Of a stretch of 64,000 bases of DNA, positions 1 through 64,000 are shown one piece after another. Every line of letters starts with the position of its first letter. Positions within the stretch are counted from its first letter, which is position 1. The stretch is taken from contig NZ_JAUOTO010000006.1 in assembly GCF_030546645.1 (NCBI RefSeq), forward strand, positions 186,001 to 250,000, written 5' to 3'. Source of the DNA: Flavitalea plasmicola (GTDB lineage Bacteria; Bacteroidota; Bacteroidia; Chitinophagales; Chitinophagaceae). The notes below the pieces were generated by a model that worked only from the letters and a program-made list of their open reading frames with translations, searched no databases and was not told the origin of the DNA. The position numbers and the translations under genes were made by a program.

Positions 1-237
1 GGCAATGCTGGCCCCGATCTGCTGATCACCCCCTAACGGACCACTGAGGAATTTGCTGACAGACTGGCCCAAAGCCTTCTCCAGTAAGGTTCCTGTGGTG
101 CCCGTCCCATACAGGCGATGCCGGGATAATGCCGTCTTGTTATACACGGCCCACTCGATCAGCTCCCCCTTTTTGTTGTCGTGTGCCACCAGGGCGATTC
201 GTTTGAAACTGGCCATTTTCCGGAGTTTCGGTTCCAT
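1..237 (-). CDS. mgsA: Methylglyoxal synthase, C-terminus cut by window edge
   Basis: Converts dihydroxyacetone phosphate to methylglyoxal and phosphate, a cytosolic bypass of lower glycolysis. The 79 codons present read MEPKLRKMASFKRIALVAHD at the start, then contain the family motifs GTGTTG (about residues 41-46) and SGPLGGDQQIGA (about 64-75), which form the phosphate-binding site. This matches the N-terminal half of the family (usual length about 150 residues); the rest lies beyond position 1. The start chosen is the ATG at 237; a second ATG at 216 is also possible, and the conserved fold begins just after it. It is transcribed away from the T9SS-cargo gene at 423. Family assignment is secure. 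Confidence 0.93.
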   Translation of the reverse strand, partial: MEPKLRKMASFKRIALVAHDNKKGELIEWAVYNKTALSRHRLYGTGTTGTLLEKALGQSVSKFLSGPLGGDQQIGASIA

Positions 238-259
238 TGCGCGTTAGTTTAAGTTCTGG

Positions 260-292
260 CAAAGTAATCCCGTTTTAAGAAGATTATAACAA
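260..292 (-). promoter_or_regulatory. Candidate promoter of mgsA
   Basis: On the minus strand a TTG (290-292) is followed after 22 bases by TTACTTTG (267-260), one mismatch from the Bacteroidota -7 consensus TAnnTTTG. The ATG of mgsA lies 22 bases further downstream. This rests on pattern match only. Confidence 0.35.
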
Positions 293-422
293 GTATAGAG
301 AAATTTTAAACGAAACCCAGCGTTTTTTACAACGACCGCTGCGTTGCGCGATCGAACGCAAACATTCCCGGCATGGAATTTGTTAGTTGCATGCTCCTTG
401 ATGAAGTTACTAACCCATAGGC

Positions 423-1067
423 ATGAAGAAGATTTTTTGGTTCACCGTTGTTGCTTTTTGCTGTTGCATCACCGTTAGGTCGCAACAGCCAGCTGCACCT
501 ATGGACCCTTCGGACAGCAGCATCAAAAAGATAACGGTCGAGAGTAACGGTAAGGTCTTCACAAATTTCACCGCCACCATCCGTGATATTAATAAAGTAT
601 GGCTGCAATGGGAAGTCGACAGTGCAGCGGACGGCGATTATTTTATTGTCGAACGCGCAACAGACGGACAGCATTTCGAGACCATCGGTGCATTGAGAAA
701 GACAGGGAACAACAATCACTATGAGCTGACAGATATGGCGCCGCCCAACGGCACCGACCATTACCGGGTCAGGTACACCGGTCAGAGTGAAACCCAGTAT
801 TACACAAAAGCAGTCCAGCTAAGTCTTTCCGGGGATGTAACTTTCAAGTTTTACCCTAATCCAGTGGACAAGTTATTCATCATCCGAACGGAACATTCCG
901 TGGATATTCAGGTCATGGATGCCGCTGGTTCCATTCGATTTACCCAACGGTTACAGCCTGGTATACAGGTAATTAACGCTTCTTCTCTGGAACGGGGAGT
1001 CTACATTTTGCGGGTTGCCGACAAAGAAAGCAACAGGGTCGTTTCCAATCAGCTGATAAAAAACTAA
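423..1067 (+). CDS. Secreted protein with C-terminal type IX sorting domain
   Basis: A 214-residue exported protein of unknown activity. Residues 1-20 form a signal peptide (MKKIFWFTVVAFCCCITVRS), followed by a short low-complexity stretch. A fibronectin-like beta segment spans about 40-135 (FTATIRDINKVWLQWEVDS; YRVRYTGQSE). The C-terminal 75 residues look like a Por/T9SS type A sorting domain: FYPNPVDKLFII near 142-153, a central beta-strand region, then GVYILRVAD near the end. In Bacteroidetes this domain directs export through the type IX system and is usually cleaved or anchored at the surface. No enzymatic motif was seen. The stop is followed by a small hairpin (1084-1102) and then a strong hairpin with a T-tract at 1166-1200. 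Confidence 0.85.
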   Translation: MKKIFWFTVVAFCCCITVRSQQPAAPMDPSDSSIKKITVESNGKVFTNFTATIRDINKVWLQWEVDSAADGDYFIVERATDGQHFETIGALRKTGNNNHYELTDMAPPNGTDHYRVRYTGQSETQYYTKAVQLSLSGDVTFKFYPNPVDKLFIIRTEHSVDIQVMDAAGSIRFTQRLQPGIQVINASSLERGVYILRVADKESNRVVSNQLIKN

Positions 1068-1165
1068 AAACAACTTAAAAAAGAATACCGGAAAATGGTA
1101 TTGCAGATTTGATTTGAATCCGCTACCTTTATCTCGGTTTTTCATAGGATATTGGATTTTAAAAC

Positions 1166-1200
1166 GGGGTTGAATTTCTATTCAGACCCCTTTGTTTTTT
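1166..1200 (+). terminator. Rho-independent terminator after the T9SS-cargo gene
   Basis: GGGGT-TGAA pairs with TTCA-ACCCC (one bulged G) around a short loop, followed by TTTGTTTTTT. The minus-strand side is also T-rich (CCCCGTTTTAAAA), so it could work in both directions. The rest of 1068-1424 holds two further hairpins, AAGGCAC/GTGCCTT (1201-1219) and GCGCCC/GGGCGC (1226-1240), and no convincing gene. Confidence 0.65.
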
Positions 1201-1350
1201 AAGGCACGTCCAGTGCCTTGAAAAAGCGCCCGAAGGGCGCAATAGATTAGAGTCTAACCAATCCCATGCCGCAGGCAGTACTACTAAGCGCCTAAAAGAT
1301 CTTCCCCCCGACGCCAAGCCGCATTAAATAAAGCCAAACTCATAACACAT

Positions 1351-1382
1351 AAAAAAACTAAAGCCCCGATAAACATCGGGGC
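1351..1382 (-). terminator. Rho-independent terminator of recA
   Basis: A perfect 8-bp stem GCCCCGAT/ATCGGGGC around a 4-base loop (1363-1382) is followed on the minus strand by TTTAGTTTTTTT. It lies 43 bases beyond the recA stop. Confidence 0.85.
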
Positions 1383-1424
1383 CGGTACTTACTAACCCAA
1401 TTAAAATCTTTATACTAACATTAA

Positions 1425-2426
1425 TTATGCACTCTGCATCTCCTTCACCTTCTCACGGATCTTGTTCTCAATCTCTGTAGCCAGTTCAGGATTATCATGC
1501 AACAGCTGTTTCACCGTATCCCTTCCCTGTCCTAGCTTGTCCGTACCATAGCTGAACCAACTGCCGCTTTTCTGCACAATGCCAAGCTCCACACCCATGT
1601 CGACGATCTCTCCCATCTTTGAAATGCCTTCTCCAAAAACAATATCGAACTCAGCCGAACGGAAAGGAGGGGCGACCTTGTTCTTTACAACTTTTACTTT
1701 CACCCGGTTGCCCACCGCTTCCTCACCATCCTTGATCTGCGCCATCCGACGGATATCCAGTCTTACGGAAGCATAGAACTTCAGCGCATTACCACCGGTG
1801 GTCGTTTCGGGATTGCCAAACATGACCCCGATCTTTTCACGGAGCTGGTTGATGAAGATACAAATGGTGTTGGTCTTGCTGATGGTAGCCGTCAGCTTAC
1901 GAAGGGCCTGCGACATCAGACGGGCCTGAAGACCCATTTTGCTATCGCCCATTTCGCCTTCCAGCTCGCCTTTCGGCACAAGGGCCGCCACAGAGTCGAT
2001 CACTACTACGTCCAGCGCACCGGAAAGGATCAAACGATCCGCGATCTCCAGCGCCTGCTCCCCATAATCCGGCTGAGAGATCAGGAGATTGTCGATATCC
2101 ACACCCAGCTTCTGCGCATAGCCGCTATCAAAAGCATGCTCCGCATCGATAATGGCGCACATACCGCCTTTCTTCTGCGCCTCCGCAATAATATGCGTCG
2201 CGATCGTCGTCTTACCGGACGATTCAGGACCATAGATCTCCACCACCCTTCCTTTCGGGAGACCGCCTACGCCCAACGCTATGTCCAGCCCAATGGAACC
2301 GGTAGAGATAACTTCCATCGGCTCCTGGCTTTTTTCATTCATCATCATGACGCTTCCCTTCCCGAAATCCTTGTCTATCTTATCTATTGTCAGCTTTAAA
2401 GCCTTGAGTTTTTCTGCATTTGACAT
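1425..2426 (-). CDS. recA: Recombinase RecA
   Basis: A cytosolic ATP-dependent strand-exchange protein for homologous recombination and the SOS response. The 333-residue product has the Walker A motif GPESSGKTT near 66, the L1/L2 DNA-binding loops ([44 protein letters not shown]), and VVIDSVAAL as Walker B. Length and domain order are typical. The start chosen is the ATG at 2426 ([12 protein letters not shown]). The frame runs open to a TTG at 2450, but those eight residues are not family-like. The gene is alone, with its own promoter (2465-2497) and terminator (1351-1382). Nothing unusual was seen. Confidence 0.98.
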
Positions 2427-2464
2427 AATCGTATTTTTTAGTTCTCCCAAAATTATTGATTCAG

Positions 2465-2497
2465 TAAAGGTAGGGGAATTATTTTATGCACACCAAA
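2465..2497 (-). promoter_or_regulatory. Candidate recA promoter
   Basis: TTTG (2497-2494) is separated by 21 bases from TACCTTTA (2472-2465). This resembles the Bacteroidota -33 TTTG / -7 TAnnTTTG arrangement with one mismatch, and gives a 5' leader of roughly 30 bases before the ATG at 2426. No convincing palindromic LexA-type box was recognised. Confidence 0.5.
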
Positions 2498-2688
2498 TAT
2501 TTTAGCAATTTTCTCACTAATATTTTTGGCTGCCCTTTCGGAAACCCGCTCTTAATACCCGGTAAACTGCTTAAAAATCCTGCAGCCACATCGCATGATC
2601 ACATTTTTCCGTGATGCCGGGCAACCGGATCGGCCAGATCCGCATTTAACCACCAATAAAGAAGTATTTTCAGCCACAGACCTTAACC

Positions 2689-3243
2689 ATGGAGATAGCC
2701 CCCCTCATAAAGGACGCCGCAAAAGGGAACGCCGCAGCACAAAAATGCCTCTTCGACCGCTACGCCGATCCGATGATGGCCGTCTGCTGCCGCTACCTGA
2801 AAAGCCGGGAAGATGCCGAAGAAAGGCTGCTGGACGGGTTCGTAAAGTTCTTCCGGCACCTGGGCGGATTTACCTACCAGGGAGAGGCCGCCCTTTACAG
2901 CTGGATCAAGACCATCATGGTACGGGAATGCCTGATGTTCCTCCGCAAAAAGAACGTCTTCACCATGCTGGCGGAAACAGCCGCCGATGACCTCCCGATG
3001 GAGGCCGACGCCCTGGCCAGCCTCTCGGCCGAAGAGATCTTCCACATGATCATACAGCTACCCGTAGGCTATCGCACCGTATTCAACCTGCATGTAATGG
3101 AAGGGCTGGACCACAGAGAGATCGCTGGAGAGCTGGGCATCGCCGAAGGCACATCCAAATCCCAGCTGAGCAAGGCCCGGGCGCTTTTACAAAAAATGTT
3201 ATTACAAAAAGGAATTAGCTATGGACAACGCAAAACCCAATGA
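2689..3243 (+). CDS. ECF-type RNA polymerase sigma factor
   Basis: A 184-residue group 4 sigma-70 factor that directs RNA polymerase to a limited regulon. Region 2 covers about 10-75 (DAAKGNAAAQKCLFDRYAD; DAEERLLDGFVKFF). Region 4 covers about 120-170, with the helix-turn-helix LPVGYRTVFNLHVMEG...HREIAGELGIAEGTSKSQL. The end overlaps the next gene by 23 bases, so the two are probably translationally coupled. The downstream membrane protein is then a natural candidate for its anti-sigma or sensor partner (inference). Region 2.4 is not diagnostic enough to assign targets. Confidence 0.92.
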   Translation: MEIAPLIKDAAKGNAAAQKCLFDRYADPMMAVCCRYLKSREDAEERLLDGFVKFFRHLGGFTYQGEAALYSWIKTIMVRECLMFLRKKNVFTMLAETAADDLPMEADALASLSAEEIFHMIIQLPVGYRTVFNLHVMEGLDHREIAGELGIAEGTSKSQLSKARALLQKMLLQKGISYGQRKTQ

Positions 3244-4009
3244 ACGCCCCTTGCCAGCCGAAGGCACCTGGTGGAGCCGCCGGCTCGAAGAGCCGGGCGC
3301 CCTGCCCGGAACGGGGCTCGCCGATAAAGAGGCCGCCTGGGATAAATTATATGACAGGCTCCGGGAAACGCCCCGCCGCCGAACCCAGCCCTGGTTATGG
3401 GCCGCCGCCGCCTGCCTCCTGCTGGCGCTCATCCCCGCCGCCTTCATTTTAAAGGAAAGAAGAGTGATTTCCGGTTCCCGGGACCCCAAAATAGCCATCC
3501 GGCCCAAGGCCCTCATCAACCCCGCCCGCACCTATCCCGCGCCGGCCCCGGCCCACCACTCGCCGCTTACCGCTCATGGCTCGCCACTCAAAGCTCATCG
3601 CTCACGGCTCACCGCCCCCAGCCTACAGGCCGCGCCCTTTCCTGCTCATCGCTCACCGCTCGTAGCTCGCCGCTCCCAGCTCGTAGCTCACCGCTTGCAG
3701 CTTGTAGCTTGTAGCTTGCAGCCTGCCGCCCCCCCGGCTCCCAGCTCGCCGCTCACAACTCCCGGCTCACCGCTCGCCGCTCGTAGCTCACAGCTCATGG
3801 CTCATAGCTATAAAAAACAACCCAGAGTAGTCCATATCAACGAGCTGGAACCCGCAATGCCCACGCCTTCCACGGCTGGCGAGCGGCTGAAACCCGGACG
3901 CCTCCAGGTCCGGCTGACCCAATCCGAAACCTTCAGACCCGCAACAACCTATAACAACGACCCCATAGACCATCCGATCATTCCACTTAAACACACGCAA
4001 AACCCATAA
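3221..4009 (+). CDS. Membrane protein with heptapeptide repeats, possible anti-sigma factor
   Basis: A 262-residue protein of unknown family. Residues 1-63 are hydrophilic and proline/arginine-rich. One membrane segment (WLWAAAACLLLALIPAAFIL) spans about 63-82. Residues about 112-197 are a low-complexity region with a clear 7-residue period (SPLTAHG, SPLKAHR, SPLVARR, SQLVAHR, LQLVACS). This region is the translation of a 7-bp DNA repeat (3557-3812) read through all three frames. The tail (VVHINELEPAMP) is ordinary. Its 23-base overlap with the ECF sigma gene and single membrane span suggest an anti-sigma role, but no zinc-finger, FecR or other recognised anti-sigma motif was seen. A 4-base gap leads to the gene at 4014. 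Confidence 0.7.
   Translation: MDNAKPNERPLPAEGTWWSRRLEEPGALPGTGLADKEAAWDKLYDRLRETPRRRTQPWLWAAAACLLLALIPAAFILKERRVISGSRDPKIAIRPKALINPARTYPAPAPAHHSPLTAHGSPLKAHRSRLTAPSLQAAPFPAHRSPLVARRSQLVAHRLQLVACSLQPAAPPAPSSPLTTPGSPLAARSSQLMAHSYKKQPRVVHINELEPAMPTPSTAGERLKPGRLQVRLTQSETFRPATTYNNDPIDHPIIPLKHTQNP
3557..3812 (+). repeat. 7-bp tandem repeat array A, inside a coding region
   Basis: About 36 consecutive 7-base units, such as cgctcac, agctcgt, agctcac, cgcttgc and agcttgt. The central stretch (about 3692-3720) matches the NNGCTTG consensus of the intergenic arrays elsewhere in the window. The other units are GC-shifted variants (CGCTCAC, AGCTCGC), as expected of an old, diverged array. Because 7 is not a multiple of 3, three units make 21 bases, hence a 7-residue protein repeat. 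Confidence 0.9.
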
Positions 4010-4013
4010 CATC

Positions 4014-5111
4014 ATGAAAAGACCCATCTGTACGATGCTCACCCTGTTGAGCATCCTGGGAACCGTATGCGCCCAACATTCAGTACGCGCCACCTTCGGC
4101 AAGCCATTCGGCAGGTCAGAGGAACGCATCGAAAGAAGATTCTGGATCGACCTGGGCAAAGGCAACCGCCTTTGTCTGGAGCTGGAAGACGCACGGGACC
4201 TGGCCAAATTCACCAACATCGACTCCCTGTTACTGGTATTCATTGCCGATATGGCGCCCTTTAATGATTCCCTCACCGACCCGCTCTCCTGGCACCAGAT
4301 CGACTATGTGACAGATGCCGCAGGCAAGAAAAAGGTCCGCCTGCAGACCTTCCATCCTACCGCAGCAAGCTACCTGCTGGATCAGGCGGAGCCCGCCGCC
4401 CTGCGCCTGGAACAGGATACGATCCAGATCGTCCTCGAATACCCCGCAGACGAGGGCCGGCGCCATGACGGGATCAGGCAGGACAGGTTGAGCCTCTATC
4501 TCAACGACTATCATGAGCTGCCCAACTATATCACAGGAGGATTGAATGGAAAGATCCACTGGCTGCAAAGCAATATGAAAGGCTATTGGGTGCGCGATAA
4601 GAACGGCTATCGGGCAGAGAAGGACCCCACGATCTCAGCGCCGCAGCCCGCCGGCTATGTGGCGATGGTCAATGACTACCTGGGCTCCGTAATCCAGCTC
4701 AACGTGGGAAACTACAAGAATTATTTTGCCCCTTCCTTCGGGCTGGGCATCGGCCTGCATTTCAATGGGGAATATGGGAGCCGCAGCTTCACCGCCCTGT
4801 GGCAGCCTGTTTTCCTTTTCGCGACCAATGCACAGGGACATGCGCAAACCTACAGGAATGAATTTCTCACGATCAGCATCAGCAGGGAATGGAAAGACCC
4901 TATGAACAAGCATATCATTAATCTCGTCCCTTCCCTTTCCATCGGCCGGCTGATACGACGGGACGGGGAGTTTTTTGAAAAGAATAGCTACAACCTTTTT
5001 ATAGGCCACATAAACTTATTGCGCAACAATCTTGTCCTGACGCCTGGTATGTACTTCCATGAACTTTTTAAAGAAGTGACGCCCGCCGTCAACCTCAAGA
5101 TCGACTTTTAA
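4014..5111 (+). CDS. Exported protein of unknown function in ECF sigma operon
   Basis: 365 residues beginning with a signal peptide (MKRPICTMLTLLSILGTVCA). The middle contains the polar segment LCLELEDARDLAKFTNIDSL. The second half has alternating beta-strand-like segments (FAPSFGLGIGLHFNGEYG, FTALWQPVFLFAT, INLVPSLSIGRL) and ends in aromatic phenylalanine (KIDF). This is compatible with a periplasmic or small outer-membrane beta-barrel protein. No family was recognised. It is the third gene of the sigma factor - membrane protein - exported protein cluster, which may be the signal-responsive output of that sigma factor (inference). It converges on the DUF885 gene with a 6-base gap. Confidence 0.65.
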   Translation: MKRPICTMLTLLSILGTVCAQHSVRATFGKPFGRSEERIERRFWIDLGKGNRLCLELEDARDLAKFTNIDSLLLVFIADMAPFNDSLTDPLSWHQIDYVTDAAGKKKVRLQTFHPTAASYLLDQAEPAALRLEQDTIQIVLEYPADEGRRHDGIRQDRLSLYLNDYHELPNYITGGLNGKIHWLQSNMKGYWVRDKNGYRAEKDPTISAPQPAGYVAMVNDYLGSVIQLNVGNYKNYFAPSFGLGIGLHFNGEYGSRSFTALWQPVFLFATNAQGHAQTYRNEFLTISISREWKDPMNKHIINLVPSLSIGRLIRRDGEFFEKNSYNLFIGHINLLRNNLVLTPGMYFHELFKEVTPAVNLKIDF

Positions 5112-5117
5112 ATCAAC

Positions 5118-6935
5118 CTAATTGCCTGCAGACACCTGCTTCGCCCATGCATCCATCTTTTTTTCCAACACCTCCAGGGGCATCGTCCCATCCTTCAAGA
5201 TCTCATCATGAAAATCCGCCAGCCGGAACTTATCTTTCAGCATCGTCGTGTATTTGTCCCGCAGTTCCCGGATCTTCAGCGCCCCGATCTTATAGCCCAG
5301 CGCCTGCCCCGGTATCGCCATATAGCGTTCAATCTCCGCCGTTGCCCCTTCCAGGGATATCGCTTCATTATCCATCATGTATTTAATCGCCTCCTCGCGC
5401 GACATCCCCTTCATGTGGATGGCGACATCCACCACCAGCCTGATCGCCCGGTGCATCTCATCACCCAACGCCCCCATATATTGATAAGGGTCCGTGTAAA
5501 GCCCCAGCTCCTTACCCAGAGACTCGCAATACAGCGCCCATCCCTCCTGGTAGGCATTGCCCCCGCCAAAACGCCTGAATGACGGCAGTAATGTGTCTTC
5601 CTGTTGGAGCGATATCTGGTAGTGATGGCCCGGTATGGCCTCATGCAGGAACAGCGATTCCATGCCAGAGGTAGTATTGAATCTGGTTGCATCCAGGATC
5701 GGCACATAAAAAATGCCGGGCCGCTTGCCATCCGCCGAACCCTGGTTGTATTCCGCACTGGCGCTCGCAGCACGGAATGCTTCCGTCTGACGGATCTCAA
5801 AACCCGTCCTGGGCACATGATGGAACATTTTCGCCAAAGAAGGCTGCATCGTCTGGTGGATCTTCTCAAAAGCCGCCAGCACCTCCTGCGGTGTTTTATA
5901 AGGCATGAATCGCTTATCCGTCCTCATATAGGCAAAAAAAGCCGCCAGGTCTCCCTTAAATCCAACAACGGTCTTCACGCTGTCCATCAGGCCCCGGATG
6001 CGGGCGACTTCGCGCAGACCAGTCTGGTAGATCTCTTCCGGGCGCTTCATCGTGGTCGTCTGGTCCTTCACCAGGTAAGTATAATAATCGGCGCCACCGG
6101 GCAAAGCACTGATTCCCGAAGTCGCTCTTGCCTTTGGCAGATATTCCTTCTCCAGGAAATCCGCCAGTCTTTTATAGGCAGGTACAATACTTTCCCGGAT
6201 CACCACTACATAGTCATCCTTCAGCCGCCGGATAGCCGCCGTATCCGTGGTAACTTTTTCCAGGCGCGTCGCAGGCGTATAAAAAAGGCTCTTCTCCGGC
6301 TGGTCCGTCACCAGGGCCCGCATCTCGGGGATCATCTTCACCACCAACGACCCCGGTAGTACGAAGTTTGCCGTAATCCCTTTTCTGAAATAAACGATGG
6401 CGCTATCCGCCCATGGGCCAAAAGCCCTGGCCCGATTCAGCCAGTCCTCATGATCCTTCACCGTGGCAAACGGCTGATAGCTGTCACCGCTGCCCAATTG
6501 CCCCAGCGTCAACGGCAATGCATAGAATTGGTTGAAAGGAATATAATAATAGGGGTATTTGAATGCTTCCAAGCGCGTGTTCAGCTCCCACTGCAAGATG
6601 TCGTAGCTGAGACCATCATTCTCGCCCAGGGAGCTCCTGTCAAACTTCGCAAGTCCATCTGTGAACTGAATGTAGAAATTTTTCAGGGAGTCACGATACG
6701 CATCTGCAAATTCCGCGGGCAGCTGGTCATTATATCGGGAGTCGCCATTCAGCGTGGCCTCCAGGGGTGAAAGCCGCATCCTTCCTTCATAATAATTGGA
6801 GAGGAACAGACCGAATGCCTTATTGTCTTCTTTGTTGCTTTCTTTCACTGAAGCCTCCTTTGGCATTAGCTTACAGGACACCAGCTGGACGAAAAGACAG
6901 CCTAACAATAATAATTGTCTCATTGCGTATCTCAT
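5118..6935 (-). CDS. DUF885 family lipoprotein, predicted zinc metallopeptidase
   Basis: A 605-residue protein with a lipoprotein signal (LLLLGCLFVQLVSC, lipid-modified Cys about 21), so probably attached to a periplasmic membrane face. DUF885 proteins carry an HExxxH-type zinc site. Here HEAIPGHHYQ lies near residue 429, and the conserved YQEGWALYCE, contributing a further acidic residue, near 455. The N-terminal half (LSNYYEGRMRLSPLEATLNG, YDILQWELN) is typical of the family, and the length is normal. Substrates are unknown; a peptidase role is inferred from the motif. A second in-frame ATG four codons downstream is an equally good start. It is not obviously in an operon. Confidence 0.88.
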   Translation of the reverse strand: MRYAMRQLLLLGCLFVQLVSCKLMPKEASVKESNKEDNKAFGLFLSNYYEGRMRLSPLEATLNGDSRYNDQLPAEFADAYRDSLKNFYIQFTDGLAKFDRSSLGENDGLSYDILQWELNTRLEAFKYPYYYIPFNQFYALPLTLGQLGSGDSYQPFATVKDHEDWLNRARAFGPWADSAIVYFRKGITANFVLPGSLVVKMIPEMRALVTDQPEKSLFYTPATRLEKVTTDTAAIRRLKDDYVVVIRESIVPAYKRLADFLEKEYLPKARATSGISALPGGADYYTYLVKDQTTTMKRPEEIYQTGLREVARIRGLMDSVKTVVGFKGDLAAFFAYMRTDKRFMPYKTPQEVLAAFEKIHQTMQPSLAKMFHHVPRTGFEIRQTEAFRAASASAEYNQGSADGKRPGIFYVPILDATRFNTTSGMESLFLHEAIPGHHYQISLQQEDTLLPSFRRFGGGNAYQEGWALYCESLGKELGLYTDPYQYMGALGDEMHRAIRLVVDVAIHMKGMSREEAIKYMMDNEAISLEGATAEIERYMAIPGQALGYKIGALKIRELRDKYTTMLKDKFRLADFHDEILKDGTMPLEVLEKKMDAWAKQVSAGN

Positions 6936-7053
6936 TGCGCGTGTAGTTTAAAAATATTTATCAAAACCCTTCGGATATTAGGTTTTTCTATATGCAATTG
7001 TCTCTCTAACTGTTTTTTGGCATTAAATTAGCCTTAATTTATACAACACGAAA

Positions 7054-7084
7054 TTAGCTTTTTTCGTTTGTTGAACTATCTTTG
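7054..7084 (+). promoter_or_regulatory. Candidate promoter of the OmpA-like gene
   Basis: TATCTTTG (7077-7084) is an exact TAnnTTTG -7 element; a TTAG 19 bases upstream is one mismatch from the -33 TTTG. This implies a leader of about 80 bases before the ATG at 7169. The leader contains complementary stretches (ATCGC near 7100 and GCGAT near 7125) that could fold. Confidence 0.45.
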
Positions 7085-7168
7085 ACATTATTCTATTGAT
7101 CGCCAGGTTGATCGTCTGACCATCAGCGATGAAAGAATAGTTTAATTCTTTAAATAAATGATATTACT

Positions 7169-8038
7169 ATGAAGCTTAAACAGACCCTTTTTTTCGGTGT
7201 TCTCTCAGCATTGCTTTTTACATCCTGCGTTAGCTCTAAAAAATTTAAAGCCGCCCAGGCGAAGATCGATTCTCTCACTGCAGCCAACGCAAAGCTTGCT
7301 GGTGATCTGAAAAATTGCAACGACCTTACCGCACAAGACGCCAGCCAAAAGACAGCCCTTCAGAACCAGATCGACGCACTCAACAAGCAGATCGATTTCC
7401 TGAAGCAGAACCACGACGCTACCCTCAAGCAACTGCAGGATCTTTCTGTCATCTCCAACTCCCAGGCAGAAAGCATCAAGAAATCTTTGGATAACATTGG
7501 CAGTAAAGACTCCTACATCCAGAACCTTCAGGCCGAACTGGCTCACAAGGATAGCCTGAACATGGCCCTGGTGATGAACCTGAAAGGCGCCATCGGCAAC
7601 ATGGATGACAAGGACATCAATATTAAGGTCGACAAAGGTGTTGTTTACATCGACATTTCCGATAAACTCCTCTTCAAGAGCGGAAGCTATGACGTGAACG
7701 AAGCCGCCAAGGGCGTGCTCGGTAAAGTAGCTACTGTCCTGAAAGCTCAGCCCGACATCGAATTCATGGTGGAAGGCCACACGGATAACAAGGCTTACCA
7801 TCATCCTGGTCAGCTGAAGGACAACTGGGATCTCTCCGTCAAACGTGCCACTTCCGTCGTCAGGATCCTCCAAGGTCAGTATGGCCTGGATCCCGCACAT
7901 ATCACGGCAGCTGGCCGCGGCGAATATGTTCCCGTTTCTACCAATGATACGGACGAAGGACGTGCAGCTAACCGCCGCACCCGTATCGTGATCCTGCCTG
8001 CGCTCGATCAGTTCTTCAAATTGCTTGAAAAGAAATAA
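7169..8038 (+). CDS. OmpA-family peptidoglycan-binding lipoprotein
   Basis: A 289-residue envelope protein. A lipoprotein signal ends at LLFTSC (Cys 20). Residues about 25-140 form a long coiled-coil (AAQAKIDSLTAANAKLAGDL; ALQNQIDALNKQIDFLKQN). The C-terminal OmpA domain (about 150-280) carries the peptidoglycan-binding motif VEGHTDNKAYHHPG...NWDLSVKRATSVVRIL and GRGEYVPVSTND...NRRTRIVI. It probably ties the outer membrane to the cell wall. It has its own promoter and a very strong terminator (8055-8090), so it is a single-gene transcript, likely abundant. Confident family call; the physiological partner is unknown. Confidence 0.93.
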   Translation: MKLKQTLFFGVLSALLFTSCVSSKKFKAAQAKIDSLTAANAKLAGDLKNCNDLTAQDASQKTALQNQIDALNKQIDFLKQNHDATLKQLQDLSVISNSQAESIKKSLDNIGSKDSYIQNLQAELAHKDSLNMALVMNLKGAIGNMDDKDINIKVDKGVVYIDISDKLLFKSGSYDVNEAAKGVLGKVATVLKAQPDIEFMVEGHTDNKAYHHPGQLKDNWDLSVKRATSVVRILQGQYGLDPAHITAAGRGEYVPVSTNDTDEGRAANRRTRIVILPALDQFFKLLEKK

Positions 8039-8054
8039 GTGTAATATACTAGCT

Positions 8055-8090
8055 AAGCCGTCCGCCCACTGGCGGACGGCTTCTTTTTTT
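8055..8090 (+). terminator. Strong rho-independent terminator of the OmpA-like gene
   Basis: A perfect 12-bp stem AAGCCGTCCGCC / GGCGGACGGCTT with loop CACT is followed by TTCTTTTTTT, starting 16 bases after the stop codon. Confidence 0.95.
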
Positions 8091-8159
8091 CCTCCCGCCA
8101 ATCATTTTAACCGCCTATTGTGCGTTATTTGTATTGTAACTCAACTAGTAGCCGGCTTT

Positions 8160-10535
8160 ATGAGAGGATATCTCCGCAAAATAGGGTGGACCCTGCTAAC
8201 GCTAACCTGTTGTCTCACCTGTTTTGCCGACCGGGAGCCCGCCCCCGTTGCCCGTAAAGGCCTGCTGGACCTGCGTAACACGGACCTGTCGGATCACCCC
8301 ATAAAGCTTCACGGAGAATGGGGCTTCTACTGGATGCACCTCCTCTCCCCGGACAGCCTGACGGCCGCCGCTCCGGACTTTGCACCCTATCCCCGGCTCT
8401 GGAAAGACCTCCACCTCCACGGCCGGGACTATCCCACCCAAGGCTATGCCACTTACACACTCACCATTCTTTTACCCCGAAACCGGCCCCGTCTGGGCCT
8501 GGAAGTGCCCGATACGTACTGTTCTTATAAATTATATGTCAATGGCGCCGTCCAGTCCCAGAATGGACGGCCCGGCGACACAAAAGAAACATCCACCCCT
8601 TTCTGGGCCACCCGCACCGTCGTCCTGCCCCTGGCAGAGCCGGATACCATCGTAGTGGTGATGCAGATCGCCAATTTCTGGCATGCGAAAGGCGGACCGT
8701 ATAAGGAAATACTCTTAGGCAATAAGGACGATCTCATCCAAAAGAAATACCAGGACGCCGCCTACGACTTTCTCCTGGCGGGGTGCCTCTTCATGGGAGG
8801 TCTCTTCTTCCTGGGCCTGTTCATTTTCGGCCGGCATGACAAGACCACCCTCTACTTTTCGCTCTTCTGCATCGTCTATAGCTATCGGATGGTGGGCACC
8901 GATACCTATACCCTTCACTCCCTTTTCTCCGATCTGAACTGGTTTGTCACCATTCGCATAGAATACCTGAGCCTTTCACTGAGCGTGACCCTTTTTACCC
9001 TGTACACCCGCCACCTCTATCCCGACGATGTCCACCCCATTTTCACGAAGGCGATGATCTGGTTCTGTCATACATATACAGCCATCATCCTGCTGACATC
9101 CACTGTTATCTTCACACGGTTCATGACCACATTCCTGGTGGTGATGTTCTTTTCCATCGCCTATGCCATGTTCGTTTACCTGAAGGCGGCCCGTCATAAA
9201 CGCAGCGGCTCCCTATACGCCATGTTGAGCACAGCCATCCTGCTGCTCGTCTTCCTGCTGCTGAACCTTCATTTCTTTGGGTTCATTCCGCCGCTCCGCC
9301 TCATCGTCCTCACCGCCTATATTGCCTTTTTCTTTTTGCAGTCCCTCGCCTTGTCCCACCGCTTTGCCCAGACTTTTAAAACAGCCGCCATCCAGGCACA
9401 GCAAGGCCTCCGCACCAAGTCGGAATTCCTTTCCACCATGTCCCACGAGATCAGGACCCCCCTGAATGCCGTCATCGGCATGACACACCTGCTGCTGCGG
9501 AACGAACCACGCGCCGATCAGAAAGAAGACCTGGGCGTATTGCTTTTCTCTGCCAACAACCTGCTGTCCATCGTCAATAATATTCTCGACTACAATAAGA
9601 TCGAGGAAGGGAAGATCGGCTTCGAGCAGATCCCCATGGACCTGCCCGCCATTGCCCGCAACATCGTGGCCGGCCTGAAGAATGCCGCCGGAGAAAAAGG
9701 CGTTTCCCTGTTACTGGAAGTGGACCAGCGCCTCGACCGCAAGCTCATCGGCGACCCCACCCGCACCAGCCAGGTGATCAACAACCTTGTGCACAATGCG
9801 ATCAAATTCACGAAAGAAGGCTCGGTAAAGCTGATCATTCATGCCGATCTGCTGACAGAAAGCGCCGCCACCGTCACAGTCAAGGTGGTCGACACCGGCA
9901 TCGGCATCGCAAAAGAAAAACAAAGCATGATCTTCGACCGCTTTACCCAGGCGGACTCCTCCACCTCCCGCAGCTACGGCGGCACAGGTCTCGGCCTTGC
10001 CATCACCAAAAGGATCCTGGAGTTGCAGGGCGTGGCCCTGCAATTGAAAAGCGAGCCGGGAAAAGGCTCCGAATTCTATTATACCCAAACACTTAATTTC
10101 AGCGAGGAAGCCATCGGCCAGCATGAGGAGTTCACTACATTCGCCTTCCGCGACCAGCTGCTGAAAGGCATCACCCTCCTGCTGGTAGAAGACAATCCCC
10201 TCAACGTACTGGTCGCCCAGACCATGCTGGAAAACTGCGGCGCTACAGTGGACGTCGCCACTAATGGACTGGAAGCCCTGGAAAAATTGAATGCCGCCCG
10301 CCACCGCCTCGTCCTGATGGACCTCCATATGCCCGAAATGGACGGCTACGAGGCCACCGTCCTGCTGCGGAAAAGAGGAGAGACCCTGCCCATCATCGCA
10401 CTTACGGCCAGCACACCCAAAGAAGTAGAAAGCGAAGCCTATGCCGCCGGCCTCACCGACATCGTGGTCAAACCCTTCAACCCCGACGACCTCTACCGCG
10501 TCATCCTCCAGCACGCCGGTCCAGCCAACCAATAG
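8160..10535 (+). CDS. Hybrid sensor histidine kinase with 7TMR-DISM sensor
   Basis: A 791-residue membrane kinase. After a signal segment (KIGWTLLTLTCCLTCFA), an extracellular DISM-type beta domain (about 25-185; DLRNTDLSDHPIKLHGEW) probably binds a sugar-like ligand. Seven membrane segments follow (about 195-400). The HisKA domain has the phospho-acceptor His in STMSHEIRTPLNAVIGM. The ATPase has N-box NNLVHNAIKFT, G1 VDTGIGI and GGTGLGLAI. The C-terminal receiver has its Asp in LVLMDLHMPEMDGYE and Lys in VVKPFNP. The frame is open from 8025, but that extension overlaps the upstream terminator, so the ATG at 8160 is chosen. No separate response regulator lies beside it; output may pass through a phosphorelay elsewhere. 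Confidence 0.92.
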   Translation: MRGYLRKIGWTLLTLTCCLTCFADREPAPVARKGLLDLRNTDLSDHPIKLHGEWGFYWMHLLSPDSLTAAAPDFAPYPRLWKDLHLHGRDYPTQGYATYTLTILLPRNRPRLGLEVPDTYCSYKLYVNGAVQSQNGRPGDTKETSTPFWATRTVVLPLAEPDTIVVVMQIANFWHAKGGPYKEILLGNKDDLIQKKYQDAAYDFLLAGCLFMGGLFFLGLFIFGRHDKTTLYFSLFCIVYSYRMVGTDTYTLHSLFSDLNWFVTIRIEYLSLSLSVTLFTLYTRHLYPDDVHPIFTKAMIWFCHTYTAIILLTSTVIFTRFMTTFLVVMFFSIAYAMFVYLKAARHKRSGSLYAMLSTAILLLVFLLLNLHFFGFIPPLRLIVLTAYIAFFFLQSLALSHRFAQTFKTAAIQAQQGLRTKSEFLSTMSHEIRTPLNAVIGMTHLLLRNEPRADQKEDLGVLLFSANNLLSIVNNILDYNKIEEGKIGFEQIPMDLPAIARNIVAGLKNAAGEKGVSLLLEVDQRLDRKLIGDPTRTSQVINNLVHNAIKFTKEGSVKLIIHADLLTESAATVTVKVVDTGIGIAKEKQSMIFDRFTQADSSTSRSYGGTGLGLAITKRILELQGVALQLKSEPGKGSEFYYTQTLNFSEEAIGQHEEFTTFAFRDQLLKGITLLLVEDNPLNVLVAQTMLENCGATVDVATNGLEALEKLNAARHRLVLMDLHMPEMDGYEATVLLRKRGETLPIIALTASTPKEVESEAYAAGLTDIVVKPFNPDDLYRVILQHAGPANQ

Positions 10536-10618
10536 CACCTAAACCACCCGCACCTAACCATCCCCACAATATCAAAGGCCAAAACCTTACAGCAAAAATT
10601 AGCCCCCTCCGCGGTCTG

Positions 10619-10761
10619 TCGCCATGCCCTGCCGTGAAGTCCGCCTTACCTTTCCTACGGTAGGGGATATAAGTTGATGCCGGGCAATAGTCCTGGTTCA
10701 ATGTTGCATTGAAATTGATCGGAGATGGAAAGTACAGCGGCGGAACGGTTAGGGCTGGCGA
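10619..10761 (+). repeat. Palindromic interspersed element, copy 1
   Basis: The left arm 10627-10661 and right arm 10718-10754 are identical, base for base, to the arms of a second copy at 37430-37555 in opposite orientation. The 56-base centre is unrelated between the copies. The arms are imperfect inverted repeats (CCCT/AGGG, CCGT/ACGG, TCCGCC/GGCGGA, CTTTCC/GGAAAG), and in this copy TCGCCA/TGGCGA extends the stem outward. The core holds its own hairpin TTCAATG-ttg-CATTGAA. It fills most of the 297-base gap between the hybrid kinase and the next gene. Confidence 0.85.
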
Positions 10762-10832
10762 AAAAGCAAGCAAAGCACCCTTGGCACATTTTTTTAATCT
10801 ATTCCTAAAACCATAAAGCCAAAAACCCAAAA

Positions 10833-11681
10833 ATGAAAAACATACGCCTCCTGGCGCTCACCAATTTCTGGTCCTTCCTCATCCACCTGGCCTTCTCCTG
10901 GCTCACCCAACTCAACATCATCAATGACACTGGCGTGGCAGACATATCCCATCGCTTCCCCTCCTTATTCTCGCCGGCTGACATCACCTTCGCCATCTGG
11001 GGCCTGATCTATCTCCTGCTGTTCATGCTCTGCATCTATCACCTGATCGCCGCATTCAAATACCCACCCACCCATTTCGCCAATGAGAACACCCAAGAAA
11101 TGGGCGGCATGTTCATCTTCTGCAACCTCGCCACCGCCGCATGGCTCTATTGCTGGACCCATGCCTGGCTCGGCACTTCTCTGGCGCTGATCGGGCTGCA
11201 GCTGCTGCTGCTGCTTAGTCTCAATGTCAGCCTGCGGATCTACGATCGGGACGCCTCGACGGCATCAAAAATATGTACCCAGCTGCCGCTGAGCATCTGG
11301 TTCGGCTGGATCACCGTCGCCACCATCGCCAATGCGGACATTTATTTGCTCGCCATAGGCTGGCGGGGCATAGGACTATCGCAGGAACGTTTGACAGCCG
11401 TACTGATCGGCATCACCGTACTCGTCGGCCTTTGTATGATCCTGGGCAGAAGGAATATCTTTTATGGATCGGTGATCATCTGGGCATTGTGCGGCATCCT
11501 GCTACGGCACAACGCGACAGGCGCTTCCCCTTATAAGGAGATCACCCTGGCGGCAGAGGCCGGCGCGATCCTGTTAGGCATTGCCTGCCTGCTTCAGCTG
11601 GCCCGCAATCGCTCATACAGGCGACATCACCTCCGGCGTCACTATCCGTCGTTCCCGGAATCGGCGCACCCTTTAAAATAA
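10833..11681 (+). CDS. Polytopic membrane protein, TspO/MBR-like
   Basis: 282 residues with about seven hydrophobic helices. FSPADITFAIWGLIYLLLF (about 46-64) and LPLSIWFGWITVATIAN resemble the tryptophan-containing helices of the TspO/MBR (tryptophan-rich sensory protein) superfamily. The protein is longer than classical TspO (about 160 residues) and belongs to the larger variant found in bacteria. Ligand and role are unknown; TspO relatives bind porphyrins or cholesterol-like molecules. The C-terminal 25 residues are basic (RSYRRHHLRRH) and probably cytoplasmic. It stands alone and converges with the gene at 11688 across 6 bases. The family call is from motif resemblance only. Confidence 0.6.
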   Translation: MKNIRLLALTNFWSFLIHLAFSWLTQLNIINDTGVADISHRFPSLFSPADITFAIWGLIYLLLFMLCIYHLIAAFKYPPTHFANENTQEMGGMFIFCNLATAAWLYCWTHAWLGTSLALIGLQLLLLLSLNVSLRIYDRDASTASKICTQLPLSIWFGWITVATIANADIYLLAIGWRGIGLSQERLTAVLIGITVLVGLCMILGRRNIFYGSVIIWALCGILLRHNATGASPYKEITLAAEAGAILLGIACLLQLARNRSYRRHHLRRHYPSFPESAHPLK

Positions 11682-11687
11682 GAAGAG

Positions 11688-12152
11688 TTACTTCAGCAGG
11701 TTCAATGCAGTCATGAAGGCGGGACGTTTCGTGGCCCAGCTGCTGAGGAAAGCCGCCGGCTTCAACCCTCCTTCCAGGCTCTTCAGCAGACCGCTGGCAT
11801 CGGAGTAGGTTTTTACGGCACTGGCCGCCTGCGTGATGGTGCTTACATTAAAACCCTGCTTGAACATGTCGGGCTTGATAAAGCCCGTAAGAGAAGAAAT
11901 ACTGCTGGCCATGCCGACAGCATCTGTTACTTTGCTGGCCGCGCTCAGCCAATTTGCTTTACCGCCACTGGCCCAGCTGCTCAAAAAGGAGGTGGGTTTC
12001 AGCGCACCTGCAAATTGTTTCAGCAAGCCGCCGGCATTGGGAGACTTGGCACCTGTCAGCCCGCCCAATTGAGCCTGTGTCGTAGTTGCCGTCAGGCCTA
12101 AGATTAAAAATAAAAGGAGCCATTTTTTCCGAAGGATAACAATCTGGTTCAT
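11688..12152 (-). CDS. Small secreted protein with an internal duplication
   Basis: 154 residues, starting at the ATG at 12152 so that a signal peptide (KKWLLLFLILGLTATTTQA) begins the protein; the frame is open further upstream, but that part is not signal-like. The mature part contains two copies of a segment of about 32 residues: GLLKQFAGALKPTSFLSSWA near 47 and GLLKSLEGGLKPAAFLSSWA near 123. Between them lies a small-residue, helix-forming stretch (ASSISSLTGFIKPDMFKQGF). No family was recognised. It may be a small envelope helical-bundle protein; no role can be assigned. Followed at 12225 by the antiporter gene's end in the same orientation, with the antiporter upstream. Confidence 0.65.
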   Translation of the reverse strand: MNQIVILRKKWLLLFLILGLTATTTQAQLGGLTGAKSPNAGGLLKQFAGALKPTSFLSSWASGGKANWLSAASKVTDAVGMASSISSLTGFIKPDMFKQGFNVSTITQAASAVKTYSDASGLLKSLEGGLKPAAFLSSWATKRPAFMTALNLLK

Positions 12153-12224
12153 GGTGTTTTTCTCTAATATAAGACGTTTAATGCATATAAAACGCCGCCC
12201 GGCGCCGAAGATATCCACCAGGCA

Positions 12225-13856
12225 TCAGTCACCGTCGCGTTTGATGGCGCTTTTTCCTTTTCCCGTCCTTCTGAACCGCGCTTCTTCCAGGTCCAGCTCG
12301 AATTCCTTGCTCCGTAACAGTTCATCGGAAAAGATCTTGTCATGACGCATTTGCGACAGCTCCCGGCGCTGCACAGCCACCAGCTCCAGCAGCAGCTGGC
12401 GATAGCGGGGAAGAAAGGCCGGGCTCAGATCCTTCCCTTCCTCTTTCTCCAGTTTCTTGCTGGTGATCTGCACCATCCGCTCATAACGCTCTTTCAGCCG
12501 ATTGAAAGCATCGATGGAGGTCGTCTCCTCGCCGTAGGCTTCGGTGATATGGTCCAGCACGGCAGTGGCTAGTCGAAGACGGATGCTTAGCTGCTGCTCC
12601 TCCTCGTTTTCCTGTACCTCCAGCTTCAACAGGCGGACGAGGACCGGAAGACTGAGGCCCTGCAGCACCAGCGTGCAAAGGATGACGATAAAGGTGATAA
12701 AAAGGATCAGGTCCCGGTGAGGGAAAGGGACATCCTTGGACAGCATAAAAGGAACAGCCAGGGCGGAAGCCAGGGAGACGATCCCCCGCATGCCGCTCCA
12801 GCCGATGATGAATACCGCTTTTGTCTCGGGCCGCTGTTCCTTCAGCCGGATCTTCTTAAAGCAGATACGAGGCAGGTAAGCGCCGGGGAATACCCACAAT
12901 ATCCGGATGAAGATGGTTACCAGGCTGATCACCACGCCATAGATGATCGCTGATCCCAGGGAATATTCGCCCAACCCTTTTACGATGCTGGGTAGCTGGA
13001 GCCCGATCAGAATGAATACCACGCCGTTCAGGAGAAAAATAAGGACACTCCAGACGCTTTGGGATTGCAACCGTGAACTATAGGCCAGGGCATCATGTGA
13101 CCGGTAGCTCACGAACAGCCCGCCGCTTACCACTGCCAGCACCCCGGAAAAATGAAAATGTTCCGCCGTGATATACATCAGGTAAGGCGATATCAAGGAT
13201 ATACCCGTATCGATGCTGGGCGTTGTCGGTAGCCAGCGGTGAATGGCATATACTCCAAAACCGATCAGCAAACCAATGGCGATACCCATCACGGCCACCA
13301 GGAGGAATTCCTCGCTGGCCTGCCACAATACGAACTTCCCCGTGAAAATGGCCGCCAGGGCAAAACGGAAAACAATGAGACTGGAAGCGTCGTTCACCAG
13401 GCTTTCCCCTTCCAGGATGGTCACCACGCGTTTCGGCACCTTCAACGTTTGCAGCACGCTCGTGGCCGCCACCGCATCGGGAGGGGAGATGATCCCGCCC
13501 AGGAGAAACCCTAACGCCGGAGAAAAGCCGGGGATCATCCGGGTGCTGACATACGCCACCGCGCAGGCGGTACAGATCACCAGCCCGAAAGCCAATAGAC
13601 TGATAGGCCGGCGGAACCGCCAGAAATCCTGCCAGGAAGTATTCCAGGCCGCCGAATAGAGCAAAGGAGGAAGAAGGATCACAAAGACGATGTCCGGATC
13701 GACCATGATCCGGGGTATACCCGGAAAAAGACTGATCAGCAGGCCCGCGATCACCAGGAAAATAGGATAGGAGATCCGAAGCTTGTCACTCAACATGGAC
13801 AGCATGGTGACGGCAAATAACAAGGAAATGATCAGTAATAAGTTATCCTGCAACAT
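12225..13856 (-). CDS. CPA1-type Na+/H+ antiporter
   Basis: A 543-residue inner-membrane cation/proton exchanger. Twelve or so membrane segments cover residues 1-410. YPIFLVIAGLLI is the usual second helix. The ion-binding region contains LGGIISPPDAVAATSVL and the paired acidic site EGESLVNDASSL, with the exchange Asp in VND. WSGMRGIVSLASALAVPF is the conserved arginine-containing helix. The last 130 residues are a charged cytoplasmic tail (EVQENEEEQQLSIRLRLATAVLDHI), as in YjcE/NhaP relatives. The start at 13856 matches family N-termini; an upstream ATG at 13898 with a GGTGTGG-like site would add 14 residues. Likely functions are pH and sodium homeostasis. Confidence 0.93.
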   Translation of the reverse strand: MLQDNLLLIISLLFAVTMLSMLSDKLRISYPIFLVIAGLLISLFPGIPRIMVDPDIVFVILLPPLLYSAAWNTSWQDFWRFRRPISLLAFGLVICTACAVAYVSTRMIPGFSPALGFLLGGIISPPDAVAATSVLQTLKVPKRVVTILEGESLVNDASSLIVFRFALAAIFTGKFVLWQASEEFLLVAVMGIAIGLLIGFGVYAIHRWLPTTPSIDTGISLISPYLMYITAEHFHFSGVLAVVSGGLFVSYRSHDALAYSSRLQSQSVWSVLIFLLNGVVFILIGLQLPSIVKGLGEYSLGSAIIYGVVISLVTIFIRILWVFPGAYLPRICFKKIRLKEQRPETKAVFIIGWSGMRGIVSLASALAVPFMLSKDVPFPHRDLILFITFIVILCTLVLQGLSLPVLVRLLKLEVQENEEEQQLSIRLRLATAVLDHITEAYGEETTSIDAFNRLKERYERMVQITSKKLEKEEGKDLSPAFLPRYRQLLLELVAVQRRELSQMRHDKIFSDELLRSKEFELDLEEARFRRTGKGKSAIKRDGD

Positions 13857-13916
13857 GCCGTAAATTAAAAAATTTAGCGGTATTTCCCTCTGGGGCATAA
13901 ATTCCACACCCTTAAT

Positions 13917-14021
13917 CAAGCTTCAAGCTGCAAGCGACAAGCTACAAGCAGGAATATATATGTTCCGCCAGCCTCCTAATCACTCTTAGCTTGCAGCTTG
14001 AGGCTTGTCGCTTGCAGCTCA
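13917..14021. repeat. 7-bp repeat array B, inverted pair
   Basis: Five reverse units (CAAGCTT, CAAGCTG, CAAGCGA, CAAGCTA, CAAGCAG; 13917-13951) are followed by a 35-base spacer. Five forward units then follow (TAGCTTG, CAGCTTG, AGGCTTG, TCGCTTG, CAGCTCA; 13987-14021). The halves are complementary enough to form a long stem-loop. It occupies the divergent gap between the antiporter and the META lipoprotein, upstream of both start codons. Confidence 0.9.
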
Positions 14022-14062
14022 CATTGGCACGCTTTTCGACCCATCAATGAAAAAACACCGGT

Positions 14063-14560
14063 ATGTTTAAACTAATGATCGCCGCTTGCCTCACACTATT
14101 GCTGGCATGTCAGCAGCCGGATACGAAAAATACTACAAAAGACTCCGCCACCGCAGCCGCCCTTTCCGCTCCAAAGGTTACACAGGCCCCCGACACCACC
14201 GTGCTCGACGGACCCTGGTTCCTGCAGCCGGTGCTCCCTTCCGATACCGCGGCGGGCAAAAGAGCCACCCTTCGGCTCGATCTGAAAAAAGGTCGCTTTG
14301 CAGGTAATACCGGATGTAATAATATGAGCGGAAAATTCTGGTACAGCGCCACCGATAGCAGCCTCACCTTCAGCGATAAGCTGGTCACCACAAAAATGGC
14401 TTGCACCGGGTTTAATGAAAAAGCTTTCCTCAAAAACCTGCTGCTCACCACCCACTATAAGCTCAGGAACGGCGTCCTTACCTTCCTGGCGGAAGATAAG
14501 ACCGAATTGTCCCGCTGGGAACGGAAGCCGTCTGCCCCCGCAAATACCAGCAAAGCATAG
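14063..14560 (+). CDS. META-domain lipoprotein
   Basis: 165 residues. A lipoprotein signal (MFKLMIAACLTLLLAC, Cys about 16) and a short threonine/alanine-rich linker precede a META domain (about 48-155). The META domain shows LDGPWFLQPV, RFAGNTGCNNMSGKFW and KMACTGFNEKAFLKNLL, the same arrangement as HslJ. META proteins are envelope proteins linked to stress or antibiotic tolerance in other bacteria; the molecular activity is unknown. It is preceded by the inverted heptamer array B and appears to be a single-gene unit. Confident domain call. Confidence 0.88.
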   Translation: MFKLMIAACLTLLLACQQPDTKNTTKDSATAAALSAPKVTQAPDTTVLDGPWFLQPVLPSDTAAGKRATLRLDLKKGRFAGNTGCNNMSGKFWYSATDSSLTFSDKLVTTKMACTGFNEKAFLKNLLLTTHYKLRNGVLTFLAEDKTELSRWERKPSAPANTSKA

Positions 14561-14672
14561 TTCTCAGCCAATGTGAACTTTTCTTTCAGCCGATGGTTAT
14601 ACCAACAGGTTAATATAAACTTTACACCTTGGTAATATTAATAGACGAACTTCCTCCTTTAAACGCTGGAAG

Positions 14673-14951
14673 ATGGTAGCAAAAAGCCTGATCGACCTCA
14701 CCCGGGATCTGCTGAGCAGCGGCGTGTTCGACCACCTGCCCGATAATGAGATCGCACGACTGCGCTGGATGATCATGCAAGGTCAGCGCGAAGACCAGCT
14801 GCCGCTGCAACCCTTGTTCAGCTATTGGTACAGGGGCGATTTCTATTCCCCGAATGTTTCACCCCACCTCCTGCAGCAATGCAATGAGTATCTGCAACGT
14901 ATGGGACAGCCTCTCCTCGATGCCTATGGGCAGGAGCTGTACGAGGCTTAA
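14673..14951 (+). CDS. Small hypothetical protein
   Basis: 92 residues, cytosolic, rich in leucine and acidic residues (LIDLTRDLLSSGVFDHLPDN; LQQCNEYLQRMGQPLLDAYG), with no signal peptide or membrane segment. It is predicted mostly helical and no family was recognised. Codon use is like that of its neighbours. The stop codon (14949-14951) is followed two bases later by heptamer array C, so the array is its immediate 3' flank. The inverted pair there could act as its transcript end (inference). Confidence 0.6.
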   Translation: MVAKSLIDLTRDLLSSGVFDHLPDNEIARLRWMIMQGQREDQLPLQPLFSYWYRGDFYSPNVSPHLLQQCNEYLQRMGQPLLDAYGQELYEA

Positions 14952-14952
14952 G

Positions 14953-15093
14953 CGAGCTACAAGCGGCAAGCTACAAGCCACAAGTTAGCTTATTTAAGTC
15001 CTATTCAATCCCTGGCTTGTCGCTTGGAGCTTGTAGCCTGAAGCTGTTCCCTGGCTTGTAGCTTGCAGCTTGCAGCTCGTCGCTCAAAGCTGC
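14953..15093. repeat. 7-bp repeat array C, inverted pair plus extra module
   Basis: Reverse units occupy 14953-14987 (CGAGCTA, CAAGCGG, CAAGCTA, CAAGCCA, CAAGTTA). After a 25-base spacer come five forward units at 15013-15047 (TGGCTTG, TCGCTTG, GAGCTTG, TAGCCTG, AAGCTGT). A 4-base break precedes six more forward units at 15052-15093. The last units overlap the 3' end of the convergent gene at 15084, whose stop codon is part of a unit (TCGCTCA, read as TGA on the minus strand). Confidence 0.9.
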
Positions 15094-15452
15094 CCTCTAT
15101 AATAGCCCCCCGGCCCCTCCAGCACCTTCTTCCACTGCCGCTGATGACTCTCCTGCCATTTCTTGTTCGGATGCACCCCCCAATTCACCGACTTCAGCTG
15201 CTCCCGCACAAAATCCCGTTGCTCCGGATGGACGAACATAGGATGGAGGTAAAACCATTTCGCATCCTTGGTCAGCTCCTTCCAGAAAGCGGCAAAATCC
15301 GCATAAACAGTCTCAAAGACCTTTACCTCGTCCTTGCTGTCATCATAAGTGCTGTGGCTATAAAAAAAATGGACCCCCGACAACCCCTTGACCCGGTACA
15401 AACTACCGCCGCTTTGCTCCGAGCTGATATCAAAATATAGTTCCCTCGACAT
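15084..15452 (-). CDS. Small hypothetical protein
   Basis: 122 residues, soluble, with many aromatic and charged residues (GVHFFYSHSTYDDSKDEVKV; FWKELTKDAKWFYLHP; KKWQESHQRQWKKVL). It lacks a signal peptide and its family is not recognised. It is probably a small alpha/beta cytosolic protein. The last residues (GPGGYYRGQL) and the stop codon fall inside heptamer array C, so the present C-terminus may have been set by the repeat. Its start (ATG at 15452) is 83 bases from the divergent small gene at 15536. Confidence 0.6.
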   Translation of the reverse strand: MSRELYFDISSEQSGGSLYRVKGLSGVHFFYSHSTYDDSKDEVKVFETVYADFAAFWKELTKDAKWFYLHPMFVHPEQRDFVREQLKSVNWGVHPNKKWQESHQRQWKKVLEGPGGYYRGQL

Positions 15453-15535
15453 GTTAACTCCCTCGATTTTTACGTTATTGTGGTCAATTTCAGTACCTTG
15501 AGTATAAATTCACCAATCAAACAACACCTATTCAT

Positions 15536-15694
15536 ATGGCATTGATCCCCAATAATAAGAAGAAAAAAGACGGCAAGGCCCTCGCTGGCCCGAAAAGCAA
15601 TATACCCGGATTTCCCGCTGGGAAAGGCAAAGCCAACAGCAAAGGAGTGATTAAGAACACCCGGCTGACCGGCGGTTCACAACGAGGATCCTAA
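15536..15694 (+). CDS. Very small basic protein
   Basis: 52 residues, ATG at 15536 to TAA at 15694. The composition is lysine- and glycine-rich (NNKKKKDGKALAGPKS; GKGKANSKGVIKNTR; LTGGSQRGS) and strongly basic, with no membrane segment. It could bind nucleic acid or ribosomes, but nothing more can be said. The frame is clean, with ordinary codons for the region, and it ends overlapping the last four bases of the convergent large helicase gene. It reads away from the gene at 15452, so the 83-base gap may be a divergent promoter. Confidence 0.5.
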   Translation: MALIPNNKKKKDGKALAGPKSNIPGFPAGKGKANSKGVIKNTRLTGGSQRGS

Positions 15695-18600
15695 TCCTCA
15701 TATCCGGATCTCCGCTTTTCCAGTATCAATTTTTCCATTTCAGCCTGGGCTACCTCCCCGTCGGGAAAGGTTTTCAGCTGTATCTGTCCTTTAGCACCCC
15801 GCTTGCCCCAGCGGACCACGAGTTTATTTCCATCGACAGCGGCTTCCCAGAACCGCTCATTATTGCCCTCCCGTTGGTAAAGCCGGCGGAATGGCAGCTG
15901 ATCATAGGGACTGGCCCCTGCATAACCTCCCGTGCCTACACCAACACCTGCCGACAACTCCTGCCCAAGCTCCACTTGCAGCTTGAAGCTTGTGGCTTGC
16001 AGCTCCACATCTCTCCCCACTTGCAGCTTGTCGCTTGTAGCTTGCAGCTCATGGCTCGCTTGCCGCTCCAATAGCTTACGGATGTGTTCCATGATTTTTT
16101 GTGGCTGGTGTAGCCAATCCCGTGAGAACACCTGCAGGACCTTCCACCCAAATCGCTCCAGTATAGCCGGACGCTGGTAATATTGTTCGATAAGATTGTC
16201 ATTCAAATAGTGCCGGTCGTCATCCAGCAGGATCCCCAGCCTGTAAGCCGGGTCTTCCGGCCTGGCCTTCACCGCCAGCGAACATTTGAAATCCGACTGC
16301 CCGATCTGCTCGTCCACGACATAACCCAGGGCCTGCAGCTGCTGCCGGATCTGCTGCCGTACCAGGGAAGGACGACTGTCCGCAGGACCCTCCTGCTTAC
16401 GCAGCACCAGGCTGTCCAGTATGCTCCGGGCGCCCTGCATCTGCCCCAGGCTCACCATCTCGGCATATTGCAGGAACCTTTTTAAATAATTGGCCCCTTC
16501 GTTGTATTCGTTGGTAATGGCCCCATGCCGGATGCTGCTGACCACCGCCATATGGGTTCTGGCCCGGCTGAAGAGGACATTCAATCTTTTTTCGCCGCCT
16601 TTCTTATTAATTGGGCCGAAGTTCATCAACATCCTGCCCCTGGCGTCAGGTCCATAACAGACGCTCATGATGATAATATCCCTTTCATCACCCTGTATAT
16701 TCTCCAGGTTCTTTACAATGAGCCCCGTGAACTGGTCATTTTCCGTGCGATTGTATGCCTCTTCCAGCTGTTGGGCAAACACGCCGTCTTCCTCGCCCAG
16801 CGATGACAAGGCGCCTTCGATCACATGCTGCTGCTCCTGGCTGAAAGCAACGATGCCGATACTTTCCTTTGCTTCCCTGCGCAGCAGTTCCCGCACCAGG
16901 TGCGCGATGTACACCGCCTCACCCTGGTTGCTTCTCTTCTCATACACGCTCCCCTCCAGGAAATGGTAGCTGATACTGCGGTCGAAGAGATAATCCGTCT
17001 GCTGACTGGCCTCCCGCACATTGCTGACGAGAATGGGGGGCTTCTCCGTCTTGTGGATCGTCTTATCAGGAATGGTGAGCAGCCGGCCTTCATAAAAAGC
17101 ATGGTTGCTGAAGCTGATCAGCGTCTCATAATGGCTCCGGTAGTGCCAGCTGAGCAAGGTGCTGTCCAGCTTACGGGCACCCTGCGCCAGCAGGCTGTCC
17201 ACGTCGTCGCTTAGCCATTCATCCTCCTCTCCGTCTGCCAGACCTTCCAGGTCATCCGGATCCTCTGCCTTGGCGCTGAAAAAATCCGTGGGCGGCATCT
17301 GCTTTTCATCCCCCACGATGATCGTCTGGCGGCTGCGGTAGAGTGCCGGCACCCCTTCCTCCAGCGTGATCTGGCTGGCCTCGTCGAAGATCACCACATC
17401 GAAATGATCGCTGTCCAGCGGAAGACTGTCGCTGACGCTATAGGGGCTCATCAGCCAGACAGGCTTGATATCCTTCAATACCCTGCCGCTCTCCCGCGAC
17501 GACAGCTCCCGGATGCTTTTATAGCGCATGCTTTTGCCGAACTCATTTTCCAGGATCTTTCGTCCTTCATTATAGACCTTCTTGAATTTCTTCTGCTCCT
17601 CGTTCAGCTGGCTGGCCGCCATATTGGCCAGGTCCATCTGCTGCAGGAAACGCTGCCGGATGAAGGCGCGGATCAGGTCGGCATTCACCTGTTGCAGCTC
17701 CGCATAGCACTCGCCCAATGCCTGCACCGCCTTATCCAGCGCCGGCCGGTCGATACGGGCAAACTCCCGGTTCGATTGATACACGGTCTGCAAGGCCTTA
17801 CGCGCGATCACCGCTTCCGCCTGCCTGGGAGATAACATAAGCCCGCGAAGCATGCTTTTCACACCTTCCGGCAATTCGGTAAAGCGCCGGAGCGCAGGCA
17901 GCATCTCCCGTAAGCCATCCGCATTCAGCCGGATATTCTGCAGCTCATCCCGCAGGCCTTCCAGGCTCTCCGGTGCGCCCGGATCATGCAGGCATTCTTT
18001 CAGCCGGCTTTCCAGGTCCACCAGCGGCTGGTGCAGCGAATGCAGGGAGATCACCACGGCGCCCGCCTCCGGATGACGAAGCAGATACACCAGCGAAGGG
18101 TCGTCCTTCTTTTGATGAAGGATACCGATGCCAAGCCAGGCCGTATCCGGGTTGTCCAGGCGATAATCTTCCCTCAGCCGCCGTTTTACCTGCTCCAGTA
18201 GCCGGGCCTGCTCGTATTCATCTTTTAAATGCTCCAGGATGCTGCGATAGGAAGGCTTTACGGCATGCGCTGAAAAATCATAGCAGGCCTGCAGCTGCTT
18301 CTTTAATTTTTGCCAGCCCCCGTTCAAAAAGTTCAGAAATGCTTTTTCCTGTTTGACCGCCAGGTCCAGCGCGTGCGACAGGTCCTGTTCGACAAGCTTC
18401 TCCTTCCAATGGATATTTTTCCGCAGGGCTTCCTGGTATGTTTCCTGCTGCGATTTGTATTCGTTAAAACGCCGGATGAAGGTCCGGGCTTCCTCCCCGG
18501 AGGGATCGGCGAGCCGGAAATTATCGGTCAGCACCAGGGGATGCAGCAGCACGGCAAATTGCACCAGGCTCTTCAGCCTTGCCGGATGGCTCCGGTGCTC

Positions 18601-21240
18601 CTGCGCTACCCGTGCCCCTGCCAGCTTCCGGTCCACCGCGTCCAGGAGGTCCAGCGCCTGACCCAGGGCAGCGTCCAGCATCCGATGCGGATGCTCCGCC
18701 AGGAAAATGCGTTCATGCACCTTGCTGAAAGGATGACCCGCGAAGATCGGGTCCGAACCCGCCTCTTCCAGCGCTGCTGTCAGCTGATGGACCACGCCGC
18801 TGGCGGCCTGCCACGCTGCGTAGGCAGGCAAGGCCTCCTCTTCCAATGCGGAAAGGGCCACGAGGTCCGGCCGCAGCTCGATGATGCGCTCGATCAGTTT
18901 TCTAACGGTAATGCCTATCTCCTGCTCTCCTCCGGTGCTGGTGACATGGAACTCCTTCAGCAGGTCTACCTGCCGGTTCATCCTGTCGACCAATGCGGCA
19001 CGCTGGGCCCTGAGCCCAGGCAGGTCCATCCGGCGTGCCGTGAAATCCTCGTATGTCGAGCGCAGGTTGCGGATGAACTCCCGCTTATCCTCCTGGCTGT
19101 CGTGAATATAGCAGCACAGCTCATCCAGGCCGTTTTGTTTGAGCCGGTGATAGACCACGTCCAGCGCCGCCCGTTTTTCACAGACAAAAAGGATGCTTTT
19201 ACCCCTGGCTACATAGTCCGCGATAAGATTGGTAATGGTCTGGCTCTTGCCCGTACCCGGAGGACCTTGAATGATATAGCTGTATCCCGCACGGCCTTGC
19301 AGGATAGCCCTCGCTTGTGTCGGGTCCGCCTGGATGACATGGTGCCAGTCGTCCGTCCGGTTCAGATCGAAAGGATGCTCTTTAAAGGTTCTGGGCTGCT
19401 CGCTGAACAGCGCGTCGAATACGGGGTGCTGCAGCTGCTGGTCGATCACCACATTGTAATCCCTCACCAGGCTCATCTTCTTGTAGTTGAAATTACCCAG
19501 CACCATATGACACACATCGAAATCCCAGGTATAGGGATTGTTTTCGCTCTCCGCCAGCTTGTACAGCTCCGCTTCCCGGACAGCCGGATCCCGGGCTGGC
19601 AGATCGCGCTCAACTTCCCGGGCGACGGGCTCCGCCGTCTCCATCAGCCGCTTAGGGGCGCTTTTCCTACCCCCCTGCACGAGGAACTCGAGAAAGCCCT
19701 TCTCCGTCCCGATCCTTTGACGGAAGATCTCCAGGCCCAAAGGTTGGTAGTGCTCAGGTTTATAGCTGTAAGGAATATGGTGATGGCTGCTGAGACCCGG
19801 TTGACGGCGCAGCCGCTTCCGGTAATTATGAACGGTCTGACGGGCCTCGCCATGAATGAGCCGGATCCGGGGCTTGCTGATATAGTTCAGCACGATACCC
19901 TGGTTGGCCTCGTCAATCTGGGCTTTGACGGATTGATAGAACTGGGCGGGGTCCGTTTCGTCCAGGTCCACGAGGTCCGGCAGCCGGATGCCATACAGGT
20001 CTTTCAATTGCCCCGCCAGCACCGGGTTCACCTCGGCCGCATTGTCCAATACCTTCAGCACATAGTGATCTTCCTTTAGCTTCTTGTTCTTCTTCAGGGA
20101 CACCGGAAGCAATAGCAACGGGCTTTGTATCCGTTCGTTGGGGTCCTCTTTCAGGTTGTGCCAGTTGAGGAAGGCGATCACCAGCTTCAGCTGGTTGAAC
20201 CCATATTCCTGTATGGCCCGCTGGGATTCCACCCGCACGCGGTCCAGAGAGGAAGGCAGGTAGGCATGATCGTCAAAGCGGAGGTACTTGTTCAGCACGA
20301 TCTCCTTCATGCCGCGGAACTTTTCGGCCAGTTCCTCGTTCCAGGTGAAAAGATGCTCCGGGCGAATGCTCTGGTAGTGCAGCACCACCGGCACGCTGCT
20401 GACCGTCAGGTTCACAAATCGCATGTTCGGCTTGTAATACAGCAGCCTGTTCCGACGGCTGGTATCGAACAATCGGTTGCGCAGCTTATTCAGGATGAAT
20501 GCATCCCGCTGCCTTAGCTCCTTATTGACCCAGCCAGCCACCCGGCTGAGGTCCGTTTGCTTTTCCGGATCGTAATCCCGGTAATGCTGCAGGTGCTCGA
20601 TCACATCGTAGAGGTCCTGCGTACGGCGGCTCCTGTCCAGCTCCGTCATCTCCGTGATCAGCCTGACCACCGTAGGATGGAGGCGATCATTATATTGAGA
20701 CGGGTTGGATCGGATACGGGCGAAAGACACCAGGTCATCCGGTTCATAGAGGTCCAGCCCCAGGGCCATGCTGCCCAGGATCAACCCCAGGCAGAAAATA
20801 TCCGTCTGCGGATCATGATGGCCCAACAGCTGCTCGAAACATTGATAGCCGGGTACATAGGAAGGGTAGGACAGGGGCTGCCCGAAGTCCAGGTGCACTT
20901 GCAGGTTCTCCTGCTCGATAGCATCCTCTCCCGCATCTGCACGAAGCTTTATCTTACCCACCACCTCGAAGTTCGCGGACTGCACGCCGGGGAAAAGCGC
21001 CAGCACACGGCGAAGGGCATACGAAGGGGCCCGGGCCTGCTGCTCGTCGATGTCCAGGGCTTGCTCCGTAAGGAATAAAACCTCCTCCTTTCCAAAAGGA
21101 GCCACCAGGCCCGCCTCATGGAGACCGCACACTTCGCGGAACAGGGGCAATACAAAAGCGATCACGTCGTCCGTGGTATATTCCCCTTCGTCGAAGGCGC
21201 TTCGCAGGAAAACTTTAAAATAAGTTCGGTTACTTGACAT
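15691..21240 (-). CDS. Giant SF1 helicase with pseudokinase, DUF4011, nuclease-like and WGR domains
   Basis: 1849 residues. In order: residues about 30-220 resemble a protein-kinase C-lobe (DFG at 118-120, YVPGYQCFEQ activation-loop end, DIFCLGLILGSMALG) without a glycine loop or HRD, so a pseudokinase. DUF4011 starts near 240 (RNRLFDTSRRNRLLYY). The SF1 helicase (COG1112 type) has Walker A GPPGTGKSQT near 660, a long insertion, motif II VVIFDEASQI near 1283, WHYRSHYE, and NVLFSRART near 1555. A REase_MTES_1575-like nuclease fold follows, about 1612-1720 (GYVVDEQIGQSDFKC; LGILLDDD; GWKVLQVFSRDW). A linker of 7-residue repeats (about 1728-1756) precedes a WGR domain (VVRWGKRGAKGQ). It sits 19 bases after an M48 protease gene. 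This resembles Mokosh-type defence helicases in plan (inference). Confidence 0.88.
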   Translation of the reverse strand: MSSNRTYFKVFLRSAFDEGEYTTDDVIAFVLPLFREVCGLHEAGLVAPFGKEEVLFLTEQALDIDEQQARAPSYALRRVLALFPGVQSANFEVVGKIKLRADAGEDAIEQENLQVHLDFGQPLSYPSYVPGYQCFEQLLGHHDPQTDIFCLGLILGSMALGLDLYEPDDLVSFARIRSNPSQYNDRLHPTVVRLITEMTELDRSRRTQDLYDVIEHLQHYRDYDPEKQTDLSRVAGWVNKELRQRDAFILNKLRNRLFDTSRRNRLLYYKPNMRFVNLTVSSVPVVLHYQSIRPEHLFTWNEELAEKFRGMKEIVLNKYLRFDDHAYLPSSLDRVRVESQRAIQEYGFNQLKLVIAFLNWHNLKEDPNERIQSPLLLLPVSLKKNKKLKEDHYVLKVLDNAAEVNPVLAGQLKDLYGIRLPDLVDLDETDPAQFYQSVKAQIDEANQGIVLNYISKPRIRLIHGEARQTVHNYRKRLRRQPGLSSHHHIPYSYKPEHYQPLGLEIFRQRIGTEKGFLEFLVQGGRKSAPKRLMETAEPVAREVERDLPARDPAVREAELYKLAESENNPYTWDFDVCHMVLGNFNYKKMSLVRDYNVVIDQQLQHPVFDALFSEQPRTFKEHPFDLNRTDDWHHVIQADPTQARAILQGRAGYSYIIQGPPGTGKSQTITNLIADYVARGKSILFVCEKRAALDVVYHRLKQNGLDELCCYIHDSQEDKREFIRNLRSTYEDFTARRMDLPGLRAQRAALVDRMNRQVDLLKEFHVTSTGGEQEIGITVRKLIERIIELRPDLVALSALEEEALPAYAAWQAASGVVHQLTAALEEAGSDPIFAGHPFSKVHERIFLAEHPHRMLDAALGQALDLLDAVDRKLAGARVAQEHRSHPARLKSLVQFAVLLHPLVLTDNFRLADPSGEEARTFIRRFNEYKSQQETYQEALRKNIHWKEKLVEQDLSHALDLAVKQEKAFLNFLNGGWQKLKKQLQACYDFSAHAVKPSYRSILEHLKDEYEQARLLEQVKRRLREDYRLDNPDTAWLGIGILHQKKDDPSLVYLLRHPEAGAVVISLHSLHQPLVDLESRLKECLHDPGAPESLEGLRDELQNIRLNADGLREMLPALRRFTELPEGVKSMLRGLMLSPRQAEAVIARKALQTVYQSNREFARIDRPALDKAVQALGECYAELQQVNADLIRAFIRQRFLQQMDLANMAASQLNEEQKKFKKVYNEGRKILENEFGKSMRYKSIRELSSRESGRVLKDIKPVWLMSPYSVSDSLPLDSDHFDVVIFDEASQITLEEGVPALYRSRQTIIVGDEKQMPPTDFFSAKAEDPDDLEGLADGEEDEWLSDDVDSLLAQGARKLDSTLLSWHYRSHYETLISFSNHAFYEGRLLTIPDKTIHKTEKPPILVSNVREASQQTDYLFDRSISYHFLEGSVYEKRSNQGEAVYIAHLVRELLRREAKESIGIVAFSQEQQHVIEGALSSLGEEDGVFAQQLEEAYNRTENDQFTGLIVKNLENIQGDERDIIIMSVCYGPDARGRMLMNFGPINKKGGEKRLNVLFSRARTHMAVVSSIRHGAITNEYNEGANYLKRFLQYAEMVSLGQMQGARSILDSLVLRKQEGPADSRPSLVRQQIRQQLQALGYVVDEQIGQSDFKCSLAVKARPEDPAYRLGILLDDDRHYLNDNLIEQYYQRPAILERFGWKVLQVFSRDWLHQPQKIMEHIRKLLERQASHELQATSDKLQVGRDVELQATSFKLQVELGQELSAGVGVGTGGYAGASPYDQLPFRRLYQREGNNERFWEAAVDGNKLVVRWGKRGAKGQIQLKTFPDGEVAQAEMEKLILEKRRSGYED
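15972..16058 (+). repeat. 7-bp repeat array D, inside the helicase gene
   Basis: Two modules of forward units, 15972-16006 (CCACTTG, CAGCTTG, AAGCTTG, TGGCTTG, CAGCTCC) and 16017-16058 (CCACTTG, CAGCTTG, TCGCTTG, TAGCTTG, CAGCTCA, TGGCTCG), are separated by 10 bases. On the minus strand they encode the ELQATSD/KLQV repeats in the linker between the nuclease-like and WGR domains. The modules plus spacer span 87 bases, a multiple of 3, so the frame is kept. Confidence 0.9.
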
Positions 21241-21259
21241 AATAGTATCGGATTAATCC

Positions 21260-22543
21260 TCACACCTCCTTTAAGGTATCATACGCAGCTATCATCTGCT
21301 GCCGCTGACGCTCCCATTGTTTATCGGTATAAGACAGCTCTTTCTTCATGACAGGCTCGAAAACTTCCAGCAGGCCCAGGTCCCCGGCAAGTCGCAGCGC
21401 ATACCCTGCCGGCACATCTTCCAGGTCCGGGTCCGCCAGGGCGAAGTCCAACAGGACATACGCAAAATATTCCCGAATGCTGGCATGCGCCCCAACCAGG
21501 AAAGCCTTCAGCTTTTCAATGTCCCCTTCGGCGTCCGGCGACAGGTCCGCAAAATATTGCCTGGCGAGGCTCACCACCGGTGCAGACCTGAACCACTTTG
21601 GCCGGAGATAATACACCACCAACCCCTCCGTAAGCCCGGCCAGGTTCTTTTGCGCCAGCACATCCAGCCGGTCCAGATCCATGACCCCCTCGATCATCTG
21701 CGCAATGACCGGATCGGGACCCGCCTTGCCCGAATGAACCGACGTATTCGTCCCCCCACTGGCGGAAGGCTCGTTGTCCGCGGTGTCCCCTTGCTGGCTC
21801 AATGTCCCATTACGCTCAATGTCCCCCCAAAGCTGCAATGCCCGGGTGCGGATAAAATTCTCCGGGTGGGTCAGCGATGCCGACTGGACCCCCGGCCCCC
21901 CGGCAAAAATGGCTTCCGCCTGCCGGATATAGCTGTCCGCATGCACCACGGAAAGTCCCGTCGCCATCTTCAATAGCATCGTGATCACGGGCGTAGGATC
22001 ACCCAGGACCCCACAGGCCGCCCGGTCACAATAGATCTCAGTGTACAGCCGGAACAGCCGGGCCGTTTCATACTGGGCCGCCTCACTGTCGGGACTGTTG
22101 GCGATGGCCATTATGATCCGGTCGGTGATCTCCAGCTCCCCATCCAAAAGGGAATTGAATTTTACGTGGGCCAGCTCATGGGCGATCAGCGCCAGCAGCT
22201 CCCTTTCATCAAGGATCTGTAATAATCCCCCGCTGAACACGATATGCGCCTCACCGGCCAGGCAGACAATGCTGGCATTCAGCTCCGGCTCATGGGTAAT
22301 TGCCTGGTAAGCAGTCACTGCCAGTCCACCAAGGCCTAATTTTTCCCGGGCGGCCTGGATCTTTTCATATAATAGGGGATCACTGCCTCCATTAAACTGG
22401 TAGGTGTTCTTTAAAAGCTCCGTCTTAAAGGCAGTCAGCTGCTCCTCCCTTTTCGGGGCGGCGGCAAAAAATGACCAGATCCCGGGCTGCCCTTTGAAAT
22501 AATCCCGGATCTTAACATGGTAAGGCAGCGGTTCGGATAACAT
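21260..22543 (-). CDS. M48 family zinc metalloprotease
   Basis: 427 residues from the ATG at 22543; the frame is open to a GTG at 22594, but family similarity begins later. The M48 site HELAH is near residues 122-126, and the downstream glutamate is in TEIYCDRAACG near 169, giving the usual two-His, one-Glu zinc site. GEAHIVFSGGLLQILDEREL precedes it as in other members. It differs from HtpX/Ste24 in lacking an obvious run of membrane helices, so it may be soluble. The C-terminal 220 residues, including GTNTSVHSGKAGPD and an acidic helical region, are not recognised. It lies directly upstream of the giant helicase (19-base gap), so co-transcription is likely. Pairing with the helicase suggests proteolytic control (inference). 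Confidence 0.85.
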   Translation of the reverse strand: MLSEPLPYHVKIRDYFKGQPGIWSFFAAAPKREEQLTAFKTELLKNTYQFNGGSDPLLYEKIQAAREKLGLGGLAVTAYQAITHEPELNASIVCLAGEAHIVFSGGLLQILDERELLALIAHELAHVKFNSLLDGELEITDRIIMAIANSPDSEAAQYETARLFRLYTEIYCDRAACGVLGDPTPVITMLLKMATGLSVVHADSYIRQAEAIFAGGPGVQSASLTHPENFIRTRALQLWGDIERNGTLSQQGDTADNEPSASGGTNTSVHSGKAGPDPVIAQMIEGVMDLDRLDVLAQKNLAGLTEGLVVYYLRPKWFRSAPVVSLARQYFADLSPDAEGDIEKLKAFLVGAHASIREYFAYVLLDFALADPDLEDVPAGYALRLAGDLGLLEVFEPVMKKELSYTDKQWERQRQQMIAAYDTLKEV

Positions 22544-22768
22544 TAGATCTTTTTCTGATTTGAAAGTGTGCGTCAGGACTCCATCGTCCCTCACCTGGCC
22601 TGCCTGCGCACAATTCTTTACATGTGAGGCTTAAAGCAGATACCATCAGTAAATCTAGCTAAACTTACCCTCAGTATCAATACCCCTCCGATACATTTAA
22701 CAACCCGTAAACCCTCCCGCTTCCCACCTGAGCCTCAGTCTCTTAATGTACAGCTCTTAAATGACCCC

Positions 22769-22803
22769 TGGCTTGCAGCTTGTAGCTTGAAGCTTGCGGC
22801 TAA
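22769..22803 (+). repeat. 7-bp repeat array E, upstream of the UvrD/PcrA gene
   Basis: Five forward units TGGCTTG, CAGCTTG, TAGCTTG, AAGCTTG, CGGCTAA (the last degenerate). The array ends 17 bases before the ATG at 22821, so it lies at the promoter or start of the transcript. It is the only single-module array seen. Confidence 0.9.
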
Positions 22804-22820
22804 TTAATTATCTTCGCACC

Positions 22821-25169
22821 ATGAGTGACTATATCAACGGCCTGAACGAACAGCAGAGAGAAGCAGTTTTGCACAAGGATGGACCGATCATGATCGTGGC
22901 AGGAGCAGGCAGCGGTAAGACAAAAGTCCTCACCACCCGCATCGCCCACCTGCTCGCGCAGGGAGTGGATGCATTCAACATACTCGCCCTCACGTTTACC
23001 AACAAGGCGGCTAAGGAGATGAAAGAGCGGATCGAAAAGATCCTGGGCAATTCCAATGCCCGCAGCCTGTACATCGGCACCTTCCACAGCGTCTTCGCCC
23101 GCGTCCTCCGGGGGGAGGCCCACCGGCTCGGCTACCCCAGTAATTTCACTATATACGACACGGATGACGCCAAAAGCGTCGTGAAGACCGTCATCAACGA
23201 GCTGAACCTCGACGACAAGCACTACAAGCCGAATGTGGTATACAACAGGATCTCCCAGGCCAAGAACAGCCTGGTGGGGCCCGCCGAATATGCCAATGAT
23301 TATGCCATCCAGCAGGAAGACATGCGGGCCAACCGCCCGGCCATCGCCCAGATCTATGCCGCCTATGCCCAGCGCTGCTTTAAGAATGGAGCCATGGATT
23401 TTGACGATTTGCTTATCAAAATGTACCAGCTGCTGAAAGAGCATCCCGAAAGCCTCCATAAATTTCAGCACAAGTTTAAATATATCCTCATCGATGAGTA
23501 CCAGGATACCAACCCCGCCCAGTACGAGATCATCAAGCTCCTGGGCGCCGCACATGAGAATGTCTGTGTGGTAGGGGACGACGCCCAGAGCATCTATAGC
23601 TTCCGCGGCGCTACCATCGAGAATATACTGCAGTTCCAGAAAGACTACGACGATGTTAAGGTGGTCAAGCTGGAACAGAATTACCGCAGCACCCAAAGCA
23701 TCATCAAAGCCGCCAACGAAGTAATAAGGAACAATAAGGGGCAGATCCCGAAAAATCTCTGGACGGATAATGCCGAAGGGGAGAAGATCCGCCTGGTGCG
23801 CATGATGACGGATAATGAGGAAGGAAAATTTGTGGCCGATACCATCCAGGAGCAGAAGCTGCGCAACCATTTCAACAACCGCGACTTCGCTATCCTTTAC
23901 CGGACCAATGCCCAGAGCCGCGCCTTTGAAGAAAGCCTGCGGCGCATGGCGATCCCATACACCATGTACGGCGGCGTCAGCTTCTATCAACGCAAGGAGA
24001 TCAAGGACCTGATCGCTTACCTGCGGATCATCGTCAATCCCCGCGACGAAGAGTCGCTCAAACGCATCATCAACTATCCCACGCGGGGCATCGGCAAAAC
24101 GTCCATCGACCGTGCCGTCCTCGCCGCCAACGAACACAATATCACCCTGTGGGAAGTCCTGGAAAAAGCAAGGGAATTCGGATTCAAGGCCGGCACCCTG
24201 GAAGCCGTAGAGAATTTCGTGCTGATGATCCGCAGCTTTGCCAGTATGCTGGCCACCAAGAATGCCTACGAAGTGGCCACCCACGTAGGCAAGCAAACCA
24301 ATCTCGTCAAAGAGCTTTTCAACGATAAGACCACCGAAGGGCTCGCACGGTACGAGAATATCCAGGAATTGCTGAACTCCATTAAAGAATTCACGGAAAG
24401 GCCGGATGAGGACGGCGTGCTGGAGGAAGAGGTAAAAGGCCTGGGCAACTATCTGCAGCAGATCACGCTGCTGACCGATGCGGACGAGAAGGATCCCAAT
24501 GCCGATACGGTAAAGCTAATGACCATCCACGCCGCAAAAGGCCTGGAATTCTCCTGCGTATTTGCCGCCGGACTGGAAGAAATGCTGTTTCCCAATGCCA
24601 TGGCAATCAACACACGCGAAGAGCTGGAGGAAGAAAGAAGATTATTCTACGTCGTCATTACCAGGGCCAAGCAAAGACTGTGGATCACCTACGCCAATAC
24701 ACGCTACCGGTTCGGGCAGCTCGTCCAGAATGAGCCCAGCCGCTTCATAGAAGAAATACCCTCCGATTTCCTGGACCGCAGCTTCGCCGGCGGCGGCGCC
24801 CGCAACCAGGGCACCTTTGGCGATAACAAGAGCGCTTACGACCGGATGCATGGCGGCAGCTTCGGCAACGCCGCGTCGCAGGCCGAGAAAAAATACGGCC
24901 CGCCTCCGGCCAAAAAAGATACCAGGCCCGCATACGTTCCTCCTAAGCCATACATGAAGACCATCGAACACAATCCAAGCCCCGACTTCGTCGCCAGCGA
25001 TACTTCTGCGCTGCAGATTGGGCAAAAGGTCGAGCACCAGAAGTTCGGTTTCGGAGAAGTGGTCAGCATGGAAGGATCAGCGCACAATCCCATTGCAACA
25101 GTGAAGTTTCAATACAATGGGGAGAAGAAGATCATGCTTAACTACGCCAAGCTGCGCATTGTGGAGTAG
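22821..25169 (+). CDS. pcrA: UvrD/PcrA-type ATP-dependent DNA helicase
   Basis: 782 residues; an SF1A 3'-5' helicase for repair and replication. Q-motif LNEQQREAV; Walker A AGAGSGKTKVL near 30; motif II ILIDEYQDTNP; motif III VGDDAQSIYSFRGA; motif IV RTNAQSRAFEESLRR; motif V HAAKGLEF; motif VI VVITRAKQRLWI. The C-terminal Tudor-like segment (QKVEHQKFGFGEVVSMEG, about 735-750) is the RNA polymerase-contacting domain of PcrA/UvrD. The start is the ATG at 22821. The box TATCTTCG (22809-22816) sits almost against it, so the mRNA may have almost no leader. Length and order are normal. Confidence 0.96.
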   Translation: MSDYINGLNEQQREAVLHKDGPIMIVAGAGSGKTKVLTTRIAHLLAQGVDAFNILALTFTNKAAKEMKERIEKILGNSNARSLYIGTFHSVFARVLRGEAHRLGYPSNFTIYDTDDAKSVVKTVINELNLDDKHYKPNVVYNRISQAKNSLVGPAEYANDYAIQQEDMRANRPAIAQIYAAYAQRCFKNGAMDFDDLLIKMYQLLKEHPESLHKFQHKFKYILIDEYQDTNPAQYEIIKLLGAAHENVCVVGDDAQSIYSFRGATIENILQFQKDYDDVKVVKLEQNYRSTQSIIKAANEVIRNNKGQIPKNLWTDNAEGEKIRLVRMMTDNEEGKFVADTIQEQKLRNHFNNRDFAILYRTNAQSRAFEESLRRMAIPYTMYGGVSFYQRKEIKDLIAYLRIIVNPRDEESLKRIINYPTRGIGKTSIDRAVLAANEHNITLWEVLEKAREFGFKAGTLEAVENFVLMIRSFASMLATKNAYEVATHVGKQTNLVKELFNDKTTEGLARYENIQELLNSIKEFTERPDEDGVLEEEVKGLGNYLQQITLLTDADEKDPNADTVKLMTIHAAKGLEFSCVFAAGLEEMLFPNAMAINTREELEEERRLFYVVITRAKQRLWITYANTRYRFGQLVQNEPSRFIEEIPSDFLDRSFAGGGARNQGTFGDNKSAYDRMHGGSFGNAASQAEKKYGPPPAKKDTRPAYVPPKPYMKTIEHNPSPDFVASDTSALQIGQKVEHQKFGFGEVVSMEGSAHNPIATVKFQYNGEKKIMLNYAKLRIVE

Positions 25170-25302
25170 CCACAACGGGAATTTTTCCAAGGACGGGAAA
25201 AAATTCCGCAGCAATAACCACAAAGGAAAAATTTGCCCTTGCTAATATCCGGGGAAGGTCGGGTAATTATTGATTTTAACAAAAGTTTGCTATCTTTTAC
25301 GC

Positions 25303-25857
25303 ATGACCGAAATGTACAAGATACAGCCTGATGGATTGTATTTTGTAACCCTAACCGTAGTTGGCGGGATCGATGTTTTCACCCGCCATGAATATTGTGA
25401 TCTGCTGGTTGACAATCTGAATTACTGCATTGAGCACAAACGGCTGCGGGTATACGAATATGCTATCCTACCCAGTCGCCTGTATATGATCGCAGGTGTG
25501 GAACAGGGAAGATCAAACCTTCCCAAAGTCCTGAGGGATCTGAAAAGCACTTCAGCTAAACAGATCCTGAGGGCCATTGCCGAGCATCCTACCGAGACCC
25601 GCAAAGAATGGCTCCTCCGCCTTTTTCAATTCTTCGCCAACCGGTATCAGAATGACTCCGAACATCATTTCTGGCAATTCGGCAACCAGCCCGTGGACCT
25701 CGACAAGTTTGTTAAAAAAGACCATCCCCTTCCATCCCCCCTGGCCAGCCTTATGAAAGAAAAAATAGTCGACGCCCCCCAGCATTACCTTTATTGCAGC
25801 GCTTACCCCCTCCAAAAAGTTAAATTATTCCAGCCAGACCCCGGCGTCCTCCCCTAG
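25303..25857 (+). CDS. RAYT-family protein lacking catalytic residues
   Basis: 184 residues, related along its length to the intact RAYT-type gene just downstream (GLYFVTLTVVGGIDVFTR against ACYFLTLNVVDRIDVFTR). The normal HUH motif is replaced by SRLYMI (residues 58-63), and the position of the catalytic Tyr is Thr 73 (KSTSAKQIL). Both halves of the single-stranded DNA transposase site are therefore gone. The frame is otherwise intact, so it may be a domesticated DNA-binding or regulatory paralogue (inference). The start chosen is the ATG at 25303; upstream TATCTTTT (25291-25298) resembles a -7 box almost touching the start. The 123-base gap to the next gene shows no array. Confidence 0.75.
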   Translation: MTEMYKIQPDGLYFVTLTVVGGIDVFTRHEYCDLLVDNLNYCIEHKRLRVYEYAILPSRLYMIAGVEQGRSNLPKVLRDLKSTSAKQILRAIAEHPTETRKEWLLRLFQFFANRYQNDSEHHFWQFGNQPVDLDKFVKKDHPLPSPLASLMKEKIVDAPQHYLYCSAYPLQKVKLFQPDPGVLP

Positions 25858-25980
25858 GCAATAAAAAATTAAGGCACTTCCCGCACATGTAAGGCCCGGA
25901 TTTTGTAACTTGTACGTATCCCTCATCCCATACCTGTCAGTACCCTGTATTTATTTTATCACATAAATGAATAAATATTT

Positions 25981-26577
25981 ATGCTGGCAAACGATAAGCA
26001 CCTCGGATCCCGGGAAGCCTGTTATTTCCTCACATTGAATGTGGTGGATAGGATCGACGTATTTACAAGGCCCGCCTACAAGCAGGTAATAGTCGACGCA
26101 TTGAATCATTTTGTGGAAATAGGCCAGGTGTCCGTTTATGCCTGGTGCCTGATGACGCACCACCTGCACCTCCTCGTGAAAACCCCCGAGGGCAGCGGCC
26201 CCGCCTATTTTGAAAGGGATTTTAAGAAATATACCACGCCCGAAATATTAAAGGCCATCGAAGTGGAGATGGATCTCCGTAAAGACTGGATGCTGCAGCG
26301 CTTCGAGGACTTTGGCAAATCCCTCAAACGCATTGAAAAATGCCACCTCTGGCAGAATTGCAGCAGCCCCTTGCACATTGACGCCACGCAGCCCGACCTG
26401 CTCATGGCCCGGATCGAGCACATCCACGAGAATCCCGTCCGGGAACGGATCGTCGACCTCCCCGAAGCCTATCTCTTTAGCTCGGCACGCGATTATGCCG
26501 GGGGAAAGGGCCTGGTAAAAGTGAAGGTGGCGCAACAGCCCGGCATTTCGAAGATCAAGCTGCTGTCCGCTAACTGA
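25981..26577 (+). CDS. RAYT-type Y1/HUH transposase-like protein
   Basis: 198 residues of the REP-associated tyrosine transposase family, a cousin of IS200/IS605 TnpA. HUH motif H61-L-H63 in LMTHHLHLLV; probable catalytic Tyr 84 in FKKYTTPEIL; the typical C-terminal signature IHENPVRERIVDLPEAYLFSSARDYAG. It carries all the expected residues, so it may be an active single-stranded DNA endonuclease. No IS ends are visible next to it, as is usual for RAYTs, which act on dispersed palindromic repeats. Candidate partners in this window are the palindromic element at 10619/37423 and the heptamer arrays, but no sequence link is shown. Its end overlaps the convergent gene at 26570 by 8 bases. Confidence 0.85.
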   Translation: MLANDKHLGSREACYFLTLNVVDRIDVFTRPAYKQVIVDALNHFVEIGQVSVYAWCLMTHHLHLLVKTPEGSGPAYFERDFKKYTTPEILKAIEVEMDLRKDWMLQRFEDFGKSLKRIEKCHLWQNCSSPLHIDATQPDLLMARIEHIHENPVRERIVDLPEAYLFSSARDYAGGKGLVKVKVAQQPGISKIKLLSAN

Positions 26578-26923
26578 GCACCTCCTTCAGCGCCGCCACC
26601 GTCTTTTTCTCGCTGCCGACAAAGATCTTGCCGCCTACCAGTGCCACTGGCCGCTTGAGGAACGTGTATTCCTCCAGGATCAGCTTGCGATAGTCTTTCT
26701 CAGTCAACTGTTTATCGTTGAGTCCCAGCACCTTATACTTCAAGGACCGCCGGCTGAACAACGCTTCGTAGCTGCCCGCCTTCTCTTTAAGCTGATCCAG
26801 CTGCGCCGGCGTTATCTTCTCCGTTTTGATATCCTGCAGATCAAAACCCTTCTCCTCAGCCCCGATCTCCTCCAGGATCCGGTTGCAGGTGCTGCAGGTA
26901 GAAAGACAAAATATTTTCTTCAT
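26570..26923 (-). CDS. ArsC/Spx-like thioredoxin-fold protein
   Basis: 117 residues with a glutaredoxin-like fold. The N-terminal CSTC (STCSTCNRILEEI, about 10-13) is the CxxC redox site of this family, and FLKRPVALVGGKIFVGSEK (about 88-106) is the conserved ArsC-family loop. Relatives include arsenate reductases, YffB and Spx. With two N-terminal cysteines it resembles the Spx/YffB type as much as a true arsenate reductase, and no ars genes are nearby. A redox role in the cytosol is likely; the substrate is not known. The gene is alone; its start is 76 bases from the divergent sigma gene. Confidence 0.8.
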   Translation of the reverse strand: MKKIFCLSTCSTCNRILEEIGAEEKGFDLQDIKTEKITPAQLDQLKEKAGSYEALFSRRSLKYKVLGLNDKQLTEKDYRKLILEEYTFLKRPVALVGGKIFVGSEKKTVAALKEVLS

Positions 26924-26977
26924 GGCGCGAAGGTAATATTTTCACCATCCCGGCGACAAATGCCGGGACCAACCATT

Positions 26978-26985
26978 TATTTTTG
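26978..26985 (+). promoter_or_regulatory. Candidate -7 element of ECF sigma gene
   Basis: TATTTTTG is an exact TAnnTTTG match 14 bases upstream of the TTG start at 27000. No good -33 motif was seen at the usual distance. Confidence 0.4.
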
Positions 26986-26999
26986 TAAAAACCCGCAGT

Positions 27000-27515
27000 T
27001 TGCAGGCGCCCCACACACAGGAGGAATTTATAAAGCTGGTGCAGGAGCACCGGGCCATGCTGTATAAGGTGTGCCGGCTTTATTGCTTTTCAGAGGACGA
27101 CCGCCAGGACCTTTTCCAGGAAATAGTCATCCAGCTCTGGAGAGCCTACCCCGCCTTCCGGGGCGAATCCAAATTCAGCACCTGGCTTTATCGCATCGCC
27201 CTGAACACAGCCATCTCCAACCTCCGCAAGCAACGCAGACGCCCCTCCCCGCTGAACATAAATGAGCTGCCCGCGTCCCTCCAGGACATGAGCTATCCCG
27301 GAGAGGAAGAAGAACAGCTGCAACAACTCTACGCCGCCATCGATCGCCTGTCGGAGATCGAAAAAGCGCTGGTCATGCTTTACCTGGAAGACCGCTCCTA
27401 TGAAGAAATGGAAGAGATCCTTGGTATCAATCAAAACAACCTGCGGGTGAAGATGAACAGGATCCGCGAAAAATTACGCAAAATGACAAAGGAGGCCACT
27501 TATGGAATTAGATAG
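27000..27515 (+). CDS. ECF-type RNA polymerase sigma factor
   Basis: 171 residues. Sigma region 2 covers about 8-75 (FIKLVQEHRAMLYKVCRLYC; LFQEIVIQLWRAYPAFRGES; FSTWLYRIALNTAISNLRKQ). Region 4 covers about 115-160 with the helix-turn-helix YEEMEEILGINQNNLRVKMN. The start is TTG at 27000. The next ATG lies at residue 20, inside the conserved region, so TTG is preferred; it is a rare start. The gene overlaps the next gene by 14 bases, indicating coupling to a membrane protein that is probably its regulator (inference). Confident class; the regulon is unknown. Confidence 0.9.
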   Translation: MQAPHTQEEFIKLVQEHRAMLYKVCRLYCFSEDDRQDLFQEIVIQLWRAYPAFRGESKFSTWLYRIALNTAISNLRKQRRRPSPLNINELPASLQDMSYPGEEEEQLQQLYAAIDRLSEIEKALVMLYLEDRSYEEMEEILGINQNNLRVKMNRIREKLRKMTKEATYGIR

Positions 27516-28137
27516 CCTGAAATATGCATGGCGCACCCTGGCGTCCAAACCCGTTCCGGAGAAAAGCCCCGAACAGATCCGCGCACTGCTGCAGGGACGC
27601 TCCAAAGGCCCCGTGGCAAAAATGCGGCGAAACATGGTGGGCGAGCTGCTGCTTATCCTGGTCACCTATACCCCCGCCATCCTCTTTTATTTCCTGGAAT
27701 TTGACGGCAGGCTATCCGGGGTCGCCTGGCTCTTTGTGCTGTTGCTGGTCATCCTGGCCGTCTATTTTCACCGGAAGAGCCGGCTGCTGAAAGCCATGCA
27801 GTGCGCCGATCACGACGTCTGCGCCAGCCTGCGGCAGCAGGTGGCCACCCTGAAAAGATACATCCGCTTCTATGTCCGCGCAGGCACCGCCATGATCCCC
27901 ATTATGACCATCCTCACCTGGCTCATCATCCGTTGGAAATTCCCGCCCCTACCCGGGGCAGACCTTTTCTATCGCATCAGTGGATCACCCTGGTGGCAGC
28001 ATCCCCTTACCTGGATTGGCCTGCTCATTCCCGTCACCGCTGCCGTCTATTTCCTCAATGTATGGTATGTGGGGCGGCTGTATGGACAGCACATCCGGAA
28101 ATTGGAGGACCTGCTGCGGGAAATGGAAGAGGTGTAG
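27502..28137 (+). CDS. Four-helix membrane protein coupled to ECF sigma factor
   Basis: 211 residues. An N-terminal cytosolic portion (LDSLKYAWRTLASKP; EQIRALLQGRSK; about 1-45) precedes four hydrophobic segments: GELLLILVTYTPAILFYFLE, VAWLFVLLLVILAVYF, TAMIPIMTILTWLIIRW and LTWIGLLIPVTAAVYFLNVW. A charged C-terminal helix (HIRKLEDLLREMEEV) follows. The overlap with the sigma gene suggests a membrane anti-sigma or sensor, but the anti-sigma zinc motif is absent and no family was recognised. An N-terminus of about 45 cytosolic residues would be long enough to bind a sigma factor. Confidence 0.7.
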   Translation: MELDSLKYAWRTLASKPVPEKSPEQIRALLQGRSKGPVAKMRRNMVGELLLILVTYTPAILFYFLEFDGRLSGVAWLFVLLLVILAVYFHRKSRLLKAMQCADHDVCASLRQQVATLKRYIRFYVRAGTAMIPIMTILTWLIIRWKFPPLPGADLFYRISGSPWWQHPLTWIGLLIPVTAAVYFLNVWYVGRLYGQHIRKLEDLLREMEEV

Positions 28138-28159
28138 TAACTTTCCGCAAAAATAACCC

Positions 28160-28588
28160 ATGAGAAGAACCTCCCTCCTCTTCAGCCTCCTGCTCCTGCT
28201 CTCCGCCCCCTCCTTTGCACAATCCGGCGACGAATCCACCATCCGCCAGATCCTGGCCGACCAGATCACCGCCTGGAACAAGGGCGATCTCGATAATTTC
28301 ATGAAAGGCTATTGGAAAAGTGACTCCCTGACCTTCATCGGCCAGGCCGGTATCACCTACGGTTACACCGCCGCCCTGAATAATTATAAGAAACATTACG
28401 ACACCCCCGATAAGATGGGAGAGCTGATCTTCACCCTCCTCAGGCTGGAAAGGCTTTCCGCCGAATACTATTTCGTCGTGGGTAAATGGCAGCTGAAAAG
28501 AAAAGCCGGCGACGTCGGCGGCGTGTATACCTTATTGTTCCGCAAGATCGATGGTCGCTGGGTCATCGTGTCCGACCACAGCAGCTAG
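28160..28588 (+). CDS. Exported NTF2/SnoaL-like (DUF4440) protein
   Basis: 142 residues: a signal peptide (MRRTSLLFSLLLLLSAPSFA) and a small cone-shaped NTF2-like domain (about 25-140). Motifs are STIRQILADQITAWNKGDLD, FMKGYWKSDSLTFIG and YTLLFRKIDGRWVIVSDHSS, which match DUF4440/SnoaL-like proteins. These commonly bind small hydrophobic ligands or act as steroid or polyketide isomerases; here the role is unknown. The gene follows the sigma-linked membrane gene by 22 bases in the same direction and may belong to that transcript. It ends 6 bases from the convergent lysozyme gene. Confidence 0.78.
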   Translation: MRRTSLLFSLLLLLSAPSFAQSGDESTIRQILADQITAWNKGDLDNFMKGYWKSDSLTFIGQAGITYGYTAALNNYKKHYDTPDKMGELIFTLLRLERLSAEYYFVVGKWQLKRKAGDVGGVYTLLFRKIDGRWVIVSDHSS

Positions 28589-28594
28589 ACCTGA

Positions 28595-29368
28595 TCAATT
28601 CACCAACAACTTCTTGAACTCCACACTATCCCCGTTAAAAACATCAAAATCCACCCTCGTAACAATCCCATTCACCCTCCCCAGCTCACTGTGCTGCCAG
28701 AAGGTCCATTCCCTGTACGTCCGGGGCCGCTCCTTCTGCAGGTAATGCGCCACCCATAAAGGAAAACCATCAAAGTCATCCTTCAGGAACTGCCGGTAAA
28801 AATCCACATTGGTATACACGATCGGCGTGACATGATAATATTCCTGTATGGTCAGCAGCCAGTCCCTGGCCCTTTCCCGCAGCTTGTCCGCCGGCACCCC
28901 ATACGTCTGCTCGATATCCAGCACGGGCGGAAGGTCTCCCGGCGACAGCTCCACGGAATTGATGAAATTCTCTGCTTGTGCCTTGCCGCTCTTCGTGGCC
29001 AGGAAAAAGTGATAGGCCCCCCGCACCAGCCCCGCATGCTTCGACTTCTTCCAGTTACGCTGGAACAACGCATCCTCATTGCCCAACCCCTCCGTCGCCT
29101 TGATGAATGCAAATCCCAGCTGCACATTCCCCACCCGCATATCCCGCACGGATTCCCAATCGATGACATCCTGGTATTTGGACACATCGATGCCATGAAT
29201 CGTATAATTAACAGGAATGTCTATCCCGAATTCAGGATAGCGGACAAAATGGGCCCTTCGCTCCATCCACCAGTCATATGCCGCAAAACCCAGCATGACG
29301 ACCATCCCAACCCCCATAGACAATAATATGATCTTCCAGGCAATATATTTGTTCGATGCTTGCGCCAT
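28595..29368 (-). CDS. GH25 lysozyme-like muramidase, membrane anchored
   Basis: 257 residues. One N-terminal membrane helix (IILLSMGVGMVVMLGFAAY, about 13-31) is followed by a GH25 domain (about 55-245). GH25 enzymes cleave the beta-1,4 link between N-acetylmuramic acid and N-acetylglucosamine. Motifs include GIDVSKYQDVIDWESV, IKATEG, GAYHFF, PPVLDIEQTYG (the DxE pair) and VYTNVDFYRQFL. The C-terminal WTFWQHSELGRVNGI completes the barrel. The protein is probably held on the periplasmic or outer side by the uncleaved helix. It is not linked to a phage or holin here, so cell-wall remodelling is the likely role. Confidence 0.9.
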   Translation of the reverse strand: MAQASNKYIAWKIILLSMGVGMVVMLGFAAYDWWMERRAHFVRYPEFGIDIPVNYTIHGIDVSKYQDVIDWESVRDMRVGNVQLGFAFIKATEGLGNEDALFQRNWKKSKHAGLVRGAYHFFLATKSGKAQAENFINSVELSPGDLPPVLDIEQTYGVPADKLRERARDWLLTIQEYYHVTPIVYTNVDFYRQFLKDDFDGFPLWVAHYLQKERPRTYREWTFWQHSELGRVNGIVTRVDFDVFNGDSVEFKKLLVN

Positions 29369-29548
29369 AGCTGCGGATGCAAACCTACATCAAAATGCTT
29401 GATTCTGCAATCAATGTCAATGCACTATATTCAATGCCCGCTGGAATTCCCCTGCCATGTCAGGTTCTTCCTGTCCATCAGGTAAGACTTTGATCCTATG
29501 AAAAACCTTCATCAAAAACCTACATAAAATGCCTAATTTTAACCTTCC

Positions 29549-30580
29549 ATGCCCGCATTTAACCGTAACGATACCATCAACCTTTTATCGAAGCTCACGC
29601 TCCGGCGCCTGTGGAATGGAACAAAGGTCCTCAGCAGCTATTATATGAGCAAATTCACCGGGAAGGCCATCCAGTGGGGCTACCCCGTCAGCATCTCCTT
29701 CGAGCCCACTACCTCCTGCAATCTGCGCTGCCCGGAATGCCCCAGCGGTCTGCGCGCCTTCACCCGCCCCACCGGCATGCTGGAGAACGATTTCTTTAAG
29801 GACACCATCGATCAGTTGTCCAAAGACCTGCTCTACCTCATCTTTTATTTCCAGGGCGAACCCTACCTCAATCCCGCTTTCCTGGATATGGTGACCTATG
29901 CGGCCAAAAAAGGGATCTACACCGCCACCTCCACCAACGCCCATTACCTGAACGATAAGAATGCCAAACGAACGGTGGAGAGCGGTCTCGACAGGCTCAT
30001 TATTTCCATCGACGGAACGACCCAGGAAGTATACGAACAATACCGCGTAGGCGGCAAGCTGGAAAAAGTCCTGGAAGGTGCCCGCAACATCGTCAAATGG
30101 AAGAAAGAGCTGAAGCGTAGCAAACCTTTCGTCTTCTTCCAGTTCCTGGTGGTAAAACCCAACGAGCATCAGCTGGACGACATCCGCCGCCTGGCTAAAG
30201 AAGTAGGCGTGGACGAGGTCCGCTTCAAGACCGCGCAGGTGTATGACTACGGCAACGACCCCAACCACCTTATTCCGGACAACGAAAAATACAGCCGCTA
30301 TCGCAAGGACGATAACGGCAGCTATACATTCAAAGGCTCCCTGGACAACCATTGCTGGCGCCTCTGGCATGCCACCGTCATCACCTGGGATGGACTGGTC
30401 GTCCCCTGCTGCTTTGACAAGGATGCGCAGCACCAGCTGGGCGACCTGAAAGGCCGGCCATTCAAAGAGATCTGGCATAATGAGCAATACGTGGACTTCC
30501 GCCGCCAGATCCTCCAAAGTCGCAGGAACATCGACATCTGCGCCAACTGCAGCGAAGGAACAAAAGTATGGAGCGACTGA
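29549..30580 (+). CDS. Radical SAM/SPASM protein
   Basis: 343 residues. CNLRCPEC (Cys 57, 61, 64) is the [4Fe-4S]-SAM cluster site at the head of a TIM barrel (ISIDGTTQEVYEQYRVGG). The C-terminal SPASM-like region has cysteines in NHCWRLWHATV, VPCCFDKD and ICANC, and ends at EGTKVWSD. SPASM enzymes modify peptides, or act in cofactor and sugar chemistry; the substrate is unknown. No small peptide gene was seen beside it. The end couples to a DinB-family gene, with a start overlapping by 13 bases. The 180-base upstream gap has no recognised motif. Confidence 0.88.
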   Translation: MPAFNRNDTINLLSKLTLRRLWNGTKVLSSYYMSKFTGKAIQWGYPVSISFEPTTSCNLRCPECPSGLRAFTRPTGMLENDFFKDTIDQLSKDLLYLIFYFQGEPYLNPAFLDMVTYAAKKGIYTATSTNAHYLNDKNAKRTVESGLDRLIISIDGTTQEVYEQYRVGGKLEKVLEGARNIVKWKKELKRSKPFVFFQFLVVKPNEHQLDDIRRLAKEVGVDEVRFKTAQVYDYGNDPNHLIPDNEKYSRYRKDDNGSYTFKGSLDNHCWRLWHATVITWDGLVVPCCFDKDAQHQLGDLKGRPFKEIWHNEQYVDFRRQILQSRRNIDICANCSEGTKVWSD

Positions 30581-31059
30581 TGCCCTTATCCGCTTCCATA
30601 TCGACCCGCTTGCGCCACCAGCATGAATCCCTCCGGGAGATCACCGGCGACCTCGCCGAAATAGCGCTTAAACAACGCGTCAACCCTGATAAATGGAGCG
30701 CCTTTGAACATATCGCTCACCTGGCCGCCTATCAACCCGCCTTCATCAGCCGCCTGGAAAAAATAGCTACGGCGCCCACCCCCTCCTTCGAACGATACGT
30801 GGCGGAAAAAGATCCGCAATTCTATGCCTGCCTGGACAAACCCCTCGCAGCGCTATGGGAGCTGATATCCGCACAGGCCGCACAGATCAATACCATCCTC
30901 GCACAAACGAATGAAGCCGGCCTGCTTCGCACCGGCCTCCATCCCAAATACGGCCTGCTCACCGTCACACAATGGACAGAGTTCTATCTCCTCCATGAAG
31001 CCCACCACCTGTTCACGCTATTTATGCTGACGCAGGACCTGCGCAAAGCCCGTATGTAA
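30568..31059 (+). CDS. DinB-family putative metal-dependent protein
   Basis: 163 residues of the DinB/YfiT four-helix fold. Helical segments: RLRHQHESLREITGDLAEI, DKWSAFEHIAHLAAYQPAFI, DKPLAALWELISAQAAQI and TVTQWTEFYLLHEAHHLFT. His in SAFEHIAHLAAY and in HEAHHLFTL match the metal-binding positions. Activities in the family include thiol transferases and other small-molecule enzymes; this one is unassigned. The ATG at 30568 overlaps the radical SAM gene; another ATG at 30580 sits on its stop codon (TGATG), so translation is probably coupled. It could act on the radical SAM product (inference). Confidence 0.8.
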   Translation: MERLMPLSASISTRLRHQHESLREITGDLAEIALKQRVNPDKWSAFEHIAHLAAYQPAFISRLEKIATAPTPSFERYVAEKDPQFYACLDKPLAALWELISAQAAQINTILAQTNEAGLLRTGLHPKYGLLTVTQWTEFYLLHEAHHLFTLFMLTQDLRKARM

Positions 31060-31132
31060 AAGTGCTTCCAAAAAACGGGGTACATATTCCAGGACATCCA
31101 TTTTCAGGACATTTCTGTACATTTACAACTTA

Positions 31133-31153
31133 GGGCGGGCCACAGGTCCGCCC
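31133..31153 (+). promoter_or_regulatory. Inverted repeat upstream of marR-like gene
   Basis: GGGCGG pairs with CCGCCC (two further G-T/C-G pairs inside) around a 5-base loop, 18 bases before the MarR start. It could be a leader hairpin or operator. MarR repressors usually bind palindromes near their own start; binding has not been shown. Confidence 0.35.
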
Positions 31154-31171
31154 GCAAATCAGCAGCTAACC

Positions 31172-31630
31172 ATGTCGCTTGAAAATGAAATAAACCAGCG
31201 AAAGTTCCGTAACGAATACCAAAAATCCGCGATCAATATCATCTATACGCATAATTGGATGGCGGAAAAGATGAATAAGCTCTTCGACGAATGGGATATC
31301 ACCGCCCAGCAATTCAATATCCTGCGCATACTCAGGGGCGCAGGTCAGCCGTTATCTACCTTACAGATACGTCAAAGGATGCTGGACAGGATGAGCGACA
31401 CCAGCCGGATCGTGGATCGACTGGTGAGAAAAGGACTGGTAAAAAAAAGCATCTGCAAGCTGGACCGCCGTCTGGTGGACGTCGTCATCACGGATAAAGG
31501 AAAAAAACTCCTGGAAAAGATCGATCAATACAGCGAGCAGATGGACGCCATCATGAAGAACCTTACAGAACAGGAAGCGCAAACATTGAATGAATTGTTG
31601 GATAAGATAAGAAATGCAAAGGATGAATAG
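31172..31630 (+). CDS. MarR-family transcriptional regulator
   Basis: 152 residues, a winged helix-turn-helix of the MarR type. The helix-turn-helix begins WDITAQQFNILRILRGAG, the recognition segment is QPLSTLQIRQRMLDRMSD, and the wing is RLVRKGLVKKSICKLDRRLV. The C-terminal helix (ITDKGKKLLEKIDQYSEQMD) is for dimerisation. Length is typical. It overlaps the downstream GH10-like gene by 17 bases. No drug efflux gene is in the same operon, so the target may be the gene that follows. A GC-rich hairpin (31133-31153) precedes it. Confidence 0.9.
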   Translation: MSLENEINQRKFRNEYQKSAINIIYTHNWMAEKMNKLFDEWDITAQQFNILRILRGAGQPLSTLQIRQRMLDRMSDTSRIVDRLVRKGLVKKSICKLDRRLVDVVITDKGKKLLEKIDQYSEQMDAIMKNLTEQEAQTLNELLDKIRNAKDE

Positions 31631-33191
31631 ATTGTACCGATCGTTGCTTGCCGCCAGCCTCCTGGCCGTTCCCGCCCTCTCTTTTTGTCAGCTGACCCCG
31701 CCTCCGGCACCACCTGTCACCAGGCAGGCGTCCCCACCCAAATATGAGTTCAGGGCCGCCTGGGTCGCTTCCGTGGAGAACATCGATTGGCCCTCCCGAA
31801 AAGGCCTGTCCTCCGATAGTCAAAGGCTGGAATTTCTCCAGCTGGCGGACATGCATCAGCACAATGGCATGAATGCCCTCGTCGTCCAGGTACGCCCCGC
31901 GGCAGATGCGCTCTATCCCTCGCCGTACGAACCCTGGAGCGAATGGCTCACCGGCGTGCAGGGAAAAGCCCCTTCGCCCTACTACGATCCCCTGCAGTTC
32001 ATGATCGAGGAGACACACAAACGCGGCATGGAGTTTCACGCCTGGTGCAACCCTTACAGGGCCGTATTCACCGTCGGCAAGTCTTCCATTTCACCTACGC
32101 ATATCACCCGCCTGCATCCCGAATGGTTCGTTAACTATGGCGGCACCCTTTACTTCGATCCCGGTAATAAGGAGGCACAGCAGTACGTCGTTCATGTGAT
32201 ACAGGACATCGTGCACCGTTATGACATCGATGCGTTGCACTTCGACGATTATTTCTATCCGTATCCCATTGGCGGCAAAGACTTCCCTGACGATGCCAGC
32301 TATGCGAAATATGGCAACGGCATGAGCCGGGACGACTGGAGACGCAGCAATGTGGACTCCATCATACTGCACGTCAGCACCATGATCAAGCAGGAGAAAA
32401 AATTTTGCAAGTTCGGCATCAGCCCATTCTGTGTTTGGCGCAACAGCAGCAAGGATCCCGAAGGCAGCGAGACCATGGCTGGCCTGACGAACTACGACCA
32501 CCTCTACGCCAATATCCTCCTCTGGCTGAAGAATGGATGGATCGACTACGTAGCGCCCCAGCTTTACCTGGAGATAGGCTACAAAAGAGCCGATTATGCC
32601 GTCCTGCTGCCCTGGTGGGCCCGCCATACCTATGGCAGACACTGCTATGTAGGCCTGGCCGTCTATAAGGCCGGCACCAACGCTGCCTGGAGGGACAGGA
32701 CCCAGCTGACCCGCCAGATCCAGCTCCAACGCAATACGGACAGCATACAGGGTGCGATCTATTTCAGCAGCAAATCATTCGAGACCAATCCCAACGGATG
32801 GAGCGACAGCCTCCAGCTGACCTATTATAATTACCCGGCCCTTATCCCGCCCATGCCATGGATCGATTCCACGAGACCCCACGAGCCCTTCGCCCATAAC
32901 GAATACAATAAGAAAGAGGCCGTCCAGACAGTCTGGATGGCAAAGGGCGCCAATGAGGACACTTTAAGGGGATATGCGCTCTATCGCTCGGAAGCCCCCG
33001 TATGCAACATCGACTCCATGCAGGTCTTTCAATACATTCCCTATGATCCCGTAGCCGGCTTCCATATCAGGGTCTACACCCAGCCCGCCGGGAAAAAATA
33101 CTATTATTTCGCGACAGCCATCGGCAGGACCAATATGGAAAGTCCACCCGTAGCCATTCGCAACCTTTTGCCTAACTTTGACGCAGATTAA
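31614..33191 (+). CDS. Exported GH10-like (GHL10/DUF187) glycosylhydrolase
   Basis: 525 residues: a signal peptide (LLAASLLAVPALSFC), then a TIM-barrel GHL10 domain starting at YEFRAAWVASVENIDWPSRK. Other motifs are MHQHNGMNALVVQVRPAADA, YPSPYEPWSEWLTG and DIDALHFDDYFYPYP, in which Asp/Glu are the usual catalytic set. The C-terminal part (about 420-525) has small beta-strand repeats (YALYRSEAPVCNIDSM; YTQPAGKKYYYFATAIGR) like fibronectin III. Relatives act on sugar polymers such as glycans; the exact substrate is not known. It overlaps marR by 17 bases and is followed by a DegT aminotransferase gene 21 bases downstream. Confidence 0.88.
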   Translation: MQRMNRLYRSLLAASLLAVPALSFCQLTPPPAPPVTRQASPPKYEFRAAWVASVENIDWPSRKGLSSDSQRLEFLQLADMHQHNGMNALVVQVRPAADALYPSPYEPWSEWLTGVQGKAPSPYYDPLQFMIEETHKRGMEFHAWCNPYRAVFTVGKSSISPTHITRLHPEWFVNYGGTLYFDPGNKEAQQYVVHVIQDIVHRYDIDALHFDDYFYPYPIGGKDFPDDASYAKYGNGMSRDDWRRSNVDSIILHVSTMIKQEKKFCKFGISPFCVWRNSSKDPEGSETMAGLTNYDHLYANILLWLKNGWIDYVAPQLYLEIGYKRADYAVLLPWWARHTYGRHCYVGLAVYKAGTNAAWRDRTQLTRQIQLQRNTDSIQGAIYFSSKSFETNPNGWSDSLQLTYYNYPALIPPMPWIDSTRPHEPFAHNEYNKKEAVQTVWMAKGANEDTLRGYALYRSEAPVCNIDSMQVFQYIPYDPVAGFHIRVYTQPAGKKYYYFATAIGRTNMESPPVAIRNLLPNFDAD

Positions 33192-33212
33192 GAACAGATA
33201 AAATCCACATAT

Positions 33213-34430
33213 ATGCCTGGTTTTGAATTATTTGGTCCCGAAGAACGTAAGGAGGTCAACGATGTCCTGGAAACTGGTATCTACATGCGCTATGGATTCG
33301 ACGGTCCCCGCAAAGGGATCTGGAAGTCCAAAGAGCTGGAAGCAGCCATCTGCGAGACCTTTGGTGTAAAATATGCGCAGCTGACCTCCAGTGGCACGTC
33401 CGCCTTGTCCACCGCGCTGGCGATCCTGGGCATCGGCTTCGGCGATGAAGTGATCATGCCCACTTTTACTTTCGTGGCCAGCTTCGAAGCCGTGCTCAGC
33501 GTGGGGGCCATTCCCGTGCTGGTGGATGTGGATGAAACCCTGACGCTCGACCCGGCCTCCGTGCGCCGGGCGATCACCCCCCGCACCAAATGTGTGATGC
33601 CCGTACATATGTGCGGAAGCATGGCGGACCTGGATGCCCTCCAGGCAATTTGCAAAGAACATCAATTGATATTGCTGGAAGACGCCTGCCAGAGCATCGG
33701 CGCTCAATATAAGGGCAAAGCCCTGGGCACCATCGGCCATGCCGGTACCTTCTCCTTTGATTTTGTAAAGACCATCACCTGCGCCGAAGGCGGAGCCGTG
33801 CTGACCAACAGCGAAGACCTTTATATCAAGGCGGACGGATATACAGACCATGGCCATGACCATGCCGGGGTCGACCGGGGAGCAGACCTCCATCCTTTCA
33901 TCGGCTATAACTACAGGATCTCCGAGCTGCACGCCGCCGTGGGTCTGGCCCAGATCCGCAAGCTGGACAAATTTCTCGCCATCCAGAAAAAAAATCACCA
34001 GCAGCTGAAAGCGATACTGTCCACCGTTCCAGAGATCACCTTCCGGCAGATACCCGACCCCGCGGGAGATAGCTGCACCTTCCTCAGCTGGTTCTTACCC
34101 ACGGAAGCGATCACCCGAAGCCTGGTAGCCGAGCTGAAAGAGCAGGGCATCCTTCCCGGAAACTTCTACTGGTTCGACAATAACTGGCATTATTACCGCA
34201 AATGGACGCACCTCCACCAGGGAGCAAGCCTCAACCGGCTCAACGACGAACAGCAGGCAGCGCTGAAACGGCTTTCACCGGAAGCCTTCCCCGTCAGCGA
34301 TCGTGTCATCGGACGTTGCATTTCCACCGCCATCAGCCTTGCATGGACGGAAGAACAGCTGAAAGAGAAAGGAGAAAAGATCGTGGCGGCGGTAAAGAAA
34401 GTGCTCAGCCGCGAGAAAGCAGCTGTTTGA
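33213..34430 (+). CDS. DegT/DnrJ/EryC1/StrS aminotransferase
   Basis: 405 residues of the pyridoxal phosphate-dependent sugar aminotransferase family, used to make amino-deoxy sugars of glycans or secondary metabolites. The PLP lysine is Lys 186 in FSFDFVKTITCAEGG. The cofactor contact is Asp 157 in LLEDACQSIGA. SSGTSALSTALA and PTFTFVASFEA are typical. The C-terminal region is WFDNNWHYYRKW...RLSPEAFPVSDR. No obvious nucleotide-sugar dehydratase or transferase gene is next to it. It begins 21 bases after the GHL10 gene, so the two may be co-transcribed. Confidence 0.92.
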   Translation: MPGFELFGPEERKEVNDVLETGIYMRYGFDGPRKGIWKSKELEAAICETFGVKYAQLTSSGTSALSTALAILGIGFGDEVIMPTFTFVASFEAVLSVGAIPVLVDVDETLTLDPASVRRAITPRTKCVMPVHMCGSMADLDALQAICKEHQLILLEDACQSIGAQYKGKALGTIGHAGTFSFDFVKTITCAEGGAVLTNSEDLYIKADGYTDHGHDHAGVDRGADLHPFIGYNYRISELHAAVGLAQIRKLDKFLAIQKKNHQQLKAILSTVPEITFRQIPDPAGDSCTFLSWFLPTEAITRSLVAELKEQGILPGNFYWFDNNWHYYRKWTHLHQGASLNRLNDEQQAALKRLSPEAFPVSDRVIGRCISTAISLAWTEEQLKEKGEKIVAAVKKVLSREKAAV

Positions 34431-34502
34431 CCCGGGAAGGACGCAGTAGTCGTGACCAGGCCGTCATGCCGTAAAGCTACCATGGATCCGGCAGGGGACA
34501 GC

Positions 34503-35036
34503 CTATTTTCCCTCCAGCCTGTTGCAATATTCCAGCGAGCCCAGCCGAAAACGGAGGGGCAAACGGATCGTTTTTTCCAGCTCCAGCTCCCTTTTGCAGA
34601 AGAACCCGAAATGCGTGACCACCCTGTCTGCCGGAATGACACCATTATTATAACCAACACCACCATTATATCCATTGGTACCCTCCCTATTCGTCAACCC
34701 CCTTCCTCCCCGGACGCCCGATCCGGCCTGTCCCTCCCGAAACCCTGTCATCGCCCCCAGCGTCGAACCCCCTGTCCACCGGGCATCCGCACCTACCATC
34801 CTTCTCCCCATCCCCTCATTTCCCTGGCCCCTCTCCGGCAAAACAATGCCCCATCCCGCTTTCCCCCTGCCGGATACCTCCCAGGCCGGGATGACCCGGA
34901 AAAGGAAAGATTCCTCGCCCCCATCCTGGCGGACCGGGATCAGTTTAGCCTTCTCCGGCAAAAAATTCTGCCCGCTCGCGCTTCCTGCCAGAAGAGCTGA
35001 AAGACATACAACAAGAAACATTTTTTTTCGTTGCAT
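34503..35036 (-). CDS. Exported hypothetical protein
   Basis: 177 residues, starting at the ATG at 35036, which places a signal peptide (KKMFLVVCLSALLAGSASG) at the N-terminus. The frame is open upstream to 35192, but that extension is not signal-like. The centre is Gly/Arg-rich (GRGKAGWGIVLPERGQG; GYNGGVGYNNGV). The C-terminus FCKRELELEKTIRLPLRFRL is more structured and may be the folded or sorting part. No family was recognised. The gene points toward the DegT gene's end, is divergent from rpoN, and has a 104-base gap that probably holds both promoters. Confidence 0.6.
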   Translation of the reverse strand: MQRKKMFLVVCLSALLAGSASGQNFLPEKAKLIPVRQDGGEESFLFRVIPAWEVSGRGKAGWGIVLPERGQGNEGMGRRMVGADARWTGGSTLGAMTGFREGQAGSGVRGGRGLTNREGTNGYNGGVGYNNGVIPADRVVTHFGFFCKRELELEKTIRLPLRFRLGSLEYCNRLEGK

Positions 35037-35140
35037 GGTGCTTCTATCCTTTTTATGTAGATTTACGGCCTGATTTTTGTGGTTCGCGCCGGCCTTTTCC
35101 CTTTTTTGGAAATGACCGACAGAGCAAAACCCCTGATTAA

Positions 35141-36622
35141 ATGTCGTTAAGTCAATCTTTACAGCAAAAGTTACTACAAAAACTGTCGCCACAGCAAATT
35201 CAGCTGATGAAGTTGCTGCAGGTGCCTACGGCCAACCTTGAAGAAAGGATCAAGGAAGAGCTGGAGGAGAACCCTGCCCTGGAAGTGACAGAGGATGATC
35301 ACAGCGATGGAGAAGAGCTGAAGGACGAATTCGAGAATACGGAGGAGTTTGAAGAGAAGGACGGCAGCGAGGACGAATATGAGAACATCGACATCAGCGA
35401 ATATGTCAACGAATACGATGATGACGTAGCGGATTACAAGCTACGGGACGAGAACTACCCTGAATTGGACGAAGACAGGGTAATGCCCCACAGAGTGGAG
35501 ACCTCTTTCCACGAATTACTGCTGGACCAGCTGGGCATGTTGGTGGTGGACGATCGGACCCGCAAGATCGCCGAGCAGATCGTGGGCAGCATCGACGATG
35601 ATGGCTACCTGCGCAGGGAGACCGCCTCCATTGCAGACGACCTGGCTTTCCGGCAGAACATTGAAACTTCGGAACAGGAGATAGAATCCCTCATCAAAAA
35701 GATCCAGCAGTTCGACCCGCCCGGCGTCGCCGCCCGGGACCTGCAGGAATGCCTGCTCATCCAGCTCAATCGGAAAAAGGGCGACGGTAAAAGCGTCGAA
35801 ATGGCCATCGATGTCCTCACCTACTATTTTGACGAATTCACCAAGAAGCATTACGATAAGATCCAGCGTGGCCTCAACCTGACTGACGACCAGCTGAAAG
35901 ACGTGATCAACCAGATCGTCAAGCTCAACCCCAAGCCCGGCGGCGACGTCAGCGAAGTGAATAAGGCAGAGAGCTACGTGATCCCCGACTTTTTCATTTC
36001 CAACACAGGCGGAAAGCTGGAGCTGTCACTGAATTCCAAGAATGCGCCCGATCTCCGCATCAGCGAAGGATACAAGGAGATGTTGAAGGAATACGACCGC
36101 GGGAGCAAAAAGGACAAACGCCAGAAAGAGGCCGTGCTGTTCATCAAGCAGAAGATCGACGCCGCCAAATGGTTCATCGACGCCATCAAACAACGGCAGC
36201 AAACGCTTTACAATACCATGCACACGATCATGGACTACCAGCACGAGTTCTTCCTCACAGGTGATGAGACCACGCTGCGGCCCATGATCCTGAAAGATAT
36301 TGCCGAAAGGACCGCGCTGGATATTTCCACCGTCAGCCGCGTCGCCAACAGCAAATTCGTCCAGACGGAATTCGGCACCTATCGCCTGAAATTCTTCTTT
36401 AGTGAATCGCTCAGCACCGACAGCGGCGAGGAAGTGTCCACCCGCGAAGTAAAGAAGATCCTCAGCGATCTCATCGAAGGAGAAAGCAAGAAAAAGCCGC
36501 TCAGCGATGAGAAGCTGACCGAGCTCCTCCAGGAAAAAGGATACAATATTGCCCGCCGCACGGTAGCCAAATACCGCGAGCAGCTGAACATCCCCGTCGC
36601 CCGCCTACGGAAAGAGTTATAA
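35141..36622 (+). CDS. rpoN: RNA polymerase sigma-54 factor
   Basis: 493 residues. Region I is glutamine/leucine-rich (SQSLQQKLLQKLSPQQIQLM). An acidic stretch (EVTEDDHSDGEELKDEFENT) forms region II. Region III carries the core-binding and helix-turn-helix parts (LQECLLIQLNRKKGDG; MILKDIAERTALDISTVSRV). The C-terminus holds the RpoN box ARRTVAKYRE. Sigma-54 needs activator ATPases, and none of their genes is in this window. Length is typical. It overlaps nothing; a PAP2-like gene follows 9 bases after the stop, so co-transcription is possible. Confidence 0.97.
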   Translation: MSLSQSLQQKLLQKLSPQQIQLMKLLQVPTANLEERIKEELEENPALEVTEDDHSDGEELKDEFENTEEFEEKDGSEDEYENIDISEYVNEYDDDVADYKLRDENYPELDEDRVMPHRVETSFHELLLDQLGMLVVDDRTRKIAEQIVGSIDDDGYLRRETASIADDLAFRQNIETSEQEIESLIKKIQQFDPPGVAARDLQECLLIQLNRKKGDGKSVEMAIDVLTYYFDEFTKKHYDKIQRGLNLTDDQLKDVINQIVKLNPKPGGDVSEVNKAESYVIPDFFISNTGGKLELSLNSKNAPDLRISEGYKEMLKEYDRGSKKDKRQKEAVLFIKQKIDAAKWFIDAIKQRQQTLYNTMHTIMDYQHEFFLTGDETTLRPMILKDIAERTALDISTVSRVANSKFVQTEFGTYRLKFFFSESLSTDSGEEVSTREVKKILSDLIEGESKKKPLSDEKLTELLQEKGYNIARRTVAKYREQLNIPVARLRKEL

Positions 36623-36631
36623 ATCGAAAGT

Positions 36632-37303
36632 ATGAGCAACGCAAATCCTGCACTTACAGTAAGCCATCCGCATCCGGGCAAACCCCATCCGATCCTGCGC
36701 TTTTTCGCCCGCCTGATCGCCTATATCTTCCATCCATTATTTATCACCAGCTATGTAATGGCCTTTCTCATCTTTTTTCATCCCTATGCCTTCACCGGGT
36801 TCGACCCCAGGATAAAGTTCTTTCGCTTTCTCAACGTCGTCCTCTGCGACGCACTCTTCCCCGCTTTTGCCGTATTCCTCCTGTGGAGACTGGGTTTCAT
36901 TAAATCCATGCACCTCCGCACCGAGAAAGAGCGGATCATACCCTATATCATTGCCATGATCTTCTATTGGTGGACCTGGAACGTGTACAAGAATCTTTCG
37001 GACAGCCCCCCCATCTCCATTCATTTTCTGCTGGGAGCTTTCCTGGCCCTGTGCGGAGGATGGATCGCCAATATTTATTTTAAGATCAGCATGCACGGCA
37101 TCGCCCTGGGAGGCGCCGTGATGTTCTTCATTCTGTTCTCGTTTACGGATAGCTACGCTTCCGGTCTGTATCTTTCCATCTCCGTATTAGCCGCCGGGCT
37201 GGTAACCACTTCGCGCTTACTCACGGGGGATCACACCCCGTTTGAAATGTATTCCGGCCTTGCCGTAGGGATGCTCGCCCAATTCATCGCCTGGCAATTT
37301 TGA
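36632..37303 (+). CDS. PAP2-like membrane protein
   Basis: 223 residues with about six hydrophobic helices (IAYIFHPLFITSYVMAFLIF; ALFPAFAVFLLWRLGFI; IIPYIIAMIFYWWTWNV). The polar segment SRLLTGDHTPFEMYSGLAVG recalls the last motif (SRxxxxxH) of PAP2 phosphatases, but the first two motifs are not clear. The activity is therefore not established. Its closest resemblance is to small membrane proteins found downstream of rpoN in this phylum. It may share the rpoN transcript. Next lies a 655-base intergenic stretch that contains the second palindromic element. Confidence 0.6.
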   Translation: MSNANPALTVSHPHPGKPHPILRFFARLIAYIFHPLFITSYVMAFLIFFHPYAFTGFDPRIKFFRFLNVVLCDALFPAFAVFLLWRLGFIKSMHLRTEKERIIPYIIAMIFYWWTWNVYKNLSDSPPISIHFLLGAFLALCGGWIANIYFKISMHGIALGGAVMFFILFSFTDSYASGLYLSISVLAAGLVTTSRLLTGDHTPFEMYSGLAVGMLAQFIAWQF

Positions 37304-37422
37304 ATGGTGCCGGCGGTCCAGCAGGGTTCAGCAGCCGTTGTGTCACTCACTTGTACTGGCGCGTGGCTATTCGACTTTTTGGATTTTTCTAGGTGTTTCG
37401 GGATTTTCTTTCTCCGCTATTA

Positions 37423-37559
37423 TCGGCGACCCTAACCGTTCCGCCGCTGTACTTTCCATCTCCGATAAAACGGAGTACTTTTTTCAACGATAACTATAAT
37501 CAACATTTTCCTAAATCTCCACCGTAGGAAAGGTAAGGCGGACTTCACGGCAGGGTCGA
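37423..37559 (-). repeat. Palindromic interspersed element, copy 2
   Basis: The arms at 37430-37466 (37 bases) and 37521-37555 (35 bases) equal, on the opposite strand, the arms of copy 1 at 10619-10761. The core (37467-37520, 54 bases) is unrelated to copy 1. The same imperfect inverted pairing (CCCT/AGGG, CCGT/ACGG, TCCGCC/GGCGGA, CTTTCC/GGAAAG) is preserved, but the outer stem extends only 3 bp here. The remainder of 37304-37958 shows no credible gene; a 78-codon frame at 37714-37950 (minus) lacks any signal. Confidence 0.85.
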
Positions 37560-37871
37560 CCTCAATGCCACTGATCGGCAAATCGCCAACTTCATACAGT
37601 CGAACTCATCTCACCTGTTAACTCTCCCCACAGCCACTGACTCTTCTGCTTAACCCATCCACTACGGCTGGCCCTCTCCGCGACCAGGCCGTCAGCTATG
37701 ACCTGGAGGAGCCTTACATTGGGTCAGCGCATTCAGCCACAAATGCCCAATAGAAGATCCGCGCAACTATGAAAAAATGTTCAGTGGTACCCAATGTACA
37801 GCGACGGAAGGTACATAGCTGCGGCAAATAACACAGAAGAAAAATCTCAAAGCACCTAATCAAACCACAAG

Positions 37872-37918
37872 AAAAAAGAAAAGCCCAATCATAGGGTACG
37901 AACCTATATTGAGCTTTT
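37872..37918 (-). terminator. Terminator, probably bidirectional, of L,D-transpeptidase gene
   Basis: AAAGC, CAAT and ATAGG pair with GCTTT, ATTG and CCTAT around a 7-base loop. On the minus strand the stem is followed by TTCTTTTTTCTTG, on the plus strand by TTTTT. It lies about 40 bases after the stop of the L,D-transpeptidase gene. Confidence 0.65.
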
Positions 37919-37958
37919 TCACCTTCAAACCATCTGAAGTTTGCGTCCATGCTAGAAG

Positions 37959-38723
37959 CTAGCCGTTAAGTATCTTCGATCGCGTAATATATCTTTTAGT
38001 CGGATGATAAATAAAAAGACAAGAACCTTCTTTAATTAAGTCGATGATCTCCTGCGACTCATCAGCAGGGATCGCCGGGCACCCGTAGCTCCTGCCACTG
38101 ACGCCATTCATCTGCAGATAATCCGGCCCCACATATTCCGATCCATGCACCACGATATTCCGTCCCGTCGCCCTGTCATTAAACCCATTCTCCATGCCCC
38201 GTATCTTCAACGACAAACCGTTGGATCCAAAATAGGTGTCCTGCGTCACGTAAAAACCCAGGCTCGTCTTGTGCGACGACGGGTTGTTGGAGAAGCTCCG
38301 CGCATATTCCATACCCGAATTCCGACCATGCGCCACATAGGTATTCACCAGCACCGTCTTCTGCTCCAGGTCCAGCACATAGAGACGCTTGTTCCGGGAA
38401 GACTGGCTGAGGTCACAGATAGACAGGATGTTTGTTTTGCTCAGCCAATGATGTTCCAGCATATAATAATACCCCTTCAGGGCATATTCGAAAGCCTTCT
38501 TCGTCAGACCTGTCTCCTTCAGGTTGATCTGCTCATAAAGCGCGGCAACCTCTTCCGCAAAAGCCGCCGCCTTGGCAGTTGCTTTGGCGCTGGTAGCCTT
38601 GATCCCAATAGTATGTTTGTGCCCCCGGGGACCATCTCCCTCACCTGCTTTCAGCACATTCACCGGCGCCAAAAAAGCGAGCGCCACAAGCCAGCACAGC
38701 GGGTTAAAAAGAATACGACGCAT
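37959..38723 (-). CDS. Murein L,D-transpeptidase catalytic-domain protein
   Basis: 254 residues. A signal peptide (FNPLCWLVALAFLAPVNVLKA) and a helical spacer are followed by a YkuD-like catalytic domain (about 100-245). The catalytic motif is HGSEYV...GVSGRSYGCPAI, with Cys as nucleophile and an upstream His. This is the L,D-transpeptidase signature, which forms 3-3 cross-links in peptidoglycan or attaches proteins to it. Substrate type is not decided. The gene stands alone and has a terminator after it (37872-37918). Its upstream region (38724-39010) carries several hairpins. Confidence 0.88.
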   Translation of the reverse strand: MRRILFNPLCWLVALAFLAPVNVLKAGEGDGPRGHKHTIGIKATSAKATAKAAAFAEEVAALYEQINLKETGLTKKAFEYALKGYYYMLEHHWLSKTNILSICDLSQSSRNKRLYVLDLEQKTVLVNTYVAHGRNSGMEYARSFSNNPSSHKTSLGFYVTQDTYFGSNGLSLKIRGMENGFNDRATGRNIVVHGSEYVGPDYLQMNGVSGRSYGCPAIPADESQEIIDLIKEGSCLFIYHPTKRYITRSKILNG

Positions 38724-38757
38724 TTTGTTCTAAAGGTTTTAATTTGATGTCTCTCAG

Positions 38758-38843
38758 AACGAACCGGAGGTTCGTTGTCCGAAGGACAGATATTAGATCT
38801 TTCCGGAAAACGGATTACATTTTAGGGACCTCCGTTTTCCGGA
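38758..38843 (-). other. Cluster of hairpins upstream of the L,D-transpeptidase gene
   Basis: Three inverted repeats follow each other: AACGAACC-gga-GGTTCGTT (38758-38776), GTCC-gaa-GGAC (38777-38787) and TCCGGAAAACGG / CCGTTTTCCGGA with an 18-base loop (38802-38843). They lie 35-120 bases upstream of the ATG at 38723 and may sit in its leader or promoter. No T-tract follows the stems, so they are not obvious terminators. Confidence 0.6.
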
Positions 38844-38945
38844 CATTAAACGGACGGGAAACTAAAATATTATCTTATTCCTGCTTGTACAAGAACCTTT
38901 TAGAGAAAGTTTTTATTGTGCGATCTTTCCCTTTTTCGAAGGAGT

Positions 38946-38976
38946 AAGAAAAACCCCTTACGGCCTGTAAGGGGTT
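38946..38976 (-). terminator. Rho-independent terminator of the MATE gene
   Basis: A perfect 10-bp stem AACCCCTTAC / GTAAGGGGTT with a 5-base loop is followed on the minus strand by TTTTTCTTAC. It lies 35 bases after the MATE stop codon. Confidence 0.85.
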
Positions 38977-39010
38977 AATTATCAATGGAATATTTAAATG
39001 TCCTATAAGG

Positions 39011-40417
39011 TCATATTTTTACCTTTTTCCAGTTACCCTTTCGGAATATCAGGTAGCTCGAAATGATCACGGCCAGCTCCGTAACAGGGATGGCGATGAA
39101 GACGCCCAGGGGGCCCAGGTGCAGCGCCATGGCGAGGATATACGCCAGCGGGATCTGGAAAGCCCAGAAACAAAAGATATTGATCAGCGTGGGAGTACGG
39201 GTATCTCCTGCCCCGTTGAAAGCATTGGTCAGCACCATGCCCACTCCGTAGATGATGTATCCCAGGCTGACGACACGCAAGGCCAACACAGCCACTTTTT
39301 GTACTTCCGGGTCCTTGTTCATGAAAGAGACGATGGCATCCGAGCCAAAGAGGAACAGCAGGGTGACGATGAACATGAAGATACCGTTATAGCGGGCCGC
39401 AGTCCACACGGATTGCTCCGCCCTGTCGGGACGTTGTGCCCCCAGGTTCTGGCCCACCAGCGTGGCGGCTGCATTGCTCATGCCCCAGGCCGGTAGCAGG
39501 AAGAAGATGAAGATCCGGATGGCCACCTGGTAACCTGCGATAGCTGCGTCTTTGGAGATCGCCACATGAGCTACGATCCATACCAAAACGATCCAGCTGC
39601 CGGATTGGATGAGGAACTGGGTAGTACCGGTCCAGGCAACTTTGGCGATTGCCTTCAAAAGAGGCAGATCAGGCTTGAAGGATCTCGCGCTTATCCGGAT
39701 GATGCCCTTACCCCTGAAGAGATGATAGAGCTGGTAAATGACGCCAATACCCCGGCCGACCGTCGTAGCAATAGCCGCTCCTTTCAATCCGAAATAATGG
39801 ATGAGGAGGGGACAGAGGAGGATATTAAAGCCATTGGCGAGCCATAATGACCACATGGCCATGGAAGCGTTGCCGGCGCCGCGGAAGATGCCGTTGATCA
39901 GGTACAGCAGCATGATCACCACGCTGCCGCCAAACATGATCCGGGTGTATATGGCGCCGTTTGCTACCGTTTCCGGGGAACCGCCCATCAGCCGCAGGAT
40001 ATCCGGAGCGAGAAGGAAGCCTGCCAGACTGACCACCACGGTGACGCCCAGGGCCAGGTTGATGGCCTGGGCAGCCGCATGCGCGGCCCCTTCGGGATTC
40101 TTCTCGCCCGTACGCCGCGCCACCATTGCGGTAGCCGCCATGCTGAGCCCCATGGCCATGGAATATACCAGGGTGAGGACAGACTCCGTCAGGCCCACCG
40201 TTGCTACGGCTTCCTTACCGATGCGACCTACAAAAAATATATCTACCACCGCAAACACCGATTCCATGCACATTTCCAGGATCATGGGGATGGATAGAAA
40301 AATGACGGCCCTGCGGATGCTGCCTGTGGTATAGTCGCGGTGCTCGCCGGACAAAGCTTGTTTTATAACGGAATAGACAGAATTATTACTGCCCGAAGTA
40401 GTTTGATCAGAAGACAT
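39011..40417 (-). CDS. MATE-family multidrug/solute exporter
   Basis: 468 residues with twelve predicted membrane helices (AVIFLSIPMILEMCMESVFA; VGLTESVLTLVYSMAMGLSM; GAYLPRIC is absent, as expected). The two internal repeats of the family appear as AVVDIFFVGRIGKEAVATVG in the first half and LFLFGSDAIVSFMNKD with VVSLGYIIYGVGMVLTNAF in the second. MATE proteins export drugs, organic cations or signalling compounds using a sodium or proton gradient. The substrate is unknown. A perfect 8-bp inverted repeat (40468-40486) lies 50 bases upstream of its start. Single gene. Confidence 0.92.
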   Translation of the reverse strand: MSSDQTTSGSNNSVYSVIKQALSGEHRDYTTGSIRRAVIFLSIPMILEMCMESVFAVVDIFFVGRIGKEAVATVGLTESVLTLVYSMAMGLSMAATAMVARRTGEKNPEGAAHAAAQAINLALGVTVVVSLAGFLLAPDILRLMGGSPETVANGAIYTRIMFGGSVVIMLLYLINGIFRGAGNASMAMWSLWLANGFNILLCPLLIHYFGLKGAAIATTVGRGIGVIYQLYHLFRGKGIIRISARSFKPDLPLLKAIAKVAWTGTTQFLIQSGSWIVLVWIVAHVAISKDAAIAGYQVAIRIFIFFLLPAWGMSNAAATLVGQNLGAQRPDRAEQSVWTAARYNGIFMFIVTLLFLFGSDAIVSFMNKDPEVQKVAVLALRVVSLGYIIYGVGMVLTNAFNGAGDTRTPTLINIFCFWAFQIPLAYILAMALHLGPLGVFIAIPVTELAVIISSYLIFRKGNWKKVKI

Positions 40418-40467
40418 TTGAACCCGATTTAAAAAATTGGAAAATAAAAGATCAGCCGGTAGAGGGA

Positions 40468-40486
40468 GTCGGCAGAGACTGCCGAC
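40468..40486 (-). promoter_or_regulatory. Inverted repeat upstream of the MATE gene
   Basis: GTCGGCAG-aga-CTGCCGAC is a perfect 8-bp repeat, 51 bases before the start codon on the minus strand. Such a palindrome is compatible with a repressor site or a 5' leader hairpin; no binding protein is identified. Confidence 0.4.
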
Positions 40487-40614
40487 AATGCGAAGGGAAA
40501 GTTAAAATTTCATATGCTGGCCATTATTGCGCTCAAAGGTCTGGTTTTTTTTTCATCGGCGCGAAATTTTTTCAACGGATTATACCAAAGCTGCTAACTT
40601 GGGCCCGTTAACGT

Positions 40615-41157
40615 ATGAGCACTAACAGGGACCACCTATACCATTCCTTTGAGGTAATATTCAATACCTGGTATAATCCCCTTTGTAATTATGCCGATAG
40701 CTTTTTAAAGGACGAAAGCGACAGCGAGGACATCGTTCAGGAAGTTTTCATGCGCGTATGGAAGGACCGCCCGGATCTTATAGAGACGGACGGCATACGA
40801 TACTATCTTTTCACGGCAGTCCGCAACAATTGTATCACCAAGCTTCGGCGGGAAAAAAAAGGCGGCAGGGTGGAATGGGAAGAGGATGGGGTCGATTACA
40901 TTCCCGACAAAGAAAACGGCCCGGCAGACTACATGGCGCTCGTCCGGACAGCCATCGAAGGCCTGCCTCCCCGGTGCAGGGAAGTATTTCTTTTGAGCAG
41001 GATCAGTAATATGACCTACAAAGAGATCGCCGCAAGCCTGGACATTTCCGTCAAAACAGTGGAAAATCAGCTGAGTAAGGCATTGAAGATGATAAGGGCT
41101 TTCTTAAAGGATAAAGGAGTTTACCTGGCCTGGGTCCTGGTTAATATTTTTTTATGA
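40615..41157 (+). CDS. FecI-type ECF sigma factor
   Basis: 180 residues. Region 2 includes ADSFLKDESDSEDIVQEVF, VRNNCITKLRREKKGGRVEW; region 4 includes LPPRCREVFLLSRISNMTYK and IAASLDISVKTVENQLSKAL. It is the first gene of a locus followed by a FecR anti-sigma and a TonB-dependent receptor with an N-terminal STN domain. In that pattern the receptor senses a ligand outside the cell and FecR passes the signal to this sigma factor. The 197-base upstream gap carries the MATE operator repeat and probably its own promoter. Confidence 0.93.
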   Translation: MSTNRDHLYHSFEVIFNTWYNPLCNYADSFLKDESDSEDIVQEVFMRVWKDRPDLIETDGIRYYLFTAVRNNCITKLRREKKGGRVEWEEDGVDYIPDKENGPADYMALVRTAIEGLPPRCREVFLLSRISNMTYKEIAASLDISVKTVENQLSKALKMIRAFLKDKGVYLAWVLVNIFL

Positions 41158-41206
41158 GTACGTGGGGGAAAAGGCCAATTTTTCGTTCTTATATAAACCA
41201 CCTTTC

Positions 41207-42196
41207 ATGATGGAGGACAACGAACATGTACGGCTGATGACAAAGTACCTTAGCCGTAGTGCCTCTCCGGACGAGGAGGCAGCCCTGCAACAGTGGCTGG
41301 ACGCTGACCCGGATCATCCCATCGAGCTGGAAGCAATGAAAAAGCTGTGGGAGTCCAGCGGAAACCTGTTCAACCAGCGGAGATTTGATGAGAAAGCCGC
41401 CTGGAAGAAGATCGATCCCCGGCAACAGGCAAGTCCGGACACCTATACGTCACCGGTAATATTCCGGCGACGCTGGACGAAAACCCTTGCAGCAGCTTCC
41501 GTTCTGCTGGTGATGGGCGCCGGATGGTGGTATTATAATGCAAGCCGCAATGGCCCGCAACAGCATGTCCTTGCCGCCGGGGACGTCAGGCAGTTGACCC
41601 TGCCCGATGGATCGATGGTCTGGCTGCGAAAAGGAGCTGAGTTACTATATCCCAATAGATTCGGCAGCAGGGCCCGCCAGGTGGAGCTCAGCGGTGAAGC
41701 CTTTTTTGCACCCGCTCCGGATGCTACCCGGCCATTCAGGATACATACCACCCATGTCACCATCGAGGACATTGGCACCTCTTTTCTGGTGAAAGACCGC
41801 GACACGGGGGGAGAGGTCGTTGTAGCTACGGGAAAGGTGAAGCTGACGGCCAATGAAGACCTTTCCCATCCGCTGGTCCTTTCTCCGGGACAGAAAGCAA
41901 CGATCTCGAAAAATAAATTGTCATTTTCCGGAATGGGTACACCTAACTTTATTTCGTGGAAGACAGGCCTGCTGGAATTCAGGCAGGCGCCCCTGGACCA
42001 GGTAGCGCGGGACATCAGTGATCACTTCAAAGCATCCGTTTCCATTGCTCCGGACCTCCGCAATGAGGCAGGAGAAATAAAAGTCACGGCCCGCTTTGAC
42101 CATCAGCCGCTGGAACAGGTGCTGGAAGAGGTACGGCTGACGACAGGTCTTCAAACCAAACAGGAAAAAGATACCCTGTTCTTTGCCCGGAAATGA
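41207..42196 (+). CDS. FecR-type anti-sigma/sensor protein
   Basis: 329 residues. The start at the ATG at 41207 (MMEDNEHVRLM) is used; the frame begins at a GTG at 41162. An N-terminal helical anti-sigma domain (RSASPDEEAALQQWLDAD) is followed by one membrane helix (KTLAAASVLLVMGAGWWYY, about 89-107) and the periplasmic FecR domain (DVRQLTLPDGSMVWLRKGAE; VELSGEAFFAPAPD; TTHVTIEDIGTSFLVK). A C-terminal STN-interacting domain (LEFRQAPLDQVARDISDHF) completes it. The protein links the receptor at 42193 to the sigma factor at 40615. Its stop overlaps the receptor start by 4 bases. Confidence 0.93.
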   Translation: MMEDNEHVRLMTKYLSRSASPDEEAALQQWLDADPDHPIELEAMKKLWESSGNLFNQRRFDEKAAWKKIDPRQQASPDTYTSPVIFRRRWTKTLAAASVLLVMGAGWWYYNASRNGPQQHVLAAGDVRQLTLPDGSMVWLRKGAELLYPNRFGSRARQVELSGEAFFAPAPDATRPFRIHTTHVTIEDIGTSFLVKDRDTGGEVVVATGKVKLTANEDLSHPLVLSPGQKATISKNKLSFSGMGTPNFISWKTGLLEFRQAPLDQVARDISDHFKASVSIAPDLRNEAGEIKVTARFDHQPLEQVLEEVRLTTGLQTKQEKDTLFFARK

Positions 42197-44799
42197 GGAG
42201 CACACTGATATACTGCTGCTTTCTTCTCTTATTCTTTTTGGTTGCTCTCCGGCTGCCGGCCCAAAAGAACAGCATGCTATACAGACCCTTCCGCTCCCAC
42301 CTGCAAAAAGGCACTATCAGGGATTTTCTGGACGAGATCAATGCCAGCAGTGGCATACAGATCGAATATGCATCGGTAAGCTTTCAGGCCGGCAGGATCG
42401 TCACCCCGGACAGGGATGCGCTGACACTGGGCGCCCTCCTGCAGCAGGTCCTTTCCGGCGAGAAAGTAAAAGCCATAGAAAAGAACGATAAGATCATTCT
42501 GGCGCCTGCTGCCACTCCATTGGCGGATGACGCGCTTTTACCCCTTTATTCTCTTTTTGGTATTGTCGCCGAGCAAGGCAGCCGCGAACCCCTGCACGAT
42601 GCGGTCATATATGAACCATCCACCCATAAAGCCGTCGTAACCAACACGCATGGCTATTTCACCATGTTGCTGCCTGAAGGACGTCACATCCTGGAGATCA
42701 GCTACGCGGGATGCCAGCCCCGGCAGCTGGAGATAGGACTGCATTGGGGCCTTCGCACCGATATCTTCCTGGCCCGCAAGGAAGACTTCCCCGAGGTGAT
42801 CGTCTCCGCGGATAATGGGATAAAGAAGAACGCCAATGATAAGATCCATCCTGGCGAGTACGATGGTTTTAATAACTTTCTGGGCGAGAACGATGCCCTC
42901 CGTTCACTCTATATTTTTCCCGGCGTGATGAATGTGACGGACGCAGCCAACGGGCTCCTGGTCCGGGGCGGCGAGCAGGACGGCAACCTTTTTTTGCTGG
43001 ATGGGAACCCCGTTTTTAACCCTACCCATATGCTGGGCGCCCTGTCCATCGTGAATAAGACTTCCATGAAATCAATGCAGCTGTTCAAAAGCGACTTTCC
43101 CTCCCGGTATGGAGGCAGGCTTTCGGCTGTTATTGACGTCAATACAAAGGATGGGAATATGGAGAAATGGGGAGGTGAAGCCAATCTCAACTTCCTGGCA
43201 GGATCGTTTACCATCGAAGGCCCCTTAAGAAAGAATAAGACCGCCGTTATGCTGTCTTTCCGCCACAGCATGTTCAATTCCCTGATCAACCTCTTTCAGA
43301 AAGATTTCAACAACAATTTTTATGACATCCAATTCAAATGCACCCATCTGCTCGATAAAAATAACAAACTGATATTCAACGCCTACACTGGCATCGACCA
43401 TCTCAACCTCCAGGTCAGCAACAACAATCTGAACAATAGACAGCGGTGGGGCAACCAGGTCGCTTCACTTGGCTGGACCCATCTGCTTTCTTCCAACGCT
43501 TTTGTCACCACCACGATCTCCAACAGTAACTATTACAACCTCGCCGGGTTTATCTATACGAATTATGATGACTCTTCCGGCCTGCCGCTCTCCCGGCGAT
43601 CCTTCAATACGTATTCCTCCCTGGCACATTATTCCGGTCGGACACAGGTCGAAATGCGGATGACCAATGCGATCCGGCTAAATTCCGGGGCCGAATTTGC
43701 TTATACCCGGATCAAACCCTTCGAAAGCAGGATCGACTCCACCATCGCCATCGACCCGGCCAGCTTTCAATCGTTCACGCCGTTGCCATTTCGGGAGATC
43801 ACATTGTATTCAGAGGCGGACGTCAATGTAACCAAACGCTTCCTGCTGCGACCGGGGATCCATTTTTCAAAATACAGGTTCAAAGACGATCGGTACACTT
43901 CTCTGCAACCCAGGCTATATGCCGTCTACAAGTTCAGTGCCACGGGACAGATTTATGCTTCTTACAGCAGGATGACCCAATATCTCCATTTGCTGACAAA
44001 CCCCTCCCTGGGCATCAACAGCGATACATGGGTGCCCAGCACCGGTGCGCTGGGGCCGGAAAATGGGAAGAGCGTCGATCTGGGATATGCTTATAAAGGG
44101 AAAAAGGACCTTTCCTTTACCATCGGCGGCTACTGGAAGAAAATGTACAAAGTGACCAACTACTCGGAAGGGAAGAGCTTTTTTATAAACACCGACTCCA
44201 CCTGGGAACAGAATGTCCAGACGGGAAAGGGCTGGAGCTATGGATTGGAATTCGCGGGAGATAAGAAGGGGCGCAAGCTCAATATGCATATCGCATACAC
44301 CCTGTCCTGGAATTGGCGGCAGTTCGATCAGATCAACGAAGGCAGGAAATTCCCATTTAAATACGATCGGCGCCACAACTTCAACATGGCCGTTACCTAC
44401 AAGGCGGACAAAAGTAAAGACATATCTTTACTGTGGATGATATCTTCGGGCGATGTTTTTACGCTGCCGGAACGCATCTACCCGGATTACGACAACGCCC
44501 AGCAGATCTCCAACCCGGACGATCTGTTGAAAAGCTACCGGTTCATTTATCATTTTTCGGGGGTCAATGACTATCGTACCAGGCCCTATCATCGCCTGGA
44601 TCTTTCAGCCAGCTATCACCCGCCCCGAAAAAAACGATTTGGTTTCAACTGGACGGCCGGTGTGTACAATGTATACGGAGCACCTGGCCAGTATAGCTAT
44701 GGATTGGAAGGGTCCCTGCACAGCAAATCCCTTGTCATCGTCATGAAAAACCAATTATTTAACATAACCCCCTACTTGTCATCGACGGTCGATTTTTGA
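42193..44799 (+). CDS. TonB-dependent receptor with STN signalling domain
   Basis: 868 residues. A signal peptide (STLIYCCFLLLFFLVALRLPA) is followed by the STN domain (GTIRDFLDEINASSGIQIEY; LTLGALLQQVLSGEKVK), then a carboxypeptidase-like regulatory domain (about 115-195: LFGIVAEQGSREPLHDAVIY; GYFTMLLPEGRHILEISYAG). The plug domain is NAANGLLVRGG-like in sequence (TDAANGLLVRGGEQDGNLFL). The C-terminal beta-barrel ends in FNITPYLSSTVDF, with a terminal Phe. It probably imports an unknown ligand and signals to FecR. Together with the DUF4249 gene behind it, this is the classic Bacteroidota receptor-lipoprotein pair. Confidence 0.92.
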   Translation: MRSTLIYCCFLLLFFLVALRLPAQKNSMLYRPFRSHLQKGTIRDFLDEINASSGIQIEYASVSFQAGRIVTPDRDALTLGALLQQVLSGEKVKAIEKNDKIILAPAATPLADDALLPLYSLFGIVAEQGSREPLHDAVIYEPSTHKAVVTNTHGYFTMLLPEGRHILEISYAGCQPRQLEIGLHWGLRTDIFLARKEDFPEVIVSADNGIKKNANDKIHPGEYDGFNNFLGENDALRSLYIFPGVMNVTDAANGLLVRGGEQDGNLFLLDGNPVFNPTHMLGALSIVNKTSMKSMQLFKSDFPSRYGGRLSAVIDVNTKDGNMEKWGGEANLNFLAGSFTIEGPLRKNKTAVMLSFRHSMFNSLINLFQKDFNNNFYDIQFKCTHLLDKNNKLIFNAYTGIDHLNLQVSNNNLNNRQRWGNQVASLGWTHLLSSNAFVTTTISNSNYYNLAGFIYTNYDDSSGLPLSRRSFNTYSSLAHYSGRTQVEMRMTNAIRLNSGAEFAYTRIKPFESRIDSTIAIDPASFQSFTPLPFREITLYSEADVNVTKRFLLRPGIHFSKYRFKDDRYTSLQPRLYAVYKFSATGQIYASYSRMTQYLHLLTNPSLGINSDTWVPSTGALGPENGKSVDLGYAYKGKKDLSFTIGGYWKKMYKVTNYSEGKSFFINTDSTWEQNVQTGKGWSYGLEFAGDKKGRKLNMHIAYTLSWNWRQFDQINEGRKFPFKYDRRHNFNMAVTYKADKSKDISLLWMISSGDVFTLPERIYPDYDNAQQISNPDDLLKSYRFIYHFSGVNDYRTRPYHRLDLSASYHPPRKKRFGFNWTAGVYNVYGAPGQYSYGLEGSLHSKSLVIVMKNQLFNITPYLSSTVDF

Positions 44800-45863
44800 T
44801 GCGGTATGTCGCACGATATTCCCTTATTACACGCCTGGCGCTGCCGGGATTGCTGGTTTGGACCCTGCTCGGCGCAATCGCATGCAAAAAAGACCCTTAT
44901 CAGGACCAGCCGGCAAGTAATGAGCTGGTAATACTGGCCGAGCTCACGGCCGGCGACTCCATAAAAATACCCGTCAGTAAAAGCATCCAGGTGGGCAGCG
45001 GCGGGATCATCAGCTTTGAAAAGGTCAATTCCGCCAATGTAAAAATTGCCCGCCAGGACGGCAGGTCCTGGACACTAAAGCTCAATACCTCTCCCGATTA
45101 TACAGGCAATCCGGCGTCGATCTATACAGCCCCTCAAAAGCCGCGGCATAATATGACCTATACGCTACAGGTGCAGGACCCGCTATCGGGCACCGTTACG
45201 GCCCAGACCACTATACCGACACCCATACACATTTCGGCAGTCGACACCGCTACGGACTTCCGTAACGGCCAACCAATGCTACGCCTGCAGTTCACCATCA
45301 CCGACACCCCCGGCGTCTCCCATTATTTTGTTTTTGAAGCGCTCAAGGAATTGATGCGCGTTACACATTATTTTTTTTGGCAAGGTGTACGGTATAGTTA
45401 CGAGCGGCCGGAAGGAAGGTCCCTATATGAGCAGGTAAAGAACAAACCCGGAGTGAGTCTGCTCTGCGACTCTTCCACGACCAATAGCTTCAGACGCCTC
45501 AACGTTTTCACGGATGACGGCAATGTGGACAACGCCCAGGTCAGCAGCCTGGACAGCCCCTTCCGCAGGATCTTCTGGCCGGGCCATGTCGTCAGCAGGA
45601 AATATACCACCACCGTGCTCATCGATCGCAAAAATTTTATTTCCGGGGATCAGGAGGGGAGGGGACGCGTATTGCTTCAGCTCAAGTCCGTCAGCGCCGA
45701 ATTATATAATTATTGGTTCTGGTACGAAAAATACAAATCCGACATCGGCTCCGTGCCTCCCGGCCAGCTCTATTCCCCTCCGGGCAATATTCAAAATGGC
45801 CTGGGCATATTTGGAGGCAGCAGTAAACATCAGTGGGTTTATTATTTCGACACCATGCGGTGA
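44799..45863 (+). CDS. DUF4249 lipoprotein
   Basis: 354 residues, beginning with a lipoprotein signal (LPGLLVWTLLGAIAC, Cys about 28). Motifs typical of DUF4249 are NELVILAELTAGDSIKIPVS, QDGRSWTLKLNTSPDYTG, TYTLQVQDPLSGTVTAQTT and SHYFVFEALKELMRV. These surface-attached proteins are usually encoded with CarboxypepD_reg-type TonB receptors. The ATG at 44799 overlaps the receptor's TGA by one base, so translation is coupled; the in-frame TTG at 44796 is a weaker start. The substrate is unknown. Confidence 0.88.
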   Translation: MRYVARYSLITRLALPGLLVWTLLGAIACKKDPYQDQPASNELVILAELTAGDSIKIPVSKSIQVGSGGIISFEKVNSANVKIARQDGRSWTLKLNTSPDYTGNPASIYTAPQKPRHNMTYTLQVQDPLSGTVTAQTTIPTPIHISAVDTATDFRNGQPMLRLQFTITDTPGVSHYFVFEALKELMRVTHYFFWQGVRYSYERPEGRSLYEQVKNKPGVSLLCDSSTTNSFRRLNVFTDDGNVDNAQVSSLDSPFRRIFWPGHVVSRKYTTTVLIDRKNFISGDQEGRGRVLLQLKSVSAELYNYWFWYEKYKSDIGSVPPGQLYSPPGNIQNGLGIFGGSSKHQWVYYFDTMR

Positions 45864-45938
45864 GCCATTCAAAAAAAAATCGCGCTCCCTCGTAGGGGTA
45901 TTTCCCCACCCGGGCGTTTTCCTGTTGAAACACGCCGT

Positions 45939-46802
45939 ATGCTAACCTTTCAAAAAACACCGGAAGATACCAGGAGTGTCTTATCGGGGACCCTTGCCCG
46001 TTCTATTCCGATACCCGCTAAAAAAGTAAGCGCAGTCATCATCACTTTTAATGAGAGCCGCAACATCCGCAGGACCCTCTCTCAGCTATCCTGGTGTGAC
46101 GAAATTGTCATTGTCGACAGCTACAGCACCGATGATACGCTTGAGATATGCAGAGAATTCGGCTGTAAGATCTTTTTCAGATCCTTTGACGGATACGGCG
46201 CGCAAAAAAAATTCGCCGTCTCCAGGGCCAAAAATGATTGGATCCTATGCATCGACGCAGACGAGGTGCCCTCTGAAAGTCTTTGCAGGGAGATCCAGGA
46301 CACGATGGCGAAAAACCCCTCCTGCACAGGATACCAGCTTCCTATGAACCTGGTATTCCTGGGACGGGAATTCCGTTATGGAAAGGAAAGCCAACGGTAT
46401 TTCCTCCGTCTTTTCAACAGGCAGGCCGGGGACTTCAACATGGCCCTGGTCCATGAAAAGCTGGAGTTGAAAGGAGAGACAGGCCGGTTACAAGGTAAGA
46501 TGCTGCACTACAGCTATGCAAACCTCCGGCAATGGAATGAAAAATACGACCGCTATTCATCCCTTTCAGCCCGTGAAGCAGTGGCAAAAGGAAAGAAAAA
46601 ATCCATCCTGGCCGTCTTGTCCGCCCTGCCTTATTATTTTCTTCGATATTATTTCCTCGAGCGGAACTTTCTCAATGGCCTCGAAGGCTTTTACTGGTCA
46701 GTCTTCAACGCGCAGTATCACTTTCTCAAATATGTAAAGATCAGGGAGCTGCACGCCTCCCCCCCAACCCTTAATACACCTTTACCCCATTCTAACAAAT
46801 GA
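45939..46802 (+). CDS. Glycosyltransferase family 2
   Basis: 287 residues, cytosolic or membrane-associated GT-A enzyme. The N-terminal nucleotide-sugar domain has VSAVIITFNESRNIRRTL, DEIVIVDSYSTDDTLEI and the metal-binding DxD in ILCIDADEVPSE. The C-terminal hydrophobic segment (ILAVLSALPYYFLRYYFLE) may attach to the membrane. It resembles the WaaE/KdtX-type transferases of lipopolysaccharide or capsule synthesis. It overlaps the deacetylase gene by 4 bases (ATGA). The pair is 75 bases downstream of the DUF4249 gene and may be a separate unit. Confidence 0.88.
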   Translation: MLTFQKTPEDTRSVLSGTLARSIPIPAKKVSAVIITFNESRNIRRTLSQLSWCDEIVIVDSYSTDDTLEICREFGCKIFFRSFDGYGAQKKFAVSRAKNDWILCIDADEVPSESLCREIQDTMAKNPSCTGYQLPMNLVFLGREFRYGKESQRYFLRLFNRQAGDFNMALVHEKLELKGETGRLQGKMLHYSYANLRQWNEKYDRYSSLSAREAVAKGKKKSILAVLSALPYYFLRYYFLERNFLNGLEGFYWSVFNAQYHFLKYVKIRELHASPPTLNTPLPHSNK

Positions 46803-47626
46803 TTTTCGACCTCATCCGATATATGAGTAAGAGCTTGTTCCCGAAAGAACACCTGCGGGTGCTCATGTATCACAGCGTGTCCGGTGATGGCAGGAGGGAC
46901 GACCTTACGGTCGACGCAGGTCAGCTGGAAGCTCAATTCCGCTATCTGCGCACACACGGCTATACCACCATCCTGCTCAGCGAGCTCATCGAAGCGGTGG
47001 AAGGAAAAGGCAGCCTGCCGGTAAAGCCGGTGCTGGTGACCTTCGATGACGGCTTCAGGGATAACCTGGAGATCGCCTATCCACTGGCTAAGCAATATCG
47101 TATCCGCATCAATCTCTTTGTTGTACCGGCCTTCATCCACCAGGGAGAGTACAGGGGCCTCCCCTGCCTGACAGCCGACGACATCCGCAAAATGGACCCG
47201 GACCTGGTGGAAATAGGACTACATTCTTTTGACCACCGGAGCTATGCGGAGCTCAACCCATTCAGGCTGGCGGCAGATCTGGAGCTAAGTATGGTGGCAT
47301 TACGCTCAATGGATATTCCCTATCAGCCCTGCCTGGCCTATCCCTTTGGCGCGTATCCCCGTCGTAAGGGGCTCGACCAATCCACGCTTTTCGAGATCCT
47401 TGAAGAAAAGGGGATCAGCCTGGCATTCCGCATCGGCAATCGCATCAATCCCTTCCCGTTAAAGCATCGATTCCTCGTTCAAAGGTTGGATATTACAGGG
47501 CATGATACGCTGAGGACCTTTCAATGGAGCCTGGCCATCGGTAAGAAATGGGCCCGCCTCATCAGTCCCCTGCTGAGAAGCAGCGCAGATCGCCGCGGGT
47601 CAGTGTTGCAGGAAGCTCACGGATAA
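46799..47626 (+). CDS. Polysaccharide deacetylase
   Basis: 275 residues of the NodB-like carbohydrate esterase 4 fold. Motif 1 is VTFDDGFRDNL (Asp-Asp), and the metal-binding His motif is GLHSFDHRSY. The end includes FGAYPRRKG. It removes N- or O-acetyl groups from sugar polymers. The N-terminus (HLRVLMYHSVSGDG) is the family start. It is translationally coupled to GT2 (4-base overlap) and both probably build or modify a surface polysaccharide. Its 3' end overlaps the convergent kinase gene by 27 bases. Confidence 0.9.
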   Translation: MIFDLIRYMSKSLFPKEHLRVLMYHSVSGDGRRDDLTVDAGQLEAQFRYLRTHGYTTILLSELIEAVEGKGSLPVKPVLVTFDDGFRDNLEIAYPLAKQYRIRINLFVVPAFIHQGEYRGLPCLTADDIRKMDPDLVEIGLHSFDHRSYAELNPFRLAADLELSMVALRSMDIPYQPCLAYPFGAYPRRKGLDQSTLFEILEEKGISLAFRIGNRINPFPLKHRFLVQRLDITGHDTLRTFQWSLAIGKKWARLISPLLRSSADRRGSVLQEAHG

Positions 47627-49030
47627 AGCGCATCCCTTCCCCGGTAAAGATTCGATATCCACCTGTCCGTTGAAAAGCTCCGCTCTGCTGATGATATTAT
47701 TGATCCCGATGCCCTCGCGTTTCTTACGCGTGTCGAAACCCTGTCCGTTGTCGTGAATACGCAGCCAGATAGCAGGTCCGTCCTCCCGGAGGGATATATG
47801 GACGGTGGAGGCTGCGGCATGTTTGAGCACATTATTCAATTGTTCCTGCACAATACGGAAGATGGTCGTTTTCAGCTTGTCGTCGAGGTCCAGTTCGCTT
47901 GGCAGGAAATAATCAAAGGTGACATGGATGCCCTCCGGTAATTGCCGGATGTTTTCCAGCAGGTCTTCGATGGACAGCTTCAACCCGATCTCTTTGTGAA
48001 AGGATTGGGTCATGCTCCGGGAGAGCTTGCGGATCTCTTCGATAGCCGAGGTAATGATCTCGCTGCTGCGCCGGATAATGGATTCCTGCTCGGAAGGAGC
48101 CTCCAGTATACAGTCCAGGTAAAGGCGGGCCGTGGTCAGTATCTGGTTCACGTTGTCATGCAGCTCCCTGCCGATCTCCTCCCTTTCCCGTTCCTGCGCA
48201 TCGATGGAAGCCTGCCTGATCTTCTTTTCTATTTCCTTTCGCTCCGTGACATCCCTGAAATTACAAACGACGCCATTAACCCCTTCAACTCCCAGCAGGT
48301 TAGTGACAACCCCTTCCACCCAGAAGAGCTTGCACTCCTTCGTCTGCGCCCTGGCCTGCACAAAGATAGGCTTGCCCGGACTGCTCAATACCTCCATAAA
48401 GGTTTCCACCAGCCGGGGAATATCCTCCGGATGAATATAGTCGAAAGCACTCTTACCCAGGTTCTCCGCGTCGGTGATCCCAAAATAGCGCTCTATGGAA
48501 GGACTCGTGTAGGCGATGCTGCCCTTGTCATTAATAACGACAATGATATCCGTTCCTTTCTCGATCAGGCTCCGGAAACGGATCTCGTTCATCTGCGCCT
48601 TCTGTTCGGTCAGCTTCTCCCCGGTGAGGTCCCGGGCAAAACAGGAAAGACCTACTACCTCCTTACCTTTACGGATAGGGTTGATCGATACTTCATAAAA
48701 GACCGCATCCCCGTTGATGGACAGCTTTTCCACTACCCGCTGGCGTTCGCCTGCAAATCCCTGCTGACAAATGTTTTCCCACAATCGGGCCTTGGAAGGG
48801 TCCAGCATCCCAAACAGATCGGTCATCTTATCCCCCGCCCGGGCATCCAGGCCGGCCAGTTCCTTGATCTTTTTCTGTAAGGCGGTATTGAGTACAATAT
48901 ATTGAAGGTCACGGTCGATGCTCCAGACAAACCCGTCGAAGTGCTCCACGATAGCATCCAGGTTCGCTTCTTTTTCAACGGCCGCCCGTGCGCGGGTCTT
49001 TTTGCTTTCGGAGGTGGCAGAAGTTGGCAT
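47600..49030 (-). CDS. PAS-domain sensor histidine kinase (NarX/DesK type)
   Basis: 476 residues, soluble with no membrane helix. Two PAS domains: about 25-140 (FDGFVWSIDRDLQYIVLNTA) and about 145-270 (FRSLIEKGTDIIVVINDKGS; YFGITDAENLGKSAFDYIHP). The HisKA_3 dimerisation domain has the phosphorylated His in EREEIGRELHDNVNQILTTA. The ATPase has N-box EQLNNVLKHAAAS and DNGQGFDT, KREGIGINNI. It needs a separate response regulator, not seen nearby. It converges with the deacetylase gene with a 27-base overlap. Confidence 0.92.
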   Translation of the reverse strand: MPTSATSESKKTRARAAVEKEANLDAIVEHFDGFVWSIDRDLQYIVLNTALQKKIKELAGLDARAGDKMTDLFGMLDPSKARLWENICQQGFAGERQRVVEKLSINGDAVFYEVSINPIRKGKEVVGLSCFARDLTGEKLTEQKAQMNEIRFRSLIEKGTDIIVVINDKGSIAYTSPSIERYFGITDAENLGKSAFDYIHPEDIPRLVETFMEVLSSPGKPIFVQARAQTKECKLFWVEGVVTNLLGVEGVNGVVCNFRDVTERKEIEKKIRQASIDAQEREREEIGRELHDNVNQILTTARLYLDCILEAPSEQESIIRRSSEIITSAIEEIRKLSRSMTQSFHKEIGLKLSIEDLLENIRQLPEGIHVTFDYFLPSELDLDDKLKTTIFRIVQEQLNNVLKHAAASTVHISLREDGPAIWLRIHDNGQGFDTRKKREGIGINNIISRAELFNGQVDIESLPGKGCALSVSFLQH

Positions 49031-49154
49031 AGATTAAGGCTTTTCATGGCCGGAAGGTTTGCGGCCGATTAAAAATAGATAAACTTTATAATATTAGTAT
49101 TTTTACACTTAAATATATCCTCTTAGCTGCAGAGTAAGCTATAATTATTTGTTT

Positions 49155-52100
49155 ATGAAACGACCTTTTCCCCGGCTGCTGTTTAAGACCCTGAAGATCG
49201 CGGGCATAGCAACGGGCAGCATCATCCTGTTGTTATTCCTGCTACCTTATATATTTCCCGGCTTCGTGTCTGCTAAGATCCGCCAGTGGGCGAAGAGCAG
49301 CGTGCACAGCGAGCTTGGCTTTTCCTCGGCCCGCCTGTCCTTCTTTAAACATTTTCCCGCCCTGACGCTGACGCTCTACGATTTTAAGCTGAATGGCTCG
49401 GCGCCTTTTGAAAAAGAGACCCTGATCGAGGCCGACGAAGCAGCCCTGGGCGTGGACCTCACCAGCGTTTTCTCCACCCTGAAGATCGACAAGATCTTCC
49501 TCACGCATGCATTCATCAATATACAGGTGGATTCGGCGGGAAAGGCCAACTATAATGTATACGCGTCGAAGGAAAGCAACCATAACACACATGCCGCCGA
49601 CTCGTCCGATGCATCCCTGAAGATCAGGAAGATCGTCATCAAAAATAGTAAGCTCGTATACAACGACCGCTCCATGCCTATTCTCATCAACATGAGAGAC
49701 ATCGATTACAGGGGGAGTGGCGACCTGAGCCAGGCCATTTTCGACCTGACGACGCACATGGAAGTGGCGTCCATGGACCTGTATTACGACCGCCAGGCAT
49801 ATTTCGTCAATAAAAAGATCGATGCGGACCTGGTCACCAGGATCAACACGAACTCCTTTGGCCTGTTCTTCGAAAAGAACAAGCTGATGATCAACCAGCT
49901 CCCCGTCGACTTCACGGGCCGGTTCGAATTCCTGAAAGATGGCTACGACATGGATTTCAAGCTGCGTTCCGAAGATGCGGGGCTGCATGATATCTTTACG
50001 GCCCTGCCGCCTGATGTGTTGAACTGGCTCAGCAGGATGCAGCTGAAAGGCTCCGGTGATCTGGATGCGTCCCTCACAGGTAAGTATATCAGCTCCGCCA
50101 GGATCATGCCCGACCTCATCCTGAATATGAAGATCAGGGACGGGTATCTTGCAGGTCCGCAGGCGCCCGCTCCGCTGAAGAACCTCTTGCTCAGCTTCCA
50201 CTCGCGCCTGCCCGGCCTGAATCCCGACAGCCTGTCGGCGATCATTGACACGGTATATTTCAACATCGATAAAGATTATTTCAGTGCCGCCTTACAGCTG
50301 AAAGGCCTGAGCCAGCCTTGGATCAAAGGTCGTATCGATGCCGGGATGGACCTGCAGAAATGGAACAAGGCCATCGGCGTCAGCTCCATCGACCTGGGAG
50401 GCCGGTATGATCTCCATGCAGCCGCGGAAGGACAATACAGCACCCGCGTGGTCCGTAATGTCAGCCTTCGTAAGGTCACCTATGACACAGTCGTGACAGG
50501 CATACCCCATTTTTATGTCAAGAGCTCACTGAGTAAGGGCTATTTCAAATATGCGTCCTTTCCGGAAGCAATAAAGGATATCAGCTTCAACCTCGACGCT
50601 TCCTGCGCCAACAACGACTACCGCAACATTCGCTTGGAGCTGGAGAATATCAATGCCAATGTATTAAGTAATTATGTCAAAGGTTTCTTCAGGATGGGCA
50701 ACGCCCGCGACTTTCCCATCGATGCCAACCTGGAGTCGGTGTTTCATTTGTCCGATCTGAAACAGGTCATGCCGCTCGACAGCATGGACCTGGCGGGGGA
50801 CCTGCGGGTGCATATCCTGTCCAACGGGAATTATCAGCCGGAGCGCAAAATATTCCCCGTCACCGTGGCCGATCTTCAGTTAAGCAACGGGATCCTCAAA
50901 ACGAAATATTATCCCCGCGCCCTGGAAAGCATCCAGGTCAACGCCCATATCTGGAACAGCACCGGCACGCTGAAAAACCTGGAGGTGGAAGTGACGCCGT
51001 TCTCCTTCCGCTTCGAAGGCCAGCCCTTTACGCTGAAGGCCGACCTGAAGAATTTCCAGGACCTGCGCTACAACATCGCTTCCCGGGGATTGCTGGACCT
51101 GGGGAAGATCTACCAGGTATTTGCCATCAAAGGCTATGATGTAAAAGGCTTCATCGAAGCCGATCTGTCCCTGAAAGGCCGCCAAAGCGATGCACAGGCC
51201 GGGCGATACGACAGGTTGTATAATTCAGGTACCCTGAAAGTAAAAGACCTGCTGGTAAGCTCCGAGCTCTTCCCCATGCCATTCAGGATCGGCAAGGGCT
51301 TGTTCCGGTTTGATCAGGACAAAATGTGGTTCGATGAATTCGACTTCCGCTATGGAAAGACCCGCGCATCCCTCAACGGATGGCTCTCGAATATCTTCGG
51401 CTATATGACCAGCAAAGGCCAGCCTGTAAAAGGTCATTTCGATCTGGCCAGCGATTACCTGCTGGTAGATGAGTTCATGGCATTTGCCAACACGGGATCC
51501 GGCACCGCCGCTCCCGGCGCCTCCGCGCCTGCCAATGTGAGCTTTGCGGTGTATAAACCTTCAGCCGGCGCGTCCTCCGTCCCCGCCGGACAGACAGGCG
51601 TCGTCATCATCCCCGGAGGTGTCTCCGTAGGTTTCAACGCAAAGGTGAAGCGGATCCGCTACAACGGGATAGACCTGGACGATTTCTCCGGAGGTATGAC
51701 CATCGACAGCAGCAGGCTCCGCCTGGACACGACCCGCTTTACCCTCATCGGCGCACCCGTGGAAATGAATGCGGCCTACCAAAGCCTCTCGCCACAGCGA
51801 GCCCTGTTCGACTATCACATCAAGGCGAAGGACTTTGACGTACAGCGGGCGTACAGGGAAGTAAAGATCTTTCATGATATGGCAACCTCTGCCGCCAAAG
51901 CGCAAGGCATCATTTCCCTGGACTATCAACTGGCCGGCAAGCTGGACGGGAACATGCAGCCCGTATATCCTTCCCTCAAAGGGGGAGGCGTATTGTCCCT
52001 GAGTAAAGTAAAGGTCAAAGGCCTGAAGCTTTTCAGCGCCGTCAGCAAGGAGACGAACAAGGACGTGGCAGATCCCGATTTGTCGAAAGTGGATATTAAG

Positions 52101-52391
52101 TCCACCATCAATAATAATATTATCACCATCGCGCGCACCCGGATGAAAGTATCCGCCTTTCGCCTGCGCATGGAAGGACAGGCCGCTTTCGATGGACGGC
52201 TCAATCTCCAGTTCCGGGTGGGCCTTCCTCCATTCGGCTTGATTGGCATACCCGTCAAGGTGACGGGCACACAGGAAAATCCAAAAGTAAAAGCAGGCAA
52301 AACGAAGAAAGGCGATCAGTTGGAAGAGACGGAGGATAAGGAAGAGGAAGAGCCCCATCCCGGGAAAGAGGCCAGCGGTAGCACGAAATAG
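49155..52391 (+). CDS. AsmA-like envelope protein
   Basis: 1078 residues. An N-terminal membrane helix (KIAGIATGSIILLLFLLPYIF, about 14-34) is followed by a long, largely beta-stranded periplasmic region. Repeated segments such as LDGVRAS are absent, but AsmA-like features are clear: ALTLTLYDFKLNGSAPFEKE near 75, LRDINYRGSGDL-like (RDIDYRGSGDLSQAIFDLTT) near 180, and near the end LNLQFRVGLPPFGLIGIPVK. The tail is acidic and lysine-rich (TKKGDQLEETEDKEEEEPHP). The family is linked to lipid transport between membranes. The ATG at 49155 is preferred to the upstream TTG. It is divergent from the kinase gene. Confidence 0.85.
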   Translation: MKRPFPRLLFKTLKIAGIATGSIILLLFLLPYIFPGFVSAKIRQWAKSSVHSELGFSSARLSFFKHFPALTLTLYDFKLNGSAPFEKETLIEADEAALGVDLTSVFSTLKIDKIFLTHAFINIQVDSAGKANYNVYASKESNHNTHAADSSDASLKIRKIVIKNSKLVYNDRSMPILINMRDIDYRGSGDLSQAIFDLTTHMEVASMDLYYDRQAYFVNKKIDADLVTRINTNSFGLFFEKNKLMINQLPVDFTGRFEFLKDGYDMDFKLRSEDAGLHDIFTALPPDVLNWLSRMQLKGSGDLDASLTGKYISSARIMPDLILNMKIRDGYLAGPQAPAPLKNLLLSFHSRLPGLNPDSLSAIIDTVYFNIDKDYFSAALQLKGLSQPWIKGRIDAGMDLQKWNKAIGVSSIDLGGRYDLHAAAEGQYSTRVVRNVSLRKVTYDTVVTGIPHFYVKSSLSKGYFKYASFPEAIKDISFNLDASCANNDYRNIRLELENINANVLSNYVKGFFRMGNARDFPIDANLESVFHLSDLKQVMPLDSMDLAGDLRVHILSNGNYQPERKIFPVTVADLQLSNGILKTKYYPRALESIQVNAHIWNSTGTLKNLEVEVTPFSFRFEGQPFTLKADLKNFQDLRYNIASRGLLDLGKIYQVFAIKGYDVKGFIEADLSLKGRQSDAQAGRYDRLYNSGTLKVKDLLVSSELFPMPFRIGKGLFRFDQDKMWFDEFDFRYGKTRASLNGWLSNIFGYMTSKGQPVKGHFDLASDYLLVDEFMAFANTGSGTAAPGASAPANVSFAVYKPSAGASSVPAGQTGVVIIPGGVSVGFNAKVKRIRYNGIDLDDFSGGMTIDSSRLRLDTTRFTLIGAPVEMNAAYQSLSPQRALFDYHIKAKDFDVQRAYREVKIFHDMATSAAKAQGIISLDYQLAGKLDGNMQPVYPSLKGGGVLSLSKVKVKGLKLFSAVSKETNKDVADPDLSKVDIKSTINNNIITIARTRMKVSAFRLRMEGQAAFDGRLNLQFRVGLPPFGLIGIPVKVTGTQENPKVKAGKTKKGDQLEETEDKEEEEPHPGKEASGSTK

Positions 52392-52448
52392 TCTCCGGGG
52401 CAATGGTATGTACACCTGTTGCAACGCTTTCCTTCCTTTTATTGTCAG

Positions 52449-52874
52449 ATGAGCAAACCCCTGCTTATGCACCGTCTTATATTGGCAATGCTCTCTGTTT
52501 TATGCCTTTTTTCAAACTGCAAAAAAAGCAGCGAAAATTTATGGCCTACCAAAATGTTGATAGTCGGCACCTGGGAATTGCGAAGCAACGGCGCCGGCGT
52601 CGTTCTCATGAATTTTCCTCCGGGTAATGGTAATATGTATAAGTACCAGGCCAATACCTATGAGAAGTACACTGGCGGAATGCTGAAAAAAAAGGGGACA
52701 TATAGAATAGTCAAAGAAAAATTCAAGCTAACGGGGAAGATGATGGATAGGATCATTTATGACAACGACATGAATGCCACGACGGTGTATGTATTTGTCG
52801 GGAACGACATGCTTTCGTATAACGTTGGCGGATACTCGACTGGGGACATGTACGCCAGGATCTCTGCTCAATAA
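52449..52874 (+). CDS. Small lipoprotein of unknown function
   Basis: 141 residues. A lipoprotein signal (LILAMLSVLCLFSNC, Cys about 24) is followed by a small beta-rich domain (IVGTWELRSNGAGVVLMNFP; MYKYQANTYEKYTGGMLKKK; TTVYVFVGNDMLSYNVGG). The pattern recalls lipocalin-like domains, as in other small Bacteroidota lipoproteins. Start: the ATG at 52449 fits; an ATG at 52467 would give a shorter signal. The 3' end overlaps the convergent thioredoxin gene by 7 bases. Confidence 0.7.
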   Translation: MSKPLLMHRLILAMLSVLCLFSNCKKSSENLWPTKMLIVGTWELRSNGAGVVLMNFPPGNGNMYKYQANTYEKYTGGMLKKKGTYRIVKEKFKLTGKMMDRIIYDNDMNATTVYVFVGNDMLSYNVGGYSTGDMYARISAQ

Positions 52875-54019
52875 TACCTCCCGATAGTCGGATCATCCAC
52901 AATAGCTTTCTTCAGTACCGCCGGATCGATGGGTCCCTCTTTTGCATAAACGATCTTTCCGCCCGGCGCCACTACCAGGGTATAGGGTAGCGCACCCTGC
53001 CATTTGGGATCGATCGCCTCGATCAGCTTGTACTTGTCGTCGATGTGGAAGATATAATTGGTGCCCGACGCCATTTGAGCCTGAAGGAATTTCAACACCT
53101 TATCCTTTTTCCCCGGCTCATCTGCACTGACAGTGACGAACTCGAAATCCCTGCGCCGGTACATCCGGTTAATATCGACCAGGTCCGGGAACTCCGTCAC
53201 ACAGGGGCCGCACCAGGTCGCCCATACGTTGATCAGCCGGAGCTTATCCGTATTGTTTTTCACCAGCGCCTGCAGCCCCGCGACATCGATCGTGTCCAGC
53301 GTCACCGGCTCTTTCGCCCATTCCTGCTTAGCCTTGATGGTCCAGTCGCTTTTTTCCGCCCATTTGATGCTGCAGCCAAACACCTTGGTCGTCGTAACAG
53401 GAGGTTCCATTCCTTTCAGCAATGCTTCAATAGCATTCCGCGTGTCCATCGTATTCGGCGTCTTCGTAGGCTTTTCCACGTCGTCGATCCGGCCGCTGTA
53501 GCGCAGCTTCCGCTCCTTATCGAAAATAAAAACATGGGGGGTGGCCACGGGTCCGTACTTTTTGGAGACGGCTTCCGTTGCCCCGTCATACAAATAAGGG
53601 AAATTGAAATGCTTTTCCGAAGCCCTTCTTTTCATTTCCTCAAAGCTGTCGCCCATATCCGTATATCCCAGCTCGCTGAGCTGGACAGACCGGGGATCAT
53701 TGGGCATGATCGCCACTACGGACACCCCCTTGCCCCGGTAATCGGCCGTCAGGCGGATGATCCGGTCCTCATATGCCTGGGCCGTAGGGCAGTGGTTGCA
53801 GGTAAAGACGATCACGAGGACCCGGGCGTCCCGGAAGGAAGAAAGCGTATAGGTCTTCCCATCTACCCCCGTAAGCCGGAAGTCCGGCGCTTGCGCCCCG
53901 ATGGCCAGCGTTTTGTGCTCGTCCCCGGGCCAGGATCCCGCAAGGCTACGGAGGCCCGGAAAACAAAAAACCCCCACCCCGGAAAATATGAGTAGAAAGA
54001 AGAGTTTTTGCAATCTCAT
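52868..54019 (-). CDS. Exported protein with two thioredoxin-like domains
   Basis: 383 residues from the ATG at 54019, which gives a signal or anchor segment (KLFFLLIFSGVGVFCFPGL). Domain 1 (about 40-175) is AhpC/TSA-like with a CxxC site in FTCNHCPTAQAY and VSVVAIMPND. Domain 2 (about 240-370) is thioredoxin-like with WATWCGPCVTEF. A linker with FGCSIKWAEKSDW holds an unpaired Cys. The arrangement resembles redoxin-type periplasmic redox proteins with a thiol reductase attached. A role in periplasmic disulfide or peroxide chemistry is inferred. Transcribed opposite to its neighbours. Confidence 0.85.
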   Translation of the reverse strand: MRLQKLFFLLIFSGVGVFCFPGLRSLAGSWPGDEHKTLAIGAQAPDFRLTGVDGKTYTLSSFRDARVLVIVFTCNHCPTAQAYEDRIIRLTADYRGKGVSVVAIMPNDPRSVQLSELGYTDMGDSFEEMKRRASEKHFNFPYLYDGATEAVSKKYGPVATPHVFIFDKERKLRYSGRIDDVEKPTKTPNTMDTRNAIEALLKGMEPPVTTTKVFGCSIKWAEKSDWTIKAKQEWAKEPVTLDTIDVAGLQALVKNNTDKLRLINVWATWCGPCVTEFPDLVDINRMYRRRDFEFVTVSADEPGKKDKVLKFLQAQMASGTNYIFHIDDKYKLIEAIDPKWQGALPYTLVVAPGGKIVYAKEGPIDPAVLKKAIVDDPTIGRYY

Positions 54020-54098
54020 ATGGCTTAATTTGTGAAAAGTTACAAATTTCACGGGCCAATAATAAAAACGACGACTTCCATATTTAAAAAAACCACCC

Positions 54099-54992
54099 AT
54101 GTACACAAGAAGATCATTCCTCCGCTCCGCTTCCCTGTATTCCGCCGGCGTGCTTGCAGCGCCCGCGCTTTCCTCCTTCATAAAAGCCGGCCAGCCGACC
54201 ATCGGCCTCCAGCTCTACACGGTGCGTGACGCCATGGCTTCCGACCCTGCCGGCACCCTGGCCAAGGTCGCCCAGATAGGGTACAACTCCCTGGAGGGAG
54301 CCACGTACACAGGCACCGAAAAGTTCTATGGCATGGACCCCAAAAGCTTTAAGGACCTGCTGAAATCCAACGGACTGGTAATGCGCAGCTGCCACTACAG
54401 AGTGGGAGAGGACCTGGGAAAGGAAAAAGAGATGAAAGGCACCCTCCTGAATGATTGGGATCGCGCCGTGGACGATGCCGCCGCCCTGGGCATTAAATAC
54501 ATGGTCTGCGCCTGGCTGTCCCCCGCTGAGAGAAAAGGGCTCGACCACTATAAATGGCTGGCCGGCGAATTCAACAAGGCCGGAGAAAGATGCAAAAAAG
54601 CCGGGATACAATTCTGCTACCACAACCATGACTTCGAGTTCGACAAACAGGGCGATCAGTACCCCTATGATGTAGTGCTCGAAAATACCGATAAGAACCT
54701 CGTGAAAATGGAAATGGACCTCTACTGGGTCACCAAGGCAAACCAGGACCCCATCGCCCTGTTCGCAAAGAACCCCGGCAGGTTCCCCCTCTGGCACCTG
54801 AAGGACATGGACGCAACCCCGGAGCATGCTTTTACGGAAGTAGGCAATGGCACCATCGATTTTAAAAAGATCTTTGCGCACGCCAGCCATGCGGGGATGA
54901 AATATTTCTTTGTCGAGCAGGATAAGTGCCCGGGATCACCCTTCGACAGCATCACGAAAAGCATTACTTACATCAAAAAGAACCTGGTGTAA
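54099..54992 (+). CDS. Tat-exported sugar phosphate isomerase/epimerase-like protein
   Basis: 297 residues. A twin-arginine signal (YTRRSFLRSASLYSAGVLAA) suggests export in folded form. The xylose isomerase-like TIM barrel shows QLYTVRDAMASDPAGTLAKV, the metal-binding HNHDFEF (about 168-174), MEMDLYWVTKA with conserved acidic residues, and FVEQDKCPGSP. Relatives act on sugars, inositol or unknown substrates; the metal is probably Mn or Zn. No clear operon. The following 225-base gap has no recognised feature. Confidence 0.88.
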   Translation: MYTRRSFLRSASLYSAGVLAAPALSSFIKAGQPTIGLQLYTVRDAMASDPAGTLAKVAQIGYNSLEGATYTGTEKFYGMDPKSFKDLLKSNGLVMRSCHYRVGEDLGKEKEMKGTLLNDWDRAVDDAAALGIKYMVCAWLSPAERKGLDHYKWLAGEFNKAGERCKKAGIQFCYHNHDFEFDKQGDQYPYDVVLENTDKNLVKMEMDLYWVTKANQDPIALFAKNPGRFPLWHLKDMDATPEHAFTEVGNGTIDFKKIFAHASHAGMKYFFVEQDKCPGSPFDSITKSITYIKKNLV

Positions 54993-55217
54993 AGCCCTTT
55001 GCATATTCCGCCGTCACTCATAGAATTTACAAAATTTATCACAAACAAAAAAATCGAATCCTGGCGCATTTAATGCAGCCGGGCACCTTAATTGTATGTC
55101 TTTTAAAAGAGATATATCGTAATTGTAATGGATAACTTCAGATAGTCTTAATTCAACTGCAGATCTGGCTACCGCTCCTTTCGGGTTTCTTTTCATTCAC
55201 AATTCAAAACACTTTGT

Positions 55218-55661
55218 ATGAAAAAGGTATTTGCGGCGTTTGAAGGCTTTTTCGGCGGCGGGAAAGCTTATGAGCCATCCATCCAACCCCAATCTTCGCC
55301 GGTGACTGTCACTTCATTTTCTCAACCACATGTCCTGCAGACCAGGATGAAAGAAGAAAAACTATCCCACGGGGGAACGGTCAGGGCCAGCATGTCTCCC
55401 GTCCGTCTGGACATGCATCACGACAGCGTAGTGATGTATTTTTGCCCAATGAAGGACCTGCACATCCTGGAAGTCATTGCAGAAGGAGATGGAGCCAGCA
55501 TTCCTGCGCAGGCCAAAATTGAAGGGCTGAGTGTGCCTGCGGACTTCAAGTCGGGGTTCTATGAGCTGGAGCATATCGAGCTGACCTCCAACGGGACGAT
55601 CCTGGTGAAGGCAACTGAAAAGACAAACTGGAAGTTCATAGACACCGCACTCCCGCAATAA
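55218..55661 (+). CDS. Hypothetical protein
   Basis: 147 residues with no recognised family, no signal peptide and no membrane segment. It begins KKVFAAFEGFFGGGKAYEPS, has a mixed polar centre (VTSFSQPHVLQTRMKEEKLS), and ends with a beta-like stretch (LTSNGTILVKATEKTNWKFI). An ordinary gene by codon use, with a clear terminator after it (55671-55735). The beta-type alternation suggests a small beta-sandwich domain. No role can be given. Confidence 0.65.
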   Translation: MKKVFAAFEGFFGGGKAYEPSIQPQSSPVTVTSFSQPHVLQTRMKEEKLSHGGTVRASMSPVRLDMHHDSVVMYFCPMKDLHILEVIAEGDGASIPAQAKIEGLSVPADFKSGFYELEHIELTSNGTILVKATEKTNWKFIDTALPQ

Positions 55662-55670
55662 GCTGAAGAC

Positions 55671-55735
55671 GAATGCCGGAGCGAGGTTTAATGTCACAAA
55701 CTGCCTTTAAACAGGGCAGGCCGGCATTCTTTTTT
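55671..55735 (+). terminator. Rho-independent terminator after gene 55218
   Basis: GAATGCCGG pairs with CCGGCATTC (55671-55679, 55721-55729) around a 41-base loop that itself contains CTGCC/GGCAG. It is followed by TTTTTT and starts 10 bases after the stop codon. Confidence 0.75.
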
Positions 55736-55817
55736 CCGCCCCCCATCTTCGCCGGGCTTTGATCCTGGCACGCCGACAATATATCCGGCAGGTAACAAAG
55801 CTCACTTTAAGGGAAGA

Positions 55818-58247
55818 TCATTCCGTACGCAACGACTTAATCGGGTTGACCAGCGCCGCCTTTAACGACTGCGCCCCCACCGTCAGCACCGTCACCAGCA
55901 ACAAGGCTGCGCCTGCCAACAGGAACACATCCGCCCCGATGCGCACGCGATAAGCATAATCCTGCAACCACCAGTGCATGCCATACCAACCGCCCGCCGA
56001 GGCGATCACCAACGCGATCAGCATCAGCAGGACAAGGTCTTTACCCAACAAGGTGAGGATATCCGTCACCCGGGCCCCCATTACCTTGCGGATGCCGATC
56101 TCCCGGGTCCTTCTCTCCGTAGTGAACAGGGTCAGCCCGAAGAGCCCGATACAGCTGATCAATAAGGTGATGCCCGTCGCAATGTCCATCAGCCATTCCA
56201 TAGTCTGCTCGCGCCGGTAGAGCTGCGCAATCTCATCGTCGAAAAAACTGAATTCAAAGGGGCGATGCGGGTAGAATGCTTTCCACTGCCGCCCGATCCG
56301 CGTAAGGATGGCGCGGACTTCTCCCGCCGATCTTCCCTTGGTATCGAGCCTCACCGCGATGTCGGTGCAAGCGATGCCCGCAATCAGCAAGGGCTGAATG
56401 GGTGCGCGATAGGAGTATTTATGAAAATCCGCCACGACCCCGACGATCGGTACATATTTGTTCCAGGTATAGATCTGTTTCCCGATAGCCTGGTCAGGGC
56501 TCCCGAAGCCCAGGGCTTTTGACAAGCTCTCATTGATCACCACTTCCTTAAGCGTATCGCTTGGAAACAGGTTCTTCCCCGCCAGCAAGCGGATCCCATA
56601 GAGCTGGATATAATGCTCGTCGGCAGTAATGGCCTCGACGATCAGCCGCTCCGTACTATTGGCCCTTAACCTGATCGTAAAAATACCCCTGTCTGAACCC
56701 ATCGGCGGCATATTTTCCCGGGCCACGTCTGCAACACCAGGCACCTGCCTGATCGTTTCTTCCAGCAACCGCGCTTTACCGACGCTGTCCTTACGTTCAT
56801 CCGTGTTGAAAGTGACAATGGCATCGCTCCGGAAACCGAGATCTTTGTGCAACATGAAGGAGATCTGCCGGCCAATGACCATCGTGCCGATGATAAAGAG
56901 CAGGGAGATGGTGAACTGGAACACGATCAGCCCCTTCCGCAACCACCATTTCTCCCCACCCCTCGGCGCCCCCGCTCCTTTCAGCGCCGCGACAGGAGAA
57001 TGAAAAGACAACAGTCTTGCCGGATAAAGCCCCGCCAACAAAGTAATGAAGAGGGTGATCCCCAGCAAAAACAGCAGATTGACCGGTGCAAACGGTGAGA
57101 ACCGCAAACCCGGAGGGATGAATTGCTGAAAAACGTGTAGCACCGGAGCTGCCAGCAACAGGGCCATAAATCCGGCCAGCGCTGTCAGCAAAAAGGTCTC
57201 GCTCAGCAGTTGCACGATCAGGTGGAGCCTGCCGCTCCCTATCACCTTACGGATGCTGATCTCTTTTTCCCTTGTCAGCGACTGGGCCGTAGCTAGGTTG
57301 ACATAATTGATCATGGCTAAGACGAGAATAAACAACGCGATGCTCAGCAACGCATATAAGACCGACAGCTGCGAAGTGCTGATGGCGCTATCACCTCCCA
57401 CGGAAGTAAAATGCACGCTACTGAGGGGCTGCAGCTCGATGCGGGGAAAAATACTCTTCGTCCGGCCCTGCCTTTCGTACAGCGCCGACAAGACGGTCCT
57501 GATATGGTCCGGATCGGCTTTGGGCGCGAGTTGCAGGAGCACGGCCTCCATGGCTGTAGTTTTATTGGCCCGTGACGGATCGAGCCCAAGGCTTTGCAGC
57601 AAAAAGCTGTGATCCACCGTCGACAGGGAAATAAAGTCGGTGTAGGGAAAGTCCGTATGTTCCGACCAGTCGCGGACGATCCCGCTGACATGGACATGGA
57701 GGCTGTCCTGGTAGACGATCTCCCGGCCAATAAGACCGTTGAGCGGCCCCGTCCCAAAATATTGACGGGCCCTGCTTTCCGTGAGGACTACACTGAAGGG
57801 ATAGACGAGCGCCGAATGTTCGTCCCCGGCGAGCCATTCGTAAGCCATGATACGGAAATACTCGGGTCCGGCGGCGATCGGCGTTGCAGGATAATTAGCT
57901 TCTTGCTTCCCCACTCCTGTGACCGTGGCCGTGTCATGCGCCAAAATATGATAAGGCGCCACGGTCTCCACGCCCGGCACCTCTTTCCGAATGGCTTCAG
58001 GCAGATCCGCCAATACGGCCGGCACAAGGCGCTCCGGTTCATTCTTTATAAACTGCTCATAAGTGTTGACCCGGTAGATCCTGCTGCCGCCCGGATGATT
58101 ACGGTCAAAGCTGAATTCGTAGCGGACAATCACCCAGATGACCAGACAGGCACAAATGCCCAGCGCCAATCCCAGGACATTGACGAGGGTATAAATTTTG
58201 TTACGGACCAGGGTGCGCCAAGCCATGGTCCAATAGCTTTTGAACAT
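55818..58247 (-). CDS. MacB/FtsX-type ABC transporter permease
   Basis: 809 residues from the ATG at 58247. The first helix is IYTLVNVLGLALGICACLVI. Two MacB-PCD-like periplasmic domains alternate with FtsX membrane triplets (AMINYVNLATAQSLTREKEI; LLISCIGLFGLTLFTTERRT with REIGIRKVMGARVTDILTLL). The last helices are LMLIALVIASAGGWYGMHWW and VFLLAGAALLLVTVLTVGAQ. The family couples an ATPase to conformational work on the envelope or exports small molecules. No ATP-binding partner gene is adjacent. Two GCTGTCCG direct repeats lie about 110-130 bases upstream of the start. Confidence 0.9.
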   Translation of the reverse strand: MFKSYWTMAWRTLVRNKIYTLVNVLGLALGICACLVIWVIVRYEFSFDRNHPGGSRIYRVNTYEQFIKNEPERLVPAVLADLPEAIRKEVPGVETVAPYHILAHDTATVTGVGKQEANYPATPIAAGPEYFRIMAYEWLAGDEHSALVYPFSVVLTESRARQYFGTGPLNGLIGREIVYQDSLHVHVSGIVRDWSEHTDFPYTDFISLSTVDHSFLLQSLGLDPSRANKTTAMEAVLLQLAPKADPDHIRTVLSALYERQGRTKSIFPRIELQPLSSVHFTSVGGDSAISTSQLSVLYALLSIALFILVLAMINYVNLATAQSLTREKEISIRKVIGSGRLHLIVQLLSETFLLTALAGFMALLLAAPVLHVFQQFIPPGLRFSPFAPVNLLFLLGITLFITLLAGLYPARLLSFHSPVAALKGAGAPRGGEKWWLRKGLIVFQFTISLLFIIGTMVIGRQISFMLHKDLGFRSDAIVTFNTDERKDSVGKARLLEETIRQVPGVADVARENMPPMGSDRGIFTIRLRANSTERLIVEAITADEHYIQLYGIRLLAGKNLFPSDTLKEVVINESLSKALGFGSPDQAIGKQIYTWNKYVPIVGVVADFHKYSYRAPIQPLLIAGIACTDIAVRLDTKGRSAGEVRAILTRIGRQWKAFYPHRPFEFSFFDDEIAQLYRREQTMEWLMDIATGITLLISCIGLFGLTLFTTERRTREIGIRKVMGARVTDILTLLGKDLVLLMLIALVIASAGGWYGMHWWLQDYAYRVRIGADVFLLAGAALLLVTVLTVGAQSLKAALVNPIKSLRTE

Positions 58248-58348
58248 AGAAATTTCTTTTAAGAGACAGCCCTGCCAACACTTCAAATAAAATACCGCTT
58301 CAATACCTGGTTGATAGCTAATATTTTATATTCGTTACACTTTTTTTT

Positions 58349-58378
58349 GCTGTCCGGATCCGATACACGGGCTGTCCG
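58349..58378 (-). promoter_or_regulatory. Direct repeat upstream of the permease gene
   Basis: GCTGTCCG occurs at 58349-58356 and 58371-58378, 22 bases apart (about two helical turns). It lies between the AraC-family gene's end and the permease start. A possible regulator site; no evidence beyond spacing. Confidence 0.3.
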
Positions 58379-58440
58379 AATACCTTACCATTGCCCTGAC
58401 CCTGAAGGAGATGTAATATTGTGACTAATACCCGGATTTC

Positions 58441-59352
58441 TTAATTGAACGATTCCCTGAATTCCAATGGAGACAAACTCGTTTTTCTTTTGAATAATTT
58501 ATTAAAGGATTGCGGGTATTCGAAGCCCAGCTGATAGGCCACTTCCGCAACCGATAAATTACTGGTGGACAACATCACCTTGGCCTTCTCGATCAGCTTA
58601 TGGTGAATGTGCTGTTGGGCATTTTGCCCGGTCAGGCTACGAAGCATATCGCTTAAATAGCGCGGCGAAACATGTAACTGTTCTGCAAGGTATTGCACCG
58701 TGGGTAAACCTTTGGTCAAAGCGCTTTCCTTGTCAAAATAATCATCCAGCAAGTGTTCTAATTGCGACAACAGATCACTATTCACAGCCTTCCTGGTAAG
58801 GAACTGGCGCTTATAAAAACGATTGCTGTAATTCAACAGCAGCTCAATTTGAGCGATGATCACATCCTGGCTGAAATCATCTATGGTCGATTGCAATTCA
58901 TCCTCCATATTCCTGAAAATATTGAGGATGACGGCCTTTTCTTTTTCAGACAGATGCAAAGCTTCATGGGTATCGTACGAAAAGAACCCAAACTTCTTAA
59001 TATTTTCCCCCAACGGATAATTCCTGATAAAATCGGGATGAAAGAGTAAAGTACTTCCCAGATACTCCGTGTCGTCGGTAATGGCCAGGACCTGGTTGGG
59101 CGCCGTAAAGACAAGGCCGCCTTCGTCAAAATCATAATAATTTTGGCCGTACCGTATTTTGCCGCGAAGGACCGTTTTATACGAGATCTTATAAAAATTA
59201 AATAAGAAGGCTGCGGGCAGCTTGTCTTTATCTACAGCTATCTTGGTATTATCCACCAGGCTTACCAACGGATGCAAAGGCTTTGGTAAGCCCAGCATCC
59301 GGTGTAATTCGGAGATAGAATTAATTTTTTGCGGTGTATGGTCATTTTTCAC
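58441..59352 (-). CDS. AraC-family transcriptional regulator
   Basis: 303 residues. The N-terminal cupin-like ligand domain (FLFNFYKISYKTVLRGKIRY; FDEGGLVFTAPNQVLAITDD) precedes the AraC DNA-binding domain with two helix-turn-helix units (VQYLAEQLHVSPRYLSDMLR; LSVAEVAYQLGFEYPQSFNK) ending FKRKTSLSPLEFRESF. The region is visibly more A+T-rich than its neighbours, together with the SDR gene 17 bases upstream, suggesting acquisition as a pair. It probably regulates the SDR or another gene in response to a small ligand (inference). Confidence 0.92.
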   Translation of the reverse strand: MKNDHTPQKINSISELHRMLGLPKPLHPLVSLVDNTKIAVDKDKLPAAFLFNFYKISYKTVLRGKIRYGQNYYDFDEGGLVFTAPNQVLAITDDTEYLGSTLLFHPDFIRNYPLGENIKKFGFFSYDTHEALHLSEKEKAVILNIFRNMEDELQSTIDDFSQDVIIAQIELLLNYSNRFYKRQFLTRKAVNSDLLSQLEHLLDDYFDKESALTKGLPTVQYLAEQLHVSPRYLSDMLRSLTGQNAQQHIHHKLIEKAKVMLSTSNLSVAEVAYQLGFEYPQSFNKLFKRKTSLSPLEFRESFN

Positions 59353-59369
59353 TTTAGTAACTGGTTGAT

Positions 59370-60167
59370 TTAGTTTCCCAATAATGTCTGCTCCATTTGT
59401 TTTCTGAACCCTTCATCGCCCAATTGCAAACGTTGTGCATAGAATGTTTTCGCATCTTCGCCTGCCACATACCTGAGTTTATCTGCCCCGTCTGTAGCGG
59501 CTTCATAGACCACTTCGGCAATCTGCTCTGCCGGCGTAAAATGATCTTCATTAATGCCGGCGAACATATGCGTTAACCATTTTTCATAGGCAGGATGGGA
59601 TGACATATCGGCGGAACGGCTCAGGAAGTCCGTTTTAATGCCCCCGGGAGAAACCGTTTTAATACCAACGCCGATCTTTTTCAATTCAAATGCCATGCTT
59701 TCACTCCAGCCTTCCAAAGCCCATTTTGTAGCATGATACACCGAGCTGAACGGAAAGGTAATAAGTCCCCCAATCGACGTGGTGGATATAAAAAGTCCCT
59801 GTTGTCTTTCCCTGAAATAAGGAATGAATGCCTGTGTAACACGAATAACGCCCAGAATATTAGTGTTTAGCTGGCGAACCAATTGCTCGTCGGTGGTCGA
59901 TTCCAGCGGCCCCAGCAATCCGTAGCCCGCATTATTAAACACGACATCAATATTGCCCGCGGCGATAGCCTTTTGTGTCGTTTCTTTGATCTGTGCAACG
60001 TTGGTAACATCCAATGGCAACAGGGTAATGTTGTCGATCAAAGTTAACTCTTTTTCATTTTCAGGTTTACGCATGGTGGCGACGACCTTCCAACCCCTGG
60101 CCGCAAATAACTTTGCTACTGCTTTCCCTAAGCCCGTGGAGGCTCCGGTGATAAAAATTGTCTTCAT
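59370..60167 (-). CDS. Short-chain dehydrogenase/reductase
   Basis: 265 residues from the ATG at 60167 (KTIFITGASTGLG). The NAD(P)-binding Rossmann motif is GASTGLGKAVA and the catalytic Tyr-Lys is SVYHATKWALEG, with Ser in FISTTSIGG. NNAGYGLLGPLE is the typical NNAG segment. Substrate unknown; similar enzymes oxidise or reduce alcohols and ketones. Co-oriented with the AraC gene 17 bases downstream. A+T-richer than the surrounding genes. Confidence 0.92.
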   Translation of the reverse strand: MKTIFITGASTGLGKAVAKLFAARGWKVVATMRKPENEKELTLIDNITLLPLDVTNVAQIKETTQKAIAAGNIDVVFNNAGYGLLGPLESTTDEQLVRQLNTNILGVIRVTQAFIPYFRERQQGLFISTTSIGGLITFPFSSVYHATKWALEGWSESMAFELKKIGVGIKTVSPGGIKTDFLSRSADMSSHPAYEKWLTHMFAGINEDHFTPAEQIAEVVYEAATDGADKLRYVAGEDAKTFYAQRLQLGDEGFRKQMEQTLLGN

Positions 60168-60369
60168 TTTTTGTAATTTGAAGTACAAAGCTCTATCACC
60201 TGCTTTTCCGGCAAGTGTCCAAACCACAGATAGTTGTATCCAAAATGCCCTCAGCACCTTTTTTCCTTAGTAAAGGGGTAAAACGCTTGCGATGAACCAG
60301 GGAATCCTGATTAAGGCTACATTTGTCCCATCCCAGGTAGCATATTTTTTAAAAATTCAACTCTATTTG

Positions 60370-61881
60370 ATGAGACGCACCAACGTATTGCTGCTTTTAA
60401 TATTAATATCTTTCTCCGCACGCAGCCAGCAAGGTAGCGTGGGCATTTTTGAAGCACATGGCGATGTGGGTAATAATGTGATGCCCGGCTCAGCCGTCTT
60501 CATCCCGGCCACTGGCCAGTACGTCATCTCCGGGGCCGGCTACAATATTTGGGGAGACCACGACGAATTCCAGTTCGTATGGAAGAAGATGAAAGGCGAT
60601 TTCATCCTGTACACCCGGGCCGAATTCCTGGGCAACTGGATAGAACAGCATCGAAAGGTAGGCTGGATGGTTCGCAAGAGCCTGGACGGCAAGTCCCCCC
60701 ATGTCAACGCGGTCGAGCACGGCGATGGCCTCACCTCCCTTCAGTTCCGCCGCACCACCGGCGCGCAGACGGAAGAGCACAGGCTGAAGCTGACCAAGGC
60801 CAATATCCTCCAGCTGGAAAGAAAGGGCGATCGCTACATCATGCGCGCAGCCCAATACGGCCAGCCCTTTCAGACCGATACCATCTCCGGCATCGACCTG
60901 GGCGACGAAGTATATGTCGGCCTTTTTGTAGGGTCACACGATGCAGACAAGCTGGAGACGGGGGTATTCAGCAACGTCAATATCTCGATCCCCATGAAGG
61001 GCGAGTCGAATGAGAACACCGGAATGACCCTGGGCAGTAACCTGGAGATCCTGGAGCTGGCCTCCGGCCGCCGGGATATTATTTACTCCGTTCCCTATTC
61101 CATACAGGCCCCCAACTGGACGCCGGACGGCAGGAACCTTATTTTCAATGATGCCAAAGGAACGATCTACCGCTTTGACCTCGCCTCCCGGACACCCACT
61201 CCCATCAACACGGGAACGATCACCCATAACAATAATGACCACGTCCTTTCTTTCGACGGGAAAATGCTCGGCCTGAGCAGCTCTGTAAGAGAGCTGGGCG
61301 GCTCCATCATTTACACCGTGCCCATAGAAGGAGGGACGCCCCAACAGGTCACCCCCAAAGGACCTTCCTACCTCCACGGATGGTCGCCCGACGGGAAGGA
61401 CCTGGTATTCTGTGGCGAGCGCGACGGAGAGTTTGATGTGTATAAAGTGCCGGCCGCCGGCGGGAAAGAGATCAGGCTAACCACCAACAAAGGACTTGAC
61501 GACGGCCCCGAATACACCCCCGACGGGAAATATATCTATTTCAATTCCGTCCGTACAGGCCTGATGCAGATCTGGCGCATGCGGCCCGATGGCAGCCAGC
61601 AGGAACAGATCACCAGTGACAACCTCAATAACTGGTTTGCCCATATCTCGCCCGATGGCAAATGGTTTGTATATCTCTCTTTTTTGAAGGAAGAGACCCC
61701 CGCTAATATCCACCCCCCTTACAAACATGTCTATATCCGCCTGTTGCCCATTGACGGGAGGGGCGAACCCAGGGTATTGGCCTATTTGTACGGAGGACAA
61801 GGCTCCATCAACACTCCATCCTGGTCTCCCGATGGTAAAAAGATCGCCTTTGTCAGCAACAGCGACATGACGGGAAAATAA
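60370..61881 (+). CDS. Exported TolB-like (PD40) beta-propeller protein
   Basis: 503 residues from the ATG at 60370, which opens a signal peptide (RRTNVLLLLILISFSARSQ); the frame is open from 60292. The N-terminal part (about 25-210) is a concanavalin-like beta-sandwich (FEAHGDVGNNVMPGSAVFIP; FILYTRAEFLGNWIEQHRKV). The C-terminal half is a TolB-type propeller with repeated WSPDG/YTPDGK blades (APNWTPDGRNLIFNDAKG; GWSPDGKDLVF; EYTPDGKYIYFNS; HISPDGKWFVY; SWSPDGKKIAFVS). Such proteins often bind sugars or act as carrier modules. It is transcribed toward the GH2 gene, 137 bases downstream. Confidence 0.85.
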   Translation: MRRTNVLLLLILISFSARSQQGSVGIFEAHGDVGNNVMPGSAVFIPATGQYVISGAGYNIWGDHDEFQFVWKKMKGDFILYTRAEFLGNWIEQHRKVGWMVRKSLDGKSPHVNAVEHGDGLTSLQFRRTTGAQTEEHRLKLTKANILQLERKGDRYIMRAAQYGQPFQTDTISGIDLGDEVYVGLFVGSHDADKLETGVFSNVNISIPMKGESNENTGMTLGSNLEILELASGRRDIIYSVPYSIQAPNWTPDGRNLIFNDAKGTIYRFDLASRTPTPINTGTITHNNNDHVLSFDGKMLGLSSSVRELGGSIIYTVPIEGGTPQQVTPKGPSYLHGWSPDGKDLVFCGERDGEFDVYKVPAAGGKEIRLTTNKGLDDGPEYTPDGKYIYFNSVRTGLMQIWRMRPDGSQQEQITSDNLNNWFAHISPDGKWFVYLSFLKEETPANIHPPYKHVYIRLLPIDGRGEPRVLAYLYGGQGSINTPSWSPDGKKIAFVSNSDMTGK

Positions 61882-61956
61882 AGTGAAAGGCCTCTGCCTG
61901 CCGTAATAATCCTGATTCAGAATTAGAAACGGCGGACGAAAAGGTCTTATATGACG

Positions 61957-61964
61957 TACTTTTG
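61957..61964 (+). promoter_or_regulatory. Candidate -7 element of the GH2 gene
   Basis: TACTTTTG, an exact TAnnTTTG match, lies 54 bases before the ATG at 62019. No convincing -33 element was recognised. Confidence 0.4.
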
Positions 61965-62018
61965 CAAAATTCCGATCTCCGGACATATTTGGATCACCTC
62001 GATTTTTAGCAGGAACTT

Positions 62019-64000
62019 ATGCAAAGCAACTCGTTTTTTGCCGCCAGGACCATCGTCATCACAAACATCGTTTGCCTTTTCTCTTTGACGATCGCCGCCC
62101 AATCCGTCCGCCAGGTAAAGCTCTCCCGTTTTACCCTCCAGTCTTCCGCCGTCGTAAAGGATGAGGGAGCTGTCATTTCTTCGGCCAGCTACCAGGCCCC
62201 GGACTATTGGTACCCCGTCACCGTACCCTCCACGGTCCTCACAGGTCTCGTCGCCAATAAGGTCTATCCCGATCCCTATACAGGCATGAACAACATGCTC
62301 ATCCCGGATGCCTCCGACTCTTTTAACCATCAATACCATTTAGCGCAGTACAGCCACCTTCCGGGCGAGCCCAACCCCTGGAAAAAACCCTATTGGTATC
62401 GCACCACCTTCTTCGTGCCCGCTGCCGACAAAGGGCGGCATTTTCAGCTGATCTTTAAAGGCATCAACTATAGGGCCGACGTCTGGCTCAACGGCCGCCG
62501 CATCGCCGACTCCTCCCGGATGGTAGGCATGTTCGAAGAGTTCTATCTCGACGCGGACCCGGCCATCAAAGCAGGGGAGACCAACGCCCTGGCCGTAAAG
62601 ATCTATCCACTGGACGAACCCGGTCTGCCCGCCGAACCCCAGCTGGAAGCCATGGACGATTTTTATGAGAATGGCGGACCCACGGGCGACATCGGAAAAA
62701 ACGTCACCATGCTTAGCTCCGTAGGTTGGGATTGGATCCCGGAAGTGAGGGACCGCAACATGGGCATCTGGCAGCCCGTATACCTCCGGACCACCGGGCA
62801 GGTGATCATCACCCATCCACAGATCATCACCGACCTGCCCGACACCAACACGGCAAAGCTTTCGCTGAACATCAACCTTTCCAATACAGGGAGCCAGCCG
62901 CTTAAAGGGAAGCTCACCGTCACCATTATCCCGGAGAACTTCTCCGGCGGACAGCCCATCACTTTTACAAAAGACCTGACGGCCGAGGCCAATGCCACCG
63001 GCAATATCCATCTGACCCCGGGTAACACTCCGTCCCTGACGATCCGCAACCCCCGCCTGTGGTGGCCTAACGGCTATGGCAACCCTAACCTCTATCGTAT
63101 CCGGCTTCGCTTTGCGGACCAGAACGGCATCTCGGAAGACACTTCTTTCCTTTTCGGCATCCGTACCGTCGGCTCCACTGCCACCGATGTCCATGGCTAT
63201 ATCCGCCGCGATTTTTATGTCAACGGCCGGCGCGTCCACCTGGTGGGAGGCGCCTGGGTGCCCGATATGATGCTGAACAGGGATTACCAGCGATATGATT
63301 ACGAATTGAAGCTCTGCCGGAATGCCAATGTGAACCTCGTTCGCATCTGGGGCGGCGGCCTGGGCGAAACAGACGACTTCTACGAGCTGGCAGACCGCTA
63401 TGGCCTGCTGGTCTGGCAGGACTTCTGGATCACAGGCGACACCAACGGGGGATTCAAAGGCTCCGCCGACTGGCCGCTGCAGACCAGCGTGTTTGTAAAC
63501 AATGTTATCAGCACCATCCTCCGTATCCGCAATCACCCCAGCCTGCTGGTATGGACAGGCGGCAACGAAGGCCACGCCCGCAAAGAGCTCTACGATGCCA
63601 TGCGTGACAACGTCGCTAACCTGGACGGAACCAGACCTTTTATCCCCTGCTCCTCCGGCTTCTCCAAAGCGCCGGAAGACTGGAAAGGCTCCTGGCCCGA
63701 TAACAAGCTGTCCGGCGTATACAGCGGTGGCCCCTACTCCTGGCAGGATGATGCACAATACTATCGACTCGTCAATGAGGGAAAAGGCTGGGTATTCAAG
63801 GATGAAACCGGGATCCCTTCCCAACCTCCTTACAATACCCTGGCAAAGATCATCCCCAACCTGGCGCCCGATCCCAGGTTGCCCTATCCCCTCAACAATA
63901 CCTGGGGTTATCATGACGCCTGCACAGGCAACGGGAGATATGACACTTACTATAAGGCGATGGTCGCCCGCTACGGCGCACCCAACAGCCTCCGTGATTT
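62019..64000 (+). CDS. Exported glycoside hydrolase family 2 (exo-beta-glycosidase), cut by window edge
   Basis: At least 660 residues; the 3' end lies beyond the window, which is why the frame has no stop here. A signal peptide (TIVITNIVCLFSLTIAAQ) is followed by a sugar-binding sandwich (FQLIFKGINYRADVWLNGRR), an immunoglobulin-like domain and the TIM barrel (about 400 on: VHLVGGAWVPDMMLNRDYQR; NVNLVRIWGGGLGETDDFYE; GLLVWQDFW). The acid/base Glu is in LLVWTGGNEGHARKE, and a downstream acidic residue is in FKDETGIPSQP. The plan is closest to exo-beta-D-glucosaminidases and endo-beta-mannosidases of GH2. It probably works with the PD40 protein in glycan breakdown (inference). Confidence 0.9.
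   Translation, partial: MQSNSFFAARTIVITNIVCLFSLTIAAQSVRQVKLSRFTLQSSAVVKDEGAVISSASYQAPDYWYPVTVPSTVLTGLVANKVYPDPYTGMNNMLIPDASDSFNHQYHLAQYSHLPGEPNPWKKPYWYRTTFFVPAADKGRHFQLIFKGINYRADVWLNGRRIADSSRMVGMFEEFYLDADPAIKAGETNALAVKIYPLDEPGLPAEPQLEAMDDFYENGGPTGDIGKNVTMLSSVGWDWIPEVRDRNMGIWQPVYLRTTGQVIITHPQIITDLPDTNTAKLSLNINLSNTGSQPLKGKLTVTIIPENFSGGQPITFTKDLTAEANATGNIHLTPGNTPSLTIRNPRLWWPNGYGNPNLYRIRLRFADQNGISEDTSFLFGIRTVGSTATDVHGYIRRDFYVNGRRVHLVGGAWVPDMMLNRDYQRYDYELKLCRNANVNLVRIWGGGLGETDDFYELADRYGLLVWQDFWITGDTNGGFKGSADWPLQTSVFVNNVISTILRIRNHPSLLVWTGGNEGHARKELYDAMRDNVANLDGTRPFIPCSSGFSKAPEDWKGSWPDNKLSGVYSGGPYSWQDDAQYYRLVNEGKGWVFKDETGIPSQPPYNTLAKIIPNLAPDPRLPYPLNNTWGYHDACTGNGRYDTYYKAMVARYGAPNSLRD

What the first reader, a model, noticed from the sequence alone, without database searches (positions are those of the whole stretch)
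3557..22803. A 7-bp tandem repeat family (NNGCTTG) at five loci, in 5-unit modules
The arrays at 3557-3812, 13917-14021, 14953-15093, 15972-16058 and 22769-22803 share the unit NNGCTTG (TAGCTTG, CAGCTTG, AAGCTTG, TCGCTTG, TGGCTTG). The intergenic modules are mostly exactly 5 units (35 bases), and the pairs in B and C lie reverse-then-forward, so each can fold into a long hairpin. The constant GCTTG and variable first two bases point to selection or copying by a shared process. Cyanobacterial STRR heptamers are the nearest published analogue; this family was not known to me. I did not see it outside 3.5-22.8 kb.
Basis: seen in the sequence. Interest (0 to 1): 0.78.

Follow-up and report, generated by a model that had tools for sequence, protein, structure and literature searches.

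The report
Heptamer-armed elements around IVP genes
The seven-base repeats do not look like ordinary microsatellites: they are most likely the paired arms of a small hairpin-like element that elsewhere encloses a gene for a ring-shaped protein of unknown function, and in this genome the arms have multiplied without that gene.

Summary
In detail: all five places carry 7-bp arrays of GCTYRNN, and the family is genome-wide (437 four-unit matches against 3 for the reversed pattern).

The arrays form outward inverted pairs (CAAGC...GCTTG); the opposite order has no match in 28 genomes. About five units is the commonest length. Arrays lie at gene ends and are absent at the same junctions in two relatives. 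Neighbouring variable dinucleotides are no more alike than in shuffles, so unit-by-unit slippage does not explain them.

The genome's only PF05635 gene (23S rRNA IVP, four-helix bundle) lies between two such arms. This generalises: at IVP loci of many taxa 150 of 214 flanks carry clear heptamer arrays against 10 of 206 distant flanks, with a unit that differs between loci. A unit read at two IVP loci (AGAATNN) predicted another genome-wide family: 106, 12 and 10 matches in three genomes with IVP genes, none in two same-genus genomes without.

Best reading: gene-less relatives of an IVS-like element. Stem excision and binding of one IVP pentamer to five heptamers are inferred. My paper searches did not show this association.

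The parts
3565..3806 (+). Array A: three runs of mostly GCTCR units inside the 262-codon gene 3221-4009, after an ECF-type sigma factor gene; not an outward pair
   Evidence: Orthologues in G018 and G004 have about the same length without the array; sigma factor named by Pfam.
13915..13949 (-). Array B, left arm (five CAAGC units)
   Evidence: junction lacks it in G018 and G004
13950..13988 (.). Array B, core of 39 bp between the arms
13989..14023 (+). Array B, right arm (five GCTYR units); the pair lies between divergent genes
14951..14978 (-). Array C, left arm, touching the TAA stop of gene 14673-14951
   Evidence: junction lacks it in G018 and G004
15015..15035 (+). Array C, first right arm
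15054..15088 (+). Array C, second right arm, overlapping the stop of the convergent gene 15084-15452 (-)
15981..16060 (+). Array D: runs 15981-16001 and 16026-16060 inside the gene 15691-21240 (-), in a variable linker between domains
   Evidence: linker seen in an alignment with five orthologues that lack it
22771..22798 (+). Array E: single right-type arm of four units, ending 23 bp before the called start of gene 22821-25169 (+)
   Evidence: junction lacks it in G018 and G004

Best explanation
The intergenic arrays are arms of a small inverted-repeat element related to the intervening-sequence (IVS) elements that carry the IVP / S23p gene (PF05635, TIGR02436, four-helix bundle). The full form is: an arm of about five heptamers, an IVP gene of about 116 codons, and a complementary arm; it sits between genes, mostly with both neighbours on its own strand. 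In this genome the one IVP copy (C11:281829-282293) has the same GCTTGNN arms as the gene-less copies, which keep two arms around a core of mostly 15-40 bp with a shared GRCTTA motif. B and C in the window are such copies and E looks like a lone arm. Likely working (inferred): where it is transcribed with its neighbours the arms pair into a stem with the gene or core in the loop, and the stem is cut out or masked so that the neighbours are not harmed, as RNase III cuts rRNA IVSs; the IVP ring probably recognises the arm. Shown: architecture, polarity, unit number, gain since the split from two relatives, the link to IVP genes across taxa, and a second family predicted from IVP arms. Inferred: pairing in the cell, RNase III, IVP binding, movement.
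For: The only PF05635 gene of this genome lies between outward GCTTG arms, and the 470-nt element folds with its arms paired. Flanks of IVP loci are inverted matches (score above 16) at 27 of 31 and, in a later set, 52 of 76 loci, against 0 of 30 and 0 of 69 distant flank pairs; clear period-7 arrays in 150 of 214 near and 10 of 206 distant flanks; small non-IVP genes pass in 1 of 55 (G018 and G004) and 3 of 157 (G000) cases. Six same-genus genomes with 0-1 array matches have no IVP gene; among 30 genomes 20 of 22 with IVP and 0 of 8 without have at least five GCTYR matches. AGAATNN, the unit at IVP loci of G116 and G320, has 106 and 12 genome-wide matches there, 10 in G243 and 0 in IVP-less G192 and G287. 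Outward pairs only. Shared core motif. Gain at orthologous junctions. Co-directional neighbours at 61 of 72 loci.
Against: In this genome the link rests on one IVP locus, and no IVP remnant was found between other arms in 1.63 Mb. Two genomes with IVP genes have no GCTYR arrays (G180, G389), explained only if arm units are locus-specific. The one examined IVP locus of G243 has other arms (GTTTCG-like), so its AGAATNN arrays are not tied to an IVP seen. Variable bases of the two arms do not match in the inner register (7 of 52 against 0.221 between elements), and only 10 of 55 IVP arm pairs beat all permutations of heptamer order. Stricter nulls pass fewer loci: 10 of 76 exceed the 99th percentile of shuffled flanks, and 1 of 31 exceeds the 99th and 19 the 95th percentile of mismatched loci, a control inflated by homologous loci. 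Element B lies between divergent genes, where a shared transcript is not expected. Arrays A and D are in genes and unpaired. No target-site duplication was seen.
Confidence: 0.7

Rival explanations
1. Ordinary heptamer microsatellites grown by replication slippage, like the long simple sequence repeats, STRR or TAACTGA repeats; the IVP gene is beside them by accident.
For: Period 7 and scattered taxonomic distribution resemble them (PMC4679880). Homogeneous arrays do occur in other genomes, and a few arrays here are long (up to 43 lenient units). Identity two units apart is raised (46 of 131 against 32.1 +- 4.4).
Against: Adjacent variable pairs are identical in 49 of 209 cases, the shuffled value being 50.7 +- 5.3. 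GCTTG runs peak at four and nearly stop at five. Fixed outward polarity, a shared core motif and the IVP link are not expected.
Confidence: 0.1
2. Host-serving mRNA hairpins at gene ends (terminators, stability or processing sites) kept by selection, with IVP genes later settling inside them.
For: Strong predicted folding. Arrays often touch stop codons. Convergent gaps hold 14 of the 56 non-genic arrays in 23 kb, divergent gaps 10 of 56 in 47 kb.
Against: Orthologous junctions in two relatives do without. Copies also lie between divergent genes and inside genes. I saw no consistent T-run by eye.
Confidence: 0.1
3. REP-like palindromes moved by a Y1 transposase (RAYT).
For: Palindromic, intergenic and numerous; Y1_Tnp genes exist in this genome.
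Against: PF01797 has 1-4 copies in all 23 genomes tested, array-rich or not. No array of three or more units lies in the 10 kb around the 160-aa copy; the nearest array to the 198-aa copy in the window is E, about 3 kb away.
Confidence: 0.05

Closest known systems
23S rRNA intervening sequences (IVS) with an S23p / IVP gene
   Same: Same protein family; gene in a loop between complementary borders; sporadic distribution (PMC4990558: abstract, introduction and end-mapping section read).
   Different: Those lie in rRNA genes and are cut out by RNase III; these lie between protein genes, have arms of about five degenerate heptamers, and have numerous gene-less relatives. RNase III was not tested here.
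TAACTGA heptamer direct repeats (PMC4679880: abstract, introduction, Bacteroidetes section and passages read)
   Same: Intergenic 7-bp repeats, partly in Bacteroidetes.
   Different: One exact unit, nearly all direct with a single inverted case, mostly before start codons; no IVP gene mentioned in the passages searched.
REP / RAYT and MITE families (recalled)
   Same: Short palindromes, many gene-less copies beside one or few gene-bearing ones.
   Different: No transposase link found; tandem heptamer arms; no target-site duplication seen.
Avd of diversity-generating retroelements (PMC10053308: passages read)
   Same: PF05635 resembles Avd in sequence and structure according to that paper.
   Different: No reverse transcriptase was sought near these loci; no template or variable repeats were tested.
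TRAP ring and its RNA (recalled)
   Same: A symmetric ring that reads one short repeat per subunit with two-base variable spacers.
   Different: Analogy only: 11 subunits, unrelated protein; IVP binding is untested.

Membership tests
IVS element with S23p / IVP | IVP (PF05635) gene inside the element | tested here: met
   Met at C11:281903-282217. Not met by the gene-less copies: no other IVP match in 1.63 Mb.
IVS element with S23p / IVP | Borders complementary, forming a stem | tested here: met
   Fold of the 470-nt element and of 27 gene-less pairs; 27 of 31 and 52 of 76 IVP loci above 16
IVS element with S23p / IVP | Located in an rRNA gene | tested here: not met
   The copies here lie between or in protein-coding genes by my gene calls. 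rRNA genes were not searched for.
IVS element with S23p / IVP | Excised by RNase III | not testable with these tools
   Needs RNA data
Simple heptamer microsatellite (LSSR, STRR, TAACTGA) | Neighbouring units near-identical | tested here: not met
   Variable pairs as unlike as shuffled
Simple heptamer microsatellite (LSSR, STRR, TAACTGA) | Unit numbers falling off smoothly | tested here: not met
   Peak at four strict or five lenient units
REP / RAYT | RAYT gene flanked by the palindromes | tested here: not met
   No array within the 10 kb fetched around C14:780607
MITE | Terminal inverted repeats | tested here: met
   Outward pairs only
MITE | Target-site duplication | tested here: inconclusive
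   None seen by eye at four G018 and three G004 junctions; flanks are diverged and some sequence looks replaced
MITE | Parent element with a transposase and the same ends | tested here: inconclusive
   The gene-bearing copy with the same arms carries IVP, not known to be a transposase; no systematic search for another parent

The most novel reading that the evidence does not exclude
IVP is a five-fold ring that reads its arm one heptamer per subunit: constant bases bound by each subunit, two variable bases as spacer, five units per arm. The arm is the protein's own address label, each IVP lineage has its own label, and any palindrome with that label is kept or copied. This would explain the five-unit limit, the freedom of the spacer bases and the locus-specific unit, and would give a function to an orphan protein family found in many phyla. 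Support: five units is the mode at three of five thresholds (58, 65 and 49 of 150 arms; at the last, 46 have four); five chains in each of the two solved structures 2gsc and 2rld, the first described as five four-helix bundles (title in PMC10053308). Against or alternative: at stricter thresholds the mode is four or three; 33 bp is also three turns of A-form RNA (recalled); the 5+2 excess is small (0.67 against 0.705).
Probability: 0.3. Interest if true: 0.93.

Novelty: new variant of a known kind. Interest (0 to 1): 0.85.

Why it matters
PF05635 / TIGR02436 proteins are widespread, have two solved structures and no known function according to PMC4990558. A generic partner for them, an inverted array of about five heptamers, makes a function directly testable by binding assays. 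It also offers one explanation for scattered intergenic heptamer arrays in Bacteroidota and beyond, joins rRNA intervening sequences to elements inside ordinary operons, and may bear on how the related Avd proteins handle nucleic acid.

Tried and rejected
Considered and rejected or left: (1) Y1 transposase / RAYT as partner: 1-4 copies in all 23 genomes tested, no arrays beside the 160-aa copy. (2) Arms as exact inverted copies: variable bases do not match in the inner register; at IVP loci only 10 of 55 beat all permutations. (3) Replication-strand bias from the 148 to 289 asymmetry: counted as arrays the sample is balanced, 34 + and 37 -; not pursued. (4) Self-palindromic core: mean arm 3.45 against 3.39 shuffled, no excess, although a core motif is shared. 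(5) Reverse-transcriptase or telomerase-like templating: considered, not tested. (6) Decayed IVP genes between other arms: none in 1.63 Mb at E 0.05. (7) PADLOC defence families: no match for three IVP proteins.

Dropped or chosen rows: 4 of 80 loci had flanks under 150 bp. L195 and L209 gave no open frame (stop inside). One search kept 55 of 107 loci after cuts on arm match and periodicity. The first IVP set (31 loci, themselves the best-scoring of a longer list) was read by eye before it was tested; the second (76) was tested afterwards with the same statistics. The null (shuffled flanks, 99th percentile 27.2) passed 10 of 76; I then used the maximum of distant flanks (16), a choice made after seeing both. 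The outward patterns allow one looser base at the inner units, the inward ones do not. The reversed control had one match each in four genomes (G266, G313, G329, G355).

Literature searches; those listed 15 of 337, 150 and 1,567 papers. No listing or passage that I saw showed IVP genes with heptamer arms. Most subscription journals are not held. PMC11270868, PMC10910872, PMC5524665 and PMC10053308: passages only.
Full report
OBSERVATION. The five places are real. In the window, runs of at least three GCTYR units spaced by 7 bp lie at 3565-3806, 13915-13949 with 13989-14023, 14951-15088, 15981-16060 and 22771-22798, and at that threshold nowhere else. The whole genome (G000, 8,732,077 bp, 19 contigs) has 148 + 289 overlapping four-unit matches; the pattern read backwards has 1 + 2. 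In 1.63 Mb fetched from all 19 contigs (61 blocks, about 19% of the genome, including the window and one tile chosen because it held hits) there are 71 arrays of three or more units and 53 of four or more. Intergenic 5-mers repeat at a lag of 7 bases 889 times, against 206-436 at lags from 3 to 30 that are not multiples of 7, and the excess comes mostly from this family.

ANATOMY. The unit is GCTYR plus two variable bases (365 units: GCTTG 229, GCTCA 76, GCTCG 54, GCTTA 6). The variable pair is mainly CA, TA, AA, CC, TC. Its identity between neighbours (49 of 209) equals the shuffled value (50.7 +- 5.3); two units apart it is raised (46 of 131 against 32.1 +- 4.4). GCTTG runs number 21, 22, 29, 3 for lengths 2, 3, 4, 5, plus one of 10; among six control pentamers only one run exceeded two units. 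Counted leniently, 69 arrays have 4 units (17), 5 (29), 6 (1), 7 (5) or 8-43 (17). Arrays come as outward inverted pairs: 20 pairs within 120 bp and none in the opposite order within 300 bp (the outward definition is one base looser at the inner units). Genome-wide the outward pattern has 148 matches in G000 (palindromic, overlapping registers counted) and occurs in 10 of 394 genomes of the family; the stricter inward pattern has none in 28 genomes. Cores of 29 compact pairs share GACTTA or GGCTTA (8 and 6, against 0.15 and 0.26 expected), so the copies are related. Outer edges lie at gene ends: many arrays start within about 10 bp of a stop codon, which is then often part of the first degenerate unit, and several end 11-23 bp before a called start codon, others 47-94 bp (the output was cut).

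RECENT GAIN. At orthologous junctions G018 (4 of 4) and G004 (3 of 3 of the same junctions) lack the arrays. Own junctions are longer by a median 98 and 91 bp, against -5 and -8 bp at 41 and 35 array-free junctions. Two coding arrays differ. D sits in a hypervariable linker between domains. A sits in a 262-aa protein whose orthologues, about 259 and 256 aa from their first Met, lack it. These look like replacement of dispensable linker sequence, and I do not claim that they are IVP-type elements.

THE IVP LINK. The pair at C11:281829-281863 and C11:282266-282293 encloses a 116-codon reading frame that is the only PF05635 (23S_rRNA_IVP) match in the genome (E 3.6e-32; TIGR02436). The 470-nt element folds with the arms paired and the gene inside (-153 kcal/mol). 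PF05635 is absent from six same-genus genomes with 0-1 array matches and from G192 and G287, and present in the other 21 of 29 genomes searched. With G000, 20 of 22 genomes with IVP genes have at least five GCTYR matches and 0 of 8 without do. The genomes were chosen partly for their array content and are related, so that p value (7.7e-6) is optimistic.

GENERALITY. I read the flanks of 31 IVP loci and saw that most are enclosed by inverted short-period arrays, of units that differ between loci; some have periods of 8 or 9. Tested: the inverted match of 200-bp flanks exceeds 16 at 27 of 31 loci and 0 of 30 distant flank pairs; on 76 further loci from a public scan it exceeds 16 at 52, against 0 of 69. 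Stricter nulls pass fewer: 10 of 76 exceed the 99th percentile of shuffles; of the first 31, 1 exceeds the 99th and 19 the 95th percentile of mismatched loci, a control inflated by homologous loci. The best lag between 5 and 12 is 7 in 37 of 62 and 84 of 152 near flanks, and in 9 of 61 and 7 of 145 distant ones. Clear three-unit arrays of period 7 are in 150 of 214 near flanks and 10 of 206 distant ones; for period 5 the figures are 30 and 12, 6: 10 and 7, 8: 22 and 0, 9: 6 and 1. Small non-IVP genes of G018 and G004 pass the inverted test in 1 of 55 cases and have 7 as best lag in 3 of 110 flanks; those of array-rich G000 in 3 of 157 and 35 of 314. Of 13 loci outside Bacteroidota by record title, 11 exceed 16 (scores); the highest, a Clostridia record, is not a heptamer match. 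Neighbouring genes run the same way as the IVP gene on both sides at 61 of 72 loci by a crude longest-frame rule, so most copies could be transcribed with an operon. From translations read by eye, several junctions look like leuA-leuB, carA-carB, sdhA-sdhB and thiolase-acyl-CoA dehydrogenase (names recalled, not searched).

A PREDICTION THAT HELD. The arms at IVP loci L190 (G320) and L191 (G116) read AGAATNN. That unit, not used in choosing genomes, has 106, 12 and 10 four-unit matches in G116, G320 and G243, which have IVP genes, and none in G192 and G287 of the same genus, which have none. The one examined IVP locus of G243 has other arms. The unit also has 5, 1 and 1 matches in G390, G179 and G051, and 0 in the other 20 genomes. 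By accident the reversed control, TAAGANN, has 83 matches in G389, whose IVP locus L202 has arms of the kind TAAGAAG; G367 and G409 have 26 and 18, and their IVP arms were not examined.

HOW IT MAY WORK. Shown: architecture, polarity, unit number, gain, and the link to IVP genes. Inferred: in a polycistronic transcript the left arm pairs with the right arm, isolating the gene or core in a loop. Left arms lean to purines (0.58, right arms 0.44, 79 loci; distant left flanks 0.53). rRNA IVSs, with complementary borders, an S23p gene in the loop and RNase III excision (PMC4990558), suggest excision that spares the neighbours. Gene-less copies may be maintained in trans by the single IVP gene; movement is unknown. 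My probabilities: arrays are arms of an IVP-linked element family 0.7; stem cut or masked in RNA 0.45; IVP binds the arm 0.4; one pentamer per five heptamers 0.3.

LIMITS. Element B lies between divergent genes, so a shared transcript cannot be general. The stem is loose: variable bases are not matched in the inner register, and most IVP arms do not beat heptamer permutation (10 of 55 do). The commonest unit number at IVP loci depends on the extension threshold: 5, 5, 5, 4, 3 at 0.5, 0.55, 0.62, 0.7, 0.75. No call names the host; kinship labels only place it in one family with the other f1 genomes. Gene calls are from my own simple hexamer model.

NOVELTY. Known: IVS with S23p in rRNA (PMC4990558), heptamer arrays in general (PMC4679880), PF05635-Avd resemblance (PMC10053308). 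Not seen in ten paper searches: IVP genes enclosed by inverted heptamer arrays, or gene-less amplification of such arms. I rate it a new variant of a known kind, with a bolder reading open.

Noticed in passing
window 15691-21240 (-): 1849-aa protein with DUF4011, AAA_11/AAA_12 helicase, REase_MTES_1575 and WGR domains, a layout that I recall from candidate anti-phage helicase-nuclease proteins; array D lies in its linker.
   Followed up: partly
window 25981-26577 (+): 198-aa Y1_Tnp-like protein; relatives of this family occur at 1-4 copies in all 23 genomes searched, so it looks like a settled gene rather than an active insertion sequence.
   Followed up: partly
G000 C1 end (L178:3848-3996) and C2 start (32-182): Two contigs end inside heptamer arrays, so arrays probably break the assembly and are undercounted.
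   Followed up: no
L141, L142, L143, L144 (G091): Heptamer arms are embedded in larger tandem units of about 101-137 bp that also hold a hairpin-like GTCGCCGTAGGCGAT stretch.
   Followed up: partly
G313, G546, G525 and others (handles): The reversed control pattern RYTCGNN is itself common in some genomes (112 matches in G313; 49 and 47 in G546 and G525), which points to further heptamer families with other units.
   Followed up: no
L246 right flank: One IVP flank has about 27 heptamers, far beyond five, so long expansions do occur.
   Followed up: no
L185, L186, L187, L188, L211 (IVP loci): At several IVP loci, some beside what looks like leuA-leuB, the flanking inverted repeats have a period of 8 or 9 bases (GGCAACGAG-like) instead of 7.
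   Followed up: no
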